Source: Lentinula raphanica
Taxonomy: Eukaryota > Basidiomycota > Agaricomycetes > Agaricales > Omphalotaceae
DNA length: 64,000 bases
Assembly (NCBI GenBank): GCA_027919835.1
Contig: JANVFP010000017.1
Span: forward strand, 248,001 to 312,000
Direction of reading: 5' to 3'
The notes beneath the pieces were generated by a model. The model had not been told where the DNA came from and made no database searches. It saw only the letters and a program-made list of their open reading frames with translations. This document shows, piece by piece, positions 1-64,000 of the stretch. Made by a program: the position numbers and the translations under genes. Position 1 is the first letter of the stretch; every line of letters begins with the position of its first letter.

Positions 1-48
1 CGTTCAACACAACCTCAACGTTCTGCCCCACCACATCTAGAACGTTCG

Positions 49-1610
49 TTGCAACACCAGTACTATACTCCAGAGTCTGTTGGGATCCCTATTCAACACA
101 ATCCTGGACAGGATAACTTCGCTGTTGAGATGGAGCTTGCTGATACTCCTCCCAGGAGACCAGCATCGACATTGCCCACCCAAGGTCAGATGTTACTTGC
201 TGAGCTTGCTGCCAATGCTGGACATCATCCTCCTCAACAACAAGATATCCCTACTCATCAACCTAGTTCAGGGTCTATGCATGGCCGTGATGTACCATCA
301 CAAACAGGTACACCACCTCAACAAGCACTGAATAGATCCACTAGTCAACCTTACCAAACCCCACCAACACCAGAGGAGTTTCATGAATACCTACGAGAGA
401 TTGAACAAGAAAACAACCGTAGGTCTAACATCATCCTGGATGATCCTCCTCTTGGTCGTCATCGTCCCTTAGGTCATCCTCTTGCAGAGTCAACACCTTT
501 TGTCCATGACGATGCTGCGGGACGTACTACACAATTCCGTTCATACTCGGATGGATATTGGGAGATTATGGGTGAGTCCCCACTACACTCAAGGAATCTA
601 CACGTTCCCGACACACCTGTCAGACGTATGGCTCGTCGTCATTCTGAGGACCATTCCTCACACTCAAAGTCTTCACTTGCATCCAACCATGCTAGTACTC
701 AATGTCTCCTTCACCACTATGCAAATCTTGCTCGTACCTTGTTGATCAATGTTGGTATTGAGAATCAAGGAACATTGACTGCAGTGGGTTGGTTACGGTT
801 GTTCCGACAAATCATGAACACTCCTGAAGAATGTTTGTCGGATAACATCCGTCAGGCTTTACGGATGCCACAGGTCACCCAACGGACAAATTATTTGTCA
901 ACTATCATTGCCCAACCTGATTACATCAGTTATATCAATGATACAGACACCTGGTCATCATATCTAAGGGTGGATCATCTACCTTTTGAGCGCATGGAAA
1001 CATTCATACCAGACTATCCAAATCGTATTGAATACCTGGAGAGTAGTCCTCAAGATGAACAAGAGGTCATTGCACATGAAGTTGGGTTATTGAAAATTGT
1101 CAACCCAGCTCGTGACTCGGGGTGTCCCTGGAGTCTCTAGAGACAGGTGTGATTTTCCTGATGGAACTGTTGGACTCCTTAGGTTTCCGTGTTGACAACC
1201 GCACTTATGCTGGGTTGTTGAGGCTATTGCGTCGTATTGTTCAGCTCACTGATGATGAAGTGACACCAGACCTAGTACGGTCTCTTCAACAAGGGGATAG
1301 TGCTGATAAACTGTTGGATTTGGAGGAACAAACACATAAACCCGAGTTTGATGCTCTCATCAACAATCCTGATGTCCGTTCAGTATATTCCTCAGCACCT
1401 TCATCACATCAATCCTTGAATGATTATGATGAACAACACCATATTCATAACAGCCAGTATTCCGAGATGCTACCATGGGAAGAGAGCATTGATATTACCC
1501 AATCCTGGCAAACCTTACGTGATGAACCTCGAAGTCGCATGCGTCAGGATACACCATCAGGAAAAATACTTTCATCTCTAGAGTCCCCAGAGATACCCCC
1601 CAATTCCTAG
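49..1610 (+). pseudogene. gag-like polyprotein, N-terminal part, frameshifted
   Basis: Two overlapping open frames (49-1140 and 1122-1610) read as one protein with a frameshift near 1122-1140. The first is rich in Pro, Gln, Ser and His up to about residue 230 and then has a compact helical stretch containing LLHHYANLARTLLINVG. The second opens with a similar helical stretch (IFLMELLDSLGF, LLRLLRRIVQL), so the two halves look like diverged repeats of one domain. The frame then stops at 1610 inside a small inverted-repeat element. The coding sequence resumes after that element in the Gag core. I assign it to the LTR element from position and continuity, not from a recognised domain. The true start is probably left of the window. 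Confidence 0.5.
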
Positions 1611-1727
1611 GTAGTCTCAGACAGCCTAGAGTATCTGAGTTCTCTGAGGCTTCTAAAAATTCTCTGGGTGCCCTAGGAATTGGGGGTATCTCTGGGGACT
1701 CTAGAGATGAGAATATTTTTCCTGATG
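1555..1727. mobile_element. MITE-like inverted-repeat insertion in gag
   Basis: The two ends are near-perfect inverted repeats of about 55 bases (1555-1611 and 1673-1727), starting CATCAGGAAAAATA and ending in the complement. The left arm reads TCTCTAGAGTCCCCAGAGAT and the right arm is its complement. About 60 bases of unrelated sequence lie between. The insertion interrupts the gag frame and supplies its stop codon. I could not define a target duplication with certainty; GGATAC occurs just outside on both sides (1547-1552 and 1742-1747). Confidence 0.65.
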
Positions 1728-1764
1728 ACCATGGAATCCAAGGATACAAAACTACTCACAACAA

Positions 1765-3663
1765 GTGCCTAACCAGACAATAACACCACAATCCATTAAT
1801 ATCCCTCGTATACAACATTACCATGGAGATTCGAGAAGGACCACTGGTACACTCCCTTCACAGCAATTCATAGAGGTTCCTCACTTAACAACAATTGAGG
1901 AAGGACCCACTATTGAGAGTGTCCCTAGTGATCCCCCACAGCAGGAATCTATTGGGCATGATCCATCAAGCAAACCTCTTAGAGATATCAAAATGAGTGG
2001 AACCCAGAAGTCTACAAACCATAGACAACAGAGGGTTACAGGGTGGAAGAAGACCAAAGGCAAGGTTCCAGATAACAATGCAGCAGAAAATTCTGCTAAG
2101 CAGGATGCTATGGTGGATAACTCTGGATTGACTGATGCTCAAAATGATTCCAATATTCTCCACCAAGATATTTCAACTCATAGGAAAAGACAGGATCCTA
2201 CTATCAAGTATGTAAATCCATTACAAAATGGTAATGGTCCTGGAGCAAGAACATCAAGTCATCCCCATGTTCTCAGTAAGAGAAAAGAATATGGAGAAGG
2301 AAATATCAAGACACCAATAAGAGATTTCTGTGCACAAGTCTTGGAAAACCAAGAGAATCATGATGAAGAAAAGTATCCTTCTACTGCAGCACACTATTAT
2401 AAAACCCCAAGTCAGCATTCACCCATCAATTCATCACCAAAGATAACCCAGCGGTATTCCTTTGAAGAGCATGATTCCACAGGTTGTGTCATTCAACCAG
2501 ACACTCATCCATCTGGTTATACAAACTCCTATCACCCCGGGTCACAGGGTCAAAGATCCCAGCACTCTGTACCATCTGTACACTCTATTGCAGGAGGTGG
2601 CGGAGGTGGAGAACCACCAAATCCAGGTGGAGATGATGGTTACGATGATGATGATGGAGGTGATGACAAAGATAGACCCAATGATAAACCCAAACAAGGT
2701 CATCCAGACTGTAACTGCCAAGGACGACATAATGGGCAATGCTACTGTAGGAAGAGTCGAGATGGCTGTGATGGTTGCAATGGTCGAGATGGTCATAACA
2801 CTTGTGACTGCCAGAATAGGAGAAGTGACAACAAAGACTCCTACACTAGAGATTTGGAAAAGCAGTTACGGGAATATGAACGTGATGACATGAACCGAGA
2901 GTCAAAATTGGATATCAACAAACCAACAATGTTTTCTGGTGAAGATCGAACAGCATGGAGGGAGTTCAAGGAAAACTGTGAAAATTTCTTCACAGCTAAA
3001 CCTCGAATTTACTCCAATGATATTTCCAGAGTTTCATTTGCTGCATCATACATGAGTGGACCAGCAAAACGGTACTATCAAAATTTGATGCGAAGGCAAA
3101 GAGCTGGATACAAAGTTGCTGAACTTGATAACTGGGACAAGTTTGTGATTTTGTTTGGACAAATGTTTGGTCTTCATTATGAAACTATCCAAGCACAGTC
3201 CAAGCTAGATGAATGCAATCAAGCATGGAGTGAATCATTTGGTGATTTCTGGGTAAGGTTTGAAGATATTGCATTAATGACCAGCTATGACGATGAAGCA
3301 TTACGATGGAGGTTATTGAAACAAATTCAAAATAATCTTCGCAATTGCCTGGTGGATCATGGTGAAATTCCAGCAACTCTTGCAGGTGTGGTAGATAAAT
3401 TGTTGGTTCTAGATGGAGCCAAGCAGGCATTTACCAATATTGGTTCATCCTCAATACCCAACATAAACCTGGGAAATTGGCATCACTCCAATGATAATAA
3501 TGCACTCCTACCACATGTCACTGAGCTGGACAGCTCACAAATAGTTGACAACAGTCATCAAAGTCAAATTGCAAATAACCAATTATCCATGTCCCAAGAT
3601 ATTGTTACTATTGATGAAGACACTACAGCAATCATGGACATGGATCCAGTGAAGGTTGGTTAA
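1765..3663 (+). CDS. Gag-like capsid protein of the LTR element (C-terminal part)
   Basis: The open frame begins at a GTG just after the MITE, so this is a continuation of the interrupted gag and not a true start. Residues 1-270 are hydrophilic and low in complexity, with a Gly run and an Asp-rich run near residues 278-300. A Cys-rich segment at about 313-352 (CNCQGRHNGQCYC, CDGCNGRDGHNTCDC) does not match the usual CX2CX4HX4C zinc knuckle. Residues 380-560 look like the Ty3/gypsy Gag core: a Trp in WREFKENCENFF, then FAASYMSGPAKRYYQ, then WDKFVILFGQMFG. This core normally forms the particle that packages element RNA. The protein stops at 3663, next to the purine tract. Confidence 0.7.
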   Translation: MPNQTITPQSINIPRIQHYHGDSRRTTGTLPSQQFIEVPHLTTIEEGPTIESVPSDPPQQESIGHDPSSKPLRDIKMSGTQKSTNHRQQRVTGWKKTKGKVPDNNAAENSAKQDAMVDNSGLTDAQNDSNILHQDISTHRKRQDPTIKYVNPLQNGNGPGARTSSHPHVLSKRKEYGEGNIKTPIRDFCAQVLENQENHDEEKYPSTAAHYYKTPSQHSPINSSPKITQRYSFEEHDSTGCVIQPDTHPSGYTNSYHPGSQGQRSQHSVPSVHSIAGGGGGGEPPNPGGDDGYDDDDGGDDKDRPNDKPKQGHPDCNCQGRHNGQCYCRKSRDGCDGCNGRDGHNTCDCQNRRSDNKDSYTRDLEKQLREYERDDMNRESKLDINKPTMFSGEDRTAWREFKENCENFFTAKPRIYSNDISRVSFAASYMSGPAKRYYQNLMRRQRAGYKVAELDNWDKFVILFGQMFGLHYETIQAQSKLDECNQAWSESFGDFWVRFEDIALMTSYDDEALRWRLLKQIQNNLRNCLVDHGEIPATLAGVVDKLLVLDGAKQAFTNIGSSSIPNINLGNWHHSNDNNALLPHVTELDSSQIVDNSHQSQIANNQLSMSQDIVTIDEDTTAIMDMDPVKVG

Positions 3664-3691
3664 CCTTGAACCTCGAGGGCTCGGTTCTATT

Positions 3692-3700
3692 GGGGAGGGA
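3692..3700 (+). other. polypurine tract (plus-strand primer)
   Basis: GGGGAGGGA lies a few bases upstream of the LTR start at 3706. This is the usual place for the RNase H-resistant primer of second-strand synthesis in LTR elements. Confidence 0.7.
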
Positions 3701-3705
3701 TGTAC

Positions 3706-4500
3706 TGTTAGGAAGTGAAACTTCAGACTGGCAAAAGAACACTTTGTTTAGTTGAAGACACTTATGGCAGGGACTCATAATATTGTTCTAACACTTGATC
3801 ATGACTGACAATTTCGAAAAATTACTGCTTACATAATACAGATTAGATATACTTCTCAATTCCCAATTGGGATAATCACTTTTCTTCTTATTTAGGCATT
3901 CCTTTCCCACAGTATATACTATAAAAGGATTACCAAATCCTTACAAACAACCTTTAGACTTGTTATTTTGTAACCTTCACCTACATCCAGAGTATATTTG
4001 GGAATTACACATATTGTGTTGCCTACACTGTGCATATCCAGTGACACACCAAGCTACCACATAGTTTGAAGCCTCGTCTGACGCTTTTCCAGCCGAGTAG
4101 ATTGCAGTATTGGTTGGATTACCTTCCAGGACGACAGATTACCTTGGGAGACGACATCTCAATTCTTATTGCAATACTTGCCTGACGCTTTTCCAGTCAA
4201 GTACCCTTGCCTGACGCTATTCCAGTCAAGGTCCTTCGCCGATATAACTCGATTTTCCTTTCAAGACGTAACAATTCCTTGAGAGAAGACCCCTCGCAGT
4301 TATCCTTCGACACTACTTGCCTGACGCTTTTCCAGTCAAGTACCTTTGCCGATATAGTTCGATATTCCTTTCAGGACGTAACATCCCTTGGAAGAAGACC
4401 CCTCGCAGCTATTATTCAGCAATAACCCCAGGATAAGTTACTTCCTGGTGATCACGAATATATTCTAGAAGGCTATTAAGAAATAATCCGACTCTTAACA
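3706..4500 (+). repeat. 3' LTR (795 bp)
   Basis: It starts TGTTAGGAAG directly after the purine tract and ends CTCTTAACA, giving the inverted ends TGTTA/TAACA. It contains a TATA-like site at 3919-3927. Downstream there are internal repeats: four copies of a CTGACGCTTTTCCAG-like unit (starting near 4077, 4181, 4210 and 4320) and a 110-bp tandem duplication (about 4205-4314 and 4315-4424) that includes CGCCGATATA-type and GAAGACCCCTCGCAG motifs. The 5' partner is outside the window, so divergence between LTRs cannot be measured here. Confidence 0.8.
3919..3927 (+). promoter_or_regulatory. TATA box in LTR
   Basis: CTATAAAAG sits about 215 bases into the LTR, preceded by TATATA. It is a plausible core promoter for LTR transcription, possibly reading rightward into KDZ element 1 sequence. 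Confidence 0.5.
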
Positions 4501-4678
4501 CAGGCCATCAAATGGCAGGAATCTCAGCACCACCGGCACTCTGATATCTTTGTGGTACTGCGTGGGGGGGTCCATTTGCAAAAAGAGACGATAACTGACC
4601 ATTTGCAAAAAGTATTGATAACAAATATATAGGTATATTTCGAAAAGAAGATTGTTGTCCATTACAGCAGTAGCAATC

Positions 4679-4964
4679 CTATTCATTGAGGTCCATAGGT
4701 TCCCCCCCGCTCTCCTTGCTGTCGTTACCTTCCCCGTTGCCTCTACCCTCTTCCTCACGTTCCGGACCTGCGTCTTCCTGTTCACAGCCGCCGGATTCAT
4801 TGTCGTAGCCCTCCCTGTTGCCCTTGATGCCTTCGTCGTCGTCGTCATCATCATCATCGTCCTCGTCCTCGTCCTCGTCCTCTTCATACGCATCTTCCTC
4901 CTCCTCAAATCCTCCGTCCTCCTCCCCCATGCCGTCGTCATCCTCCAATTCGCTGTCTTCATCT
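4679..4964 (-). pseudogene. KDZ transposase 1, acidic C-terminal tail
   Basis: The minus-strand frame reads a long Glu/Asp tail ending SGGEPMDLNE and a stop at 4679. KDZ transposases 2 and the chimera in this window end in equivalent acidic tails. It is the last part of the transposase gene whose upstream coding sequence ends at 8090. When foldback copy 1 and one TTCATCT are removed, the two frames join smoothly (QDE from one side, DSELEDD from the other). Low-complexity acid repeats create several antisense open frames here that are not genes. Confidence 0.7.
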
Positions 4965-7900
4965 CAGCTGATACTGTAAAGCTTTTGTAAAAAGACCTGA
5001 TGAGTTATCCAGGAGCTTTTGAAAATAGTTGTGACGACACAGAGGGGGCTCCGGAAATGGCTCCGGGGGGTGGGCATGCCTGTCACCACCTGTCACATCT
5101 GACCTATATTTACTGTTTTGGGTAATTAATAATTATCCAGATATTAAATAAGCAGTACATTTGTAAAAAATCCTGATAAACTATAAAAATTCAAAAAAAC
5201 CTAATTAGGTCAAATTGGGGTATGTAAACAAAATAGCCTTATATGGTAAAAAATGCTGTAGGATCTATCTAGGTGCTAAAAATAGCCAAAAAAATCACTA
5301 AAAATGCTAAAAATATGTAGGGATGGTATATAGCCTATTGCAGATCCAGGCATCCGAAAATTACCAAAAAAAGGAAATTTTTGATGATGATGTCATCTCG
5401 TAGCAAAAAATCTGAAAAAAATCCTAAAAATAGTCAAAAAATTCAGGGGTGCCTTGTTGGCCCTGAAAATGCAAAATAAAAAAAATACGCAACAAGTGTA
5501 AAAATTTTTGTTACTCCAAATCATACCAAATCCACTATATAGTCAGTATATATAATGTATATGCTATATTTAGCATCCTAGTACCCTCATTGGGCTAAAA
5601 ATAGAACTTAATCTCATCTGGTAGCAAAAAATCTGAAAAAATGATAAAAAATACTCAAAAAATTTAGGGGTGCCTCATTGGCCCTGAAAATGCAAAATAA
5701 AAAAATTTACACGACACAATTGAAAAACAACATCATTCCAAATCTTATCAAATTTACTATATAGTTAGTATATATTATGTATATACTATTTATAGCATCC
5801 CTAGTACCCTCAATCACTTATATCACTCAAGAATCCTACCAAACTGACAACATTGAGTAAATGTAATGTACATGGTATTTTTAGCACACCTAGTACCCTT
5901 AAAAACTCAGAACAATTTATATCACTCAATATGTTCAGTATACTTAGTACTCATCACATTTAACACACTAAAACTCGGAACAGTACTTATATGTATCATA
6001 CTTAACACAGTTGGCAATGAAAATACTCAAAACAGTGTTATCAGTCACTATACTTAACACACTTAACAGTCAAAAAGTCGGAATAATGTTACTTGATATA
6101 CATAACACACTCATTGTTATACTACAACACACTTATAACAACGAGTTTTGGGCGCTTATGGGTGCTTATTTGGTATTTTTGAGTCGAAATTCTTTAATAG
6201 CACACTCAATAATTTTTGTGTGGGGTTTATACTGTGTAAGGATGTTGTTTATATCATACTACACTTGATACAATTTGGAGAACTCAAGATTACAGCCTGT
6301 GGGGCTGGCTATATTGTGATCTTTTGTAATATAATAGTGTTTTATGTAAATGTCAATGCATATGTCCATGTAATGCAAGTATACTGATAGTGGTTCATGA
6401 AGGAATGACTCCTACAGTCTACTAGAAGTGTCTGGACATGGTTCAGATACTCACTATGACTATTGGACTCTGTGATATATATGTACATGTTTCATGTACA
6501 CTATAGATGTCTACACCTACATGTAACAATAGATGTCATATTCAATGACCCCCATTACAGATCTCTTGGCTGTATCACATAGAGTTAGCATGGAATAGGT
6601 TGTAGGATGACTCTTTCCATGACCCAGTCGCAGTTTGACTTCATAACATGGGTGTATGCATTGTAATCTTGAGTTCTCCAAATTGTATCAAGTGTAGTAT
6701 GATATAAACAACATCCTTACACAGTATAAACCCCACACAAAAATTATTGAGCCACAGGCTGTAATCTTGAGTTCTCCAAATTGTATCAAGTGTAGTATGA
6801 TATAAACAACATCCTTACACAGTATAAACCCCACACAAAAATTATTGAGTGTGCTATTAAAGAATTTCGACTCAAAAATACCAAATAAGCACCCATAAGC
6901 GCCCAAAACTCGTTGTTATAAGTGTGTTGTAGTATAACAATGAGTGTGTTATGTATATCAAGTAACATTATTCCGACTTTTTGACTGTTAAGTGTGTTAA
7001 GTATAGTGACTGATAACACTGTTTTGAGTATTTTCATTGCCAACTGTGTTAAGTATGATACATATAAGTACTGTTCCGAGTTTTAGTGTGTTAAATGTGA
7101 TGAGTACTAAGTATACTGAACATATTGAGTGATATAAATTGTTCTGAGTTTTTAAGGGTACTAGGTGTGCTAAAAATACCATGTACATTACATTTACTCA
7201 ATGTTGTCAGTTTGGTAGGATTCTTGAGTGATATAAGTGATTGAGGGTACTAGGGATGCTATAAATAGTATATACATAATATATACTAACTATATAGTAA
7301 ATTTGATAAGATTTGGAATGATGTTGTTTTTCAATTGTGTCGTGTAAATTTTTTTATTTTGCATTTTCAGGGCCAATGAGGCACCCCTAAATTTTTTGAG
7401 TATTTTTTATCATTTTTTCAGATTTTTTGCTACCAGATGAGATTAAGTTCTATTTTTAGCCCAATGAGGGTACTAGGATGCTAAATATAGCATATACATT
7501 ATATATACTGACTATATAGTGGATTTGGTATGATTTGGAGTAACAAAAATTTTTACACTTGTTGCGTATTTTTTTTATTTTGCATTTTCAGGGCCAACAA
7601 GGCACCCCTGAATTTTTTGACTATTTTTAGGATTTTTTTCAGATTTTTTGCTACGAGATGACATCATCATCAAAAATTTCCTTTTTTTGGTAATTTTCGG
7701 ATGCCTGGATCTGCAATAGGCTATATACCATCCCTACATATTTTTAGCATTTTTAGTGATTTTTTTGGCTATTTTTAGCACCTAGATAGATCCTACAGCA
7801 TTTTTTACCATATAAGGCTATTTTGTTTACATACCCCAATTTGACCTAATTAGGTTTTTTTGAATTTTTATAGTTTATCAGGATTTTTTACAAATGTACT

Positions 7901-8089
7901 GCTTATTTAATATCTGGATAATTATTAATTACCCAAAACAGTAAATATAGGTCAGATGTGACAGGTGGTGACAGGCATGCCCACCCCCCGGAGCCATTTC
8001 CGGAGCCCCCTCTGTGTCGTCACAACTATTTTCAAAAGCTCCTGGATAACTCATCAGGTCTTTTTACAAAAGCTTCACAGTATTCTGTG
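4965..8089. mobile_element. foldback element copy 1 (3125 bp)
   Basis: Nearly the whole element is two inverted arms: the sequence from 4965 to about 6310 is repeated in reverse complement from about 6760 to 8089. The ends are CAGCTGATACTG on the left and, on the complementary strand at the right, CACAGAATACTG. A 7-bp duplication, TTCATCT, flanks it (4958-4964 and 8090-8096) inside the KDZ transposase 1 gene. It is AT-rich and carries no convincing gene; short open frames of 63-94 residues repeat on both arms only because the arms are repeats. It is nearly identical to copy 2 and clearly related to copy 3. Confidence 0.85.
6661..6850. repeat. ~98-bp direct duplication at the centre of foldback copy 1
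   Basis: A segment running from GTAATCTTGAGTTCTCC to ATTATTGAG occurs twice in tandem here, with an abrupt join to CCACAGGCTG. At the same place copy 2 has instead the expected sequence complementary to the left arm. Copy 1 has therefore lost about 60 bases of its right arm and gained a duplicated segment. Confidence 0.7.
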
Positions 8090-10098
8090 TTCATCTTGAG
8101 AGTTGTGATTTTGCTCGTCCTCAGAAGTCTTTCTCTTCTGCTTCCGGGAGACTTGGCGTTCCTCGCGGGCCACTTGATCAATGTTCTGCATGAAAAGATA
8201 AGACGACCATAATCCTTTGAATCTATCTGCGATTTTCCGCTTGATCGCTGCCTGCTTGTGGCCGTAGGCAGCTGCACCTTCTGCATGGAGAGAATGGAAC
8301 TGAGGGATATTTGTTAGAGACTCCCACTGCTTTGCTTGGAACTCCAGAGAGACAAGACACCGTCTCATCTCCTCTTGGAGAAGCTGAATCTCCTCCTTTC
8401 ATCGTCTTACCCGAGAGTATGCCTTGCAGAACTCCACCCGAAGACCTGGACGCCAGCCTTAGTCTTTTGAAGTCACAGCGAAAAAGAGACATACCATTAG
8501 AGAGCGCCTCGTCAGTAGGGAGCCCGCTTTGCCCATCTGCAGCTACCCAGATCCAAGAGACTGTTCTTCTGCTCTCACCCGCACCCCTAATACCCTGGAC
8601 CGCGCCGTGCTCATTGACCAAAGCGGCCTCCTTTCTTCTGCTTTTTATGGGCCTCTGCTCCTTTCTCCTCTCTTCTTCGTCATCCTCTAACATCCTGATG
8701 TCTTCCTGTTCCAGCTTACGCCAGCCCACAGCCTCCTCCCCCACGAGTCTGCACTTGGCGTTCCACGCATGTCTGTAGGTCGCGACGGCCAAATCGATTT
8801 TCCTTTGATGGTTGTCTAACAAGGTTCGACTCTGAGCGGATTGTTTTTGCTTGCGGACATGATTGGTCTTGTAGGTATAGAGTCTGCGTTTGACAAGGAG
8901 GCCGTGACGGATTGCGTCGAGACTGGAGGAGCACTGCCCGTCACGGTAGCGGCTCTCGAAATGAGCCAGGGTCTGGTTTCTTCTTGAGATGGGGAGTTCC
9001 GAGGGGAAGACCAAGATCTTGTGTTCCGCGAGAGCCTCGTCGCCATCAGAGGAAGCTGTCGTAAGCAACTGGATTGCTTCAGGGCTGTGAGTCTTCTGGA
9101 GATCGCGGACCCTGGTGATTTGCTGTTGGATTCGAGTACAGCGGTCTGAAAAATTCTCGCGTTGCTTTTTTGTCGGGGACCGCTGATGTCTCACATCCAA
9201 AGCCAATTGCCTCCTGAGAAGCCATCAGTTTGAGAAGCCTTTATAATTTTATTGGTACTCACTGCTGCTCCTCAACTTCTATCAGGAGGAATACATACTG
9301 AGAAGGGGTAACGTTGTCTCCGTCAAGGGAATCTTCTCCCAACCCCCTCTCTGTGGCAAGACCGCCACTTCTCCATTCTTCCTCTGCAAGCTCTGCCCGG
9401 ATGTCTTGAATGGAGACGTCTATAAATGCATGAGGTCGTGGACCGAGAGACAAGAGGCGGAATGCTTACCGGATTTAGGGAGTTCAAAAGGATTGACGTC
9501 GGTCTGTTTTTGTTCAAACTTGTCCACCATCTTCATCCATTCCGCTCCTTCCTTCGCTTGGTTCTTTTCGAAGACCTTGAAGGCAAACTTCTGTCTCGAG
9601 AACTCTCTCAAGGCATTCTTCATCCTCTTCAATAAGAGGTTACCTGAGGTTGAGAATCCTTAGTACTGCCAAAGGGATCAGACAGAGGACAAGTACTAAC
9701 CGAGCCCAATTGTTTTTCTCCAGTTCCAATGATGCCAGTAATCTTCACATGTGTTTTGCCGAGACCCCGGGCCCATCTCTCTTGTGCTCGTCCCCAGAAG
9801 GCCGCTACCGGACCAAATTTGTTCGATACCTTCACCGTCGCTTTGCCCTGCGCCTCTGGTGTAAGAAAGATTGAAAGAACGCTGACATTTCATTGTGTGA
9901 CCCAGAATATGAAGTTTCGGGATGACAAAAGCGACAATCTTCAGGATACCATTCAACCGTGTGAGGGGAGGAAGGGACTTTAAGCGTTCGAGGAGTTTCT
10001 TGGACCACTGACAGACAATATCATAGGAGATGAGAAGGGGGAGAAGGTCGGAGAAGTGTCGGAGGGAAGAAGCGAGAATATAGTCCATGTTTGCATAC
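8090..10098 (-). pseudogene. KDZ transposase 1, C-terminal half (nonsense mutation)
   Basis: Minus-strand exons match KDZ transposases 2 and the chimera: YANMDY at 10098, then ISYDIVCQW with the second acidic catalytic position, IPKLHILGH, GQSDGEGIEQIW, MGPGSRQ and HHWNW. The long helical segment follows (8223-9206: RTLLDNHQRKIDLA, SRRTVSWIW). Introns are about 50 bases. Where the relatives read RRW or KRW before a Glu-rich helix, this copy has TGA at 8399-8401, a Trp-to-stop change. The frame reopens afterwards (MRRCLVSLEFQ) to the foldback insertion at 8090. Upstream of 10098 an intron acceptor is kept, but the preceding exon is gone. The protein cannot be full length. Confidence 0.8.
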
Positions 10099-10409
10099 CT
10101 GTGTGACTCATCAGTAAGGTGTAGAGGTGCTCACGAGTGCACACTCGAGTGTACTTGCCACTCGTGACACGAATATTCATCACTAAAAATCAGCAACTGT
10201 GACTCGAGTCTATACTCGAGTGTTTCTAAGTAACAGACACTCGAGTGCGAGTGCCACGAATATTCAAGGTAAATTATTCAAATCGTGACTCGAGTGTCTA
10301 CTCGAGTATATAGAGGAAAGACTCGAGTATTGAAAAATACACTCGAGTGTTTTAATACTCGTTACCTTAATTTTCATAGCTTTTAATAAATATACAGTAC
10401 CGAAACATG

Positions 10410-11489
10410 TATTACAGCTCTTTGCGGAACATAAGGCGCGGCCGGAATTTTGCCGGTTTTTTGAGAATTTCGAGAATTCATTGAACCAATCTTCCGTCGT
10501 GTTAATCTCGCTCAATTTTGCTCTAAAACCTTAGCCGTTGAGCGCATTCGAAAGCGGCGTGAAAATACTACCATTCGCAAGTTTCGTCCGAGGGAATTGC
10601 TTATTTCGATCAAAAGTTAACTTTGGCTCTGTATCCGTACAAACTTCCTCACTAACTACGATGTTCTTTCGCTTCTGATACACACAAATGCCTCAAAAGT
10701 CCTGAAGATGAATGCATTCTCAATATCTGAACTTGTTACAGTTCACCAACTCTTTGTATCCAGCCACAGCCTGCCACAGCACCTCACAAGACTACAAAAG
10801 TGACAATACAGGTTGTGATCCCGTTATGAGTTAGAGCTGGAATGAGCTATGAGATGCCTTTGAGCCCCTAGGAGAGAAAAAGCATTGCTCGAGCTCCCAT
10901 TGTGTTGCCAGCTTCACGCCAGGTGTGTTGTTTGTTTCTCAATTCCAGAGAATGCGTTAATTTACATGGCCTTGCCCAGCTTTGGATTGATCATACTCAA
11001 AACACTTGCTCAGTGTCTCTTAAGATGTACCCCCGAGACAAGAATCAAGATGTACTATGCTTCTGAGTTATGTCTATGTCAACATTCTGGTAAACTGGCA
11101 GGAGATTGGGTTGGGCATGGCAATAAGCAGGTGTGTATCAGAAATCTCTTTTCTTTGTTCCATAGTCTCACACATTGTTCATTAGCTGTCTCAGGAGGCC
11201 TCAAAAAACTTGAACGACAAGAAGACTCGAGCCATAATTCCTGATGTTTCTCATTCAACTCTGTATCATACAATCCCTGAATAACTTTTGAACCAAACAA
11301 GCAATTCCCTCAGATGAAACTTGTAAAATGTAGTATCTTCACACCGCTTTCAAACGCGCTCAACAGCTAAGGTTTTAGAGAAGAATTGAGTGCTATATTC
11401 ACGATGGAAGATTGGTTTGATGAATTCTCGAAATTCTCAAAAAAACCGGCAAAATTCCGGCCGCACCTTATGTTCCGCAAAGAGCTGTA
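10410..11489. mobile_element. MITE-like element with ~180-bp terminal inverted repeats
   Basis: The left arm TTACAGCTCTTTGCGGAACA at 10412 continues to about 10590 and is repeated in reverse complement from about 11310 to 11489 with scattered mismatches. ACATG lies directly outside both ends (10405-10409 and 11490-11494), a candidate 5- or 6-bp duplication. The 700-base centre has short open frames only and no recognisable protein. It is nested inside the ACTCGAGT-rich remnant. Confidence 0.6.
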
Positions 11490-11537
11490 ACATGCTTTGA
11501 AGCAAGAACAATGTACAGATTTACTGCTAGGTAAAGT

Positions 11538-11620
11538 TGCCATGAGGGGAATTGAACTCTGAAGGAAGTTAAAGGAAGGCTGACCTTAGTCCAGAGTCAG
11601 CGCCTTTAACCACTTCACCA
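11538..11620 (-). other. tRNA-like sequence (possible SINE head)
   Basis: On the minus strand TGGTGAAGTGGTTAAAGGC resembles a pol III A box. GCTGAC...GTCAGC can form an anticodon-like stem, and GAGTTCAATTCC resembles a B box. The T-arm pairing is poor, so this is not a functional tRNA by inspection. A tRNA-derived SINE or tRNA pseudogene is the best explanation. Confidence 0.35.
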
Positions 11621-11857
11621 TTCACATTTTCTTACATCTGACATATGTTAGGCTATATTACTCCTTTTCTCCTAATAATTATAATAGGCAGTGGCTGTGA
11701 CTCTAACACAAAAATTTATAATAGGCACATAGCCACTGAGAAAAGTCATGTGCAGGGTTAATAGTAGAAATACTCACGAGTACAGGAGAATACTCGCGAA
11801 TAAATTGCACGAGTACTTGTCAACACAATTTGATGATTGTGACTCGAGTATACACTC

Positions 11858-14800
11858 CAGCTGATACTGTAAAGCTTTTGTAAAAAGACCTGATGAGTTA
11901 TCCAGGAGCTTTTGAAAATAGTTGTGACGACACAGAGGGGGCTCCGGAAATGGCTCCGGGGGGTGGGCATGCCTGTCACCACCTGTCACATCTGACCTAT
12001 ATTTACTGTTTTGGGTAATTAATAATTATCCAGATATTAAATAAGCAGTACATTTGTAAAAAATCCTGATAAACTATAAAAATTCAAAAAAACCTAATTA
12101 GGTCAAATTGGGGTATGTAAACAAAATAGCCTTATATGGTAAAAAATGCTGTAGGATCTATCTAGGTGCTAAAAATAGCCAAAAAAATCACTAAAAATGC
12201 TAAAAATATGTAGGGATGGTATATAGCCTATTGCAGATCCAGGCATCCGAAAATTACCAAAAAAGGAAATTTTTGATGATGATGTCATCTCGTAGCAAAA
12301 AATCTGAAAAAAATCCTAAAAATAGTCAAAAAATTCAGGGGTGCCTTGTTGGCCCTGAAAATGCAAAATAAAAAAAATACGCAACAAGTGTAAAAATTTT
12401 TGTTACTCCAAATCATACCAAATCCACTATATAGTCAGTATATATAATGTATATGCTATATTTAGCATCCTAGTACCCTCATTGGGCTAAAAATAGAACT
12501 TAATCTCATCTGGTAGCAAAAAATCTGAAAAAATGATAAAAAATACTCAAAAAATTTAGGGGTGCCTCATTGGCCCTGAAAATGCAAAATAAAAAATTTA
12601 CACGACACAATTGAAAAACAACATCATTCCAAATCTTATCAAATTTACTATATAGTTAGTATATATTATGTATATACTATTTATAGCATCCCTAGTACCC
12701 TCAATCACTTATATCACTCAAGAATCCTACCAAACTGACAACATTGAGTAAATGTAATGTACATGGTATTTTTAGCACACCTAGTACCCTTAAAAACTCA
12801 GAACAATTTATATCACTCAATATGTTCAGTATACTTAGTACTCATCACATTTAACACACTAAAACTCGGAACAGTACTTATATGTATCATACTTAACACA
12901 GTTGGCAATGAAAATACTCAAAACAGTGTTATCAGTCACTATACTTAACACACTTAACAGTCAAAAAGTCGGAATAATGTTACTTGATATACATAACACA
13001 CTCATTGTTATACTACAACACACTTATAACAACGAGTTTTGGGCGCTTATGGGTGCTTATTTGGTATTTTTGAGTCGAAATTCTTTAATAGCACACTCAA
13101 TAATTTTTGTGTGGGGTTTATACTGTGTAAGGATGTTGTTTATATCATACTACACTTGATACAATTTGGAGAACTCAAGATTACAGCCTGTGGGGCTGGC
13201 TATATTGTGATCTTTTGTAATATAATAGTGTTTTATGTAAATGTCAATGCATATGTCCATGTAATGCAAGTATACTGATAGTGGTTCATGAAGGAATGAC
13301 TCCTACAGTCTACTAGAAGTGTCTGGACATGGTTCAGATACTCACTATGACTATTGGACTCTGTGATATATATGTACATGTTTCATGTACACTATAGATG
13401 TCTACACCTACATGTAACAATAGATGTCATATTCAATGACCCCCATTACAGATCTCTTGGCTGTATCACATAGAGTTAGCATGGAATAGGTTGTAGGATG
13501 ACTCTTTCCATGACCCAGTCGCAGTTTGACTTCATAACATGGGTGTATGCATTGACATTTACATAAAACACTGTTATATCACAAAAGATCACAATATAGC
13601 CAGCCCCACAGGCTGTAATCTTGAGTTCTCCAAATTGTATCAAGTGTAGTATGATATAAACAACATCCTTACACAGTATAAACCCCACACAAAAATTATT
13701 GAGTGTGCTATTAAAGAATTTCGACTCAAAAATACCAAATAAGCACCCATAAGCGCCCAAAACTCGTTGTTATAAGTGTGTTGTAGTATAACAATGAGTG
13801 TGTTATGTATATCAAGTAACATTATTCCGACTTTTTGACTGTTAAGTGTGTTAAGTATAGTGACTGATAACACTGTTTTGAGTATTTTCATTGCCAACTG
13901 TGTTAAGTATGATACATATAAGTACTGTTCCGAGTTTTAGTGTGTTAAATGTGATGAGTACTAAGTATACTGAACATATTGAGTGATATAAATTGTTCTG
14001 AGTTTTTAAGGGTACTAGGTGTGCTAAAAATACCATGTACATTACATTTACTCAATGTTGTCAGTTTGGTAGGATTCTTGAGTGATATAAGTGATTGAGG
14101 GTACTAGGGATGCTATAAATAGTATATACATAATATATACTAACTATATAGTAAATTTGATAAGATTTGGAATGATGTTGTTTTTCAATTGTGTCGTGTA
14201 AATTTTTTTATTTTGCATTTTCAGGGCCAATGAGGCACCCCTAAATTTTTTGAGTATTTTTTATCATTTTTTCAGATTTTTTGCTACCAGATGAGATTAA
14301 GTTCTATTTTTAGCCCAATGAGGGTACTAGGATGCTAAATATAGCATATACATTATATATACTGACTATATAGTGGATTTGGTATGATTTGGAGTAACAA
14401 AAATTTTTACACTTGTTGCGTATTTTTTTTATTTTGCATTTTCAGGGCCAACAAGGCACCCCTGAATTTTTTGACTATTTTTAGGATTTTTTTCAGATTT
14501 TTTGCTACGAGATGACATCATCATCAAAAATTTCCTTTTTTTGGTAATTTTCGGATGCCTGGATCTGCAATAGGCTATATACCATCCCTACATATTTTTA
14601 GCATTTTTAGTGATTTTTTTGGCTATTTTTAGCACCTAGATAGATCCTACAGCATTTTTTACCATATAAGGCTATTTTGTTTACATACCCCAATTTGACC
14701 TAATTAGGTTTTTTTGAATTTTTATAGTTTATCAGGATTTTTTACAAATGTACTGCTTATTTAATATCTGGATAATTATTAATTACCCAAAACAGTAAAT

Positions 14801-14943
14801 ATAGGTCAGATGTGACAGGTGGTGACAGGCATGCCCACCCCCCGGAGCCATTTCCGGAGCCCCCTCTGTGTCGTCACAACTATTTTCAAAAGCTCCTGGA
14901 TAACTCATCAGGTCTTTTTACAAAAGCTTCACAGTATTCTGTG
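11858..14943. mobile_element. foldback element copy 2 (3086 bp)
   Basis: It has the same ends and inverted arms as copy 1 and is nearly identical to it, with an intact centre (about 13200-13600). Unlike copies 1 and 3, its flanks do not match: TACACTC on the left against CCTTTGA on the right. The left flank is the ACTCGAGT-rich remnant, while the right flank is the second exon of KDZ transposase 1 (CFRCQKSSK). This fits ectopic recombination or a deletion starting at the element, and explains the missing middle of the transposase gene. Confidence 0.85.
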
Positions 14944-15544
14944 CCTTTGAGGATTTTTGACAGCGGAAACAAGTCTCCAAATTTCCATCGCCGCGTCCTT
15001 CGTTTCTGATCATCTCCGCAAGGTAGTCGTCCGCGACCGCCTTCCATTCGAGAAGGGGCTGGTCCTACAACAAGAATCGGTAAGTATCAGAATTTTCCTA
15101 GAATATGACCCCACTCACAGATGTGAGATATCGTCTCGACGCACGAGCGGCCGCGGTCCCAATTAGCAATTCCACGTTCTGGATCTTGGTGGAGTCGTCG
15201 ACATTGACAAAAGGGTTTTCTCCGCTACCAAAGGTTTCGAGTGCTGAGGCAAAAATACTCGGTGAGTCTCCAAACGTCGACCCAGATTCTCCAGCTCCCA
15301 AGTGTACACGGCTTCTTTTGACTGGGGAGGGAACCTGCGTCTCCATTGTTTTCCTCTTCACGCGTCGGCCGTCGTTTGAAAGCTCGTCGAGCTGAACGCT
15401 GGTAGTAGCATACGGAGGGCTAGGGGGGACAATGTCGCGAAGCTTCACTTTTTTGAACTTCATGCCAGTCTGAAAGGCGAGAGCAGACAGATACAACAGC
15501 GAGTCTCGCAGCTTGGCCAACTCACATCCGTCGGAGAGCGACAT
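14944..15544 (-). pseudogene. KDZ transposase 1, N-terminal part
   Basis: The minus-strand ATG at 15544 opens an exon ending RRYLTS, followed by an intron and then DQPLLEWKAVADDYLAEMIR. The junction and sequence match KDZ transposase 2 (RRYATS, then DRPFLEW). The reading ends in CFRCQKSSK, the first two cysteines of the CxC2 cluster, where foldback copy 2 begins. The rest of the cysteine cluster, the region with the first catalytic Asp and everything up to MDY are missing from the window. In an intact gene this part would precede the exon at 10098. Confidence 0.75.
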
Positions 15545-15725
15545 ATTGCTTGTCTTCGGCTAATTTTATTCACACAATATTCTGACAATATTCTATAGAA
15601 TATTTTATCAAGGGACAAGGTGAGCTAGAGCCACCTCAGCGCTGCACGCGTATTCCATCGGAGCCTGAAATTTCTTGAGGTATGTGGCACTGTATTTGGT
15701 GAGATACTCTCTTGCTAACATCGTT

Positions 15726-16395
15726 ATGGAGTCCCCAATTTCGCTATCTGCTGCCAGTGATCCCTCTCCCTCTCCTGCTGCGTCGGATCCATCAGAATTG
15801 GCATCGAACGTTCATGATGCAGTTTTCTCGAGGCTGGATGAATTCCCGTCTCATAGTTTAGGTGCCGAATGGAGCGATGGACAGACCACGAGCTGGGGCC
15901 CACCTTTTACTTCCAACTGGGGTACCGACCATCTCACTCGCTCGACTGTCCTGCAGACAGTACGCTCGGATTTTCATTCGGCTAATCTCACCGCCGCTGG
16001 GACAGATGACCGAAACACGGCGTTGGATGATTTGGACAATCGTGCATGGTCCAGTATACAACGTGAGTGCACGATGAATAGAAATGTCGAATCAAAACTG
16101 ACTCGCTATTTGCCTAACAGTCTATCGTAGCAGTGAGCAGGGACGGAGAGACCACGCTCCCTTTCCATCCTTCACTCTACCCCAAGTAGAGCGACGATAC
16201 CAGGAGGTCCAGGCTAGCATCCGTTCCCGCCTTCAACAGAAGGAAGAGCTCGCGAGTGAAATTGAGGTGTTGGTGCAAAATTTGGCAGACAAAAAGAGAA
16301 AGGCGAAGGAAATAGAGGACGACCTTGTCTTTCTGAGGTTTGCAAAAGAGGAACTCCGCGACTTACATGTTATTGCCCATGCTCGATTGCCGTAG
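15726..16395 (+). CDS. small coiled-coil protein in KDZ element 1
   Basis: Two exons are proposed, with the intron near 16059-16119 (donor after ...SSIQ, acceptor CCTAACAG). This joins a Ser/Asp-rich N-terminal half to a C-terminal helix (RYQEVQASIRSRLQQKEEL) that is strongly heptad-like through KRKAKEIEDDLVFLRFAKEEL. The ATG at 15726 is chosen because the upstream in-frame ATG would run into the divergent promoter shared with the KDZ gene starting at 15544. I recognise no family. It is transcribed away from the transposase and has no counterpart at that place in KDZ element 2, so it may be an accessory gene of this subfamily or a captured gene. Confidence 0.55.
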
Positions 16396-16655
16396 ATATA
16401 ATATACATATTGTAATGGAATATCTCTCGAATATCTTCTCGAATATCTCACTCTGGCATGAATAATCAGCTGAATACTAGGAACAGTAAAAATATTTATT
16501 GAAGTAAAGCTTCGACTGAGATATCGGAAACTGGCCACATAAGCGGTAAGTGACTTGTGCATGCTAAGTAGCTCTTCACTGTGTTACATCCATCCACAAT
16601 TTCACCTACATCCATCTACAATCTCGCCTGTACACGATCCTTGATTGACAAGAGA

Positions 16656-17399
16656 ATGTCGGATAAGAAGAAATATGGTATGTGTTTCTCTTACAGATGT
16701 GTTCATAATGCATCGCGAACTGGCCACGTTACACATTAGACCGCCCGAAATTCGAGATATCTCTAGCAGAATATCTACGAAAGGGTCTCACTGCTAGAGA
16801 CTATGCAAAATACAAGCCAGAGATTACTGTCTCTGGCGCAGATTCTGAAAGCAGTAAACTTGATCCTCCAGCTGATCTCACACCGCAACAGAAGGCTCGA
16901 AAACGATATGAAGAGAGGTATGGCAACTTTCCGAAAGTCATCGATAAGTATGATCTTGATATCATTTCTCTCAATTCGATAGGAATAAGGAGGCTAGGCG
17001 AGCCAAAGCCAAAGAACGCATGGCTAAGTGAGTTATCATTCATGAAAGCAGCATCGTCGTTCTAGAATACAAGTGTTAGACGACGGGCTGCCGATCCTCA
17101 AGACGAGCGACATAAGCAAAAAGTATACGAGGAACGATACCGCAAGATGTAAGTTGTTCTGACTTCGTTATTCATGCATACATATTAAACTAATCTCCTA
17201 GCCATCGCGAAGAACGTCGATATGGTGAAGATTGTCGTCGATCACTGTAAGTTCTTTCATCCGTTTTTTGAAAACAAGTCTTCGAAGTCTTTCTTACAGC
17301 CGTTATATCAAGAAATGGGGCCCGAGACCTTTCACCAACTATTGCCAACGTCGGAATGGGTGCTTACAACGTCCTGAGGACTACTCAGCACAAAATTAG
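16656..17399 (+). CDS. small basic Arg/Lys-rich protein
   Basis: Six short exons separated by about 50-base introns give a protein starting MSDKKK. It contains an acidic/polar segment (LTARDYAKYKPEITV) and a highly basic helical region (RRAKAKERMAKRRAADPQ, VYEERYRKI, HREERRYGEDCRR), then ends KKWGPRPFTNYCQRRNGC... with a stop at 17397-17399. Arg/Lys-rich YRE-type helices of this kind are common in basidiomycete proteins of unknown role. A nucleic-acid-binding or nuclear function is only inferred from charge. It lies in the same orientation as the coiled-coil gene upstream and converges on the RNase H1 N-like gene. Confidence 0.5.
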
Positions 17400-17506
17400 T
17401 GTCTATATTACTATGTCGCGTCGTCGCGAGCGGCGAGAACCAAGTTAGGTTGCAATATACGGAGCACAATAACAACATTCTTCATTGATATACTGAGAGA
17501 GCTATA

Positions 17507-18385
17507 CTATTCATCTAGTGAAAGTGTACCGAACCATTCCTGAGCTTGGGCAACACCGTCAACCTCGCGAATCTCAACCTCATCTCCCTCCTGTACAGCT
17601 CGTGCAAGGATTTTGTCTGCTTGAGCACTAATGACAGAAGACAATCAATTGTGAGTTGAAGAACGTTGTAGGGATACATACCTCGAGGGAACCACACTGT
17701 TGAATCTAGGGGAATGAATAGCCCAGATTCGATTTCGGCGCTGTGGCGTCGAAGCCTGTCCAGCCCTGAGAGATGGATCCACATGAGAAGGCGAAGGGGA
17801 CGTGGGAACTGGAGAAACAAGGGGAGGGAAAGCGCTAGGATTAATCCGGTTAGAAGTCCCGATCGGACTCGACGGAGTCATAGAGACGGTGTTGATTTTA
17901 GCAGGGGGAGGAGTGGTGGGGGGCGGAGTTTTGGGGATTTCGGGAGGATGGGGAGCTACAAACAACGTGCCATCGACAAAGCCGGGGGGGTGTTTATGGA
18001 ACCCAAGGCAATGTTGACGCCATCCAGCGAGGGCCTGCTCATATGAATCATATCCCTTGTGTATGTTACCGGGATAATTGGTCACCCGCCCACTCGCATC
18101 AGCCCTAGAAATCAGGAAATTCAGTTGATGAAAGGATCACACATAGTCGTAGTTTACTTACCAGTCTCGATAACAACCAGGCTGATCACCCACAAAAACG
18201 ACGTAGAATTTGTAGTTGCGTCCAGACCTCTTGGTTGGTGCAGACGACCCGTACACCGGGGGGGAACAAGCAGCCCGTTCGACTTGGCTCATCTGATTGG
18301 AGAACAGAGAGTTAGTGGTTGATGTGAGGGACGATTCGGATGTAGAATCTTCGTCGTCTGAAATGGAGATAACAGAGAAGTTCAT
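17507..18385 (-). CDS. RNase H1 N-terminal-like protein, KDZ element 1
   Basis: The start ATG at 18385 is followed by an acidic Ser-rich leader. YKFYVVFVGDQPGCYRDW then continues after an intron with TNYPGNIHKGYDSYEQALAGW. The pattern (Y-x-V ... G-x-Y-x-x-W ... V-x-x-Y-x-x-x-x-H-K-x-Y-x-x-x-x-x-A) is that of the RNase H1 N-terminal / caulimovirus-VI-like fold, which binds RNA-DNA hybrids or dsRNA in known proteins. No RNase H catalytic domain follows. A Pro/Ser-rich linker leads to a short conserved end (RIWAIHSPRFNSVVPSR, then a final exon near 17507). It lies 157 bases after the partner gene stop. Equivalent genes exist at 26724 and in two pieces at 62385 and 22669. Confidence 0.7.
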
Positions 18386-18541
18386 GCTAAACAAGAAAAT
18401 GGGAAAATTTGCGGTAGGACACGGTCCGTTGATTTGGCGACTCTCTATTGTTATACGTTCAATCCAGTTCACGCGTAAACGGAGAAAATGACTAGTAAGA
18501 AATATATAAATTGCGCATATATTTAAAATATACAAAGGAAT

Positions 18542-21500
18542 TTACAGATTGTCTTGGCGAGTGCGAAGGCGTCGTGAATAGCGTTGTTTTTCCTCACCGT
18601 CGGAGCTTTCTGATAATGCACGTTTGCTGGCTTTGCTGCGATGATGAGGGCTGTTGAGATCGTTAACAAGGGACGAAATCAATGACAAGGGAAATTCCTC
18701 ACCGATTTGACCGTACCAATTCCGAGAGAACCCAGGAAATATCGCGCAGGGCTGCTAACCAGTCAGAAGAAGGGCTGTCCAAACGCCGATACCACCAGTG
18801 CAGCGAAACGACAAGGCTGAGCATTCCGTTTTGGCCGGATCGGTCAAATTCCTCCCACTCTCCTTCACCAGAACCGTCGACCACAATCCTACCTGTCGCA
18901 TTGCGTTCGCGCCATTCAGGGTTGATAATTGAATACCATTTCCACCACTGAGTTGCGAAGCCATGTAGATCACCGAATTTCTCGTCCGGTGGTAGGCGAG
19001 TGACTGTCTTTCGATTCTGAAACCACCAGGCGAAAGCTTGAGGACGACCTGTGGATGGGAAAGTAGATCCCTATGTATAATGATCAATATTTGGAGCGGC
19101 AGATAGAGATGAACTGAGTTACTAACATTGCCATTCGGGTTCTTGAATGAATGATATCATTCAAACGTTACCAGATCAGACAGGATTTTGCGCCATAATG
19201 GGTCTTGGGGACAGCCTTCTGTCGAAAGGGCTTCATATGCATCAGCAAGCCATTTCGGACAGCCAGTTAGATCAACCGTTATGCTATCAGCCGACGGAGG
19301 GGAATCGGGTGGTGAAGCCGGAGAGGGGACGTTGTCAGGCATTGACGAAATGGTATCAGCCGACGGAGGTGTATTGGGCAACGAATCAGTGTTGGGCGCT
19401 GAAGAACAACTAGTCAATGAATCAGGGTTGACCGCGGCGGAAGAACAAGTAATCGATGAATCAGTATTGGGTGCTGAGGAACCAGGAGCCAACGAATGGG
19501 AATCAGGATTGGGCGCTGAGGAACCAGTAGCCGACAAATCCGTAAGGTCAGCAGATGTCAAAGGTGTCAAAGAAACTCGCGAGGAATGTTCTGCAGGAAT
19601 CTTGTCAGCTGCGGTTGCCAAATTTGAAGGATTCGTGAGGGCCGTATCACAGCCATCGGTAGCGGGTGCTGAGGGTAATTGTTCCGAGTCAACGCGGGGA
19701 GGAGATTCCGGATTACAGTGAGGGGATGTTTGCGATGAAGAAGCGGAAGAAGTAGGCTGTGAATTATGGGTAGGTGGTACTTGAGGTGCACGAGCACAAG
19801 AAGGAGATTGCGAAGTATGAACAGCAGAAGTTGGAGACGAAGGACCGTTCAAGATGATATCAGTCGCTGTGCGACCTTGGGTGATTTGCAGCATGTACCA
19901 ATGGTTACGCAAGACGTTGTTTGCGCGTTGGAACTCGTAAGCCGAAAGACATCTGATTAGGGGCGCAAGGGCATCGCGGCGATCTTCACGAGAAAGGGTG
20001 GCCAAGTATTTCAGGCCTTCCGGATGAATCTTTGCTCGGCGGTTCGGGTGAAGGCCGAAAAAGTAATCCTCTTCCTCGTCCTCTTCGTCCTCTTCGTCCT
20101 CCTCGTCCTCTTCCTCCTGATCATTGTCGCCCTCCTCCTCCTCCTCCTCTTCTTCATCTTCGTCGTTGTCATCTTTGTCCTCTTCATAATCGTCTTCCTC
20201 TTCATCGTCTTCGTCATCGTTTTTGGAGGCCTTCTTGGAATTTCTGATGGCATTTCGTTTCGCCCTTTCCGTAACGGTAGACGGACCAGGTTCAGGGATG
20301 GTCATCAGTGACGAGTTGTTGAGTATGTCGTTTCTGGATTGCGGGATGTCATGAGCGGTTTTCGGCGTGTCTAATTTTCATGAGAATACGCATCAATGAA
20401 TAAGATATACAATACATACCAGGGGAGCGAGTGGCGTTCAAGAAGAGCAAGAATGAATTCATAACCTTCGACTCAAACTCCTTGGGTTTCCACTCTTGAA
20501 ATTTCAAGCCCTGAGCGGTCCCTGAGCTGATTCTGAGAGAGATGTCAGTACCGTAACCCAAATCATGAGAAAAAACCCTTACGCTAGCACGGCAAAATCG
20601 GAATTCGGATCCTGAGCATTCTGAGGTGGAGCGCCGGCCAACAGGGTCAGCCACAAGCCGGTGTGAGCACGAATCGCATCGAGAAGAGGTTGAATGAAAG
20701 TCAAGAGGTTTGAGCGACATCTAGGTGAACGCCAATTGAACAGTGAGAACGTATTCAGATATTGAGATATACGAGTATACGCACAATTGCTTCTCGGCGT
20801 CCGTGAGCTCCTCTGCGCCTTCCAACGTGAACCCACTGCCAGAGACCAGTTTCTTGAAGGCAGCGACCCGAGAAGAATGTAGAGTCGCATTCTCGAGAGA
20901 GATTCTCTCCTTGACATCGTCCGGCTGGGCATTGTAAAGCTCTTCCGCGAGTTCACACTGCTTCTTGATACATTCGCCCTTGGAAGGAGGGTTATCGACA
21001 GTAGCACTACGATAATGTTCCATGAACTGGTCTCGAAATTCGGGATGCGCCATGAAATGCTTATAATCAGGCTTTCGACGAGGTTTCTTCAGTGTAGTGG
21101 TCTGCTTGAGCTGGTTGTTTATACGCTTAAATGCCTCGCCGCCATTTCTTTCAGCAGGTCGTTGAGTTTGGCGGTGAATCCAGTTTTTGAGTTCCTATCA
21201 CCGAGTTTGAGTAAGCTGTATGTGTATACCTAATGAAAACGCACCGCTTGACCCTGTTTAACAGTCTTCAAAAGAGCCTCCTCGCGTGCCGCTTCTAACT
21301 CTTGTCGTTGTTGTTCGGGAAGGGAGGCACTTTCGTCGCGAAGTATGGCAAATTCAGCTGGTTCTGACTTGTTATGCCAGGGAAAGCTTTGGAAATACTC
21401 GTGAGTCGTGTTGACAATCCATTTGCTGCGTTCCTTCCTCGTCGTAAGAGCAAGATACGTGTCAATACGCGACTGGAGGAATGCCAACTGAGGACCCGAA

Positions 21501-21736
21501 AATTTTCCCTGGTTACCACGCTTTTTCTTCTTCGAGGGACTTCGATTGGTTGGTATATCGGTGGGCTGGGTGCTGGGAGAGGGATTTGAACAAGAACCTG
21601 AATCTGCACCGCCATTGACGGTAGGCTGTGGTTGGACCGAAGGAGTTGGGGTATTTAGGGAAGAGGAATCAGGTATAGCGTCGTCGTTGGGAGATGTGTC
21701 GAGGGCCACCGTGGTAGCCATTGACGTGGTAGCCAT
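18542..21736 (-). CDS. KDZ partner protein 1 (long helical, Trp-rich C-terminal domain)
   Basis: About ten exons read from ATG 21736 to stop 18542. The N-terminal part has KKKKRGNQGKF, then LAFLQSRIDTYLAL and FPWHNKSEPAEFAIL. The middle has PDYKHFMAHPEFRDQF, CELAEELYNAQPDDVKE and LLTFIQPLLDAIRAHTGLW. A very acidic run (about 20040-20220) and a Ser/Thr/Pro-rich repeat region follow. The C-terminal domain (about 18700-19200) has a CPKWL start, two tryptophan pairs and SGQNGMLSLVVSLHWWYRRL. I know no function; similar C-terminal domains occur in many Agaricomycete proteins without a Pfam name that I can recall. It sits just inside the element terminus, as it does in element 2 and the derivative, so a role in transposition (end binding or complex assembly) is an inference. 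Confidence 0.7.
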
Positions 21737-21839
21737 TGTAAGAGGTACGAGGTGAAGGTAGGTAAGAGGCGAGCGGAGTTACCGATTTGGAAAATGGAAA
21801 GGAGAATGATTATATAATATTCGTGAATTATGCTTTCTT

Positions 21840-22072
21840 GAGGGCTTGCCGAGTTGCGGCTGAGGACAATCGAAAGCCCCTCGATACGTGAAAAACTTGC
21901 CGAGGAGCCGGAGGGGCAGCTGTCTGATGATTATGCAAAACGAGCATGCCGAAGTGCCGCTAGAAGCGCCCCACTATAGGTTTTGGGTGGGTGGGCAACT
22001 GCCCCACTGTTATGCAAAACTAGCCTCAGGCAGTTGCCTATATGTTATGCGTATAAGTTACAGCTGCAGCTG
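21840..22072 (-). repeat. right terminus of KDZ element 1
   Basis: Read on the minus strand it starts CAGCTGCAGCTGTAAC, and its motifs (CAGTGGGGCA, CCCACCCA, AAAACCTATA) match the ends of the derivative at 53988 and 58023 closely. Three subterminal copies of a TGCCGAG-N-AGCCGG-like unit lie at 21845-21960. These spaced repeats are candidates for transposase binding. Confidence 0.7.
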
Positions 22073-22080
22073 CTGGATCT

Positions 22081-22537
22081 GACCGAGCCTCTACGGTGAG
22101 GAGAACCTTCAAAGCATCATCTCGACAGTTGTTTGCCCAGTGAAGCAAAGGAAAATCCTGGAGTACTATGGTGAGCAGGAGAATTCAATAGAACATGAGA
22201 GGACGCGCACAGATTTTCGATGCCATTTTGGGAGTACTGAGGTTGTACTTGCAACCACAAGTTCGTCCTCAGGAATAGGCTCAAGAGATTCAGAAAAGCC
22301 AGAGGAGATGTGAGGATCGATGAATGCTGCATCCAAAGTGCTAGGAGGTTCTGTGGGCTTGAGTGGAGGAGCGGGCATTTCTTGTCGGAAGATACAACGC
22401 GTATCAGTGCTTAGCGATTCATTTACAATTGAAGTTTGTGCAGAGGAAGAGATTGTAGAAGAGTTCAGTCCGAAGTCAGAGAGTTGAAGGCCTTCCAAAG
22501 GATCGGGACTGTCGACTTTGCGCTTTTTACGAGCCAT
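22081..22537 (-). pseudogene. KDZ transposase 3, N-terminal fragment
   Basis: ATG 22537 (MARKKRKVDSPDP) opens an exon ending KWHRKS. A plausible intron (donor GTGCGC, acceptor CTCCAG) leads to DFPLLHWANNCRDDALKVLL. Both the splice position and the pattern match KDZ transposases 1 and 2 (xxxxTS, then DRPFLEW or DQPLLEW). The frame is cut at 22080 by KDZ element 1, whose candidate duplication is CTGGATCT. The remainder of the gene should lie beyond the left edge. It follows the RNase H1 N-like gene of the same element by about 130 bases. Confidence 0.65.
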
Positions 22538-22668
22538 GATGATGAAAGCAGGATGAAAATTTACAAAATCGTGCGAAGGCACGTGATACCATTCAACAAT
22601 TGCGTGATACGCGTCATGGGAAGTAGATATTTACAAAAGTTCCCGATAGTCAGATTCATACCGCAACA

Positions 22669-22930
22669 TTACTCAGCTTCTTCTTCCATGCTATCCAGCC
22701 ACCTTTCTGCTTCCACAATACTGGAAACCTCATGCACAAGAACTGATTCCCCAGAAATACCCCCATCTCTCAAGACTCTGTCCACTTCTTCTCTAGAAAA
22801 GGAACCGTCAATCAATCGGTAAGCACGCGTTAGATATCCACGCACGCAGATGCAACACAGTTGAAGCTGCTGGTATGAATCACCCAGAGACGTCGACGAG
22901 GTGGAAGCTGAGCGTAATTCAACGGTTGAG
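22669..22930 (-). pseudogene. RNase H1 N-like gene of KDZ element 3, 3' piece
   Basis: Reading leftward from 22930, the frame continues LNYAQLPPRRRLWVIHTSSF, then an intron, then EEVDRVLRDGG and a tail ending AERWLDSMEEEAE with a stop at 22669-22671. This is colinear with the end of the element 1 protein (RRNRIWAIHSPRFNSVV, then VAQAQEWFGTLSLDE). Its 5' piece is at 62385-63190, 39 kb away. The two join in frame when KDZ element 2 and one 8-bp duplication are removed. Confidence 0.8.
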
Positions 22931-23200
22931 CAGCTGAAGCTGTAATAACTTCACGAAGTAAACCGGTAGGTATCTTATATAGCTTTGCGAAGTAACACGA
23001 GTTCCCTTCGAAGCTTACAAAACTTCTCCGGGCCCGGTTGTCCCCGTGGGAATTATCGGAATAACAGCTGACGTTGCTCTCCGCGGCCGATTATCGGCAC
23101 CACGGCACACGCGTGTGCTTTCGGCACCACGGCAAAAAAGTTTTTTCTTTTCCAGCGCTTCTTTTTTCCAGCGCTTCTTTCTTTTATCCTTACCACCGTC

Positions 23201-26200
23201 ATGGCCACCGCTGACGATGGCGCAAATGCGCCCTCCCTCTCTTCTCACACCTCACCTTCCGCTGCCGACTCGACCCCTCCACTTAACGCGACCTCTAAAC
23301 CCAAACGAAAGCGTTCGAAACGTACGTCGAAATCCAAAAACTCGAAAACGTCGACCGCTCCCATTGCCGCTTCTTCGTCCTCTCCAAATAACGAACCCGG
23401 TACTACGGCGACAGGTACTACGGCGACGACTGCATCCGCAAATCCGGGATCCGTAGGCGATGAGAACAACGATGAAGAGGACGCTCCGCGGAGACGTGGT
23501 CATCAAGGAAATTTTCGTGGTGCTAGGCTGAAGTTTCTGGAAGCGTCGTTGCAGGACTACGTGAAGGCAAAGCCTAGAGGGCCTTGTTTTGCTAGAATAT
23601 GCACTGAGTGGTTCGAAAAATGGCCGTGGCATGACAACGACAAGCAACCGGCGCAGTTTGACGTGCTCGAGTCCACCGATGCCTCTATATCCGCCGACGC
23701 TCGATCTGAATTAGTGGAGGAACGAAAGAAGGTGAAGGAAGCTATTCAAGTCAATGGGAAAAACGTACGTGAACCTATATATCATATTACTGTACATGTG
23801 CTAATTCTGTTTACTGAGTAGCAACTTGAACGATGGTTCTGGCGCAACGCAAAGAAAGGCAACTCTTCCGTCCCTCTGCAGTCAACCCCTCTTGCTCCGC
23901 TTCTCCGCAAAGCTCTCGGATTTGCTGGGGGCGCTCCCCGTCGTGGAACCTTGTACAAAGTTTGGATGAAGAGGCCGGAGAACAAGTCGAAGGTACAAGA
24001 AGCAGTACAGGCTCGACTCGCCGAAGAACACGTTCCAAAGGCGATGCTTCTCAAACTCAGATGCGACGTGGCCGAGGCGTTATTCGAGGAGGAACCGGAA
24101 GACATCAAGCAAGAGATCGAGGAACATGTGGAGAAGATCTACGAGCAGCAATTGGAGGTGTTCAAGAGGATCACCACAGGTGAAACGGTTACGTTAGAGG
24201 AGCTAGGCGAAGAAGGAAATGCTGAAGAATTGCGGGAAGTGTGAGTACGAATGTACGATGGTATGAATTCTTCTAATGACACCCTTTCAGATGTCGCGAA
24301 TCGTTAACGAAGTTCCTACAACCTCTATTGGATCTCCTTCGCCTGTATACGGGCTTGAAGTTTTGCTTACTGGCCGGTGCTCCTCCGCCGACTGACGACG
24401 ACGATTTTTTCCTTCTTACGTGCGTAACCTCTCTGTTCATTTTGACACTCGGCTGAACATATCGCTTCAGAATCAACTCTGGCGAAACCCCAGGCCTCAA
24501 CCCTCAAACTTTTCAAAATTGGAACAACGAATATTTTACTAAGAATGTCATGGCGCTCTTCATGCTCTTCTTGTGTAACCAAAATCCCAGTACGTCTACC
24601 GAATACGATTCACTCAAAAAATATTAACGTGTTTACAGAGGACGTCCTCGGAGAACCTGGCCTGATCCACCCTGACGTTAGCACCGCCGGTTCGCACGCA
24701 GCTCCAACTCAGGATCCTGAGAATCCCCTTGACGACCCGTCCCTTGTTCGCATGCCCGAGAAACAACCAGCCCAAACGCATACCAAAACATCCAAGAAAC
24801 GTCAGCGTAAGAGTAGGCGGACGAGGGCGAAGGTGACGGAGACAGAATCTGACGATGAAGGCGAGAGCTTCGACGATGAGGAGAAATACACAGATGAGGA
24901 AGGACAAACTATCTACCTTCGTGACATGAAAGGACGCCTCATCGAGACTAGGGACCAAGATCTCATTCTCCAACATTTTGAAGCTGAATCCACACCTGAA
25001 CCGGACGAACCTCTTCCTGATATCTTGAGAGATTACCTTGCTAGTATGCTCACTCAGACTCGTCGCGAACTCATTGCGATGCTCAATTCACAATCCGGCG
25101 TCGTTCGCAAACATAACGTTAGAGTTCTCACAATGAAAGCTGAGACGTGGAAAGCCGGACAAGTCGTCCGATCTCCGTCTATTCACCGTGACATCAACCC
25201 TGGATCCAAAGCTACGGGCACTACAACGCCGAATATTCCTCTGTCCACGATTTCTACTGTCCCCGCTGTTGTCCGTACTCGATGCGGTTCTGTACCTCTA
25301 CACACTCTCCCTTCTGTTGATAATATTTTCCAGCTAGATGATCATGAAACCCGTCTTGCCTCTTCTAAACCCTCGAGGACTGTCAATACACCGGTCCGAT
25401 TCAGTTCTGTACCCATTCATTTGCCTGCTGACGCCGGGAACTTTGACTTGTCTCAACTCTCCGCACATTCGAAGACGCCGCCCGAACCAGTCGCAACGCA
25501 GTTAAGTTCATCGGAAAATCCTGATTCAGACAGTTTCCCCCGCCATCGGCCCAAGCCAAGACCTCTACCTCGACGTGTCAGGGCTACTTTGAACGAAAAA
25601 CCCGATTCTATCGGGTCCCCTACCCCAAATCCGTCGAATGAGCCAATGAATTCCGAGTCAGCAGCCAATCTAACTCAAACTTCGGACGTTGACCTGAATG
25701 ACTGCCCAACTTGGCTTACTCGCGCGATTGAAGCTTTGGGTGGTCTGGACCAAGATGTCACTCAATGGAATCAAGCTCTCTCGGCGCTGGTAACCTTAGA
25801 GCGTTCGTACGATTTCCGTGATCCGAGTGGAAAGGTATTTCCATTGCTTGACCTTTGTAAAAAATTTTTTGTATTGATGATATATGTATTCTATAGAAAG
25901 CTTCATTCAGCGCGGCGAAAGGTGTCCGCCCTCCATTGGTCGAGTGGTATTTCAAGAATCGCAAGAACGTTGAGGCGACCCTGAACCACAGTTTCGACGA
26001 TTTGACAGCGGAGAAATTAGGTCGGTCTTTGGGTATGTGGTGGTCAGTGATCAATCCCGAGTGGCGAGAAAGGGACCACGAGAATCAGATCGTGCCAAGA
26101 GGACAAGGCGAAGGGAGTTGGGACGGTGTTCACAGGCCTGGGCAATGCGGTATGATTACAGTGCTGACGTGTGTTCGCTGGTGGTACCTCAGGGCTAGCG

Positions 26201-26425
26201 ATGACAAGGAGGAGATGGAGAAATGCCTAATCTTTCTGTCCGATGTGCAGGCCGTAATCGAGGACATGGCTTACGAACGGGGGTAAGTAATTCCATCTCT
26301 ATTCTGATTCGAACAAGTTTTCTCATCGCTTTCTAAGAGCATATGACGGACGCCTTAAACGCAAAGCACCGTCATCTATCGCTTCCAATAATCCAAGGCC
26401 CGTTCGACGAACCCGGGTCAACTAA
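23201..26425 (+). CDS. KDZ partner protein 2 (long helical, Trp-rich C-terminal domain)
   Basis: This is the element 2 counterpart of the gene at 18542-21736, with the same exon pattern. From ATG 23201 the order is a Lys/Arg-rich, nuclear-signal-like stretch (KPKRKRSKRTSKSKNSK), RRGHQGNFRGARLKFLEASL, WFEKWPWHDNDKQPAQFDVL, the helical middle (EEEPEDIKQEIEEHVEKI, FLQPLLDLLRLYTGLKFCLL), a charged and Ser/Pro-rich linker, and the C-terminal domain from CPTWLTRAIEALGG to CGMITVLTCVRWWYLR. A short last exon ends in basic residues with a stop at 26423-26425. Identity to the element 1 copy is low outside the motifs, so the pair is old. It is the first gene inside the element terminus and precedes the RNase H1 N-like gene by about 300 bases. 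Confidence 0.7.
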
Positions 26426-26723
26426 TTCCAAGAAACTCAGCTCAATCACTCCGTCGTCACACTTGCTATTCTACAGACAATTCGTTAGCCTTCTGCTATG
26501 CTACAGATAATACCCTCAGTATCGCAAGTTTGTATATACATCGAATAGTACTTGCTGGCACAATATAGCCATTTGATTATATTCTTGTTGCTGCGATAAG
26601 ATTGTGATAAGATAAGATTAATTCGGACCGATTGTACTGTGTGAATATCTGAAAATGTGGTTGACACCAGGTTGACACGTTCTTATCGATCAGACTCACC
26701 TCCACCTCTTACGCCCATTATCC

Positions 26724-27699
26724 ATGTCGAAGGACACATATAGAGGCATTTGTACGCCTAAATACTATCCCGATAGCATTCCAGGACTTGCTCAAAGTGC
26801 TAGAAACCATGAGTATTATGTGATCACCGATGGACCTTCCGCAGGCATCTACAAATTTTGGTAAGTCTTGTGTATTCTTCATCGATATCTTCACATTCAT
26901 TATTGATCACTCTATTCAGGAATTTAGCCAAAGATCGCGCGACTCGTTCGGGGAAGGTCGCTCACGGGGTTGCCAGCTTTAATGCAGCCTGCAACCTCTG
27001 GAGCTGGACTTGCACTGAATATCATAAACACGATAACCGAGATTCTATGGGTTTCTATGCTCCATCGGTGCTCAACGGTACTCCTGCGCCGTCGATGCTA
27101 TCAGACACCTCCGCCGATGCTGACGATGTTGACGATTCGCTGGCAATCGATACTGAATCTTCCTACGATGCGAAGCTCGATGCCTTGAACAAATATTCTA
27201 AGCCTAACCCTCCTGGGATTAGTACTTTCGTGTTTCCGAAGCCTTCTGCACCTAAACTTGCTTTCTCACCGCCTCCAAAGCTATCGACTGCCAATCCATC
27301 CACTGCGCCGAAGGTGAAGTCTTCTCGTTCTCGTTCTCAGAGTCCCACGAAAGCGGCCTTCAAGAATATGAGCAAACCGCCAACGGATGATATAGATTCC
27401 ATTTCTGCTCAGTTATCTGCGCAATACATTGGTAAATCCTCGAAAGCCAGTTCCAGCCGATCAGAAAATCCGTCGAAGAATGCATCTCACGGTTTTTATG
27501 TTGTAAAATGGGAAGGTTCATACGAGTTACACACCGAATTGTAAGTTACAAGTTGCTTTCCTTTGGCTTAGGTGATTTCTCATCGATATGTAGGTATACA
27601 GCAAAGGAGTCATTTGAACGTGCCCTAGCCTTAGAGAACGATGTAACCATGCGATTCACGCCTTCATGGGATACAGCGATCGCGTTTGCTGAGGAGTAA
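26724..27699 (+). CDS. RNase H1 N-terminal-like protein, KDZ element 2
   Basis: ATG 26724 starts MSKDTYRGICTPKYYPD. The domain reads HEYYVITDGPSAGIYKFW and, after an intron, RSGKVAHGVASFNAACNLW, matching the hybrid-binding N-terminal fold of RNase H1 by its Tyr-x-Val, Gly-Ile-Tyr and aromatic positions. A long Ser/Pro/Lys-rich region follows (SSRSRSQSPTKAAFKN), then a short conserved end (GFYVVKWEGSYELHTEL, an intron, and FTPSWDTAIAFAEE). There is no nuclease domain. It lies between the partner gene and the transposase on the same strand. Binding of RNA-DNA hybrid or dsRNA is inferred from the fold; a role in the transposition complex is inferred from repeated linkage. Confidence 0.65.
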
Positions 27700-28035
27700 T
27701 CTGATTCTGTATACATACAACTCTCTATGTACTGAGCTCTCGAACCGTTATACGCTCACGATCTGTTATCCTGCTTGAATTTGCTACTGCCCGCTGAATA
27801 TCAATGTCACATACTGCTATAGTCACAACTCTGTTTGAATGTCACAGTGTTACCACTTCGTTTACTTTCAACCGGCTTCCATCGCGTGAAAAAAAACCCT
27901 TCATCGATACTTCGCGATGTAGCACCTGTCCTTGTGACAAAATTCATCCGGTGAATCAAGGTAAACCCACGCCACACCTTGGCCACACCTGTGACGCGTG
28001 TTCACAGCTTTTTTCTTGACCTCTTTGCTGATTGT
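27700..28035 (+). other. intergenic region before KDZ transposase 2
   Basis: 336 bases between the RNase H1 N-like stop and the transposase ATG hold no gene. They presumably include the terminator of the first and the promoter of the second. I see no clear TATA box. Confidence 0.4.
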
Positions 28036-29842
28036 ATGGCGTCGTCTTCCAAAGGTAGAAGCTCGAAGAAAAACCAAGGAACCACCGTCCAACGACTGAA
28101 GCTCTCGGACATCCTTCCTTCTCAACGAAGTCATACGAATATCCGTTCAGAAACTCTCAACGCGAACGGTCAAGTTATCCAGACCCAAATTCCTGCCGAA
28201 ATTCCTTCCCCTCTCCAAAAGAAGAGACGTATTACAACCGGAAATCCCGCTTCTGAACAGCGACTGAACGATCTTCTTCAGTTTGCTTTGGTGAACGGCG
28301 AACATCTTCCTACTGTCGAGGTCGACGACACGACGAAATTAACACCTGAATCTCTTGACCACCATCTCAACGACTTCCGAAAACGCCAGCGTCGATATGC
28401 TACATCTGTGAGTGGCATAAATTTCTGTTGTCTTCTACCATACTGATCTTTATAGGAAGGACAGGCCGTTCCTGGAATGGGTACCGTTCCAAAGCGAATA
28501 TCTAGCCGAGTTAATAAGGGACGAAGGGAGAGGGGACAGCCCGCTTGAACAGTGTTGGAAATGTGGGGGAGATGAAGTCCCGTTGTATCGTTGTGTTTCT
28601 GGCTGTTTTTCTAGTGGTTTGGTGTGTGAAGAATGCTGTAGACTTGAGCATTTGGACAGGCCGTTGGATCTGATTGAAGTACGCTGTTTGTTCAAATCTT
28701 CTGCCCTTTCTTTCCTGACATACTATGTTGTTTTCAGAAGTGGAACGGTCAATATTTTGAACGTGTATGGCTTCAACAACTCGGCATTTCTGTCCATTTT
28801 GGACACGCTTTCGAATCTATCTGTCCACTTCCCCGTATCATCAAAGACTTTACTGTAATCCACACAAATGGAATTCATCGTGTAACTGGCGTTTTTTGCA
28901 ACTGTATGAATAGGTCCGTCGCTGGCGAATGGCGACAACAATTACTCCGAAGACGCTGGTTTCCTGCTACTCATCTCCAGCCCGAGACCGCGGCGACTTT
29001 CGAGGTCCTTAACCACTTCCACATTCTGACACTCCAAGGAAAGGTCACGACATATGATTATTACGCAGGGCTCGAAAAGCTATATGACAACGTTGGGACG
29101 GCGAAGAAAATAGTAAGTCACACCGTTTCTTTCTTTTGATATGTTTTCTCACATCGTTTCGAAGGACCGGTACAAAGCGTTCTCTAGAATGATTAGGGAA
29201 TGGAGGGGTCTTAAGATGCTCAAGCGAGGAGGGAGAGGAAACGACGCGACGAGGGATCCTGGAGATACCCAGCTAGGCGAGTTAGCTGTCGAATGCATCG
29301 CCTGTCCTCGACCAAACGAAAATCTGCCAAGCGACTGGGAGAACGAACCTCCACAAACAAGGTAAGTCTGTCAAGTTTGTTATGGAATGAAAGTAGACTG
29401 ACCAATTACCTAGGTTCAAGTACTGGCTTTATCTTGCTGAAGACGCATGCTTTCGACTTAAACGTCGTCTTGTTTCCTCCCTCGAAGCTGACCCTGGTAT
29501 CGGGACTGGGTCGTCCTACTTTGTTGAAGATAACGCTTTCCGAGACTACATCGCGCAATGCAACGAACAAACTGAGGTAAGTTGATAGACTTTAGAAGTA
29601 AACCCATTACTAAACCATCGTAGATGAGCACCTGCACTGGCCTCTCGGCCGTCGATCATGCGAATACAAAGTTTTCTAGGGGTTATGCTACTACGGGTGT
29701 CGGTCTCGCTGTCTGTGCTCGACATGAGCTGGTACAAAAGAATGGTGTCGTAGACTTACAAAAAGGGGAACGGTAGGTGTAATATCGCATTCGGATTCTA
29801 TCATAGAACTGACTGCCGTTCTAGATACTGCAATATGGATTA
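28036..29842 (+). pseudogene. KDZ transposase 2, 5' part (interrupted by the CACTA element)
   Basis: ATG 28036 starts MASSSKGRSSKKNQG. After RRYATS and an intron comes DRPFLEWVPFQSEYLAEL, then the CxC2 cluster (CWKCGGDEVPLYRC, CFSSGLVCEECC, a His, and CNC further on). KDZ core sequence follows: FKYWLYLAEDACFRLKRR with the probable first catalytic Asp, SSYFVEDNAFRDYI, TGLSAVDHANTKFSRGY, TGVGLAVCARHEL and RYCNMDY. The reading stops at MDY because CACTA DNA begins at 29843; the gene resumes at 59925. Apart from this insertion I found no stop or frameshift. KDZ transposases are RNase H-fold DNA transposases that act in the nucleus; CxC clusters are their DNA-binding zinc domains. Confidence 0.85.
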
Positions 29843-30300
29843 CACTACGCCACCAGGCAAATATATCATTTGGAAAAGGTTTCGGGAAAGGGCTTGCAAA
29901 TAATCACCTTTTGCAGTTCATTCTGGGTGTGTATAAAATCAAATATCCCTTTTGAGATAAGTTTTGAAAATAATTACCCTTTTCAGTCAAAAACCCGCCC
30001 TGATCTTGTTTTGGCAATATATGTTTTATATGTCGGTGAAAGAACAACTATGGCAATGTATTAATCAGGCATATAAATGATCAGATAATGAAGACTTTAT
30101 AAGAACATTATACTGACAATAAATCATGCCTTTATCCACTGAATCAGGAATTGAAATTCTTTGTTTTATTTGAAGGGAATTAATTAAATTATCTTCAGGA
30201 AAAACAAAACGGTCGATGGTCGGGACATGGTCGGGACATGGTCGGGACATGGTCAGAAGATGATCAGACGACTGGCTCCCTTTCAAGAGTCCATGCACTC
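29843..30300 (+). repeat. left terminal region of the CACTA element
   Basis: The 14-bp outer repeat is followed by sequence homologous to the right end. At 30218-30254 an 11-bp unit, GGTCGGGACAT, is repeated three times with a partial fourth copy. Short subterminal repeats of this sort are the usual TnpA/Tnp2 binding sites of CACTA elements. Confidence 0.7.
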
Positions 30301-31049
30301 CCCATCAACTTGCACTGCTCGAGCGATGCCGATTATAGGATGACTTTTTGGGCAATCAACAACCGATGTGTGGGACTTAGAAAAGCGATTGCATTACAAA
30401 ATCTTATAAAGTTCGAACCAAGTAGTACAGAGAATTCAAAGATACAGTGTGACGAGCAGTGAAACGCGCGAGTCAATGTAGGACTTCATTGACACGAGTA
30501 TGTACGGAAAATTTAAAAGTAGCGTAAAGATCAATTCAACGTCGCATTACAAGGCAAAACTAACACAGATCGAGTGGGGTACCAGAGGCAAGACCATGCG
30601 AGGAGTAACATCAGCCAGATAACCATCAAGAGCGAAAGGGAAAGATTGGTCCAAATAATGGAAACGCTACAAGCAGGCTGTGAATCAGCGGATAACCTTG
30701 GGCTATGAGATGCACAAAACGTACCTAGAGGTTGCACAAGATTCCCAACAAAATTCCCATCCAAAATTCCGGCGAAACTGCAACTCTGTTACATGGAATA
30801 AGCTGACGCGACGAAGCCCCGGTTGGAGGGTGTTGATCGAGAGAGCTGAAGACGCGGCTCAATTGGAGATCGACGTAATGAACGAATCGTTGACGGTTGT
30901 GCTGCTAGAGCGTTTGGTTGTTGCCCAACATCATCCTTGCGCGTATACGTTTTGGATGCAAAAGGGATTTGATCATTGCATTTGGGCAAGATACGACCTA
31001 GTCATTGAATGAATTCACTTGTATCCTTTCACGAACACATAGCGCACCT
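30301..31049. other. no gene recognised
   Basis: Open frames here (the longest is 110 residues at 30680-31012 on the plus strand) show no recognisable motif or clear splice structure. An 18-base match (AGAATTCAAAGATACAG and one neighbour base) recurs near 30430 and 31145. Confidence 0.4.
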
Positions 31050-31963
31050 TGTAAACCATGCCTGCAAAATAACTGCAATATAAGTCTAATACGCTATATC
31101 CTGCCGATGATAATAACGTACCTTCGTGCCGTGCCAGTTCCACAAGAGAATTCAAAGATACAGAGACGATTCCCCGCGGTATCTAAGCAGCATGGGCAGT
31201 TGACATTCCTCAGTTCAAACGATATATAATTCCCTTAGAAGGTTGAAATATCCTCACCAGAAACTCCATGCAATAGCCTGCCTGAATGAGCAAAGCTCGT
31301 CCCTCGAGCCCAAGACAGCGAGATATCAAGTACGCCTTTGAAGTAGCTTCAGGAATGAACCTTCGTTTGCTATAGAATGAGGAGACAGGAGGAGCTGGTG
31401 ATAATGACGTTCGGAAGGTTACTGGCAAACGGTGATACGATTTTGTAGAAGACTGCGCAGCCAGCAAAGCCTTGCCTAGATGAGGGGCTGGGCGTTTGCT
31501 GGCTGCAAGGAGTGGTGCTGAATGTACTAGAGCGCCCTGAAGAAGTGCTATGGGCAGTTGACATTCCTCAGTTCAAACGATATATAATTCCCTTAGAAGG
31601 TTGAAATATCCTCACCAGAAACTCCATGCAATAGCCTGCCTGAATGAGCAAAGCTCGTCCCTCGAGCCCAAGACAGCGAGATATCAAGTACGCCTTTGAA
31701 GTAGCTTCAGGAATGAACCTTCGTTTGCTATAGAATGAGGAGACAGGAGGAGCTGGTGATAATGACGTTCGGAAGGTTACTGGCAAACGGTGATACGATT
31801 TTGTAGAAGACTGCGCAGCCAGCAAAGCCTTGCCTAGATGAGGGGCTGGGCGTTTGCTGGCTGCAAGGAGTGGTGCTGAATGTACTAGAGCGCCCTGAAG
31901 AAGTGCTGGTAACTTAGAGAGTTGGTTTGGAGAAGATGACAACGTTGAGCGCAGCTTCCCCAC
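31050..31963 (-). CDS. unrecognised small protein gene, partly duplicated
   Basis: The minus-strand ATG at 31963 opens a 131-residue frame (MGKLRSTLSSSPNQLSKL...) rich in Ser, Ala, Leu and Arg with almost no acidic residues at the start, which would suit a mitochondrial presequence. An intron donor (CTG then GTGAGG) follows MEFL. Downstream on the same strand a likely small last exon reads MVYKVRYVFVKGYK before a stop near 31014. A perfect 358-bp tandem duplication covers most of the main exon, so the gene structure between the copies is uncertain. I do not recognise the family and cannot exclude that it is a broken captured host gene. Confidence 0.35.
31192..31907. repeat. perfect 358-bp tandem duplication
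   Basis: Bases 31192-31549 are repeated without any difference I can see in 31550-31907. The unit starts ATGGGCAGTTGACATTCC and contains most of the minus-strand open frame. Perfect identity implies a recent event or an assembly artefact. Confidence 0.85.
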
Positions 31964-32376
31964 GGTTGCGAATCGTGATTACATAAGCGTTCAACGGGTC
32001 TCGACTCTCCACGGGTTCATTCATGCATCTTATGCACGTACCCATACGACCCCGATTTCCTTATACTCTCAAAAAGCCGTATGCCTGGACAATAACCTTC
32101 ATCTGTCAAAATTTGTACCGTCGCCCCTTGTATTCCATTTGCAACGATTAGATCAAAGACATCGATGGCTCCTCAAATCCCCTTTGTGCTTCATCCTCGT
32201 GCTTCGGCTACACCGTTCCCTTGTTTCCAAAATCTTAAAAGCACCTTGCACGTCGTTCCGTCTAACTTCATTCCCTCGCTATATCTGCCACTTGCTTCTG
32301 CCATTGCAACCAGAATCCTTTCAAAGTACGTGTAAATGTTCACTTCTGTTAAACCATACCCTAACCGAGTTATAGT

Positions 32377-33322
32377 ATGCCTGCTACCTCCTCACCTCGA
32401 CAAATCACGGAAGCGCGTACCTCTGGGACGAGCTCTCCTTACCGTCCCCGTCTCATTACTTACAGCAGGAGGGACCAAAGAACAAAGAGCCGTCGTAATT
32501 TGTCAGGTTCGAGTTATGACGAACCGATGCTCATCTCCGATAGCGACGATGATTTTAAGGTGTGCAGTTTTCATGATACATGCTATTTGATAAAGGCTTA
32601 TCTTCGACCTAGCTTGTTATGAAGGAAACTTCTTCGAAGGGGAAGGGGAAGGGGAAAGCAAAAGCAACTACGCCAGAGAGTTTTTCGGACGATGATGTGG
32701 TTTTTATTAGTGGGCCTGCCAAGGTACGTCTCAGCCGATAGTCAGAAGAACAGCTTCTTATGTCCCTCAGGCAAGTTCTAGCCGTCAAACCGACGTCCAA
32801 GAAACGGGCGCTGTCAAAGATAAAGCCAAGGTTCGCGATTTGCTACTATTCTGCCCTCCATCCATATCTGAAATGTCCTCTCATTCAGAACGTCTTCGAG
32901 CAAATGTTTACGGACTTCTTGCGCAAACAAGAAGAGAATATGAGCTGCCAAATCTGTATGGAGATTGTCAACAATCCGCATGTGTAAGCTGTTACTATTA
33001 CCTCCCTCGACGCTTGCTCATATACGGTGCTAGCTTGTGGTGTGGCCATTTCTTCTGCGCTGAGTGCCTGACCGGACATGCCAAAGCTCTGGTTAAGCAG
33101 CGGGATAACCCTAGATGCCCTACTTGTCGCGTGATCCATGGCCGTTTCAAACCCGCCGAATCGTATGTTCTACGCGAGCAAGCCTATGATCTGCGACAGG
33201 CACTCCAAATTCCTCAACCTGAGCGTGGAAAGTTGAAGTGGCCTGAACAATTCATACCTACCGAACGCGATCGCGACGAACCTCTCCCATTCCGAATTCG
33301 TCCTACAGATACCTTGTTTTGA
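32377..33322 (+). CDS. RING-finger protein, putative E3 ubiquitin ligase
   Basis: Five or so exons starting at ATG 32377 give a basic Ser/Arg-rich N-terminus (SPRQITEARTSG) and acidic patches (LISDSDDDF, SDDDVVFISG). A C3HC4 RING then follows: SCQICMEIVNNPHV, and after a 50-base intron LWCGHFFCAECL and CPTCR. Spacing is CX2C...CXHX2CX2C...CX2C, complete for two zinc ions. The C-terminal 60 residues (RFKPAESYVLREQAYDL...) end RIRPTDTLF at 33322. RING proteins pass ubiquitin or SUMO-targeted ubiquitin to substrates; the SDSDDDF and DDDVVFISG stretches look like SUMO-interacting motifs, so a SUMO-targeted ligase is possible. It is cargo of the CACTA element, next to the coiled-coil gene that converges on it. 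Confidence 0.75.
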
Positions 33323-33545
33323 ACTTGTGCAATTATGTGAAGACATAGATTTTTGAAGGCTAGAATCTAGCTCACTTATGTTTTTGAACTTTCTTCCTCA
33401 ATTTTATACACCTCCTACCTTACTCGAACTTGATACTCAAATATACATTGTTTCCGCAGGTCATGTAATACTATAAGCTGCTTTATTAAAATGGTTGATA
33501 ACATATCAGTGCATTGGTAAATTCGTATTTCGACGCCGTTTGGAA

Positions 33546-36500
33546 CTACTCCACATCCATAGCAGACCCCTCCTCAGCTGCTGTTGTGGTGCCACTTGTG
33601 TTTGGATTGTATCCTCTGAACGTAACTCGGTTGAAGCTGTATTCCGCCAACTTCAGCTCCATCAACTCGTGAGGGAACAGCGGCTCAAGGAATTCTTCAC
33701 GAAAAAATTCCCGAGGGAGGTCGGTAGGGGGCGACCGATGGCTGAGCTTGTTTGAGCGAATCCTAGGAATACGGCCGGCTCCTGCTCGATGGAAAATCAG
33801 TTTTTCAAGAACCGGTGCTTGACCCATTATGTTGAATAGATCATCGAAATCGGGATGTCGCCAATAAGACTGAAGGACGACCTTCACATTCTGCTTGACT
33901 TTGACACCCTCCACTTCTACTTCTCTAACGTCGTCCTCTTCATCGGACATACCGTTATCACCTAAGATCTCCGTCACGTTGAGACCATAAGACCAAAAAT
34001 CAACTCCAGACTGATCTCCACGCTCTCGACAAACTCCAATCATTATAGCAGCAATGTCAGCACGCGACGTCCGCTTCTACAGGGATGTTAGAGCAGTCAG
34101 AGGAACTAAAAGGATCAACTCACTACATGGAGAACGCTCCTGTTGGCGCTACGCATCTTCCGTTTGTCATGGTTTAAAGCAATACGCAGAACCCGGTCGT
34201 CATTGGTTTCGCCAGTTTGTGGACGCGCGTCGATGATGTCTTTGTAGATGCGGTAAAGTCGATCTTTGAACAGATCATCCCATTCAATCTTCTCCTTTTT
34301 CTTCCCGAAACGACCGTCTTTACAGTTGTCAACGATTTCGCGTGCTTTGAGAGCAAATTTATGAGCGAGCGCGCGGTTCCATGGAGATGCCTTCATTGAC
34401 TTCACATCAGCAGCGAATTTGTCAATCCGGGTGTTGCGCAGTTTTGGACCGTTGTTTATCGGATCCCGGATGAAATCTTCAATCTTCTTGAGCTCGATTC
34501 CATCCCTGGCAAAGATTGCCCAAATGCTCTGAACGTTGAAGGCTTCCTTCAATAAGTCTCGAGCAAGCGCCTGGATACATGAGTGAAATGGTGATTCAAG
34601 TCTTTCCAAGTGATGAGTGCTCACGTTAATGGTATTTTTGACAGTCTGCTTGCCCCCTTTGTTCCGGCCTGACTTCTCCCAACGTTTCTGCACACGGCTT
34701 ATGTCACTGGGCTCGTCGTCGTTGTCCAGAGGTTGCCTTGACTCTTGGTCCGATTCATCTTCATCTTCAGAGTCCATATCGTCGGCTGGGTTCTTGTTCC
34801 TATTTGGTGTGGGGACTTCCTTCTGCTTTCCTTTATCTCGAGTTCGACTGGTGGACTAGGTGACAAGATGTGAGAAACTTCTTGAGTTGTATCAGAAATG
34901 CGTCAACATACCGGTCTAGTTTGAGTAGAATCACCAGTGCCCGATTTATGAGGACCTCCATCCTCGTCTTGATCTGATTCGCCATCCAGATAGGTATCGC
35001 GTTCTCTGTCCTCCTAGACATGTAACGTTACAGAATGCGTGAGCGCTATGATCTTTTGGTGCAGAAGGCTTCCATCGCACCTCCATGGCATAGTTGGAAG
35101 TTCTTGGTTTATCCCATGGTTTCAAACGTTTCTTGGAACCCTGAAGCAAGAGTCCAGAAACAAGCTAATAGAATGCTCCGTGTACTTACATCGAGCCCTG
35201 CTGAGAAATCAGGTAGTCGCCATTCTGGATAGTTGGCACGAACACGGTTCAACTCTGCTTGTACCGGTGCTCTTGCCAGCGTACGACCCAGTCCGCCTAC
35301 AGACCGGAGATCGCGTAGAATATCCCCATTCAATGGACGTGCAGGTGAGAAGCCAGGTCCCGTTGCTTGACTTGGTTGAGGGCGAGGGTTTGACATTGAT
35401 GGCAATGGTGGTTGAGTTTCAGTTCGAGCTGAAGTTGAAGACGAGGGTGAGGGGGTAGCTTTTGGAACACCTGATTCACGAAGAGCCTGTAAAGATCGCT
35501 CAGCTGGGGGTAAGGAAGGAATAGGCATAGGCAATGACACACATACCTGATTTTCGCGCTCTAGTTTGTGGATCTTAAGGGTCTTCTCGAGGTTATCCTG
35601 TTGTAAAGCAGCTATCTGATCTGAGACGGTGTCGTTTACAGTGGTCTTTGCACCCGGGAGTTTCCCACGTAAGTTAAAGCCATGTACTAAGTCAAAGATT
35701 CTTACCGCCGTTGTCTTTTCCTAAGAGCAAAGATCAGGAGGTATCACACGACAAACACGTATATACGCACTTTCAGATTTTGGACAACCGATGCCAGACG
35801 ATCTCTCTCTTCCACGACTCTCTTGACCTCTTGAGATTTCTCCTGCAATTGGCGATTCAAGTCTTGTGATTCGGACGAAGAGTCGCGTTTCGTAGCCTGT
35901 TCGGAATAGTGAGTGACACACCGTAGTGCATGCCTTTCTAATAGAGGTGTCTAACCTGGAGTTCCTCTTGGACTCTCGAGAGATTTTCTTCCGCCTCGTT
36001 TAGCCGAGATTCCGTGCTTGCATGGGTGTCCTGAAGGAACGTCAGATTTTCAGCTACACTAGGAGGAATGAAACCTGCCTTCAAGCTTGCGTATCGTCCA
36101 GTCAACAAATCGAATCGGGGCTGCATTCAACCATGTTAGCATTTGATATTTGATTTTGAGTCAACTCTTGAACAATTACTCTCGCTATCCAGTGGTCGGC
36201 ACGAGTTGTCTAAACCATACTTTCTCCGTCAACATATCAAGCTTGATTTCCGAAAAAGGCTTAACTTGCCTCTAAATTGTTCTTCTCATTCTGCAATTGG
36301 TCGCGCTTCTGCTCTAGGTCACGACAAAGCTTCTCCTTTTCCTCAAAGCACCGCTTCCATTCCTCTTTCTCGTTGACTATCTGTTGATATGCACTCTATA
36401 CAGTTGATCAGCATAAGGAAGACGTCCGCAGTGTTCACTGACATTCGACTGTTCAGCCGATTGGGTATATTGATCATGCAGGCCTCCCTTTTCCGCCTTA

Positions 36501-39500
36501 AATAGGGTCAATAAAAGGGATCGACCAACGAGGCAACGGCTGGTTTCACGGACCTCCAATTGTTCAACTTTGTTCTCAAGTGTTTTACGATGCTCCTGGG
36601 CCTGTCTTAGGAGCTCCTGTATAGTTGCCAGGTTGTTCGAGCTCGAAGCATGGTTTTGCTGAAATTCTGTGTTAGTAGCCTCACACTCTTTCTACAAGCA
36701 TACTTAATGAGAGCGCAGCAATCACGAAAATGGATGACACACCTGCAAACGATCAATTGTCTGACGCTGTTGGACTACTTCTCCAGAGAGTGCTTCTTTT
36801 GTGTTGGAAAGTTCCGCATTGAGGCTAAGTGCGTCCTGCACTTGGTCGTTCAAAGTGGCGATTTGAACCTGAAAATAGTTTATGAGATCAGTTGGAGAAA
36901 AACATTTACTATAATGCCATACACCGAGGTCAGCGGACTCTAGCTTATGCTTCTCGAATTCTTCTGCAAGCCGAATCTTCTCGTCCGAAGTTGTCCTCAA
37001 CTGGGCAGAGGCCTGTTCCAGCTGAACAGCCAATTGCTTGCGAGCAGTCTAGGCACTCGTCAGAGAAAGAAAATGATCACACAAACTCATGACATACCTC
37101 TTCATCTTGGATCTTGCCCTGCAGAATTTGCCTCTGACTCTCGAGTGATTCAGTAAGTTTCTCGTATTTCTCCTATGATTGCGCCCCATTCAGTTTGGAA
37201 GTCTTCGGCCATAAGCAAACAAGATGGAGAGAACATACAGTAAGATTATGAAATTCACCATCAGCTGTACGCTTATGCTTCTCGAATTCTTCTGCGAGTC
37301 GAATTTTCTCGTTCGAAGTTGTCCTCAACTGGGCAGAGGCCTGTTCCAGCTGAACAGCCAATTGCTTGCGAGCAGTCTAGGCACTCGTCAGAGAAAGAAA
37401 ATGATCACACAAACTCATGACATACCTCTTCATCTTGGATCTTGCCCTGCAGAATTTGCCTCTGACTCTCGAGTGATTCAGTAAGTTTCTCGTATTTCTC
37501 CTATGATTACGCCCCGTTCAGTTTGGAAGTCTTCGGCCATAAGCAAACAAGATGGAGAGAACATACAGTAAGATTATGAAATTCACCATCAGCTGTACGC
37601 TTATGCTTCTCGAATTCCTCTGCGAGTCGAATTTTCTCGTTCGAAGTTGTGCTCAATTGGGCAGAGGCCTGTTCCAGCTGAACGGCCAATTGATCGCGAG
37701 TGGTCTAGGCGGCCGCGCTCGTCAGAGCAAGAAAATAATACACAAGGAACTCATGGCATACCTCGTGATCTTGAATCTTGCCCTCCAGACTTTGCTTCTG
37801 ACTCTGCAGTGATTCAGAAAGTTTCTCGCATTTTTCCTATGATTGCGCCCCGTTCAGTTTGATGTTATTCGGCCATAAGCAATCGAGATTGAGACAACGT
37901 ACATTAAGCTCACGAATTGTGCTGTCAGCTGTATGAGCATTCTGAGCAGCCTCAGTCGTAAAGTTGGTCAGCTGTGTCTGCAAGTTGTGAGCCGTCGCTT
38001 CTGAGGCCGCATGGCTCTCCTTGAGAGTTGATATTTCTGCTTTTAGTCCTTCAATTTCGGTTTTTTTTTTCCCAAGTGTGGTATTCTCATAAGAGACAGA
38101 ATCAGCTTTGTAGGTGACCGAGCTCATGGTATAGCAACTTACAAGTTGAAGTTCATTTGCAACATAAGAATCATCCAATAATCTTTGTAGTCTGCCAATC
38201 TCTTGCTCTTTCTCTTCCTACGAACCAAGCATTGTATCGAGGTTTTTCTTGAAATACCATGAATCCAATGACTCACAAGCTTTAACTGATTCCCGCTGTT
38301 GGCGTCGCGTAAGCTTTGCTTGAGTTTCTCAATCTCAGCATTCTGTTGTATATATCAGAGATTACCCATCTGAACTTTCCAAGAACTGACAGTGAAACGG
38401 AGACTCACTGATTGTGTCCCAGACGAGCGAGCAGTTTCTTCGAGTTGACTTTGCATTTTGTCAAGTAACAACTGCTTTTGCCGCTAAACTTTACGCCTGA
38501 GCTGCATTATAACCAGGGATTGATGGCCATGACCCACCAAATCTTGTTCGAGAGTCTCCACTTTCTCATGCGAATCTTCCCCAAGCTTTTGATGCTGAAG
38601 CTGGTATGAATAGAGTCATGATCAACATTGCATACGTTAGAGAGACATGACAAACCTGTAAAGCGGCGTGATCTTCCTTGAGTAAATCGAGTTCATTCCA
38701 TAGTTGTGTATTGGCTTCCTCCAGTTTATTTTTGTCCGCATCCGATTTCTCGACTAGCTGGTCCAGCTCGAATTGGATTTCTTCAACGTCCTCGAACAAT
38801 GAGTCCTTCTTCTCCCGCACCCGGGAAAGCTCTTGCCGAAGCTCTTCCAAGTCAGTAGATTGCCCGGTAACAGTGGCATGAATCTCTTTCTTCTCTTCCT
38901 CAATGACTCTGAAACGCTCCTTCAAAGATGCATGTTCAGCTTCCAGTTGCTCATTGGAAGTCTGAAAAATAGGTCAGTTGCATATAAAGTCGAAATAAAG
39001 CGATTCCTAAAATCACCTTGATCTTCTTATTCTCACTCTCAACGACTTTGAAACTTTCCTGTAGAGATGCATAATCGGTTTGAAGCCGCTCGTTGGATCT
39101 CTGGATGATACATCGGTCAAGCGCGAGTTTGAGAGATATTCGTTGCGTTCACCTTAAAGCCCTTCTGCTCGTCTTCAATGGCGGCGGCACTCTCTTGCAA
39201 GGACGCACATTCAGCTTGCAACCGCTCATTGGAACCCTGAACGATACATTAGTGAAACGTGCATTCAGCATTATCAGTGAGGTGAACCTTCGAATCCTTG
39301 ATAGCTTCAGTAAGTTCCGTGTTACATTGTTCCAACGACCGGACCTGAGAGCGATATTGGTGGCATTCGGCCTAGAATTGTCGGTAAGCAAATGTGGATA
39401 GGATATGAGACCTTGCAAGACCTACTTCTAACGAAGCGATGAGTTTGTCGTGATCCCTTTTAACCTGCTTAGCCCTCTCCGTCTCCCGGTTTGCATCCAA

Positions 39501-39726
39501 TTCCAGCTTCTCCAATTGCGCCTTCAGTTTCGTAGTCTTTGCTGTTTCAACGGTAATCTGCGCGGTCAGCTGACGAATTTGTTTTTCCTTTCCCCAGGCT
39601 TCCTCTTCGAGTTCTTTAATCCTGTCGAAGCCTTTCCGTTTCCGAGGCTGGTTATCGGTACCGAATAGAGATTGGACACGGAATTCGGAACTAGTAGGCA
39701 CCGCTGACTGATTTGCACTGAACATT
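33546..39726 (-). CDS. very long coiled-coil protein with conserved C-terminal region
   Basis: From ATG 39726 (MFSANQSAVPTSSEF) leftward, more than twenty short exons encode almost continuous heptad coiled coil (RIKELEEEAWGKEKQIRQL, LKAQLEKLELDANRE, ELRQELSRVREKKDSLFE). A Ser/Pro-rich stretch (near 35400), an acidic linker (SEDEDESDQESRQPLDND) and a conserved C-terminal region follow: MKASPWNRALAHKFALKARE, WDDLFKDRLYRIYKDII, NVTEILGDNGMSDEEDD, ending SAMDVE at 33546. That C-terminal region is paralogous to the protein at 39996-41295. Whether all exons belong to one transcript is uncertain; I joined them because donors and acceptors keep the frame. Two exons are triplicated (36940-37700). The coiled coil suggests a scaffold or filament-like role, which is inference. 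Confidence 0.55.
36940..37700 (-). repeat. 328-bp tandem repeats carrying coiled-coil exons
   Basis: A unit encoding AVQLEQASAQLRTTS followed by EKIRLAEEFEKHK occurs three times at a spacing of exactly 328 bases (GCTGAAC at 37021, 37349 and 37677). Introns are included in the unit. The first two units are almost identical, while the third and its neighbour (to about 37860) are more diverged. Successive exon duplication has lengthened the coiled coil in phase. Confidence 0.8.
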
Positions 39727-39995
39727 GTAACACTTATGATAAACTGCATGTTACATACATCAATTTCCATAGACTGGGTGGATGGTTGAGCAGTGATCCT
39801 GGTCTATGAAATTCTGTTGGAAGAGAGTGGGATATTGGACAGGAATGACATACTGAGCCGCGTATTGTTTCCGTTGAACTCTGCATTGATACATCCGACT
39901 ACGAGAAACAGCGCCCAGTAAGTGATCCACTGTAGGAATGAAAGAAGAGAGTACACACATTGGTTATCGTCAAAATGTTTCTTGTTGAGGTGGAT

Positions 39996-41295
39996 ATGTC
40001 CATTGCATTATCGGTGGACTCTCCTTCCGCCTCCATGGCGGAAAACAAACTGGAAATGAAAATTAGCGCCTATGAAAACGTGTTTGAGGTATATAAGCGC
40101 TCGCAGGAGCTCCTCGCCCGTCAGTCGCCCGTTACTCTTCCAATTCTTCCACGACCTCATTTCTAGTCTCAACGTCAACACTCCAAACATCAGTACCTCT
40201 GGCGAATACTCTATGTATGTCCCTCTATCTGATGAGGAAGTCAGCTAACTTTCTTCGATGTTAGGCCGTATACTGAAGCTGAAATTCGCCGTCATGTCAA
40301 TGTTCGTGAATCACTCGATGCTGACTAGGGATGCACTCAAACAACATACGTACAGAAGCTGATTCGAACAGTGATGGGGGACTATATACAGATTACCGAC
40401 GATTGGCAAGATTTCAGCGTCGCTGCTGAAGACCTAGGCCGTTTTCTTGCAGATCCTCACTCGTATACTCTTGAACTAAAGCCGGGCATCAAACTGGATA
40501 CCAGTGCCAGTATGGCTGGTGATATGGGTCACTCCCCTTGGAATCAAACCGTGGCCCTCGTTCTAGCTGCTAAAGCTGCCGAACTTGCTGTCGACAATCC
40601 AGAATATTATGGACCTACCCAACCACTCAACGAATGGGCCGCTATGTTCAACGCACGGCTGTACAAAATATTCCTCACTGTCGCGAAAGCAAAGAATGGA
40701 ACCTCAGATTTCGAATACGAAGTGCGCAAACAGCAGAGCAAACAACGAAGACTCCGTCAATATGTATGTATCTTACCCACCTCCTCCGGGTTTTGACTTA
40801 CCATTATCATTCAAGACGCATGAACGACGAGTGCAAATCGCCACAGTGATGATCACAGTGATGGAAAGTCTCAACAACGAGGCGGAGTATATGTGCTGGT
40901 CTGAGATACTCTACTCCCTTGACCAGTTGGGTGTCGCAGGTACTTCTGATAGCGAAGAGATACTGGATACTCAGGGACAGCAGGGAGTAGCTGTCTATGA
41001 GCCGAATTTCCGACATGCCTGGTTCCGAACGTTGTTTCATGAAGTTGATCGTGTTCCTCAAACCGCGTCATCTTTGTTCTCCAAAGTTGGACGCAAACGA
41101 CTTCCCAGAATTTCCGGAACTGAGCGGGTCGAGCGGGCACCTCCAGCGAATCTTCCATCTTCGTACTATCGATCCGAATACTTAGAGAGGATGAGGCAAG
41201 GCCTAACTCCAACAGTCGCTACCACAACCGCAGGGCGACCACTTCCCAGGTCCGTCAATTCAAACTGCGTTCGAGAAGGTTACTCATCACAATGA
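39996..41295 (+). CDS. lineage-restricted protein paralogous to the coiled-coil gene C-terminus
   Basis: Exons from ATG 39996 (or ATG 40035, MAENKLEMKISAYENVFE) lead through LLFQFFHDLISSLNVN and RPYTEAEIRRH to GDYIQITDDWQDF, then SPWNQTVALVLAAKAAELA, LNEWAAMFNARLYKIFL, WSEILYSLDQLGVAG, RKRLPRISGTERVER and LPSSYYRSEYLERM, with a stop at 41295. The order of motifs (SPWN...A-x-KA-x-E, W-x-x-x-F-x-x-RLY-I, LPRI, PP-x-x-LP-x-x-YYR) is the same as in the C-terminal region of 33546-39726. The two genes are divergently arranged, 270 bases apart. I recall similar proteins of unknown function in many basidiomycetes. No catalytic motif is evident. Confidence 0.6.
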
Positions 41296-41585
41296 CAGCC
41301 TTCCGGATGTCAAATCTATACTAGCCCAGCTGGAAGATTCTTAACCAATAAAGCATTTTGAATTAATCCTTCGTAGTTGTTCGTGGTACGAGGATCGTCG
41401 AATACTACGTTATTCATACAGTGAATCATCGTGAAGAGAATTATATGGGATGTATATGTCTAATCCAGAAATGAATATTTGGAACGGAAATAACGACAGT
41501 CTGCAATCGGATCAAGCTTTTCGCTGAGTCTAGTAGCGCCCGGATAGCGCTGTAAGTAAGCAATTGAGACCCACTGACATACTAC

Positions 41586-41970
41586 TCACCTCTTGACCGC
41601 TCTATCAGCCGCTCTGTCTTCCAAACCACTCTGCAAGCTTCGAACGGAAACCTTTGTCCCACAGGCAACCAGTAAAACATCCCCCCTCATGACTTTACCG
41701 CCGATGTTCTGAATCGGTACATTTACCGGAAGTCGTTTGTGCTTCTTGAAAAACACAAGGAACGAGAAGATTCTTCCGCCGTATCGAATCGTCACGACTG
41801 TGTCATGAAGATATGGCTGAGTACGTTGTCCAGCCATGAGGAGGGAGGCATAAACAAAGCGATCATTCGCTGGTCGTCGGGTATTGTGTCGAACGCGCGC
41901 AGTGACTGCTTTGGGTTGGGTCAGATTAGCAGAGTAAAGTCGGGCTCGGATATTCTTGGTGATGGTCTAT
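41586..41970 (-). CDS. unrecognised small conserved-looking protein
   Basis: The clearest coding frame on the minus strand reads ITKNIRARLYSANLTQPKA, then RRPANDRFVYASLLMAGQR, then FFKKHKRLPVNVPIQNIGGK and VMRGDVLLVACGTKVSV, ending RAADRAVKR at 41586. It has an acceptor (TTTATAG) at its 5' end near 41970. An upstream exon is likely around 42030-42100 (SIFINYGNAPHRKLRF), but its phase did not join cleanly in my reading, so the start is not fixed. The PVNVPI...GDVLLV pattern resembles basidiomycete proteins of unknown function that I have seen near repeats. It is transcribed toward the paralogue gene and divergent from the gene at 42311. Confidence 0.45.
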
Positions 41971-42252
41971 AAATGTCGTCCGGAGATTAGACTCATTGTT
42001 CTCGAACAGCGCGTTCTACTTACATGACGCTCTGAAACGGAGCTTGCGATGTGGTGCATTCCCATAGTTGATGAAAATGGATATCGGCTCGAGTGGCAAA
42101 GGAAATGCGTAGGAGGGATCTGGAATTATGGAAATTCGCGACAACTCATGTTCTTTTATACTGGAGGTTTGAAGGTTTCCCTTTGTATGAATTTTCAATT
42201 GATGTTCCCTTTGTTGTTTGTATTTTCGGCTGCCCACTTCGTCTTTTACTCT

Positions 42253-42306
42253 TTCTTCCATCATCCATCCTTCTTCCATCATCCATCCTTCTTCCATCAT
42301 CCATCC
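42253..42306. repeat. 18-bp minisatellite, three copies
   Basis: TTCTTCCATCATCCATCC is repeated three times perfectly, immediately before the ATG at 42311. It probably lies in the 5' untranslated region or promoter of the next gene. Confidence 0.8.
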
Positions 42307-42310
42307 CATC

Positions 42311-43884
42311 ATGTCCTTCAGGAGAGGCCCTACCATCGTTAGCGATCTTGCGGTATGTACTGCATGACCGCGCTGGTCGAGTTCTAATGTCCCGAACAGA
42401 GGGCACGTCGAATTACTCAACTATCTCAACAAGTCAGTGGGCTTCAACAACAGCTACGCGTTAAGGACCAACAGCTGTCCTGGAAAGACCAGCAACTATC
42501 TTTGAAGGATCAACAGTTGAAACACGCAGACGCGGAGCTGGATGAGTTAATGGTACGCTTGAAATTTCGTCCATGGAAGCAATGTGACGCTAGTTTCCTC
42601 CCTTTAGAACGCCGAATCTCAACGAATTCGGGCTCTTGAAGACGAAAGAAGGGAGATGTTCGTTGAGAAGACTCAAGCTGAGATCCAGGCAGAAAGATAT
42701 CAGCGTCGCTACAACCAATCCGAGCGCCAGTTAGATGAAGTCCAACGATCAATGACTGAAGCATTTCGTGCCAAATCTGACGCGGAATTGAAATCGGAAA
42801 GATTGCAGCATCGTGTCGACGAACTGGAGAGAGCCTTAGGAGAGCTAGAGCGTATTTCAACGTCGAGATTCGAGAGAGCGCTGAGTGGCACAGAGTTGAC
42901 ACTGGCCAAAGAAGCGATGCCCACGGGTAACAGTGGCCTGCGAAAGGTATGTTAGGCTATCTCTCCTGTGAAGCTGCCTCTTATCAAGCCGTACCTAGCA
43001 TCACACGTACGACCGAACGACTGAAGATTGTGATGCCACTCAATCTTTGGAACGTATCGCAAATACTACTCAAACCGAGGTATACGTTCCTCATTTACCT
43101 CTTGGTCTCTTGTGCTCTTTCTCACTTTCTTTGTCTTAGCTCCTTCCTGAGCCTGAGCCTGAAGACTTCTTGCAGTCGACATTCGCGATCCAGGTCCCTT
43201 ATCCCGAAGACGCTTTGCAAGTGAATGATCCTTATTCGGTCCCGCTCGAGATCCCTCAGATAGAGGAACGCAGTGCAACACCTAAGGTATATGGTTCCTC
43301 AATACCATCTTGGTCCGCGCTTATCCTCGCTCTCATTTTCTTAGCTCCTTCTCTATCCTGGAGATGCCCTGCAGTCGCCTACCGCTCAATCTTGGTTTTG
43401 TGCTGCGTTCGAATATGTCAATGTGGATCTGGGCGAAGATTATACTCGTATCCTTCAGAGTTGGATTGAACTTGAACGCACGAAGGACTGGGTATCGCCT
43501 CCGAAAGGTATCGCATGCAAGAACCGCCCCAAGGAACTTACTTGCTGGATTATGAACGGCAGGTACGATCGACGTGGAAACGAGCCTCGATTTAAGAACG
43601 ACGAACTGGCGAATTTTGGAAAAGCGTTCGTACTTTGGTGGAGCGGCCTGAAGCAATCGTGCTCCGAATCCAGAGGACGCGGAAAGGAGAATGGTTGGGG
43701 TACACTCAATACGAGCGGGAAGAATGGGTGGCTCAGTATCGTTGTCTGTCTCAAATGGTGGGGCATGGGTCTTAGAGAGAGCAGAGAGGAAGCTTTGGAC
43801 GAGATTTGGCGACAATCGATGAAGGATGTGCAACTTACTCTGGATGAAGTTGTTTCTTTCAATGGAAATGTAGCGGGTCTTTAG
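42311..43884 (+). CDS. coiled-coil protein with the KDZ-partner Trp-rich domain
   Basis: ATG 42311 starts MSFRRGPTIVSDLA. After an intron comes a coiled coil built on near-repeats (QLRVKDQQLSWKDQQLSLKD) that continues to RVDELERALGELERI. A variable middle has two or three small acidic exons (EPEPEDFLQSTF, EIPQIEERSATPK). The C-terminal 150 residues read ILQSWIELERTKDWVSPP, LANFGKAFVLWWSG, TLNTSGKNGWLSIVVCLKWW and end at 43884. This domain is the one at the C-terminus of both KDZ partner proteins (SGQNGMLSLVVSLHWW, CGMITVLTCVRWW), so a KDZ-type module is present as cargo inside a CACTA element. Function unknown to me. The next gene on the same strand is the CACTA transposase. Confidence 0.65.
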
Positions 43885-44208
43885 TTGTTCTTACTATGTC
43901 TCTTTTTCCCTATCCCGTTTGTGTTCATCTTTCCTCGTGTAACTTGTAAGAGCTTTGGATTAGAGAAAAGACAGGATTTGAGCCATCGAATGCTTAACAC
44001 TGAACGTGAACGTTCAAACGTCAAAACGTTGAGTCACAGTGAAGCTGAAGCTTGATGCTGGTCATTACGATCAGGTCCTCTATCCTAATCGGGAGATGAT
44101 TCGGCCCGGACAATCTTTCCTTCCTTCCTCTGCAGTAAAACGGTTACTTGATATTATTTCTTTCGCCTATCTTCCACAAATTCAGGTCATCAGATTGCAG
44201 CGAATGCT
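43885..44208 (+). promoter_or_regulatory. region upstream of the Tnp2 gene with AACGT repeats
   Basis: 324 bases without a gene lie before the transposase ATG. AACGT occurs four times within 27 bases (44003, 44009, 44017 and 44025), partly as inverted pairs. It may be a regulatory or autoregulatory site; this is only a suggestion from position. Confidence 0.3.
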
Positions 44209-47200
44209 ATGCCATCCTACGCAGAACTCATGGCGACACTCAAGGTCGAGCAACCATCGTCATCGTCTACCTCAGCATACCAGAAGCTCTTGGCGAAGTC
44301 GAAATCGGATACTCGTGTGACATCGTCTTCTCAAAACTCTATTCCACCGAAATTGCCTTGGTTCGACGATTCGAGGGGCGATTCAGTCTCTAAATATCAA
44401 ACTTTGTTGGCCGGATCTTCGGACTCTTCAGACTCGGACGCTTTGGATTATGAAATGAGAGTCATGGCTGCAGGATTGTCAAACGGGTTATACAACTCAG
44501 CCAAGACTCCCTCTTTAGAGACGGCATTCGAGAAGTTTCAGACAGAGATCACCAAAGAAACGGTAAGTCTGTTTTCCCTGTTTTTCCACGTACGTTTCAT
44601 GAGGCTGAACACTGACAGGTGAGAAGTATGATGGACCGTGCTAAAGACGCCGATCCAGTTGAGGGAGATTCGCTCGAGTCGTTGCTCGTACCTAATCGCA
44701 ACGGTCGCATGCAATTTGGTCATTCCATGAAGAGAAATATCAAGACCACACGGGCGTTGATTACAGTCTCGAGCTTAAAACAAGCCGCGCTCGATTTACA
44801 ACTCAAACTTCGGAATCTTTCCTTCTCCCAGCCTCCCGCGGATATACAGTCTAGTCTGTGCACTATAGAAGATGAAATAGAGACTATTCGTCTGCAGGCT
44901 ACATCCATCTCAAATGTCGAAGCCTGCGGAGAAGCTGTGGAGGTTTTGAACACTTTGGATTCGATTAAGGAAACGCTTCGACTTTGGAGGCAGGAATATC
45001 CAGATACATCTCCGGTAAAGATCGACAATAGTGAGTTCACATCAACCTCGTTGCGTTTATAATCCAGAGATTCACAATGCGATACAGGAAAATATTTTGT
45101 GGATCCTGGCAATGGGAAGAACACTCCAACCCTAATCGCGTATTGCCTCACTTTGGTTTCACGTGTGTTCGAACGGACTGCTCAACGCGGAGCTACCTTC
45201 GTCCTGAAGATGATCAAGATGTTTGGTTATTCTCTCGCTACCTTAGGTGGGAGAAACCTGAACGCCCAACAGGAAGCTGCGCTTGCCTCGATTCCGGAAT
45301 CCATCGAACGATTAGAAAAGAAGTTTAACCTCGACATTGATGCTGTTCCTTATGCTGTATGCCCAGATTGCAGCTGTACATATGCACCTTCTTATCCCAA
45401 TGGTTCTTCCTCTCCAACGTATCCTAGCACCTGTTCGGAAAAGAAGGCTCGTTCAGCACCAATTTGTGGCGCATCCCTCTTGTCGTATGGCAAACCCATC
45501 AAAGTCTTCGAGTATTACCCCTTCTTTGACTGGTTCGGAAAGTTCATAGCACTCCCTGGAATCGAAGAGTACGGAGATAGGTTTTGTGAAGCCGTAGTTC
45601 GGCATCAAGTGGTTCCCACTGACAAGGTCAGTGCTGCGGATGGTCGATTCGTGTTCGAATTCCGAGGTGCAGATGGCCGTTTTTTTGTCCGAGATCGCCA
45701 AGACGAAGGACGTTGGTTTTTCATCCTCAACGCGGATTTCTTCAATGTGGAAGGAAACCGCATTCGTGGAAAATCATCCTCCACTGGTATGCTAGCAATG
45801 ACCTGTTTGAATCTTCCCTTGGAGATCAGAAACGACCACGCCTATATCTACATTCCTGGCATCATCCAAGGTCCCCAAGAGCCTAAAGCACAAGATGCTG
45901 AACACCGACATTACCTCAAACCACTCATCGATGACCTATTGGTGGGATACACACGCGGAGTTCGGCCTTATGCTACTCATCGCACTCAAGGGAACAGCTC
46001 CTTCTACAGTCGTGTGTTCCGATGTTGTCTCGCTGCAATCATCATGGACTTCAAAGCTGCTCGGCCTAACCTGGGCCTTCTGGACATAACCTCACATCAC
46101 ACCTGCTGTGGTTGTGACTGTTGGCATACATCTTGTTTGGGCCGGACAGACTACGAAAACTGGAGAAAGATGGATGACGAGTTTCTGAGAAAGGGCGCAG
46201 AGCTATGGCGAAACGTTGAAGATGTCAAAGAACGAGGGCCCATTGAAGATCTCTATGGCACCCGTGACTCAGCTCTGTGGCGACTTCCATATTGGAAACC
46301 CTCAAGTCAATGTGTTGTCGATCCCATGCACACGATATTCCTCATTCTCCTTCAACGTTACTTTCGAGACATCCTTGGACTTGATAATCCCGACGAATCT
46401 AACCGGAAGCCTAAGAAACCAAGGTTCAAATTTGCCTTTTATCACAGCTTTGTACCTCCTCCACCGTTAATGTCTCTTGCAAAAAACGGCCAAGGAGGAA
46501 AACGAGGGCTTTGGGCGAAGATCGGATATCACACTCAGCCCACGGATGAGGACGTACTTTCACTCCTCGAATGGCCGCACCTCTCCGATGAAGCCCACAC
46601 ATCCCGTCTCACCAGGCTCCAGGCATTAAAGATTGAAATTGAAAAGGACGAGCGTGCTCTGCGAGCAGTTTTCATCATATTGAACGAGCTCTCAGACAAA
46701 ATGCCCAAGGGAGAGACGGAGGTCAAGAAATGGTATTCAAGACTCCAGAAGCACAGATGGAGCGCTCTTCTTTTTGTGTGCGACAACCTTGCTCTCTTTT
46801 CTAGCCATGGAGAACCTGAACTTCATACCGCTCAACAAATATCCATGAAAGACATTGACAAGAGTCAACTTACCCATCTGCTACTGAACTGGGTGCGTTT
46901 CCTGTCTCTATCCTTATACACAGGATACAGTAAAGCTTTTGTAAAAAACACTGATAAGTTATCGGGTACCTATTGCAAATAGTTGTGATAACCCGGAGGG
47001 GGTCCCGGAAATGGCCCCGGGGGGTGGTCATGCCTGTCACCACCTGTCACATATGGCTTATATTTACTGTTTTGGGTAATTAATAATCATCCAGATATTA
47101 AATAAGCAGTACATTTTCAAAAAAACCCGAAAATTCATAAAAATTCATAAAAAACCTAAAATGGCCTGATTAGGTCAGATCAGGATATGTAAGCAAATGA

Positions 47201-50200
47201 CCTCCTATGATAAAAAATGATGTAGGGCCAATGTAGGTACTAAAAATAGCCCAAAAAATCACTAAAAATGCAAAAACTATTTAGGGATGATATAGAGCCT
47301 ATTGCAGGCCCAGGCACATCAAAATTACCAAAAAAGGGAAAAATTGATCATGATCTCATCTTGTAGCAAAAAATCTGAAAAAAATCCTAAAAATAGTCAA
47401 AAAATTCAGGGGTGCCTTGTTGGTCCTGAAAATGCAAAATAAAAAAAAATACACAACAAGTGTAAAAATTTTTATCACTCCAAATCATTCTAAATCCACT
47501 ATACAGTCAGTATATATGATGTATATGGTATATTTAGCATCCTAGTACCTTTATTGGGCTAAAAATAGAACTTGATCTCATCTGATAGCAAAAAATCATT
47601 AAAAATACTCAAAAAATTCAGGGGTGCCTTATTGGCCCTGAAAATGCAAAATAAAAAAATTTACACGACACAATTGAAAAACAACATCACTCCAAATCAT
47701 ACCAAATCCACTACACAGTCAGTATATATCATGTATATACTATTTATAGCACCTCTAGTACCCTCAATCACTTATATCACTCAAGAATCATACCAAACTG
47801 AATGATTTGGGGAGTAAATATATTGTACATGATATTTTTAGCATACCTAGTACCCTTGATAACTTAGAACAATTTATATTACTCAATATGTTCAGTACAC
47901 TTAGCACTTATCACACCTAACACACTAAAACTCATAACAGTACTTATATGTATTATACTTAACACAGTTGACAATGAAAATACTTAAAACAGTGTTGTCA
48001 GTCACTATACTTAACACACTTAACAGTCAAAAAGTCGGAACAATGTTACTTTATATACATAACACTCATTGTTATACTATAACACACTTATAACAACGAG
48101 TTTTGGGCGCTTATGGGCGCTTATTTGGTGTTTTTGAGTCAAAAATCATTATAGCACACTCAATAATGTTTGTCTGGCCTCTATACTGTGTCAGGATGTT
48201 GTCTATATCATATTCTTCTAGATACAATTCAGAGAACTCGAAAATTCAACCTGTGGGGTTGGCTATATTGTGATCTTTTGAAATATAACAGTGTTTTATG
48301 TAAATGTCAATGCATATGTCCATGTAATGCAAGTATACTGATGGTGGTTCATGAGGGAATCACTCCTACAGTCTATTAGAAGTGTCTGGACATGGTTCAG
48401 ATACTCACTATGACTATTGGACTCTGTGATATACATGTACATGTTTCATGTACACTATAGATGTCTACACTTACATGTAACAATAGATGTCATATTCAAT
48501 GACCCCCATTACAGATCTCTTGGCTGTATCACATAGGGTTAGCATAGAATAGGTTGTAGGATAACTCTTCTCATGACCCAGTAGCAGTTTGACTTCATAA
48601 CATGGGTGTATGCATTGACATTTACATAAAACACTGTTATATCACAAAAGATCACAATATAGCCAGTTCCAAAAGCTGTATTCTTGAGTTCTCCGAGTTG
48701 TATCAAGTGTAGTATGATATAAACAACATCCTTACACAATATAGAGCCCACACAAAAATTATTGAGTGTGCTATTAATGAATTTCGACTCAAAAACACCA
48801 AATAAGCGCCCATAAGCGCCCAAAACTCGTTGTTATAAGTGTGTTATAGTATAACAATGAGTGTGTTATGTATATAAAGTAACATTGTTCCGACTTTTTG
48901 ACTGTTAAGTGTGTTAAGTATAGTGACTGATAATACTGTCTTGAGTATTTTCATTGTCAACTGTGTTAAGTATAATACATATAAGTACTGTTATGAGTTT
49001 TCATGTGTGAGGTTTGATAAGTGTTAACTGTACTGAACATATTGAGTAATATAAATTGTTCTGAGTCATTAAGGGTACTAGGTGTGCTAAAAATATCATG
49101 TACATTATATTTACTGAATGTTGTCAGTCTGATATGATTCTCGAGTGATATAAGCTATACTGAGTGATTGAAGGTACTAGAGGTGCTATAAATAGTATAT
49201 ACATGATATATACTGACTGTGTAGTGGATTTGGTATGATTTGGAGTGATGTTGTTTTTCAATTGTGTCATGTAAATTTTTTTATTTTGCATTTTCAGGGC
49301 CAATAAGGCACCCCTGAATTTTTTGAGTATTTTTAATGATTTTTTCAGATTTTTTGCTATCAGATGAGATCAAGTTCTATTTTTAGCCCAATAAAGGTAC
49401 TAGGATGCTAAATATAGCATATACATCATATATACTGACTGTATAGTGGATTTAGAATGATTTGGAGTGATAAAAATTTTTACACTTGTCGCGTATTTTT
49501 TTTAATTTTGCATTTTGAGGGCCAACAAGGCACCCCTGAATTTTTTGACTATTTTTAGGATTTTTTTCAGATTTTTTGCTACAAGATGAGATCATGATCA
49601 ATTTTTCCCTTTTTTGGTAATTTTGATGTGCCTGGGCCTGCAATAGGCTCTATACCATCCCTAAATAGTTTTTGCATTTTTAGTGATTTTTTGGGCTATT
49701 TTTAGTACCTACATTGGCCCTACATCATTTTTATCATATGAGGTCATTTGCTTACATATCCTGATCTGACCTAATCAGGCCATTTTAGGTTTTTATGAAT
49801 TTTTATGAATTTTCGAGTTTTTTTGAAAATGTACTGCTTATTTAATATCTGGATGATTATTAATTACCCAAAACAGTAAATATAAGCCATATGTGACAGG
49901 TGGTGACAGGCATGACCACCCCCCGGGGCCATTTCCGGGACCCCCTCCGGGTTATCACAACTATTTGCAATAGGTACCCGATAACTTATCGGTACTTTTT
50001 ACAAAAGTTTTACAGTATCAGCTGCCTTATATCATCACATAACAATTGTTTCAAGCGTATTCATGGTATTCAGGAAACTCAACGCTTCATCTGGCCTTAT
50101 TTTACACCCATCAATGAAGAACGCCCAGTGGCGCCATGGGCGCCTCCTAATGCTCCCACTGGTGATGATTGTTCTTACACAGATCACCGACATTTCAGCC

Positions 50201-51842
50201 CTGAGGAACGCCGGGAGCTCATGGAGAATCTCGCTGGTTCTATGAATTATCACGCTGCAGCTAGCGTTGGTAACATCCATCGTCTTCTCCAGCAGCCTTT
50301 GATACGAGGTCAAGAAGATGATCTATGTAGTGCCCTCATGCATTCAAGCGGAGATGCTCTAGCCTATGTTTGTACAGATATTCAGCGACTCCCGGCCGAC
50401 CGATTTGCAAAAGATGATCTGGTGAATGAGCTCATTTTATGGGTGCGTATTCTCTTTTCAGCATCAAAACTCAATAAATCATCCATACTTCGTAGAGATT
50501 GGAAAAACCCCTGGACCCAATGGTCGCCCTCAAAATAGACTCCTCGGCCCTTCTCAAACGAGTTCAGCGGATAGTACGTGAAGCAATAACACCTTCATGG
50601 ATGGCAAACCCACCTGCAGACGTTGGACTTGCAAAAGCGGGAACGCTCAAGGCTGACCACTGGCGCTGGTTGTTTGCTGTTCATGTACCACTAGCTGTCT
50701 TGAGTCTGTGGCGAGACAGTTCTCCTTTGGCTTCTCCAGATGCTCAGCGTATGAATTCTGTGGTAGAGACCACAATGCACCTGAGTTGCGCCTCATTGGT
50801 GATGACCAAGCGTAGTCTCAGTCTGGAACGGCGCAATCTTTACCGTCACCTTCTACGTTTGCATGTTCTTGGTCTCAGGCAAGACTTCCCGGGTTGGATT
50901 TTCCCAAGCCATCATCTTGCTTTCCACATTTTCGATGGCATGGAAAATTTTGGTGGAGTCCGAAATTGCTGGGGATTTCCTTTCGAGCTGACAATTGGAA
51001 AACTTCAGTGTATCCCCAATAACCACATATCAGGTACGTGACTGTGTCTCAACGGCATTGAAATCTTGTCGAAATCTTTCTTAGGTCAATTCGAACGGAC
51101 GATGCTTCATTCCTTTTGCAAAGGTGCCACCTTCCGCCAGTGGCTTATGCGTTCGGACGCTCCGCCAATTCTCCGCTACTGCCTCGAACTTGTCAATGCG
51201 GCTTACAACTACCGTCATACACCAAACGCTCCTTCGAACAACTCTTCGACTGCCTCTTCTGATGTTTCGACTACAGCGGACGTTGCTGATACACTTGACT
51301 CCGAATTACTCACGACAGCATTCGTCGGCTATAACCTTGGCTCACCGGACTCCAAACACAGAATTCCTTCCCCCCCTATTCTCACAAAGCTTCTGGGACA
51401 AGAGCCATTTGAATGCTATTCTCGTGTTCCCGGATCAAAGGGATATTATACTATTCCAAAGCAGGGTGCAGTAGGAAACAGCTATATCTGCTTTCAGTCT
51501 CAGGGTAGATATCGACCTGGACAGCCGTGGAAGGCCGGTCAAATCCAACATATCTTCAAGAAGACTCCCTCGGGACCGCTTCAAGTCACTATCCATCGCA
51601 GTCAGGCTATCAATATTGCGCAGCCGTTTTCCGATTTTTTTGAACATGGTTTCGAAGCTGCTTTGTTTTCGACGGAGTTTTCGAACAATCTCGAGGTGCT
51701 GAATTTCGACCAGATAGCCGCGCACACTGCTCGATGGAACCTCACTGATGACTTGGTAGCGGTCGTCAACTTATGTATGGTGAGTAGACTTTGTGCAGAA
51801 CTATGGCATGTCTGAACCCACTCGAACACTGAACAGGACTGA
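44209..51842 (+). CDS. CACTA transposase, Tnp2 family
   Basis: ATG 44209 (MPSYAELMATLKVEQ) begins an N-terminal region of about 300 residues. Then come CPDCSCTYAPSYP and CGASLLSYGKP, with cysteines typical of fungal Tnp2, and FEYYPFFDWFGKFIAL. The catalytic core has WFFILNADFFNVEG (probable first Asp), GMLAMTCLNLPLEIR, YIYIPGIIQGPQEP, LKPLIDDLLVGYTRG, SCLGRTDYENWRKMD, LWRLPYWKPSSQCVVDPMH (probable second Asp), KADHWRWLFAVHVPLAVLSL, CWGFPFELTIGKL and QFERTMLHSFCKGA. It ends after a last intron at GAC TGA (51842). An intron at 46893-50055 contains foldback copy 3; without it that intron would be 50 bases. I saw no stop or frameshift, so the gene may be functional. The product cuts and joins CACTA ends. 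Confidence 0.85.
46919..50024. mobile_element. foldback element copy 3 (3106 bp), in a Tnp2 intron
   Basis: It has the same structure as copies 1 and 2 but diverged from them by perhaps a tenth. Ends: CACAGGATACAG at 46919 and CAGTATCAGCTG at 50024. The 7-bp duplication CCTTATA flanks it (46912-46918 and 50025-50031). It lies wholly within an intron of the CACTA transposase, so the reading frame is preserved if the 3163-base intron is spliced. The arms are complementary over more than 1.3 kb and would fold in the transcript. Confidence 0.85.
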
Positions 51843-52026
51843 CTCAAAGCGTCCTCTCATCGAAGCGAGGTCTTTCTTCTTTGTATATTCACTCGTAGAT
51901 AACAAGCATCGATCATATCCATTCATTATATGAAGCAAGGTGTATACAAACAATGAAGCATTATGGAGATTCGTAACGTCTACTAGTAGTACTACTACTA
52001 GTGCCAAAATTAGAGGATACAAATAA

Positions 52027-53013
52027 TCACTTATTTCGAGAGGCACGGGTGCGATCGCGAGCATTGCTAGGAGTCTCGGTGAGAGGACGAGCTTCGGCTG
52101 CGAGTTTCTCCAATTTCTCTTTCTTGATGACCGTTTTACGATATTTCAGATGGTTACGAATGAAATCGTCGACAACCCAGAGCCCGCGATAGTCTTTCAG
52201 AAATATGAACTTCTCAACGGCCTGTGATTCCTATCCTCAGCATTGTGTATTGGGTATGGTTAGTTCAACAAACATACCTGAGCCCTAACCTTCTTAACGC
52301 TTTCCAACGGCTGGTCGCTCATAGGAGCAGTGCAATCTAAGTGCTTCTCTACGAGGTCATTGATGAAAAGCTACAGTGATACGAAATCAGGAAGTCATCA
52401 TAAAGTAGAAAGTACGAGAACATACCTTGACCTTATCATATTTCTTCTTGGGCCATCCTAGAACAGGGAATAAGGAATATCCTCCACGGTTTGGCCTTCC
52501 TACCTCCCCAGGAGGCTTAGGAATCAAAAGGTCGTCGTCGTCTGAATCTTGCTCAAACACAAGAGCAGGTGGTCCACGTTCGCGTTTCGGGGAGACAGCG
52601 GAAGTAGCCTGGAGCGAGTCGTTGTCGAGGTGAGAAGACGGCTTCGAAAGTGTTGGAGTGCCATTCAATCGGGAGTGAGTGGTTGGAGTACTGCGATCGC
52701 TATCGCTGTCATACTCGGGCGAAGGCTGATGAGGGAGAAAGCGAGCCAAGTGGCCGCGTTCACGACTCGAGTCGTATTCGAACTCGCTAGAAAAACTAGG
52801 AAAGGAACGAAGGGACGAAGTACGCAGAAACACTGCAGGTGAGGTTTGGGGATTTCGAGGAGGGCTAGGTGAGACACGATGGGTTTCTTTCTGGGTACGC
52901 TGGGGACCAGATGAGGGCAAGACAACGGCTGCATCAGCAGCCAGAGAGGGAAGGCGCATCTCTTCGTGGTCAGAGCAGAGAGGTCGAAGATCAAAGTTGG
53001 TGTAGATGTTCAT
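52027..53013 (-). CDS. unrecognised Ser/Pro-rich protein
   Basis: A TATATATT site on the minus strand near 53040 precedes ATG 53013 (MNIYTNFDLRPLCSDHEEM). The first exon is disordered and rich in Ser, Pro and Asp (SPPRNPQTSPAVFLRTSSL, QDSDDDDLLIPKPPGEVG). Two further exons follow, separated by about 50-base introns: LFINDLVEKHLDCTAPMSD and AVEKFIFLKDYRGLWVVDDF, ending ARDRTRASRNK at 52027. The Trp-containing C-terminal segment is the only part that looks folded. I recognise no family with confidence. It converges on the transposase gene and is divergent from the WD40-like gene starting at 53299, with about 285 bases between the starts. Confidence 0.55.
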
Positions 53014-53298
53014 GGTGAGAATGAGGAAGAGGAACTTGGAATGCATAGAATATATAGGTAACGACCGCCCTTTGAACCTCATTTGCATTGTTGGAACAAG
53101 GGTGAATGTTGAAAGAGGAGCCTCATTCCTAGGCGGAGTATGATCGGGAGATGAATGTACGGACCGGACCGGCCTTTCTTTGTCTGTCGAGAAAACAAAC
53201 ACTTCCTTCTTCTGACCTCAACGTCTCTCTCTCCGACTGGAACCCAACAAAATATCCCTTGATTCAATTCGTCACGACTTCGAGAAATCTGCCGAAAT

Positions 53299-56200
53299 AT
53301 GGACTCGGAATACCACCAGCTCTCCAGGTTGACAGGTCCACGAGACGCTGTTCTTTCTCTTGCCTTTTCAGCCAAGGCGAAATTCCTGTCGGCTGCAGGT
53401 ATGTCTTCTTGGCTTCCATTCTCTCGCTACATGATACAAAATTGCATCTAAGGCTACAGTGGAGTTTTTGTATGGGATTTGTCTGACTCTACTACATCTG
53501 TATCGACACCTCTTCCCCATATGCTGTTCGCCCCGCAAAACCCGAGATATGTCATAACCGCCTCAGCTTGGATCTATTTTCAGAAAACCAAACGACATGT
53601 CCTCATCATAGGCTCCATGAGAGGTGATATTCTGCTATGGGAGTGGACGGAGAAGACCAAGGTACGTTCCTCAATGCAATATGATCTTTCGCTGACTTAA
53701 AAGCTGTAAAGGCTTTCAATCTTCTTTACAGAGTTACGCCAATCGACGACTCTCTGGACGAAATTCTGTCGATCGATATACACGAACAAGATGTCGCGTC
53801 TGGTCGAATAGGAAGAGTCGTTGCCTCGACGTCAAACCGCCTTGTTAGCGTGTGGACCTTAACCTCTTCTGGAGAGTTTTCTAAAGTATTCACAATCACC
53901 CTGGATAACCTCAAGCCGAAGACTGTACGTATGTGCAAGACAACACGAGACATCTTTGTCTTTCCATTATACGGTGGCGAAATGTACAGCTGTAGCTGTA
54001 ACTCCTACGCATAACAAGTGGGCAACTGCCTGAGGCCCGTTTTGCATAACAGTGGGGCACTAACCCACCCACTCAAAACCTATATGGGGGGCGTATAGGA
54101 ATGGTCCTACCGGCTCCTCGGCATGCTTACCTACACTCACTGCATATATGGGGGCTCGAAAATGGCTTCGGCGCTGGCTCGGCATGCTTACGTTTCACAG
54201 TAATCCTTCTTTTTTTCTCGAATTAATTTTAATTCCAGGTTACTTGGGCGCTTACCCAGGTTACCTCTCATCACCTACCTCTACGTATCCCATGCCCTCT
54301 GCTATCTCTTCTGACGGTCTCAACGCTGACACCGGGGATCCATCCGCTACCTCTGGAGGCAGTACACCTGCTGATACCGACTCTACAATCACTGCGTCTG
54401 CTCACGTTTCTGAGGATCCACCACGTCCCCGTTCCCCATCCTCCCAAAATACTCAGACAGAGAATAACGCAGCCACTCAGCAACTGTCGACTCCAATTCC
54501 CTCAAAGAAGAAACGAGGGAACCAGGGAAAGTTTCAGGGCCCTCAGCTGGAATTTCTGCAGTCGCGTATTGACGCGTACCTCGCTCTCTCGACCAGGAAG
54601 GAGCGCGGTGCTTGGATCATGAGCACGACTCATGAGTATTTCCAGAAGTTTCCGTGGCATAACACGTCGGAGCCAGCTGAATTCGCTATCCTTCGTGATT
54701 CTAGTGCTTCCCTCTCCGACCAACAGCGTCAGGACCTAGAAGCTGCACGCGACGACCTTCTGTGTAAGACTGTTAAACAAGGACAAGCCGTGAGTCACAC
54801 CTGTAGTTCCTTTGTCTCTCAGTGATCTCATTTTTTACCAGGAACTCAAGAACTGGATTCATCGCCAAACTCAACGACCTGCTCAGAGGAATGGCGGCGA
54901 GGCGTTTAAGCAGATCAATAACCAACTGAATCAAACTACGAAACTGAAGCGACCTCGTCGTAAACCTGACTACAAACATTTCATGTCCCATCCCGAGTAT
55001 CGCGACCAATTTCAGAAGCATTATCAAGACGCCACCGCCGATAATCCTCCTTCCAAGGCTGAACGTATAAAAAAGCAATGCGAGCTGGCGGAAGAACTGT
55101 ACAATCAACAACCAGATGACGTTAAGCAGAAAATTGCCCTCGAGAACTCTACTCAGCATTCGTCTCGGGTCTCCGCCTTCAAGAAGTTGATTTCTGGTGA
55201 CGGTTTTTCGTTGGAAGGAGTCGATGACCTTACGGAGGCTGAGAAACAACTGTACGTCTCTTTTTCTCTCCCTTACACCTGAACTCACCATCAGTCAGGT
55301 GTCGTGCAAATCTCCTTACTTTTATTCAACCTCTCTTGGATGCAATCCGGGCTCATACCGGCTTGTGGCTAACATTGCTTGCTGGGGCGCCACCCAAAAA
55401 CACTGACGATCCCAAAGCTGACTTCGCCGTGCTCGCGTAAGTCTTATTCATTTGTGCTGCAACAATAATTCACGCCTTTTTCAGAATTAGCTCAGGGACC
55501 GTAGACGGTTTGAAGTTCCACGAGTGGAATTCTGATGACTTCGGGGAGAAGGTCATGAATTCATTCTTGCTTTTTTTGCATGCTGCTACTGGTGCGAGCT
55601 TTGAATTCACTTTTATATTTGTGTCCTATGATATCGCCTGTCAATGGCATAAACACGTTATCCAACGCGTGAAATCCCTTCCATCGTTAGTCGCATGCAA
55701 TCTCGGTCTTCAAAAAATCAAGTTCGCGATCCCAAAACTCCATATTCATGGACACCAGCTAGGCTGCCAACTCAAATTCTCTCTTAACTGGCTTTGGGGA
55801 GCAGGGAGGACGGACGGTGAGGGTGTTGAACGACCGTGGGCACATTTGGGACCTATGGCGAGCAGTACTCGAGACATGGGTCCGGGTTCTCGTCATGGAA
55901 CCATGAACGACCACTTTGGTCATTGGAATTGGGTGAAATTGATAGGCCTCGGTAAGTAGATCTTTTCTCAATGCCCTTGTTCTTCCTACTCATACTCATT
56001 CACAACCATCCAGGCGCTTTGCTACGGAAACGTCACCAAGTTGCTATGAAGGAGCACCACATCCAGAAAGAGTCGCTCCGGGAATTTACGCGAGGGAAAG
56101 GCGTCGAGACCGTCCAGTGGAAAAAGAGGATAGAGGATTGGGAAGATGATCAAGATCGGCCTGAGCGAGAACGTACATTCTCGAATCCGTATGAACTACC

Positions 56201-59194
56201 TAAATCAGGTGTGTAATCTTTCCTCGTACTCAAGTTCTATCTGATTCTCATTCTAATAGGTTTAACTGAGCACGATGTTCGATTGAGGCTATCTGAAGAG
56301 GAGGCACGGCAAGCGCAGAATGGATCATTCTCGTTACACGAGGTTGGCCCTACAGCTTTCATGTCACAGTTGCTAGAACTGGAGGACCAACAGTGCGTTT
56401 CGTTCGGCTGCATATCGCGTGGTTTTTGCTCATATTTGTCCTTTCCAGACGAAGTCTATCACTCGACGTAATCGCAAAGGCGTTCGAAACCTCAAGTCAG
56501 AAGACAGCGTTGATGGAGCGACGGACGAAGCTCATGCGTCTAATGGGCCGTATTCGTTCTATTCAAGCGTTGTACATGCCCTCCGCTATACATCTCCTCG
56601 GACAACGCAGGGTGGAGGGCGAGGAACATGTCGAAAACATTCCCATAATCTTTCCATCGAATCTCACCGCTGAAGAACGTTCTTCTGGATGCCACGAATC
56701 TCTTGTGAAGATTGAGGAGCAGCTTCGGGAGGCACAACTCCGTGGCACACTTGACAGCCTTCGCAATCACCTCCATATGAAAAGTCGACTCCTCACTTAC
56801 CGAAAGTCCAACGTCAAAGCGCAGTCGACGATAACAAAATCTCAGGCTCTCTTGAAACGAAATCAGAAACAGATCGATTCGGATGCGCATAGGTACAGGA
56901 CAGCTTGGTCAGCTCTCGAACGTATTCGCGGCTCTGGTAATAGTGGATGGAATCAGTTAAAGTCTTCGGATGTGAGGATGATGGATGGAGGAGAGGATCG
57001 GGCGCTGGGGATGGAACGAAAACGGATCGGTAGGAAGAAAAAGGAAGCTGAGGCTGCCGGGCAGGCCTCGGAATCCAACATTCTTGATTTGTGCGACAGA
57101 AATCCAGCAGACGCCGAAGAAATCGATGACCGGACATCACTGCAACGCGCTCGAAATGGAGTCGGGGAAGGGTTCCGAGAAACATCTTGGATATGGAAGG
57201 AGGGAGGGAACGGGAATCTGATCGATAACGAGGCGTTGGAGGAGTTCATGCGTGTAGAATGGAGCAAGGCTTACAGTCGTGTGCAGAGATGGAGCGAAGA
57301 ACTGGGCCTGATTGAAGAGGAGAGACGTCGTGTACTGGTAACCCTCGAACACGAAGCGCTACAGTGGGAAGGACGGCAAGTATATGAAGGTCCCCTGGCG
57401 GCAACATCCACCGATACACATCTCGAGGGGGTTCGAGCATACGCACTTTCACAGGCACATTTATATCGACAAATTGCATGGAATTTTCGTAGGATGTGGG
57501 AGACATCCGATTCGTCTGAAGAGGTGGAGGATCTTGAAGAGGTCGGGGAAATGGACTCGGCTTCGGAGGACGAAGAGGAAGACGAGGCAGGTATATTCGG
57601 AGAGGATGACATTGCTGATGTTCCGGATGAGTAGACCCCATGTTTTTGTTTTTTGATATTGGACAGGTAGTCGCTATATATTTGTGTTTTTTGGACAATA
57701 ATCACTGTTATTTTCATTCGTCGCTCACAATATTGGCTACACGTCGAGGTCGGACTAATTTTTTAATGAGAACATAAAATTACTCAGTTGCCGAGAAGCC
57801 GGTTGAGGGCTACCACACGATTATGCGAAACTTGATGTGCCGAGTAGCCGGTTGAGCAATCCCAACCGCCCCCATACAACCTAAGCATGCCGAGGAGCCG
57901 GTAGGCCCATTCCTATACGCCCCCCATATAGGTTTTGAGTGGGTGGGTTAGTGCCCCACTGTTATGCAAAACGGGCCTCAGGGACTTGCCCACTTGTTAT
58001 GCATAAGGGCTACAGCTACAGGTGAAATGTAAGCTGCTCTCTGTTCATTCTCGTCTACTTATTTTTAACGTTGTCATTTTCCTAGTATAAGACTAGACTA
58101 TAAAACAGGCGCAGTGAAGAGCCGCAAATCTCCTGGTCCTGGAAGAATGTACGTTCCAAAGTACAACGTTCCCAATTCTTCGACATACTTATCACCACTT
58201 AGGGGTTCGGTTGCATTGAATCATGCAAGCGATAAGTTTGTCGCTTATACTGGAAAGAACTTTCAGCTATATCGCCTCGGTAACCTAGAGATTTTGAAGA
58301 CCTTCACTGCCGAAGCACCTGCGGTTCTCTATCCTAAGCAAGTCGTGTTTGGGGAGTCGGAGCGAGTCATAGTTGGAGGAACTGATTGTGGTTGCGCCCT
58401 TGTGTATGATGTAGAAAGCGAGGGAATCATTCAAAAACTCGGCTATCCAGCTGGAACTCTTGTTCAACCCGTAACAGTATGTCTTGCTCTCCTCCTTTCT
58501 GCAACCAGAGTTGACTGACGAATTCAATCAGACTTGCACCCTTCCGGGGCGACATTTAGTTGCCATAGCAGGTTCTACTCAAGAACAGCCTGCAGACGTC
58601 ATTCTCTTCGAAAAGCTCTTTCCTCAGGACGCTACTCGAGCTCTTTCGCCTCTAGGAGATCCTGACACTGTCAACTGGATCGATACGCCGGATCACAACG
58701 AACGGCCTGTTTTAATTGGTTTCTACATGCCTAAGAGAATCTGGAAACGAGTTTGGATCACCTCACTTCTCTGCTTATGTGTGGCGTTGTATCTGGCAGT
58801 CCCCAACAATCTCGCTCAGGTTGGTCTATCCTCGGGCTTTATCATGTGTTGTGTTCTGAGAATTTGTTCACAGATCACCGCTTCTTTTTGGTCTAGTGCT
58901 TCTCAGTTGGCAACTGAGTCCAAAAAGCCGAATCACAAACCGCCGTCTGCCTTCAAACCTCAGGCCCCGTACGTGATCCAAACAACGGTTTATGTTGAGA
59001 GAGGCGCTCTGGAGACTTCAAATACTGTGCACAAGAAGGCGTATGTCGACCCAAGTTCTATGGATAGTCCAGACTCCATTCAGAAGAAGGTCCTCGCGAA
59101 AGCAACGTACAAAGATCGTACTGGCCGGAAGGGGCAGGGGCACGATGACCAAAATGGGTTGCGAGAAATTGTTACGAAAGTAGGTGGACCTTGA
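53299..59194 (+). CDS. WD40-like repeat protein with a C-terminal membrane segment
   Basis: ATG 53299 starts MDSEYHQLSRLTGPRDAVLS. Repeat-like blades follow (AKFLSAAG, then YSGVFVWDL; IIGSMRGDILLWEW; RVVASTSNRLVSVWTL; IFVFPLYGGE; then IIRLDYKTGAV; SDKFVAYTGKNFQLY; VIVGGTDCGCALVYD). One hydrophobic stretch, VWITSLLCLCVALYLAV, follows near 58760, with a hydrophilic tail (HKKAYVDPSSMDSPDSIQ) ending at 59194. The blades would form a propeller used for protein contacts, and the last segment could anchor it in a membrane. A KDZ derivative lies at 53988-58023, exactly at a splice donor. The flanking exons remain in frame (GGE at 53978 to IIRLDYK at 58086) if the intron is spliced. It is the last cargo gene of the CACTA element. 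Confidence 0.6.
53988..58023 (+). mobile_element. 4036-bp KDZ deletion derivative
   Basis: GAAATGTA flanks it on both sides (53980-53987 and 58024-58031), a perfect 8-bp duplication. Terminal inverted repeats of about 145 bases (53988-54140 and 57880-58023) begin CAGCTGTAGCTGTA on the left and ACCTGTAGCTGTA on the complementary strand at the right. The two ends share AAAACCTATATGGGGGGC. Subterminal copies of GCCGAG-N-AGCCGGT lie inside both ends, most clearly at 57789-57905. It carries a single gene joining the partner protein to the KDZ C-terminal half. The terminus and gene match KDZ element 1 best, so it is an internally deleted relative of that subfamily. Confidence 0.88.
54292..57634 (+). 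CDS. in-frame fusion of KDZ partner protein and KDZ transposase C-terminal half
   Basis: The 5' half (ATG 54292, MPSAISSDGL; KKKRGNQGKFQGPQLEFLQ; FPWHNTSEPAEFAIL; PDYKHFMSHPEYRDQF; LLTFIQPLLDAIRAHTGL) is the partner protein, close to the copy at 18542-21736. At about 55590-55620 the exon passes without a stop from FLLFLHAATG to FVSYDIACQW, the KDZ core, and continues through IPKLHIHGH, GRTDGEGVERPW, MGPGSRH, the long helical region and an acidic tail ending ADVPDE at 57634. All exons keep frame. It lacks the partner Trp-rich domain, the CxC2 cluster and the DACFRLKR segment with the first catalytic Asp, so it should not be catalytic. It keeps end-proximal parts of both proteins. Whether it is expressed is unknown. 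Confidence 0.8.
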
Positions 59195-59480
59195 ATTTGC
59201 ATTCGGTAGAGTACATGTCTTGTTTCACTGTAAGCGTACTCGCATGCGCCGCAAGCAGAAGTGCATCTTTTGCCACCCACCCATACTATTGCAACCAAAG
59301 TAATCCAGCTGCATAATGAATCGCAAGTTGTCGTTAGCCTCAGGTATCTCCGTTGAATTCTTCATTGACTTGTGAGAAGTTCTTGGAAGTTCTTGTAAGT
59401 TGGGGAACATCATGGCCCGAGTTCTGTCCCATTATCGGCGTCGCCCGACGAGGACAAGATCATAGGGAGCTCATAGCCAG
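59195..59480. other. no gene recognised; 3' flank of the WD40-like gene
   Basis: This stretch lies between the stop of the WD40-like gene and the right terminal region of the CACTA element. I see no open frame with motifs and no repeat. Confidence 0.4.
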
Positions 59481-59924
59481 TCAAGGGGGAGCCACTCGTG
59501 TGGTGATTTCCCGCTCATCTTCCACTCATCTCCCGTTCATTGGCCGTTCATTGGCCGTTTTGTTTTTCCTGGATATATTTGAATTAATTCTACTTAAATA
59601 AAATAAAGAATTCTGAAACCAATTTCAGACGATAAAGGCAAACTTTATTCTTAGTGTAACTATTTGGGAAATGATCCATAATGCAATCCTTGATTCATTC
59701 GATGTAATAGTGGCAAAAAGTCTTCTTTTATACAGGTATAAGACATTGTTACCCAAAACAAAACCCGTATGGGTTTTTGACCAGAAAAGGTGATTGTTTT
59801 CAAAATCTATTCCACATGGAATATTCAATTTTATTTGAGCCGAAAATGGATGGCAAAAGATAATAATTTGCAAACCCTTTCCCGATACCTTTTTCAACCG
59901 ATATATCTGGCTGGTGGCGTAGTG
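59481..59924 (-). repeat. right terminal region of the CACTA element
   Basis: Read on the minus strand from 59924, it aligns with the left end from 29843 over several hundred bases (AAAAGGTATCGGGAAAGGG, AAAACC, GGAAAAACAAAACGG). Near 59530-59560 an 11-base unit (minus strand AACGGCCAATG) is repeated twice with diverged neighbours. Its sequence differs from the left-end 11-bp unit, although spacing and position correspond. Confidence 0.7.
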
Positions 59925-62090
59925 TTACTCATTTGGCTCCATTCTTAAAGGGATCGATCCTCGCATCACCATCGTTCAGTCGTACGACATCGCGTGTCAA
60001 TGGTCAAAGAATCTCTATCAACGAATGAAGGAATTGCCATCCCAAGTCGCAGCCTCACTGTCGGAACGCCAAATCTATTTTGCCATCCCAAAACTACATA
60101 TTCATGGACATAATCTTTCCTGTCAATTATCCTTCTCCCTCAACTGGCTGTGGGGTGTGGGTAGAACTGATGGGGAAGGTGTCGAGCGAAATTGGGCACA
60201 CATGGGCCCTGTTGCGACTAGTACACGAGACATGGGACCAGGCAATCGTCACGAAGTTCTAGATGACCACTTCGGTCATTGGAATTGGCGTGGGATCTGT
60301 CGCCTAGGTATGTATTGTTTGCTTCAGTTGAATTCACTCTGACCCTTCGTGAAGGGGAACTTCTACTCAAGCGTTACGACGAAGCCCTTGAAGAGCGGGA
60401 AATTCATGGCAAGGCTTTGGAGCAGTTCCGAGCAGAACGTCCGGACGATGCTGAACAGTGGGAGGGGTTGATCACCGTATGGGAGTTGGAGCTCATCAAA
60501 GCACCAAAGGACCGCACTGCCGTAAATCCATATCAATCATCGAAGTCTGGTAAGCATCGTCACTTTCTGATGTCTTTTTGATACTCATCCTTGGTTACAT
60601 AGGAATGTCGGAACATGAAGTTCGTCTTGCCCTTGCAAAAGATGAAGAGGTCGAAGCTGCCGCTGGGGCTGTCAGTCTACATGACGTAGGCCCTTCGGCG
60701 TTTATCTCGCAAATGATAGACGTTGAAGATTCGATGTAAGTCCTGTTTTTTTTCGTTTGTTTGTTTCGACTACTCAGGGCTATCACAGGCATTCTGTAAA
60801 GTTAGAACTCAGCAAAAGGAAATCCGACACTGCCTTACAGCAAACAAACGCCATCCAACGGCGTACGAAACTCGTTCGATCTATCGCCAAAATCCGCTCA
60901 ATGCAAGCGGTCTATATGCCTGCTGCCATTCAAAGGGTTACAGACAGCGAGGGTAGCGCGGACACCAACGCCGAAGACATCCCATTAGTTTTCCCGTCGG
61001 ATCTCTCGGAGGCAGAACGAGCCTCAGGGTGTCGCGCGGGACTGCTGCTTATTGAACAGAAACTTCGCGAGAGTCAGCTTTCCACCTCCCTAGATAGATT
61101 ACGGAACAATCTTCATATCAAATCTCGCCTTCTGACATACCGCAACACAAACGTCGTCCATCAAGCTCGTGTTACCAAATCTCAAGCGCTCTTGGCACGA
61201 ACACAGCGGCAAATTGACCTCTCCGCAAAACGCTATCGAACCGCGTGGAACGCCCTGGCAAAAATCGTAGGCGGCGAAAGAAATGTCGCTTGGCGATTTC
61301 TACACGACAGGGATGTATGTATGATGTGGGAAGAACCTCCCCAAGGTAATTTGAGAAAGAGAATTGGGAAACGCCGACGGGAGGAGGAGCAGGAGGAGCA
61401 GGAGCAGGAGTGGCAAAAGGAGCAAGAACGAATCAATGCGCAGGTTTTGGAGCTCGCGGGAACGGAACAAGGCCGACAAATGTCTGACCTCCAGCGGCTT
61501 CGTGCTGCCTGCGGAGAAGGCAAACGACGATTGTCATGGATATGGATGGCGTGTGGTAACGGGGAATTAGAAGATGAAGATGTTCTAGAAGAAGGTCAGT
61601 CATCCCTTTGAATCTCTTGTTATTCAGTACTAACTGTGGCATTACAGGTATTCGAGTGGAATTTTGTAAGGCACATGCCCGCGCTAAACGGTGGGAAGAG
61701 GAAGTAGTGCTGATTGAGGAAGAAATGCGTAGATGTTTAGTTTCGCTTGAAGTGCGCGCGCAGGTATGGGACGATCGAACAGATTTTACAGGACCACGAG
61801 CCGAAGGAACGGACTCTATTCAACGAGAGGGCGTTGCAGCCTATGCTGCAAGCCAAGCACATGTATATCGACGCCTCAAAGCTCACTTCAGAGGATTATG
61901 GGAGGCTGGAGCATTGAACCGTAAACGAGGAGCCGGAAAGGGTATCGCATTGGGAAGCAGTGGCGAGGGGATCGAGAATGACGAGTTGGTGGACGAGGGC
62001 AACGTGCAAGCAGACGATGAGGAGGAGGAGGAGGAGGAGGAGGGGGAATTTGACGAAGATATCCCGGGGATTGACGACTTTGACGATTGA
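59925..62090 (+). pseudogene. KDZ transposase 2, 3' part (after the CACTA element)
   Basis: Directly after TTA the frame continues from MDY with SFGSILKGIDPRITIVQ and then SYDIACQWSKNL. The second catalytic Asp lies in YDIACQW. The core goes on with YFAIPKLHIHGHNLSCQL, GRTDGEGVERNWAHMGP (probable catalytic Glu), MGPGNRH and HFGHWNW. Four further exons carry the helical C-terminal region (LLLIEQKLRESQLS, SRLLTYRNTN, KRRLSWIWMACGNGEL, RCLVSLEVRAQVW), and it ends in an acid tail, stop 62088-62090. Joining the 5' and 3' parts at the duplicated TTA keeps every codon, so the only lesion I see is the CACTA insertion. Confidence 0.85.
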
Positions 62091-62094
62091 TGCA

Positions 62095-62384
62095 AGCTTC
62101 GCGAAGTAAGTCGACGTATGTACGCTTTGCGAAGTAGTCCGTAAACTGTATGTACTCACTTTTGCCGGCTCTATACAATGCCGTTTGATGCCGATGTGAT
62201 GCCAGAAAGTTGTGTGTGGGCCGAAAATCAGCCCCCGGGGCATCACCATATTTGGAAGTCTCTCGGAGCGCTGGCAGGGCTACAGAGAACAGTCATTTGA
62301 ACCTCCGAAAGAGAGTCGCGTTACTTCGAGAAGCTTTCGTGGATATTTTTCGAAGTGCTTCGCGAAGGTTCTACAGCTACGGGT
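62095..62384 (-). repeat. right terminus of KDZ element 2
   Basis: It contains several TTCGCGAAGTA-like palindromic units (62097, 62130, 62310-62330 and 62345-62365) and ends CTACAGCTACGGGT. The left terminus (22931-23020) has the same kind of unit (TTCACGAAGTA, TTTGCGAAGTA). The outer 30 bases of the two ends align, the rest only through these units. Confidence 0.65.
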
Positions 62385-63190
62385 GGGTTGAGACCCAAGA
62401 TAGTGAGAGGGCCCAGCAGCAGCCGCATGGGAAAAAGAAGCAGACGAAAGGGAAGACGGGCTAGAGATGGAGAAAGAAAGTGAAGTGAGCTTGGAAGGGG
62501 AACTTTTGTGCTCTGGGATCCTTGAGTCGTTTGGCTTGGTAGGTGATTTGGAAACACGAGTCGACTTTTTGACAGGCGTAGTTACGCGAGAGAGAGGAGA
62601 CTCCACCGCACTAACTGAACTCTCCCTCAGATATTTTTTGGGAGAGGGAACCACTGCAACGTTATGATTCGACTGACGGGGGATTGAGGAAGGAGGAGCC
62701 GACACAGCACGAAGCTCGTACACAGTCCCGCTCACAAAATCCTCGGAATGTTGATGGTGAGCAAGACAATACTGTTTCCATCCCTCCATAGCATCCTTGT
62801 ACGTTTTATACTTTTTGTGGTGGTTATTGGGATATCCAGAAACGCGGCTGCCCGCACTAGCCCTGGAGCACAGTGAGTGGCAATTAACTCTGGATTAGGG
62901 AAGACATACCAATCCCGATAACACCCTGGCAGATCCCCTACGTATACGTTATAAAAACCTCCTGATTTCGTCGCGTCTCCGGGACCGTCATACATGGCTG
63001 GAGTACAGAATGGCTTCTCTGAGTCCATCAGGGTGATATAGGGATCCCAGTCAGACACACGAGACCAGACGCTTTCGGCGGAGAGAGCTGAAGATGAAGG
63101 AGAGACTTGCTGAAGAGGCGTTGCCGGTCGGGTTGATATCACGTTCCGGTTATCCTCTGTGTCTGATTCATAGAGCGGCTGGGTGCTCAT
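62385..63190 (-). pseudogene. RNase H1 N-like gene of KDZ element 3, 5' piece
   Basis: ATG 63190 starts MSTQPLYESDTEDNRN. The domain reads GFYNVYVGDLPGCYRDW and, after an intron with a longer leader (ASAGSRVSGYPNNHHKK), YKTYKDAMEGWKQYCLAHH. This is clearly related to the element 1 copy (VVFVGDQPGCYRDW, YDSYEQALAGW). A Ser/Pro/Lys-rich linker runs to LGSQP at 62385, where KDZ element 2 begins. The apparent open frame beyond this, to 62288, is element terminus and not gene. The missing 3' end is at 22669-22930. The insertion therefore split one 1.1-kb gene by 39 kb. Confidence 0.8.
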
Positions 63191-64000
63191 TGCATTCTGT
63201 AGGGCCGCAAAGATGACGGTTGAAGAACAAGAACAGCACGTGTCCACGTAAACCAAAAATCTCGAAGTCCACAACTTCGGGCGCCTAATTCTCCCATTCC
63301 GTCAACAACGTTAAGCGCTACAAAAATAGGGTCCTTGGATGTCCTCAGAATGATTTGAGACACATATCGACCAGTTGAGATGATCCGATTGAGCATAAGT
63401 GGAGTGAAAATGAGTTTACAGTGATAATAGAATGAAGGGGCATCTAGTCTTAGGAACTTACCGACTGATGATAATGATGATAAGGATACTCAGACTACAT
63501 GAGGCTGAGAGTGCATGAGGTTCAGTACGTCCGATACTGTCATAGCTTAGTTGAAGGAGTCAAGGATTTCTGATTGATTTCATATCCACCAGTGCATATG
63601 CATGTACTAATGAGGCTCTCGAGTACACGAGGTTCAGTACGTTCGATGTCCTGATAGATAGATACATCAGATAGTATATCTTCAGTCATAGCTGAGTTGA
63701 AGGAGAGCTGGATTTCTGATTGATTTCAAAACTGGGAGTGCAGATGTATGTGCTAACTCTTGTACATTCTCGAAGCGGCTTGCGATGTCCTTCCGCCTTG
63801 TCCACACCACATCGTCAAATCGGTATTCATTCCCTCGATTGTTCCTTTAATCATTCCAAGGATACTTCAGATTGAACTCAATGATAAGAAGTCGGGCAAT
63901 TTGATAGTCTTCCAGTTTATGCGATACAATATTTTATATAGATCAAAAAAACTTGCATTGCAGGATTAAGTAGAAGTGTATCGAGAGCAAATATCATTCC
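63191..64000. other. upstream flank of KDZ element 3 gene; no gene recognised
   Basis: By analogy with elements 1 and 2 the partner gene should lie here on the minus strand, but I see none of its C-terminal motifs. The stretch has only short open frames and an imperfect direct repeat. Confidence 0.4.
63508..63740. repeat. imperfect direct repeat, about 120-bp unit
   Basis: The two units share GAGGTTCAGTACGT, GTCATAGCT-AGTTGAAGGAG and GGATTTCTGATTGATTTCA, first at about 63517-63584 and again at about 63637-63730. The second unit has extra sequence in the middle. Confidence 0.6.

What the first reader, a model, noticed from the sequence alone, without database searches (positions are those of the whole stretch)
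29843..59924. A 30-kb CACTA transposon carrying at least seven non-transposase genes
Seen: exact 14-bp CACTA inverted ends, TTA duplicated on both sides, more than 300 bp of related inverted terminal sequence, and a Tnp2-type transposase that appears intact. Excluding two later insertions, the unit is still about 22.9 kb. It includes a RING protein, a huge coiled-coil protein and its paralogue, a Trp-rich-domain protein, a WD40-like membrane protein and others. Known: CACTA elements can capture gene fragments. Inference: this one carries whole, apparently intact genes as cargo, in a way that recalls the giant cargo elements of ascomycetes but with a different transposase. It is the strongest candidate here for an undescribed system.
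Basis: partly seen in the sequence, partly recalled or inferred. Interest (0 to 1): 0.92.

Follow-up and report, generated by a model that had tools for sequence, protein, structure and literature searches.

The report
Gene-rich giant CACTA transposon in mushrooms
A mushroom that is probably a shiitake relative carries a recently mobile jumping-gene unit of about 23 kb with a transposase and seven other genes, which recur together in related units and look like parts of the element itself rather than stolen host cargo.

Summary
The unit at 29,843-59,924 is real and mobile: exact 14-bp CACTA ends, TTA duplication, and an empty site elsewhere in the genome matching the joined flanks at 899 of 900 bases with one TTA. 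Without two later insertions it is 22,948 bp. Three more complete family members (22,486, 22,551, 21,877 bp) have their own 3-bp duplications and the same gene order. In the three fully compared copies all eight genes show purifying selection (dN/dS 0.1-0.4). A second family with other ends has the same set in another order; its one bounded copy is 37,439 bp. Of 25 loci with a related transposase (38% identity or more), 25 have a partner gene within 35 kb and 22 have at least four of six partner families; of 13 more distant Tnp2 loci, two have any and none has four. The host is probably Lentinula raphanica. This is an old lineage of giant CACTA elements with a conserved, modular gene complement. 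What the seven extra genes do is untested.

The parts
29840..29842 (.). TTA target-site duplication, left
   Evidence: single TTA at the empty site
29843..29856 (+). left terminal inverted repeat CACTACGCCACCAG
30211..30262 (+). left subterminal array: five 11-bp-spaced RRNNNATG units (369, 380, 391, 402, 413 from the end)
32029..33295 (+). gene A, RING protein (window exons mapped from the C24 model; 5' part uncertain; one stop in the window copy in the C24 frame)
   Evidence: (PF13445 E 2e-8)
33546..40347 (-). gene B, long coiled-coil protein with a C-terminal domain paralogous to C (many predicted introns, partly uncertain; four stops in the window copy in the C24 frame)
40217..41350 (+). 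gene C, paralogue of the B C-terminal domain, no Pfam match (small 5' exons overlap those of B and are doubtful; one stop in the window copy in the C24 frame)
41464..42290 (-). gene D, small conserved protein, no Pfam match (annotated relatives about 160 aa)
42202..43884 (+). gene E, coiled-coil N-terminus plus Trp-rich C-terminal domain (5' exon overlaps D, so at least one of the two starts is wrong)
44096..51832 (+). gene F, Tnp2-type DDE transposase, seven predicted exons, one intron holding insertion 1
46924..50019 (.). later insertion 1: AT-rich foldback element inside a predicted intron of F
52007..53412 (-). gene G, no Pfam match, divergent from H (5' exons of G and H overlap and are doubtful)
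53279..59167 (+). gene H, WD40-like protein with a hydrophobic stretch in its C-terminal third (judged by eye); one predicted intron holds insertion 2
53987..58024 (+). later insertion 2: 4-kb transposon with 143-bp inverted ends and a KDZ transposase domain
59516..59556 (-). right subterminal array: four 11-bp-spaced RRNNNATG units (369, 380, 391, 402 from the end)
59911..59924 (-). right terminal inverted repeat
59925..59927 (.). TTA target-site duplication, right

Best explanation
The unit is one copy of an old lineage of giant CACTA (EnSpm, CMCT-group) DNA transposons. The DDE transposase F moves the whole unit by its CACTA-type ends with a 3-bp duplication (ends, duplications and empty sites are shown; that F does the work is inferred from its family and conserved residues). 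The seven other genes are a conserved complement of the element, inherited and reshuffled with it, not recent host capture (recurrence, purifying selection and co-occurrence are shown). Inferred only, at perhaps 0.35: the coiled-coil and paralogue proteins (B, C, E), and perhaps D, act like a TnpA that binds the 11-bp-spaced subterminal arrays and brings the ends together, while the RING protein A and the WD40-like protein H act on the host cell in the element's favour, for instance on protein turnover or silencing. The confidence given is for the lineage reading.
For: Ends and TTA. Relatives on C11, C24, C28 with duplications CTA, TGA, CTA. Empty sites: window copy at C20 899/900 and C33 623/624, C24 at C4 898/900, each with a single duplication copy; looser, gapped matches for C11 (C39, 512/633 columns) and C28 (C21, 589/776). 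dN/dS of C24 against C11: A .34/.96, B .35/1.2, C .18/1.02, D .18/.84, E .26/.95, F .12/.97, G .08/.25, H .07/.48. Second family: C22:826276-863714, duplication AGG, order C F G H D E A B. Co-occurrence: of 25 related F loci 25, 24 and 22 have at least one, two and four of six partner families within 35 kb; of 13 distant Tnp2 loci 2, 1 and 0. D lies divergent to E within 5 kb at 12 of 15 D loci, G to H at 17 of 31 G loci. In other species, D and F records sit on contigs of equal length (61,946 in L. aff. detonsa; 19,791 in L. lateritia), and 3 of the 70 transposase relatives are annotated with RING gene A in front. Subterminal 11-bp-spaced motif: all four offsets 369-402 in six of eight ends, three in C24 right, two in C24 left.
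Against: No function of the seven genes was tested; models of D and C were poor (mean pLDDT 47.7 and 45.4). The tnp2 match is below Pfam's cut-off. Identity of partner genes tracks that of F for E (rho .57, n 19) and H (.68, n 19) but not significantly for D (.34, n 10) and G (.19, n 17), so genes are also exchanged. Most clusters have no mapped ends: only five copies are bounded, one of them in family two, and that one has no empty site. Some genes have stops in the C24 frame: B 7 in C11 and 4 in W, A 1 and C 1 in W, F 1 and G 1 in C11, from decay or wrong intron calls. The array offsets are shared by descent and are not independent. No expression data. Partner genes outside Lentinula were not found.
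Confidence: 0.9

Rival explanations
1. Starship-like cargo: a CACTA element picked up host genes and carries them as passengers that serve the host.
For: Whole genes, not fragments; RING and WD40-like folds are common in hosts (the second half recalled). E's Trp-rich domain also occurs in long ORFs without a nearby F (C50:100256, C17:316824, C35, C13).
Against: The set recurs in two families with different ends and at 25 of 25 related transposase loci; D is never and G, H and B/C are rarely found alone; no captain recombinase among the eight products.
Confidence: 0.06
2. Chance: two CACTA ends from different insertions bracket unrelated genes, or TE-rich regions merely cluster unrelated elements.
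For: Some clusters span up to 50 kb with duplicate genes.
Against: Matching TTA and empty site 899/900, four copies of like size and order, and distant Tnp2 loci mostly lacking the genes.
Confidence: 0.01
3. The gene set is the remnant of an integrated virus or virus-like element that adopted a CACTA transposase.
For: A compact set of mostly orphan genes, variable order between families, recombination between copies.
Against: No capsid, polymerase or packaging domain among the Pfam hits; many predicted introns.
Confidence: 0.03

Closest known systems
CACTA / EnSpm (CMCT group) DNA transposons
   Same: CACTA-type ends, 3-bp duplications, residues fitting D-D-C(2)C-H(3)H-E (group features read in PMC12730594 section 10), subterminal repeats (recalled as a CACTA trait).
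   Different: Eight genes in about 22 kb; the review PMC6431247 speaks of 'the usual 1-2 ORFs' (passage).
Large EnSpm families of the red alga Chondrus crispus (16-20 kb, 4-5 ORFs)
   Same: Oversized CACTA with several ORFs (passage in PMC6431247).
   Different: Fewer ORFs, another kingdom; homology of the extra ORFs was not tested.
20.5-kb CACTA of soybean (PMC2613891; title and abstract start in the listing only)
   Same: Size.
   Different: Gene content was not read or compared.
TET-encoding fungal EnSpm and Plavaka transposons (PMC12730594; abstract, sections 10 and 18, passages)
   Same: Fungal CMCT elements with an accessory protein gene.
   Different: The accessory gene is a TET/JBP dioxygenase; none appears among the Pfam hits of A-H. 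Plavaka ends (TGT or CATCA) differ.
Starships
   Same: Giant, gene-carrying, mobile in fungi; also reported in a basidiomycete, Tremella fuciformis (eight elements; passages of PMC13066641).
   Different: Classified by a tyrosine recombinase (PMC12134995, abstract start in the listing); here a DDE transposase with CACTA ends.

Membership tests
CACTA/EnSpm | 5'-CACTR terminal inverted repeats | tested here: met
   CACTACGCCACCAG in W, C11, C24 and CACTGCGGCCCGAC in C22; the C28 copy departs (CACCGCGCCACCAG)
CACTA/EnSpm | 3-bp target-site duplication | tested here: met
   TTA, CTA, TGA, CTA, AGG in five of five bounded copies; two copies with empty sites holding exactly one duplication copy
CACTA/EnSpm | Tnp2-type DDE transposase with C(2)C and H(3-4)H | tested here: met
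   D483, D587, C606/C609, H1137/H1141, E1180 are each identical in all, or all but one, of the rows with a residue there, in an alignment of F with 20 relatives; their role as the catalytic set is inferred. Pfam tnp2 E 9e-4, below cut-off
CACTA/EnSpm | subterminal repeats | tested here: met
   11-bp-spaced RRNNNATG at 369, 380, 391, 402 in six of eight ends, three and two of them in the two C24 ends
Starship | tyrosine-recombinase captain gene | tested here: not met
   no such Pfam match in the eight gene products at E 0.1; the stretches between genes were not scanned for it
KDZ | KDZ transposase domain PF18758 | tested here: not met
   found in the flanking transposon and in insertion 2, not in F
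Plavaka | TGT..ACA or CATCA..TGATG ends | tested here: not met
   ends are CACTA; end types from PMC12730594 section 18

The most novel reading that the evidence does not exclude
A separate, ancient class of giant, gene-rich, modular DNA transposons in mushrooms: a CACTA transposase with a fixed set of about seven mostly orphan partner genes that are needed for transposition or for overcoming the host, reshuffled between families like modules of a phage, and forming a cut-and-paste counterpart of Starships.
Probability: 0.45. Interest if true: 0.87.

Novelty: new variant of a known kind. Interest (0 to 1): 0.76.

Why it matters
It shows a cut-and-paste transposon lineage keeping a gene set of virus-like complexity under selection, with a recent jump and empty sites that make it directly testable, in the genus of a cultivated mushroom. 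It asks why a CACTA element should need seven partner genes, a question that the two-protein Spm model (recalled) does not pose.

Tried and rejected
Structure prediction of D and C gave low-confidence models (mean pLDDT 47.7 and 45.4), so no fold search was run. Profile searches of solved structures gave nothing for D and C (best E 0.35 and 0.4) and a weak WD40-protein hit for H (E 0.004). NCBIfam gave nothing for C, D and one family-two transposase, and a RING-region hit far below its cut-off for P0022. The one-mismatch search for the ends gave 21 matches against 16 for the reversed-pattern control, so its 13 extra places were not followed. A first gene-model script failed. A motif count with the wrong spacing (GGNNNNATG) missed the subterminal array. 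C46 and C58 looked like further copies but share the left flank of C24. No empty site was found for C22. Searches with C and D found only Lentinula records, the window's own protein and two unnamed 'lgn' records. Nine paper searches (open PubMed Central subset, judged by listed titles and abstract starts, lists often capped) showed no paper on this element; the 2014 PNAS paper on KDZ transposons is not held.

Rows dropped or merged: exon matches of one gene at one place were merged by hand: F 54 rows to 41 loci, B/C 57 to 40, H 96 to 31, D 21 to 15, E 35 to 34, G 59 to 31, A 35 to 29. In one search three of the 41 F loci, fragments, were left out (C10:13614, C44:20121, C28:601586). The random control (partner loci near F: means 0.8-2.4 against 12-33 observed) places loci uniformly and does not model TE-rich regions; the distant Tnp2 loci are the better control. 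Identities were copied by hand for 22 loci.

Full report
What is there. The window holds one transposon from 29,843 to 59,924, with exact 14-bp inverted ends and TTA on both sides. It spans 30,082 bp, of which 3,096 and 4,038 bp are two later insertions, leaving 22,948 bp.

Other copies. The own genome (49.06 Mb, 75 contigs) has the 14-mer eight times. Six of the eight are the ends of three complete elements: the window copy, C11 (22,486 bp, CTA) and C24 (22,551 bp, TGA). The other two, at the ends of C46 and C58, repeat the left junction of C24 and are not counted. A fourth member on C28 ends in CACCGCGCCACCAG, with duplication CTA and 21,877 bp. W, C11 and C24 are 69-76% identical over aligned columns and mosaic: W is closest to C24 around the 3' end of gene B (93-94%) and to C11 in the transposase, while C11 and C24 are closest to each other around gene G (93%).

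Mobility. Flanks joined with one duplication copy were searched and aligned. The window site exists empty on C20 (899 of 900) and C33 (623 of 624), with one TTA. The C24 site exists empty on C4 (898 of 900), with one TGA. C11 and C28 have looser matches with gaps at the junction, which support but do not prove the exact duplication. C22 has none. The window copy lies between an ORF with a CxC2 domain and an ORF with a KDZ domain, that is, probably inside a KDZ transposon. The near-identity of the empty C20 stretch makes the insertion recent (inference). Whether the two insertions were there when it last moved is not known.

Genes. Eight gene models were built on C24 with weights from conservation across copies: A RING, B coiled-coil with a C-terminal domain, C paralogue of that domain, D small, E coiled-coil plus Trp-rich, F transposase, G, H WD40-like. 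Pfam supports A clearly, F and H weakly. The first small exons of the divergent pairs B/C, D/E and G/H overlap and are doubtful. All eight show dN well below dS in all three pairs (ratios 0.11-0.39). Some models have stops in other copies, B most.

The set is old. Searches with A, C, D, E (Trp-rich part), F, G and H in the own genome gave 36 clusters with two or more of the seven families and 23 with four or more; some are near-identical copies of each other. Of 25 transposase loci with at least 38% identity, 25, 24 and 22 have at least one, two and four of six partner families within 35 kb; of 13 loci at 27-35% identity, 2, 1 and 0. D-E and G-H are often divergent neighbours (12 of 15 D loci; 17 of 31 G loci). 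The C query finds both B and C, so these two count as one family.

A second family. C53 and C57 share a left end, CACTGCGGCCCGAC, with 98.7% identity inside and unrelated flanks outside. This 14-mer occurs eight times, with one complete pair: 37,439 bp on C22 with duplication AGG. Only its two end stretches were read, so later insertions in it are possible. Its order is C F G H D E A B against A B C D E F G H in the window (hits). Its transposase is 46% identical to that of C24.

Host and range. D occurs in L. lateritia, L. aff. lateritia, L. aff. detonsa and L. edodes records. Linkage of D and F in two other species is inferred from equal contig lengths.

How it works. Shown: CACTA-type ends, 3-bp duplications, empty sites, a transposase with residues fitting the C(2)C and H(3-4)H pattern that PMC12730594 gives for the CMCT group (section 10), and an 11-bp-spaced subterminal array (background about 0.8-0.9 GGNNNATG per 900 nt in the interior of C24). 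Inferred: TnpA-like end binding by B, C, E or D; host-directed roles for A and H. The function of the seven partners is open.

Known or new. Oversized CACTA elements exist (Chondrus, passage in PMC6431247; soybean, listing), fungal EnSpm elements can carry a TET gene (PMC12730594), and Starships have been reported in a basidiomycete (PMC13066641, passages). An eight-gene complement kept across CACTA families did not show up in the nine searches named under Tried and rejected. Hence: new variant of a known kind, with a bolder reading left open.

Noticed in passing
window 4971-8083, 11864-14937 and 46924-50019: A family of 3.1-kb AT-rich foldback elements (33% GC). The first two are 99.9-100% identical over long blocks, the first with 1,332-nt arms that are 100% complementary; the third, in the transposase intron, is about 88-89% identical to them.
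   Followed up: partly
window 46923/46924 and 53986/53987: Both later insertions lie inside short predicted introns (C24 16601-16649 and 20594-20650), although predicted introns are about 16% of the element (3,622 of 22,551 bp).
   Followed up: partly
window 28678-29136 and 59923-60339: The element lies between a CxC2 domain and a KDZ domain, probably splitting a KDZ transposon; the 900 bp around the site exist unsplit on C20 and 624 bp on C33.
   Followed up: yes
window 36943-37933 and 31192-31849: Tandem repeats of about 328 bp inside coiled-coil gene B and an exact 300-bp direct repeat (spacing 358) upstream of gene A.
   Followed up: no
G000 C17:316824, C50:100256, C35:248305, C13:1315316: E's Trp-rich domain also occurs in long ORFs (over 600 aa) away from the transposase, perhaps its source or another mobile family.
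   Followed up: no
P0067 (Schizophyllum commune): A transposase record whose N-terminus matches a GmrSD restriction-endonuclease domain, perhaps a fusion or an annotation join.
   Followed up: no
window 1765-3660: ORF with a retrotransposon gag domain (PF03732, E 1e-8).
   Followed up: no
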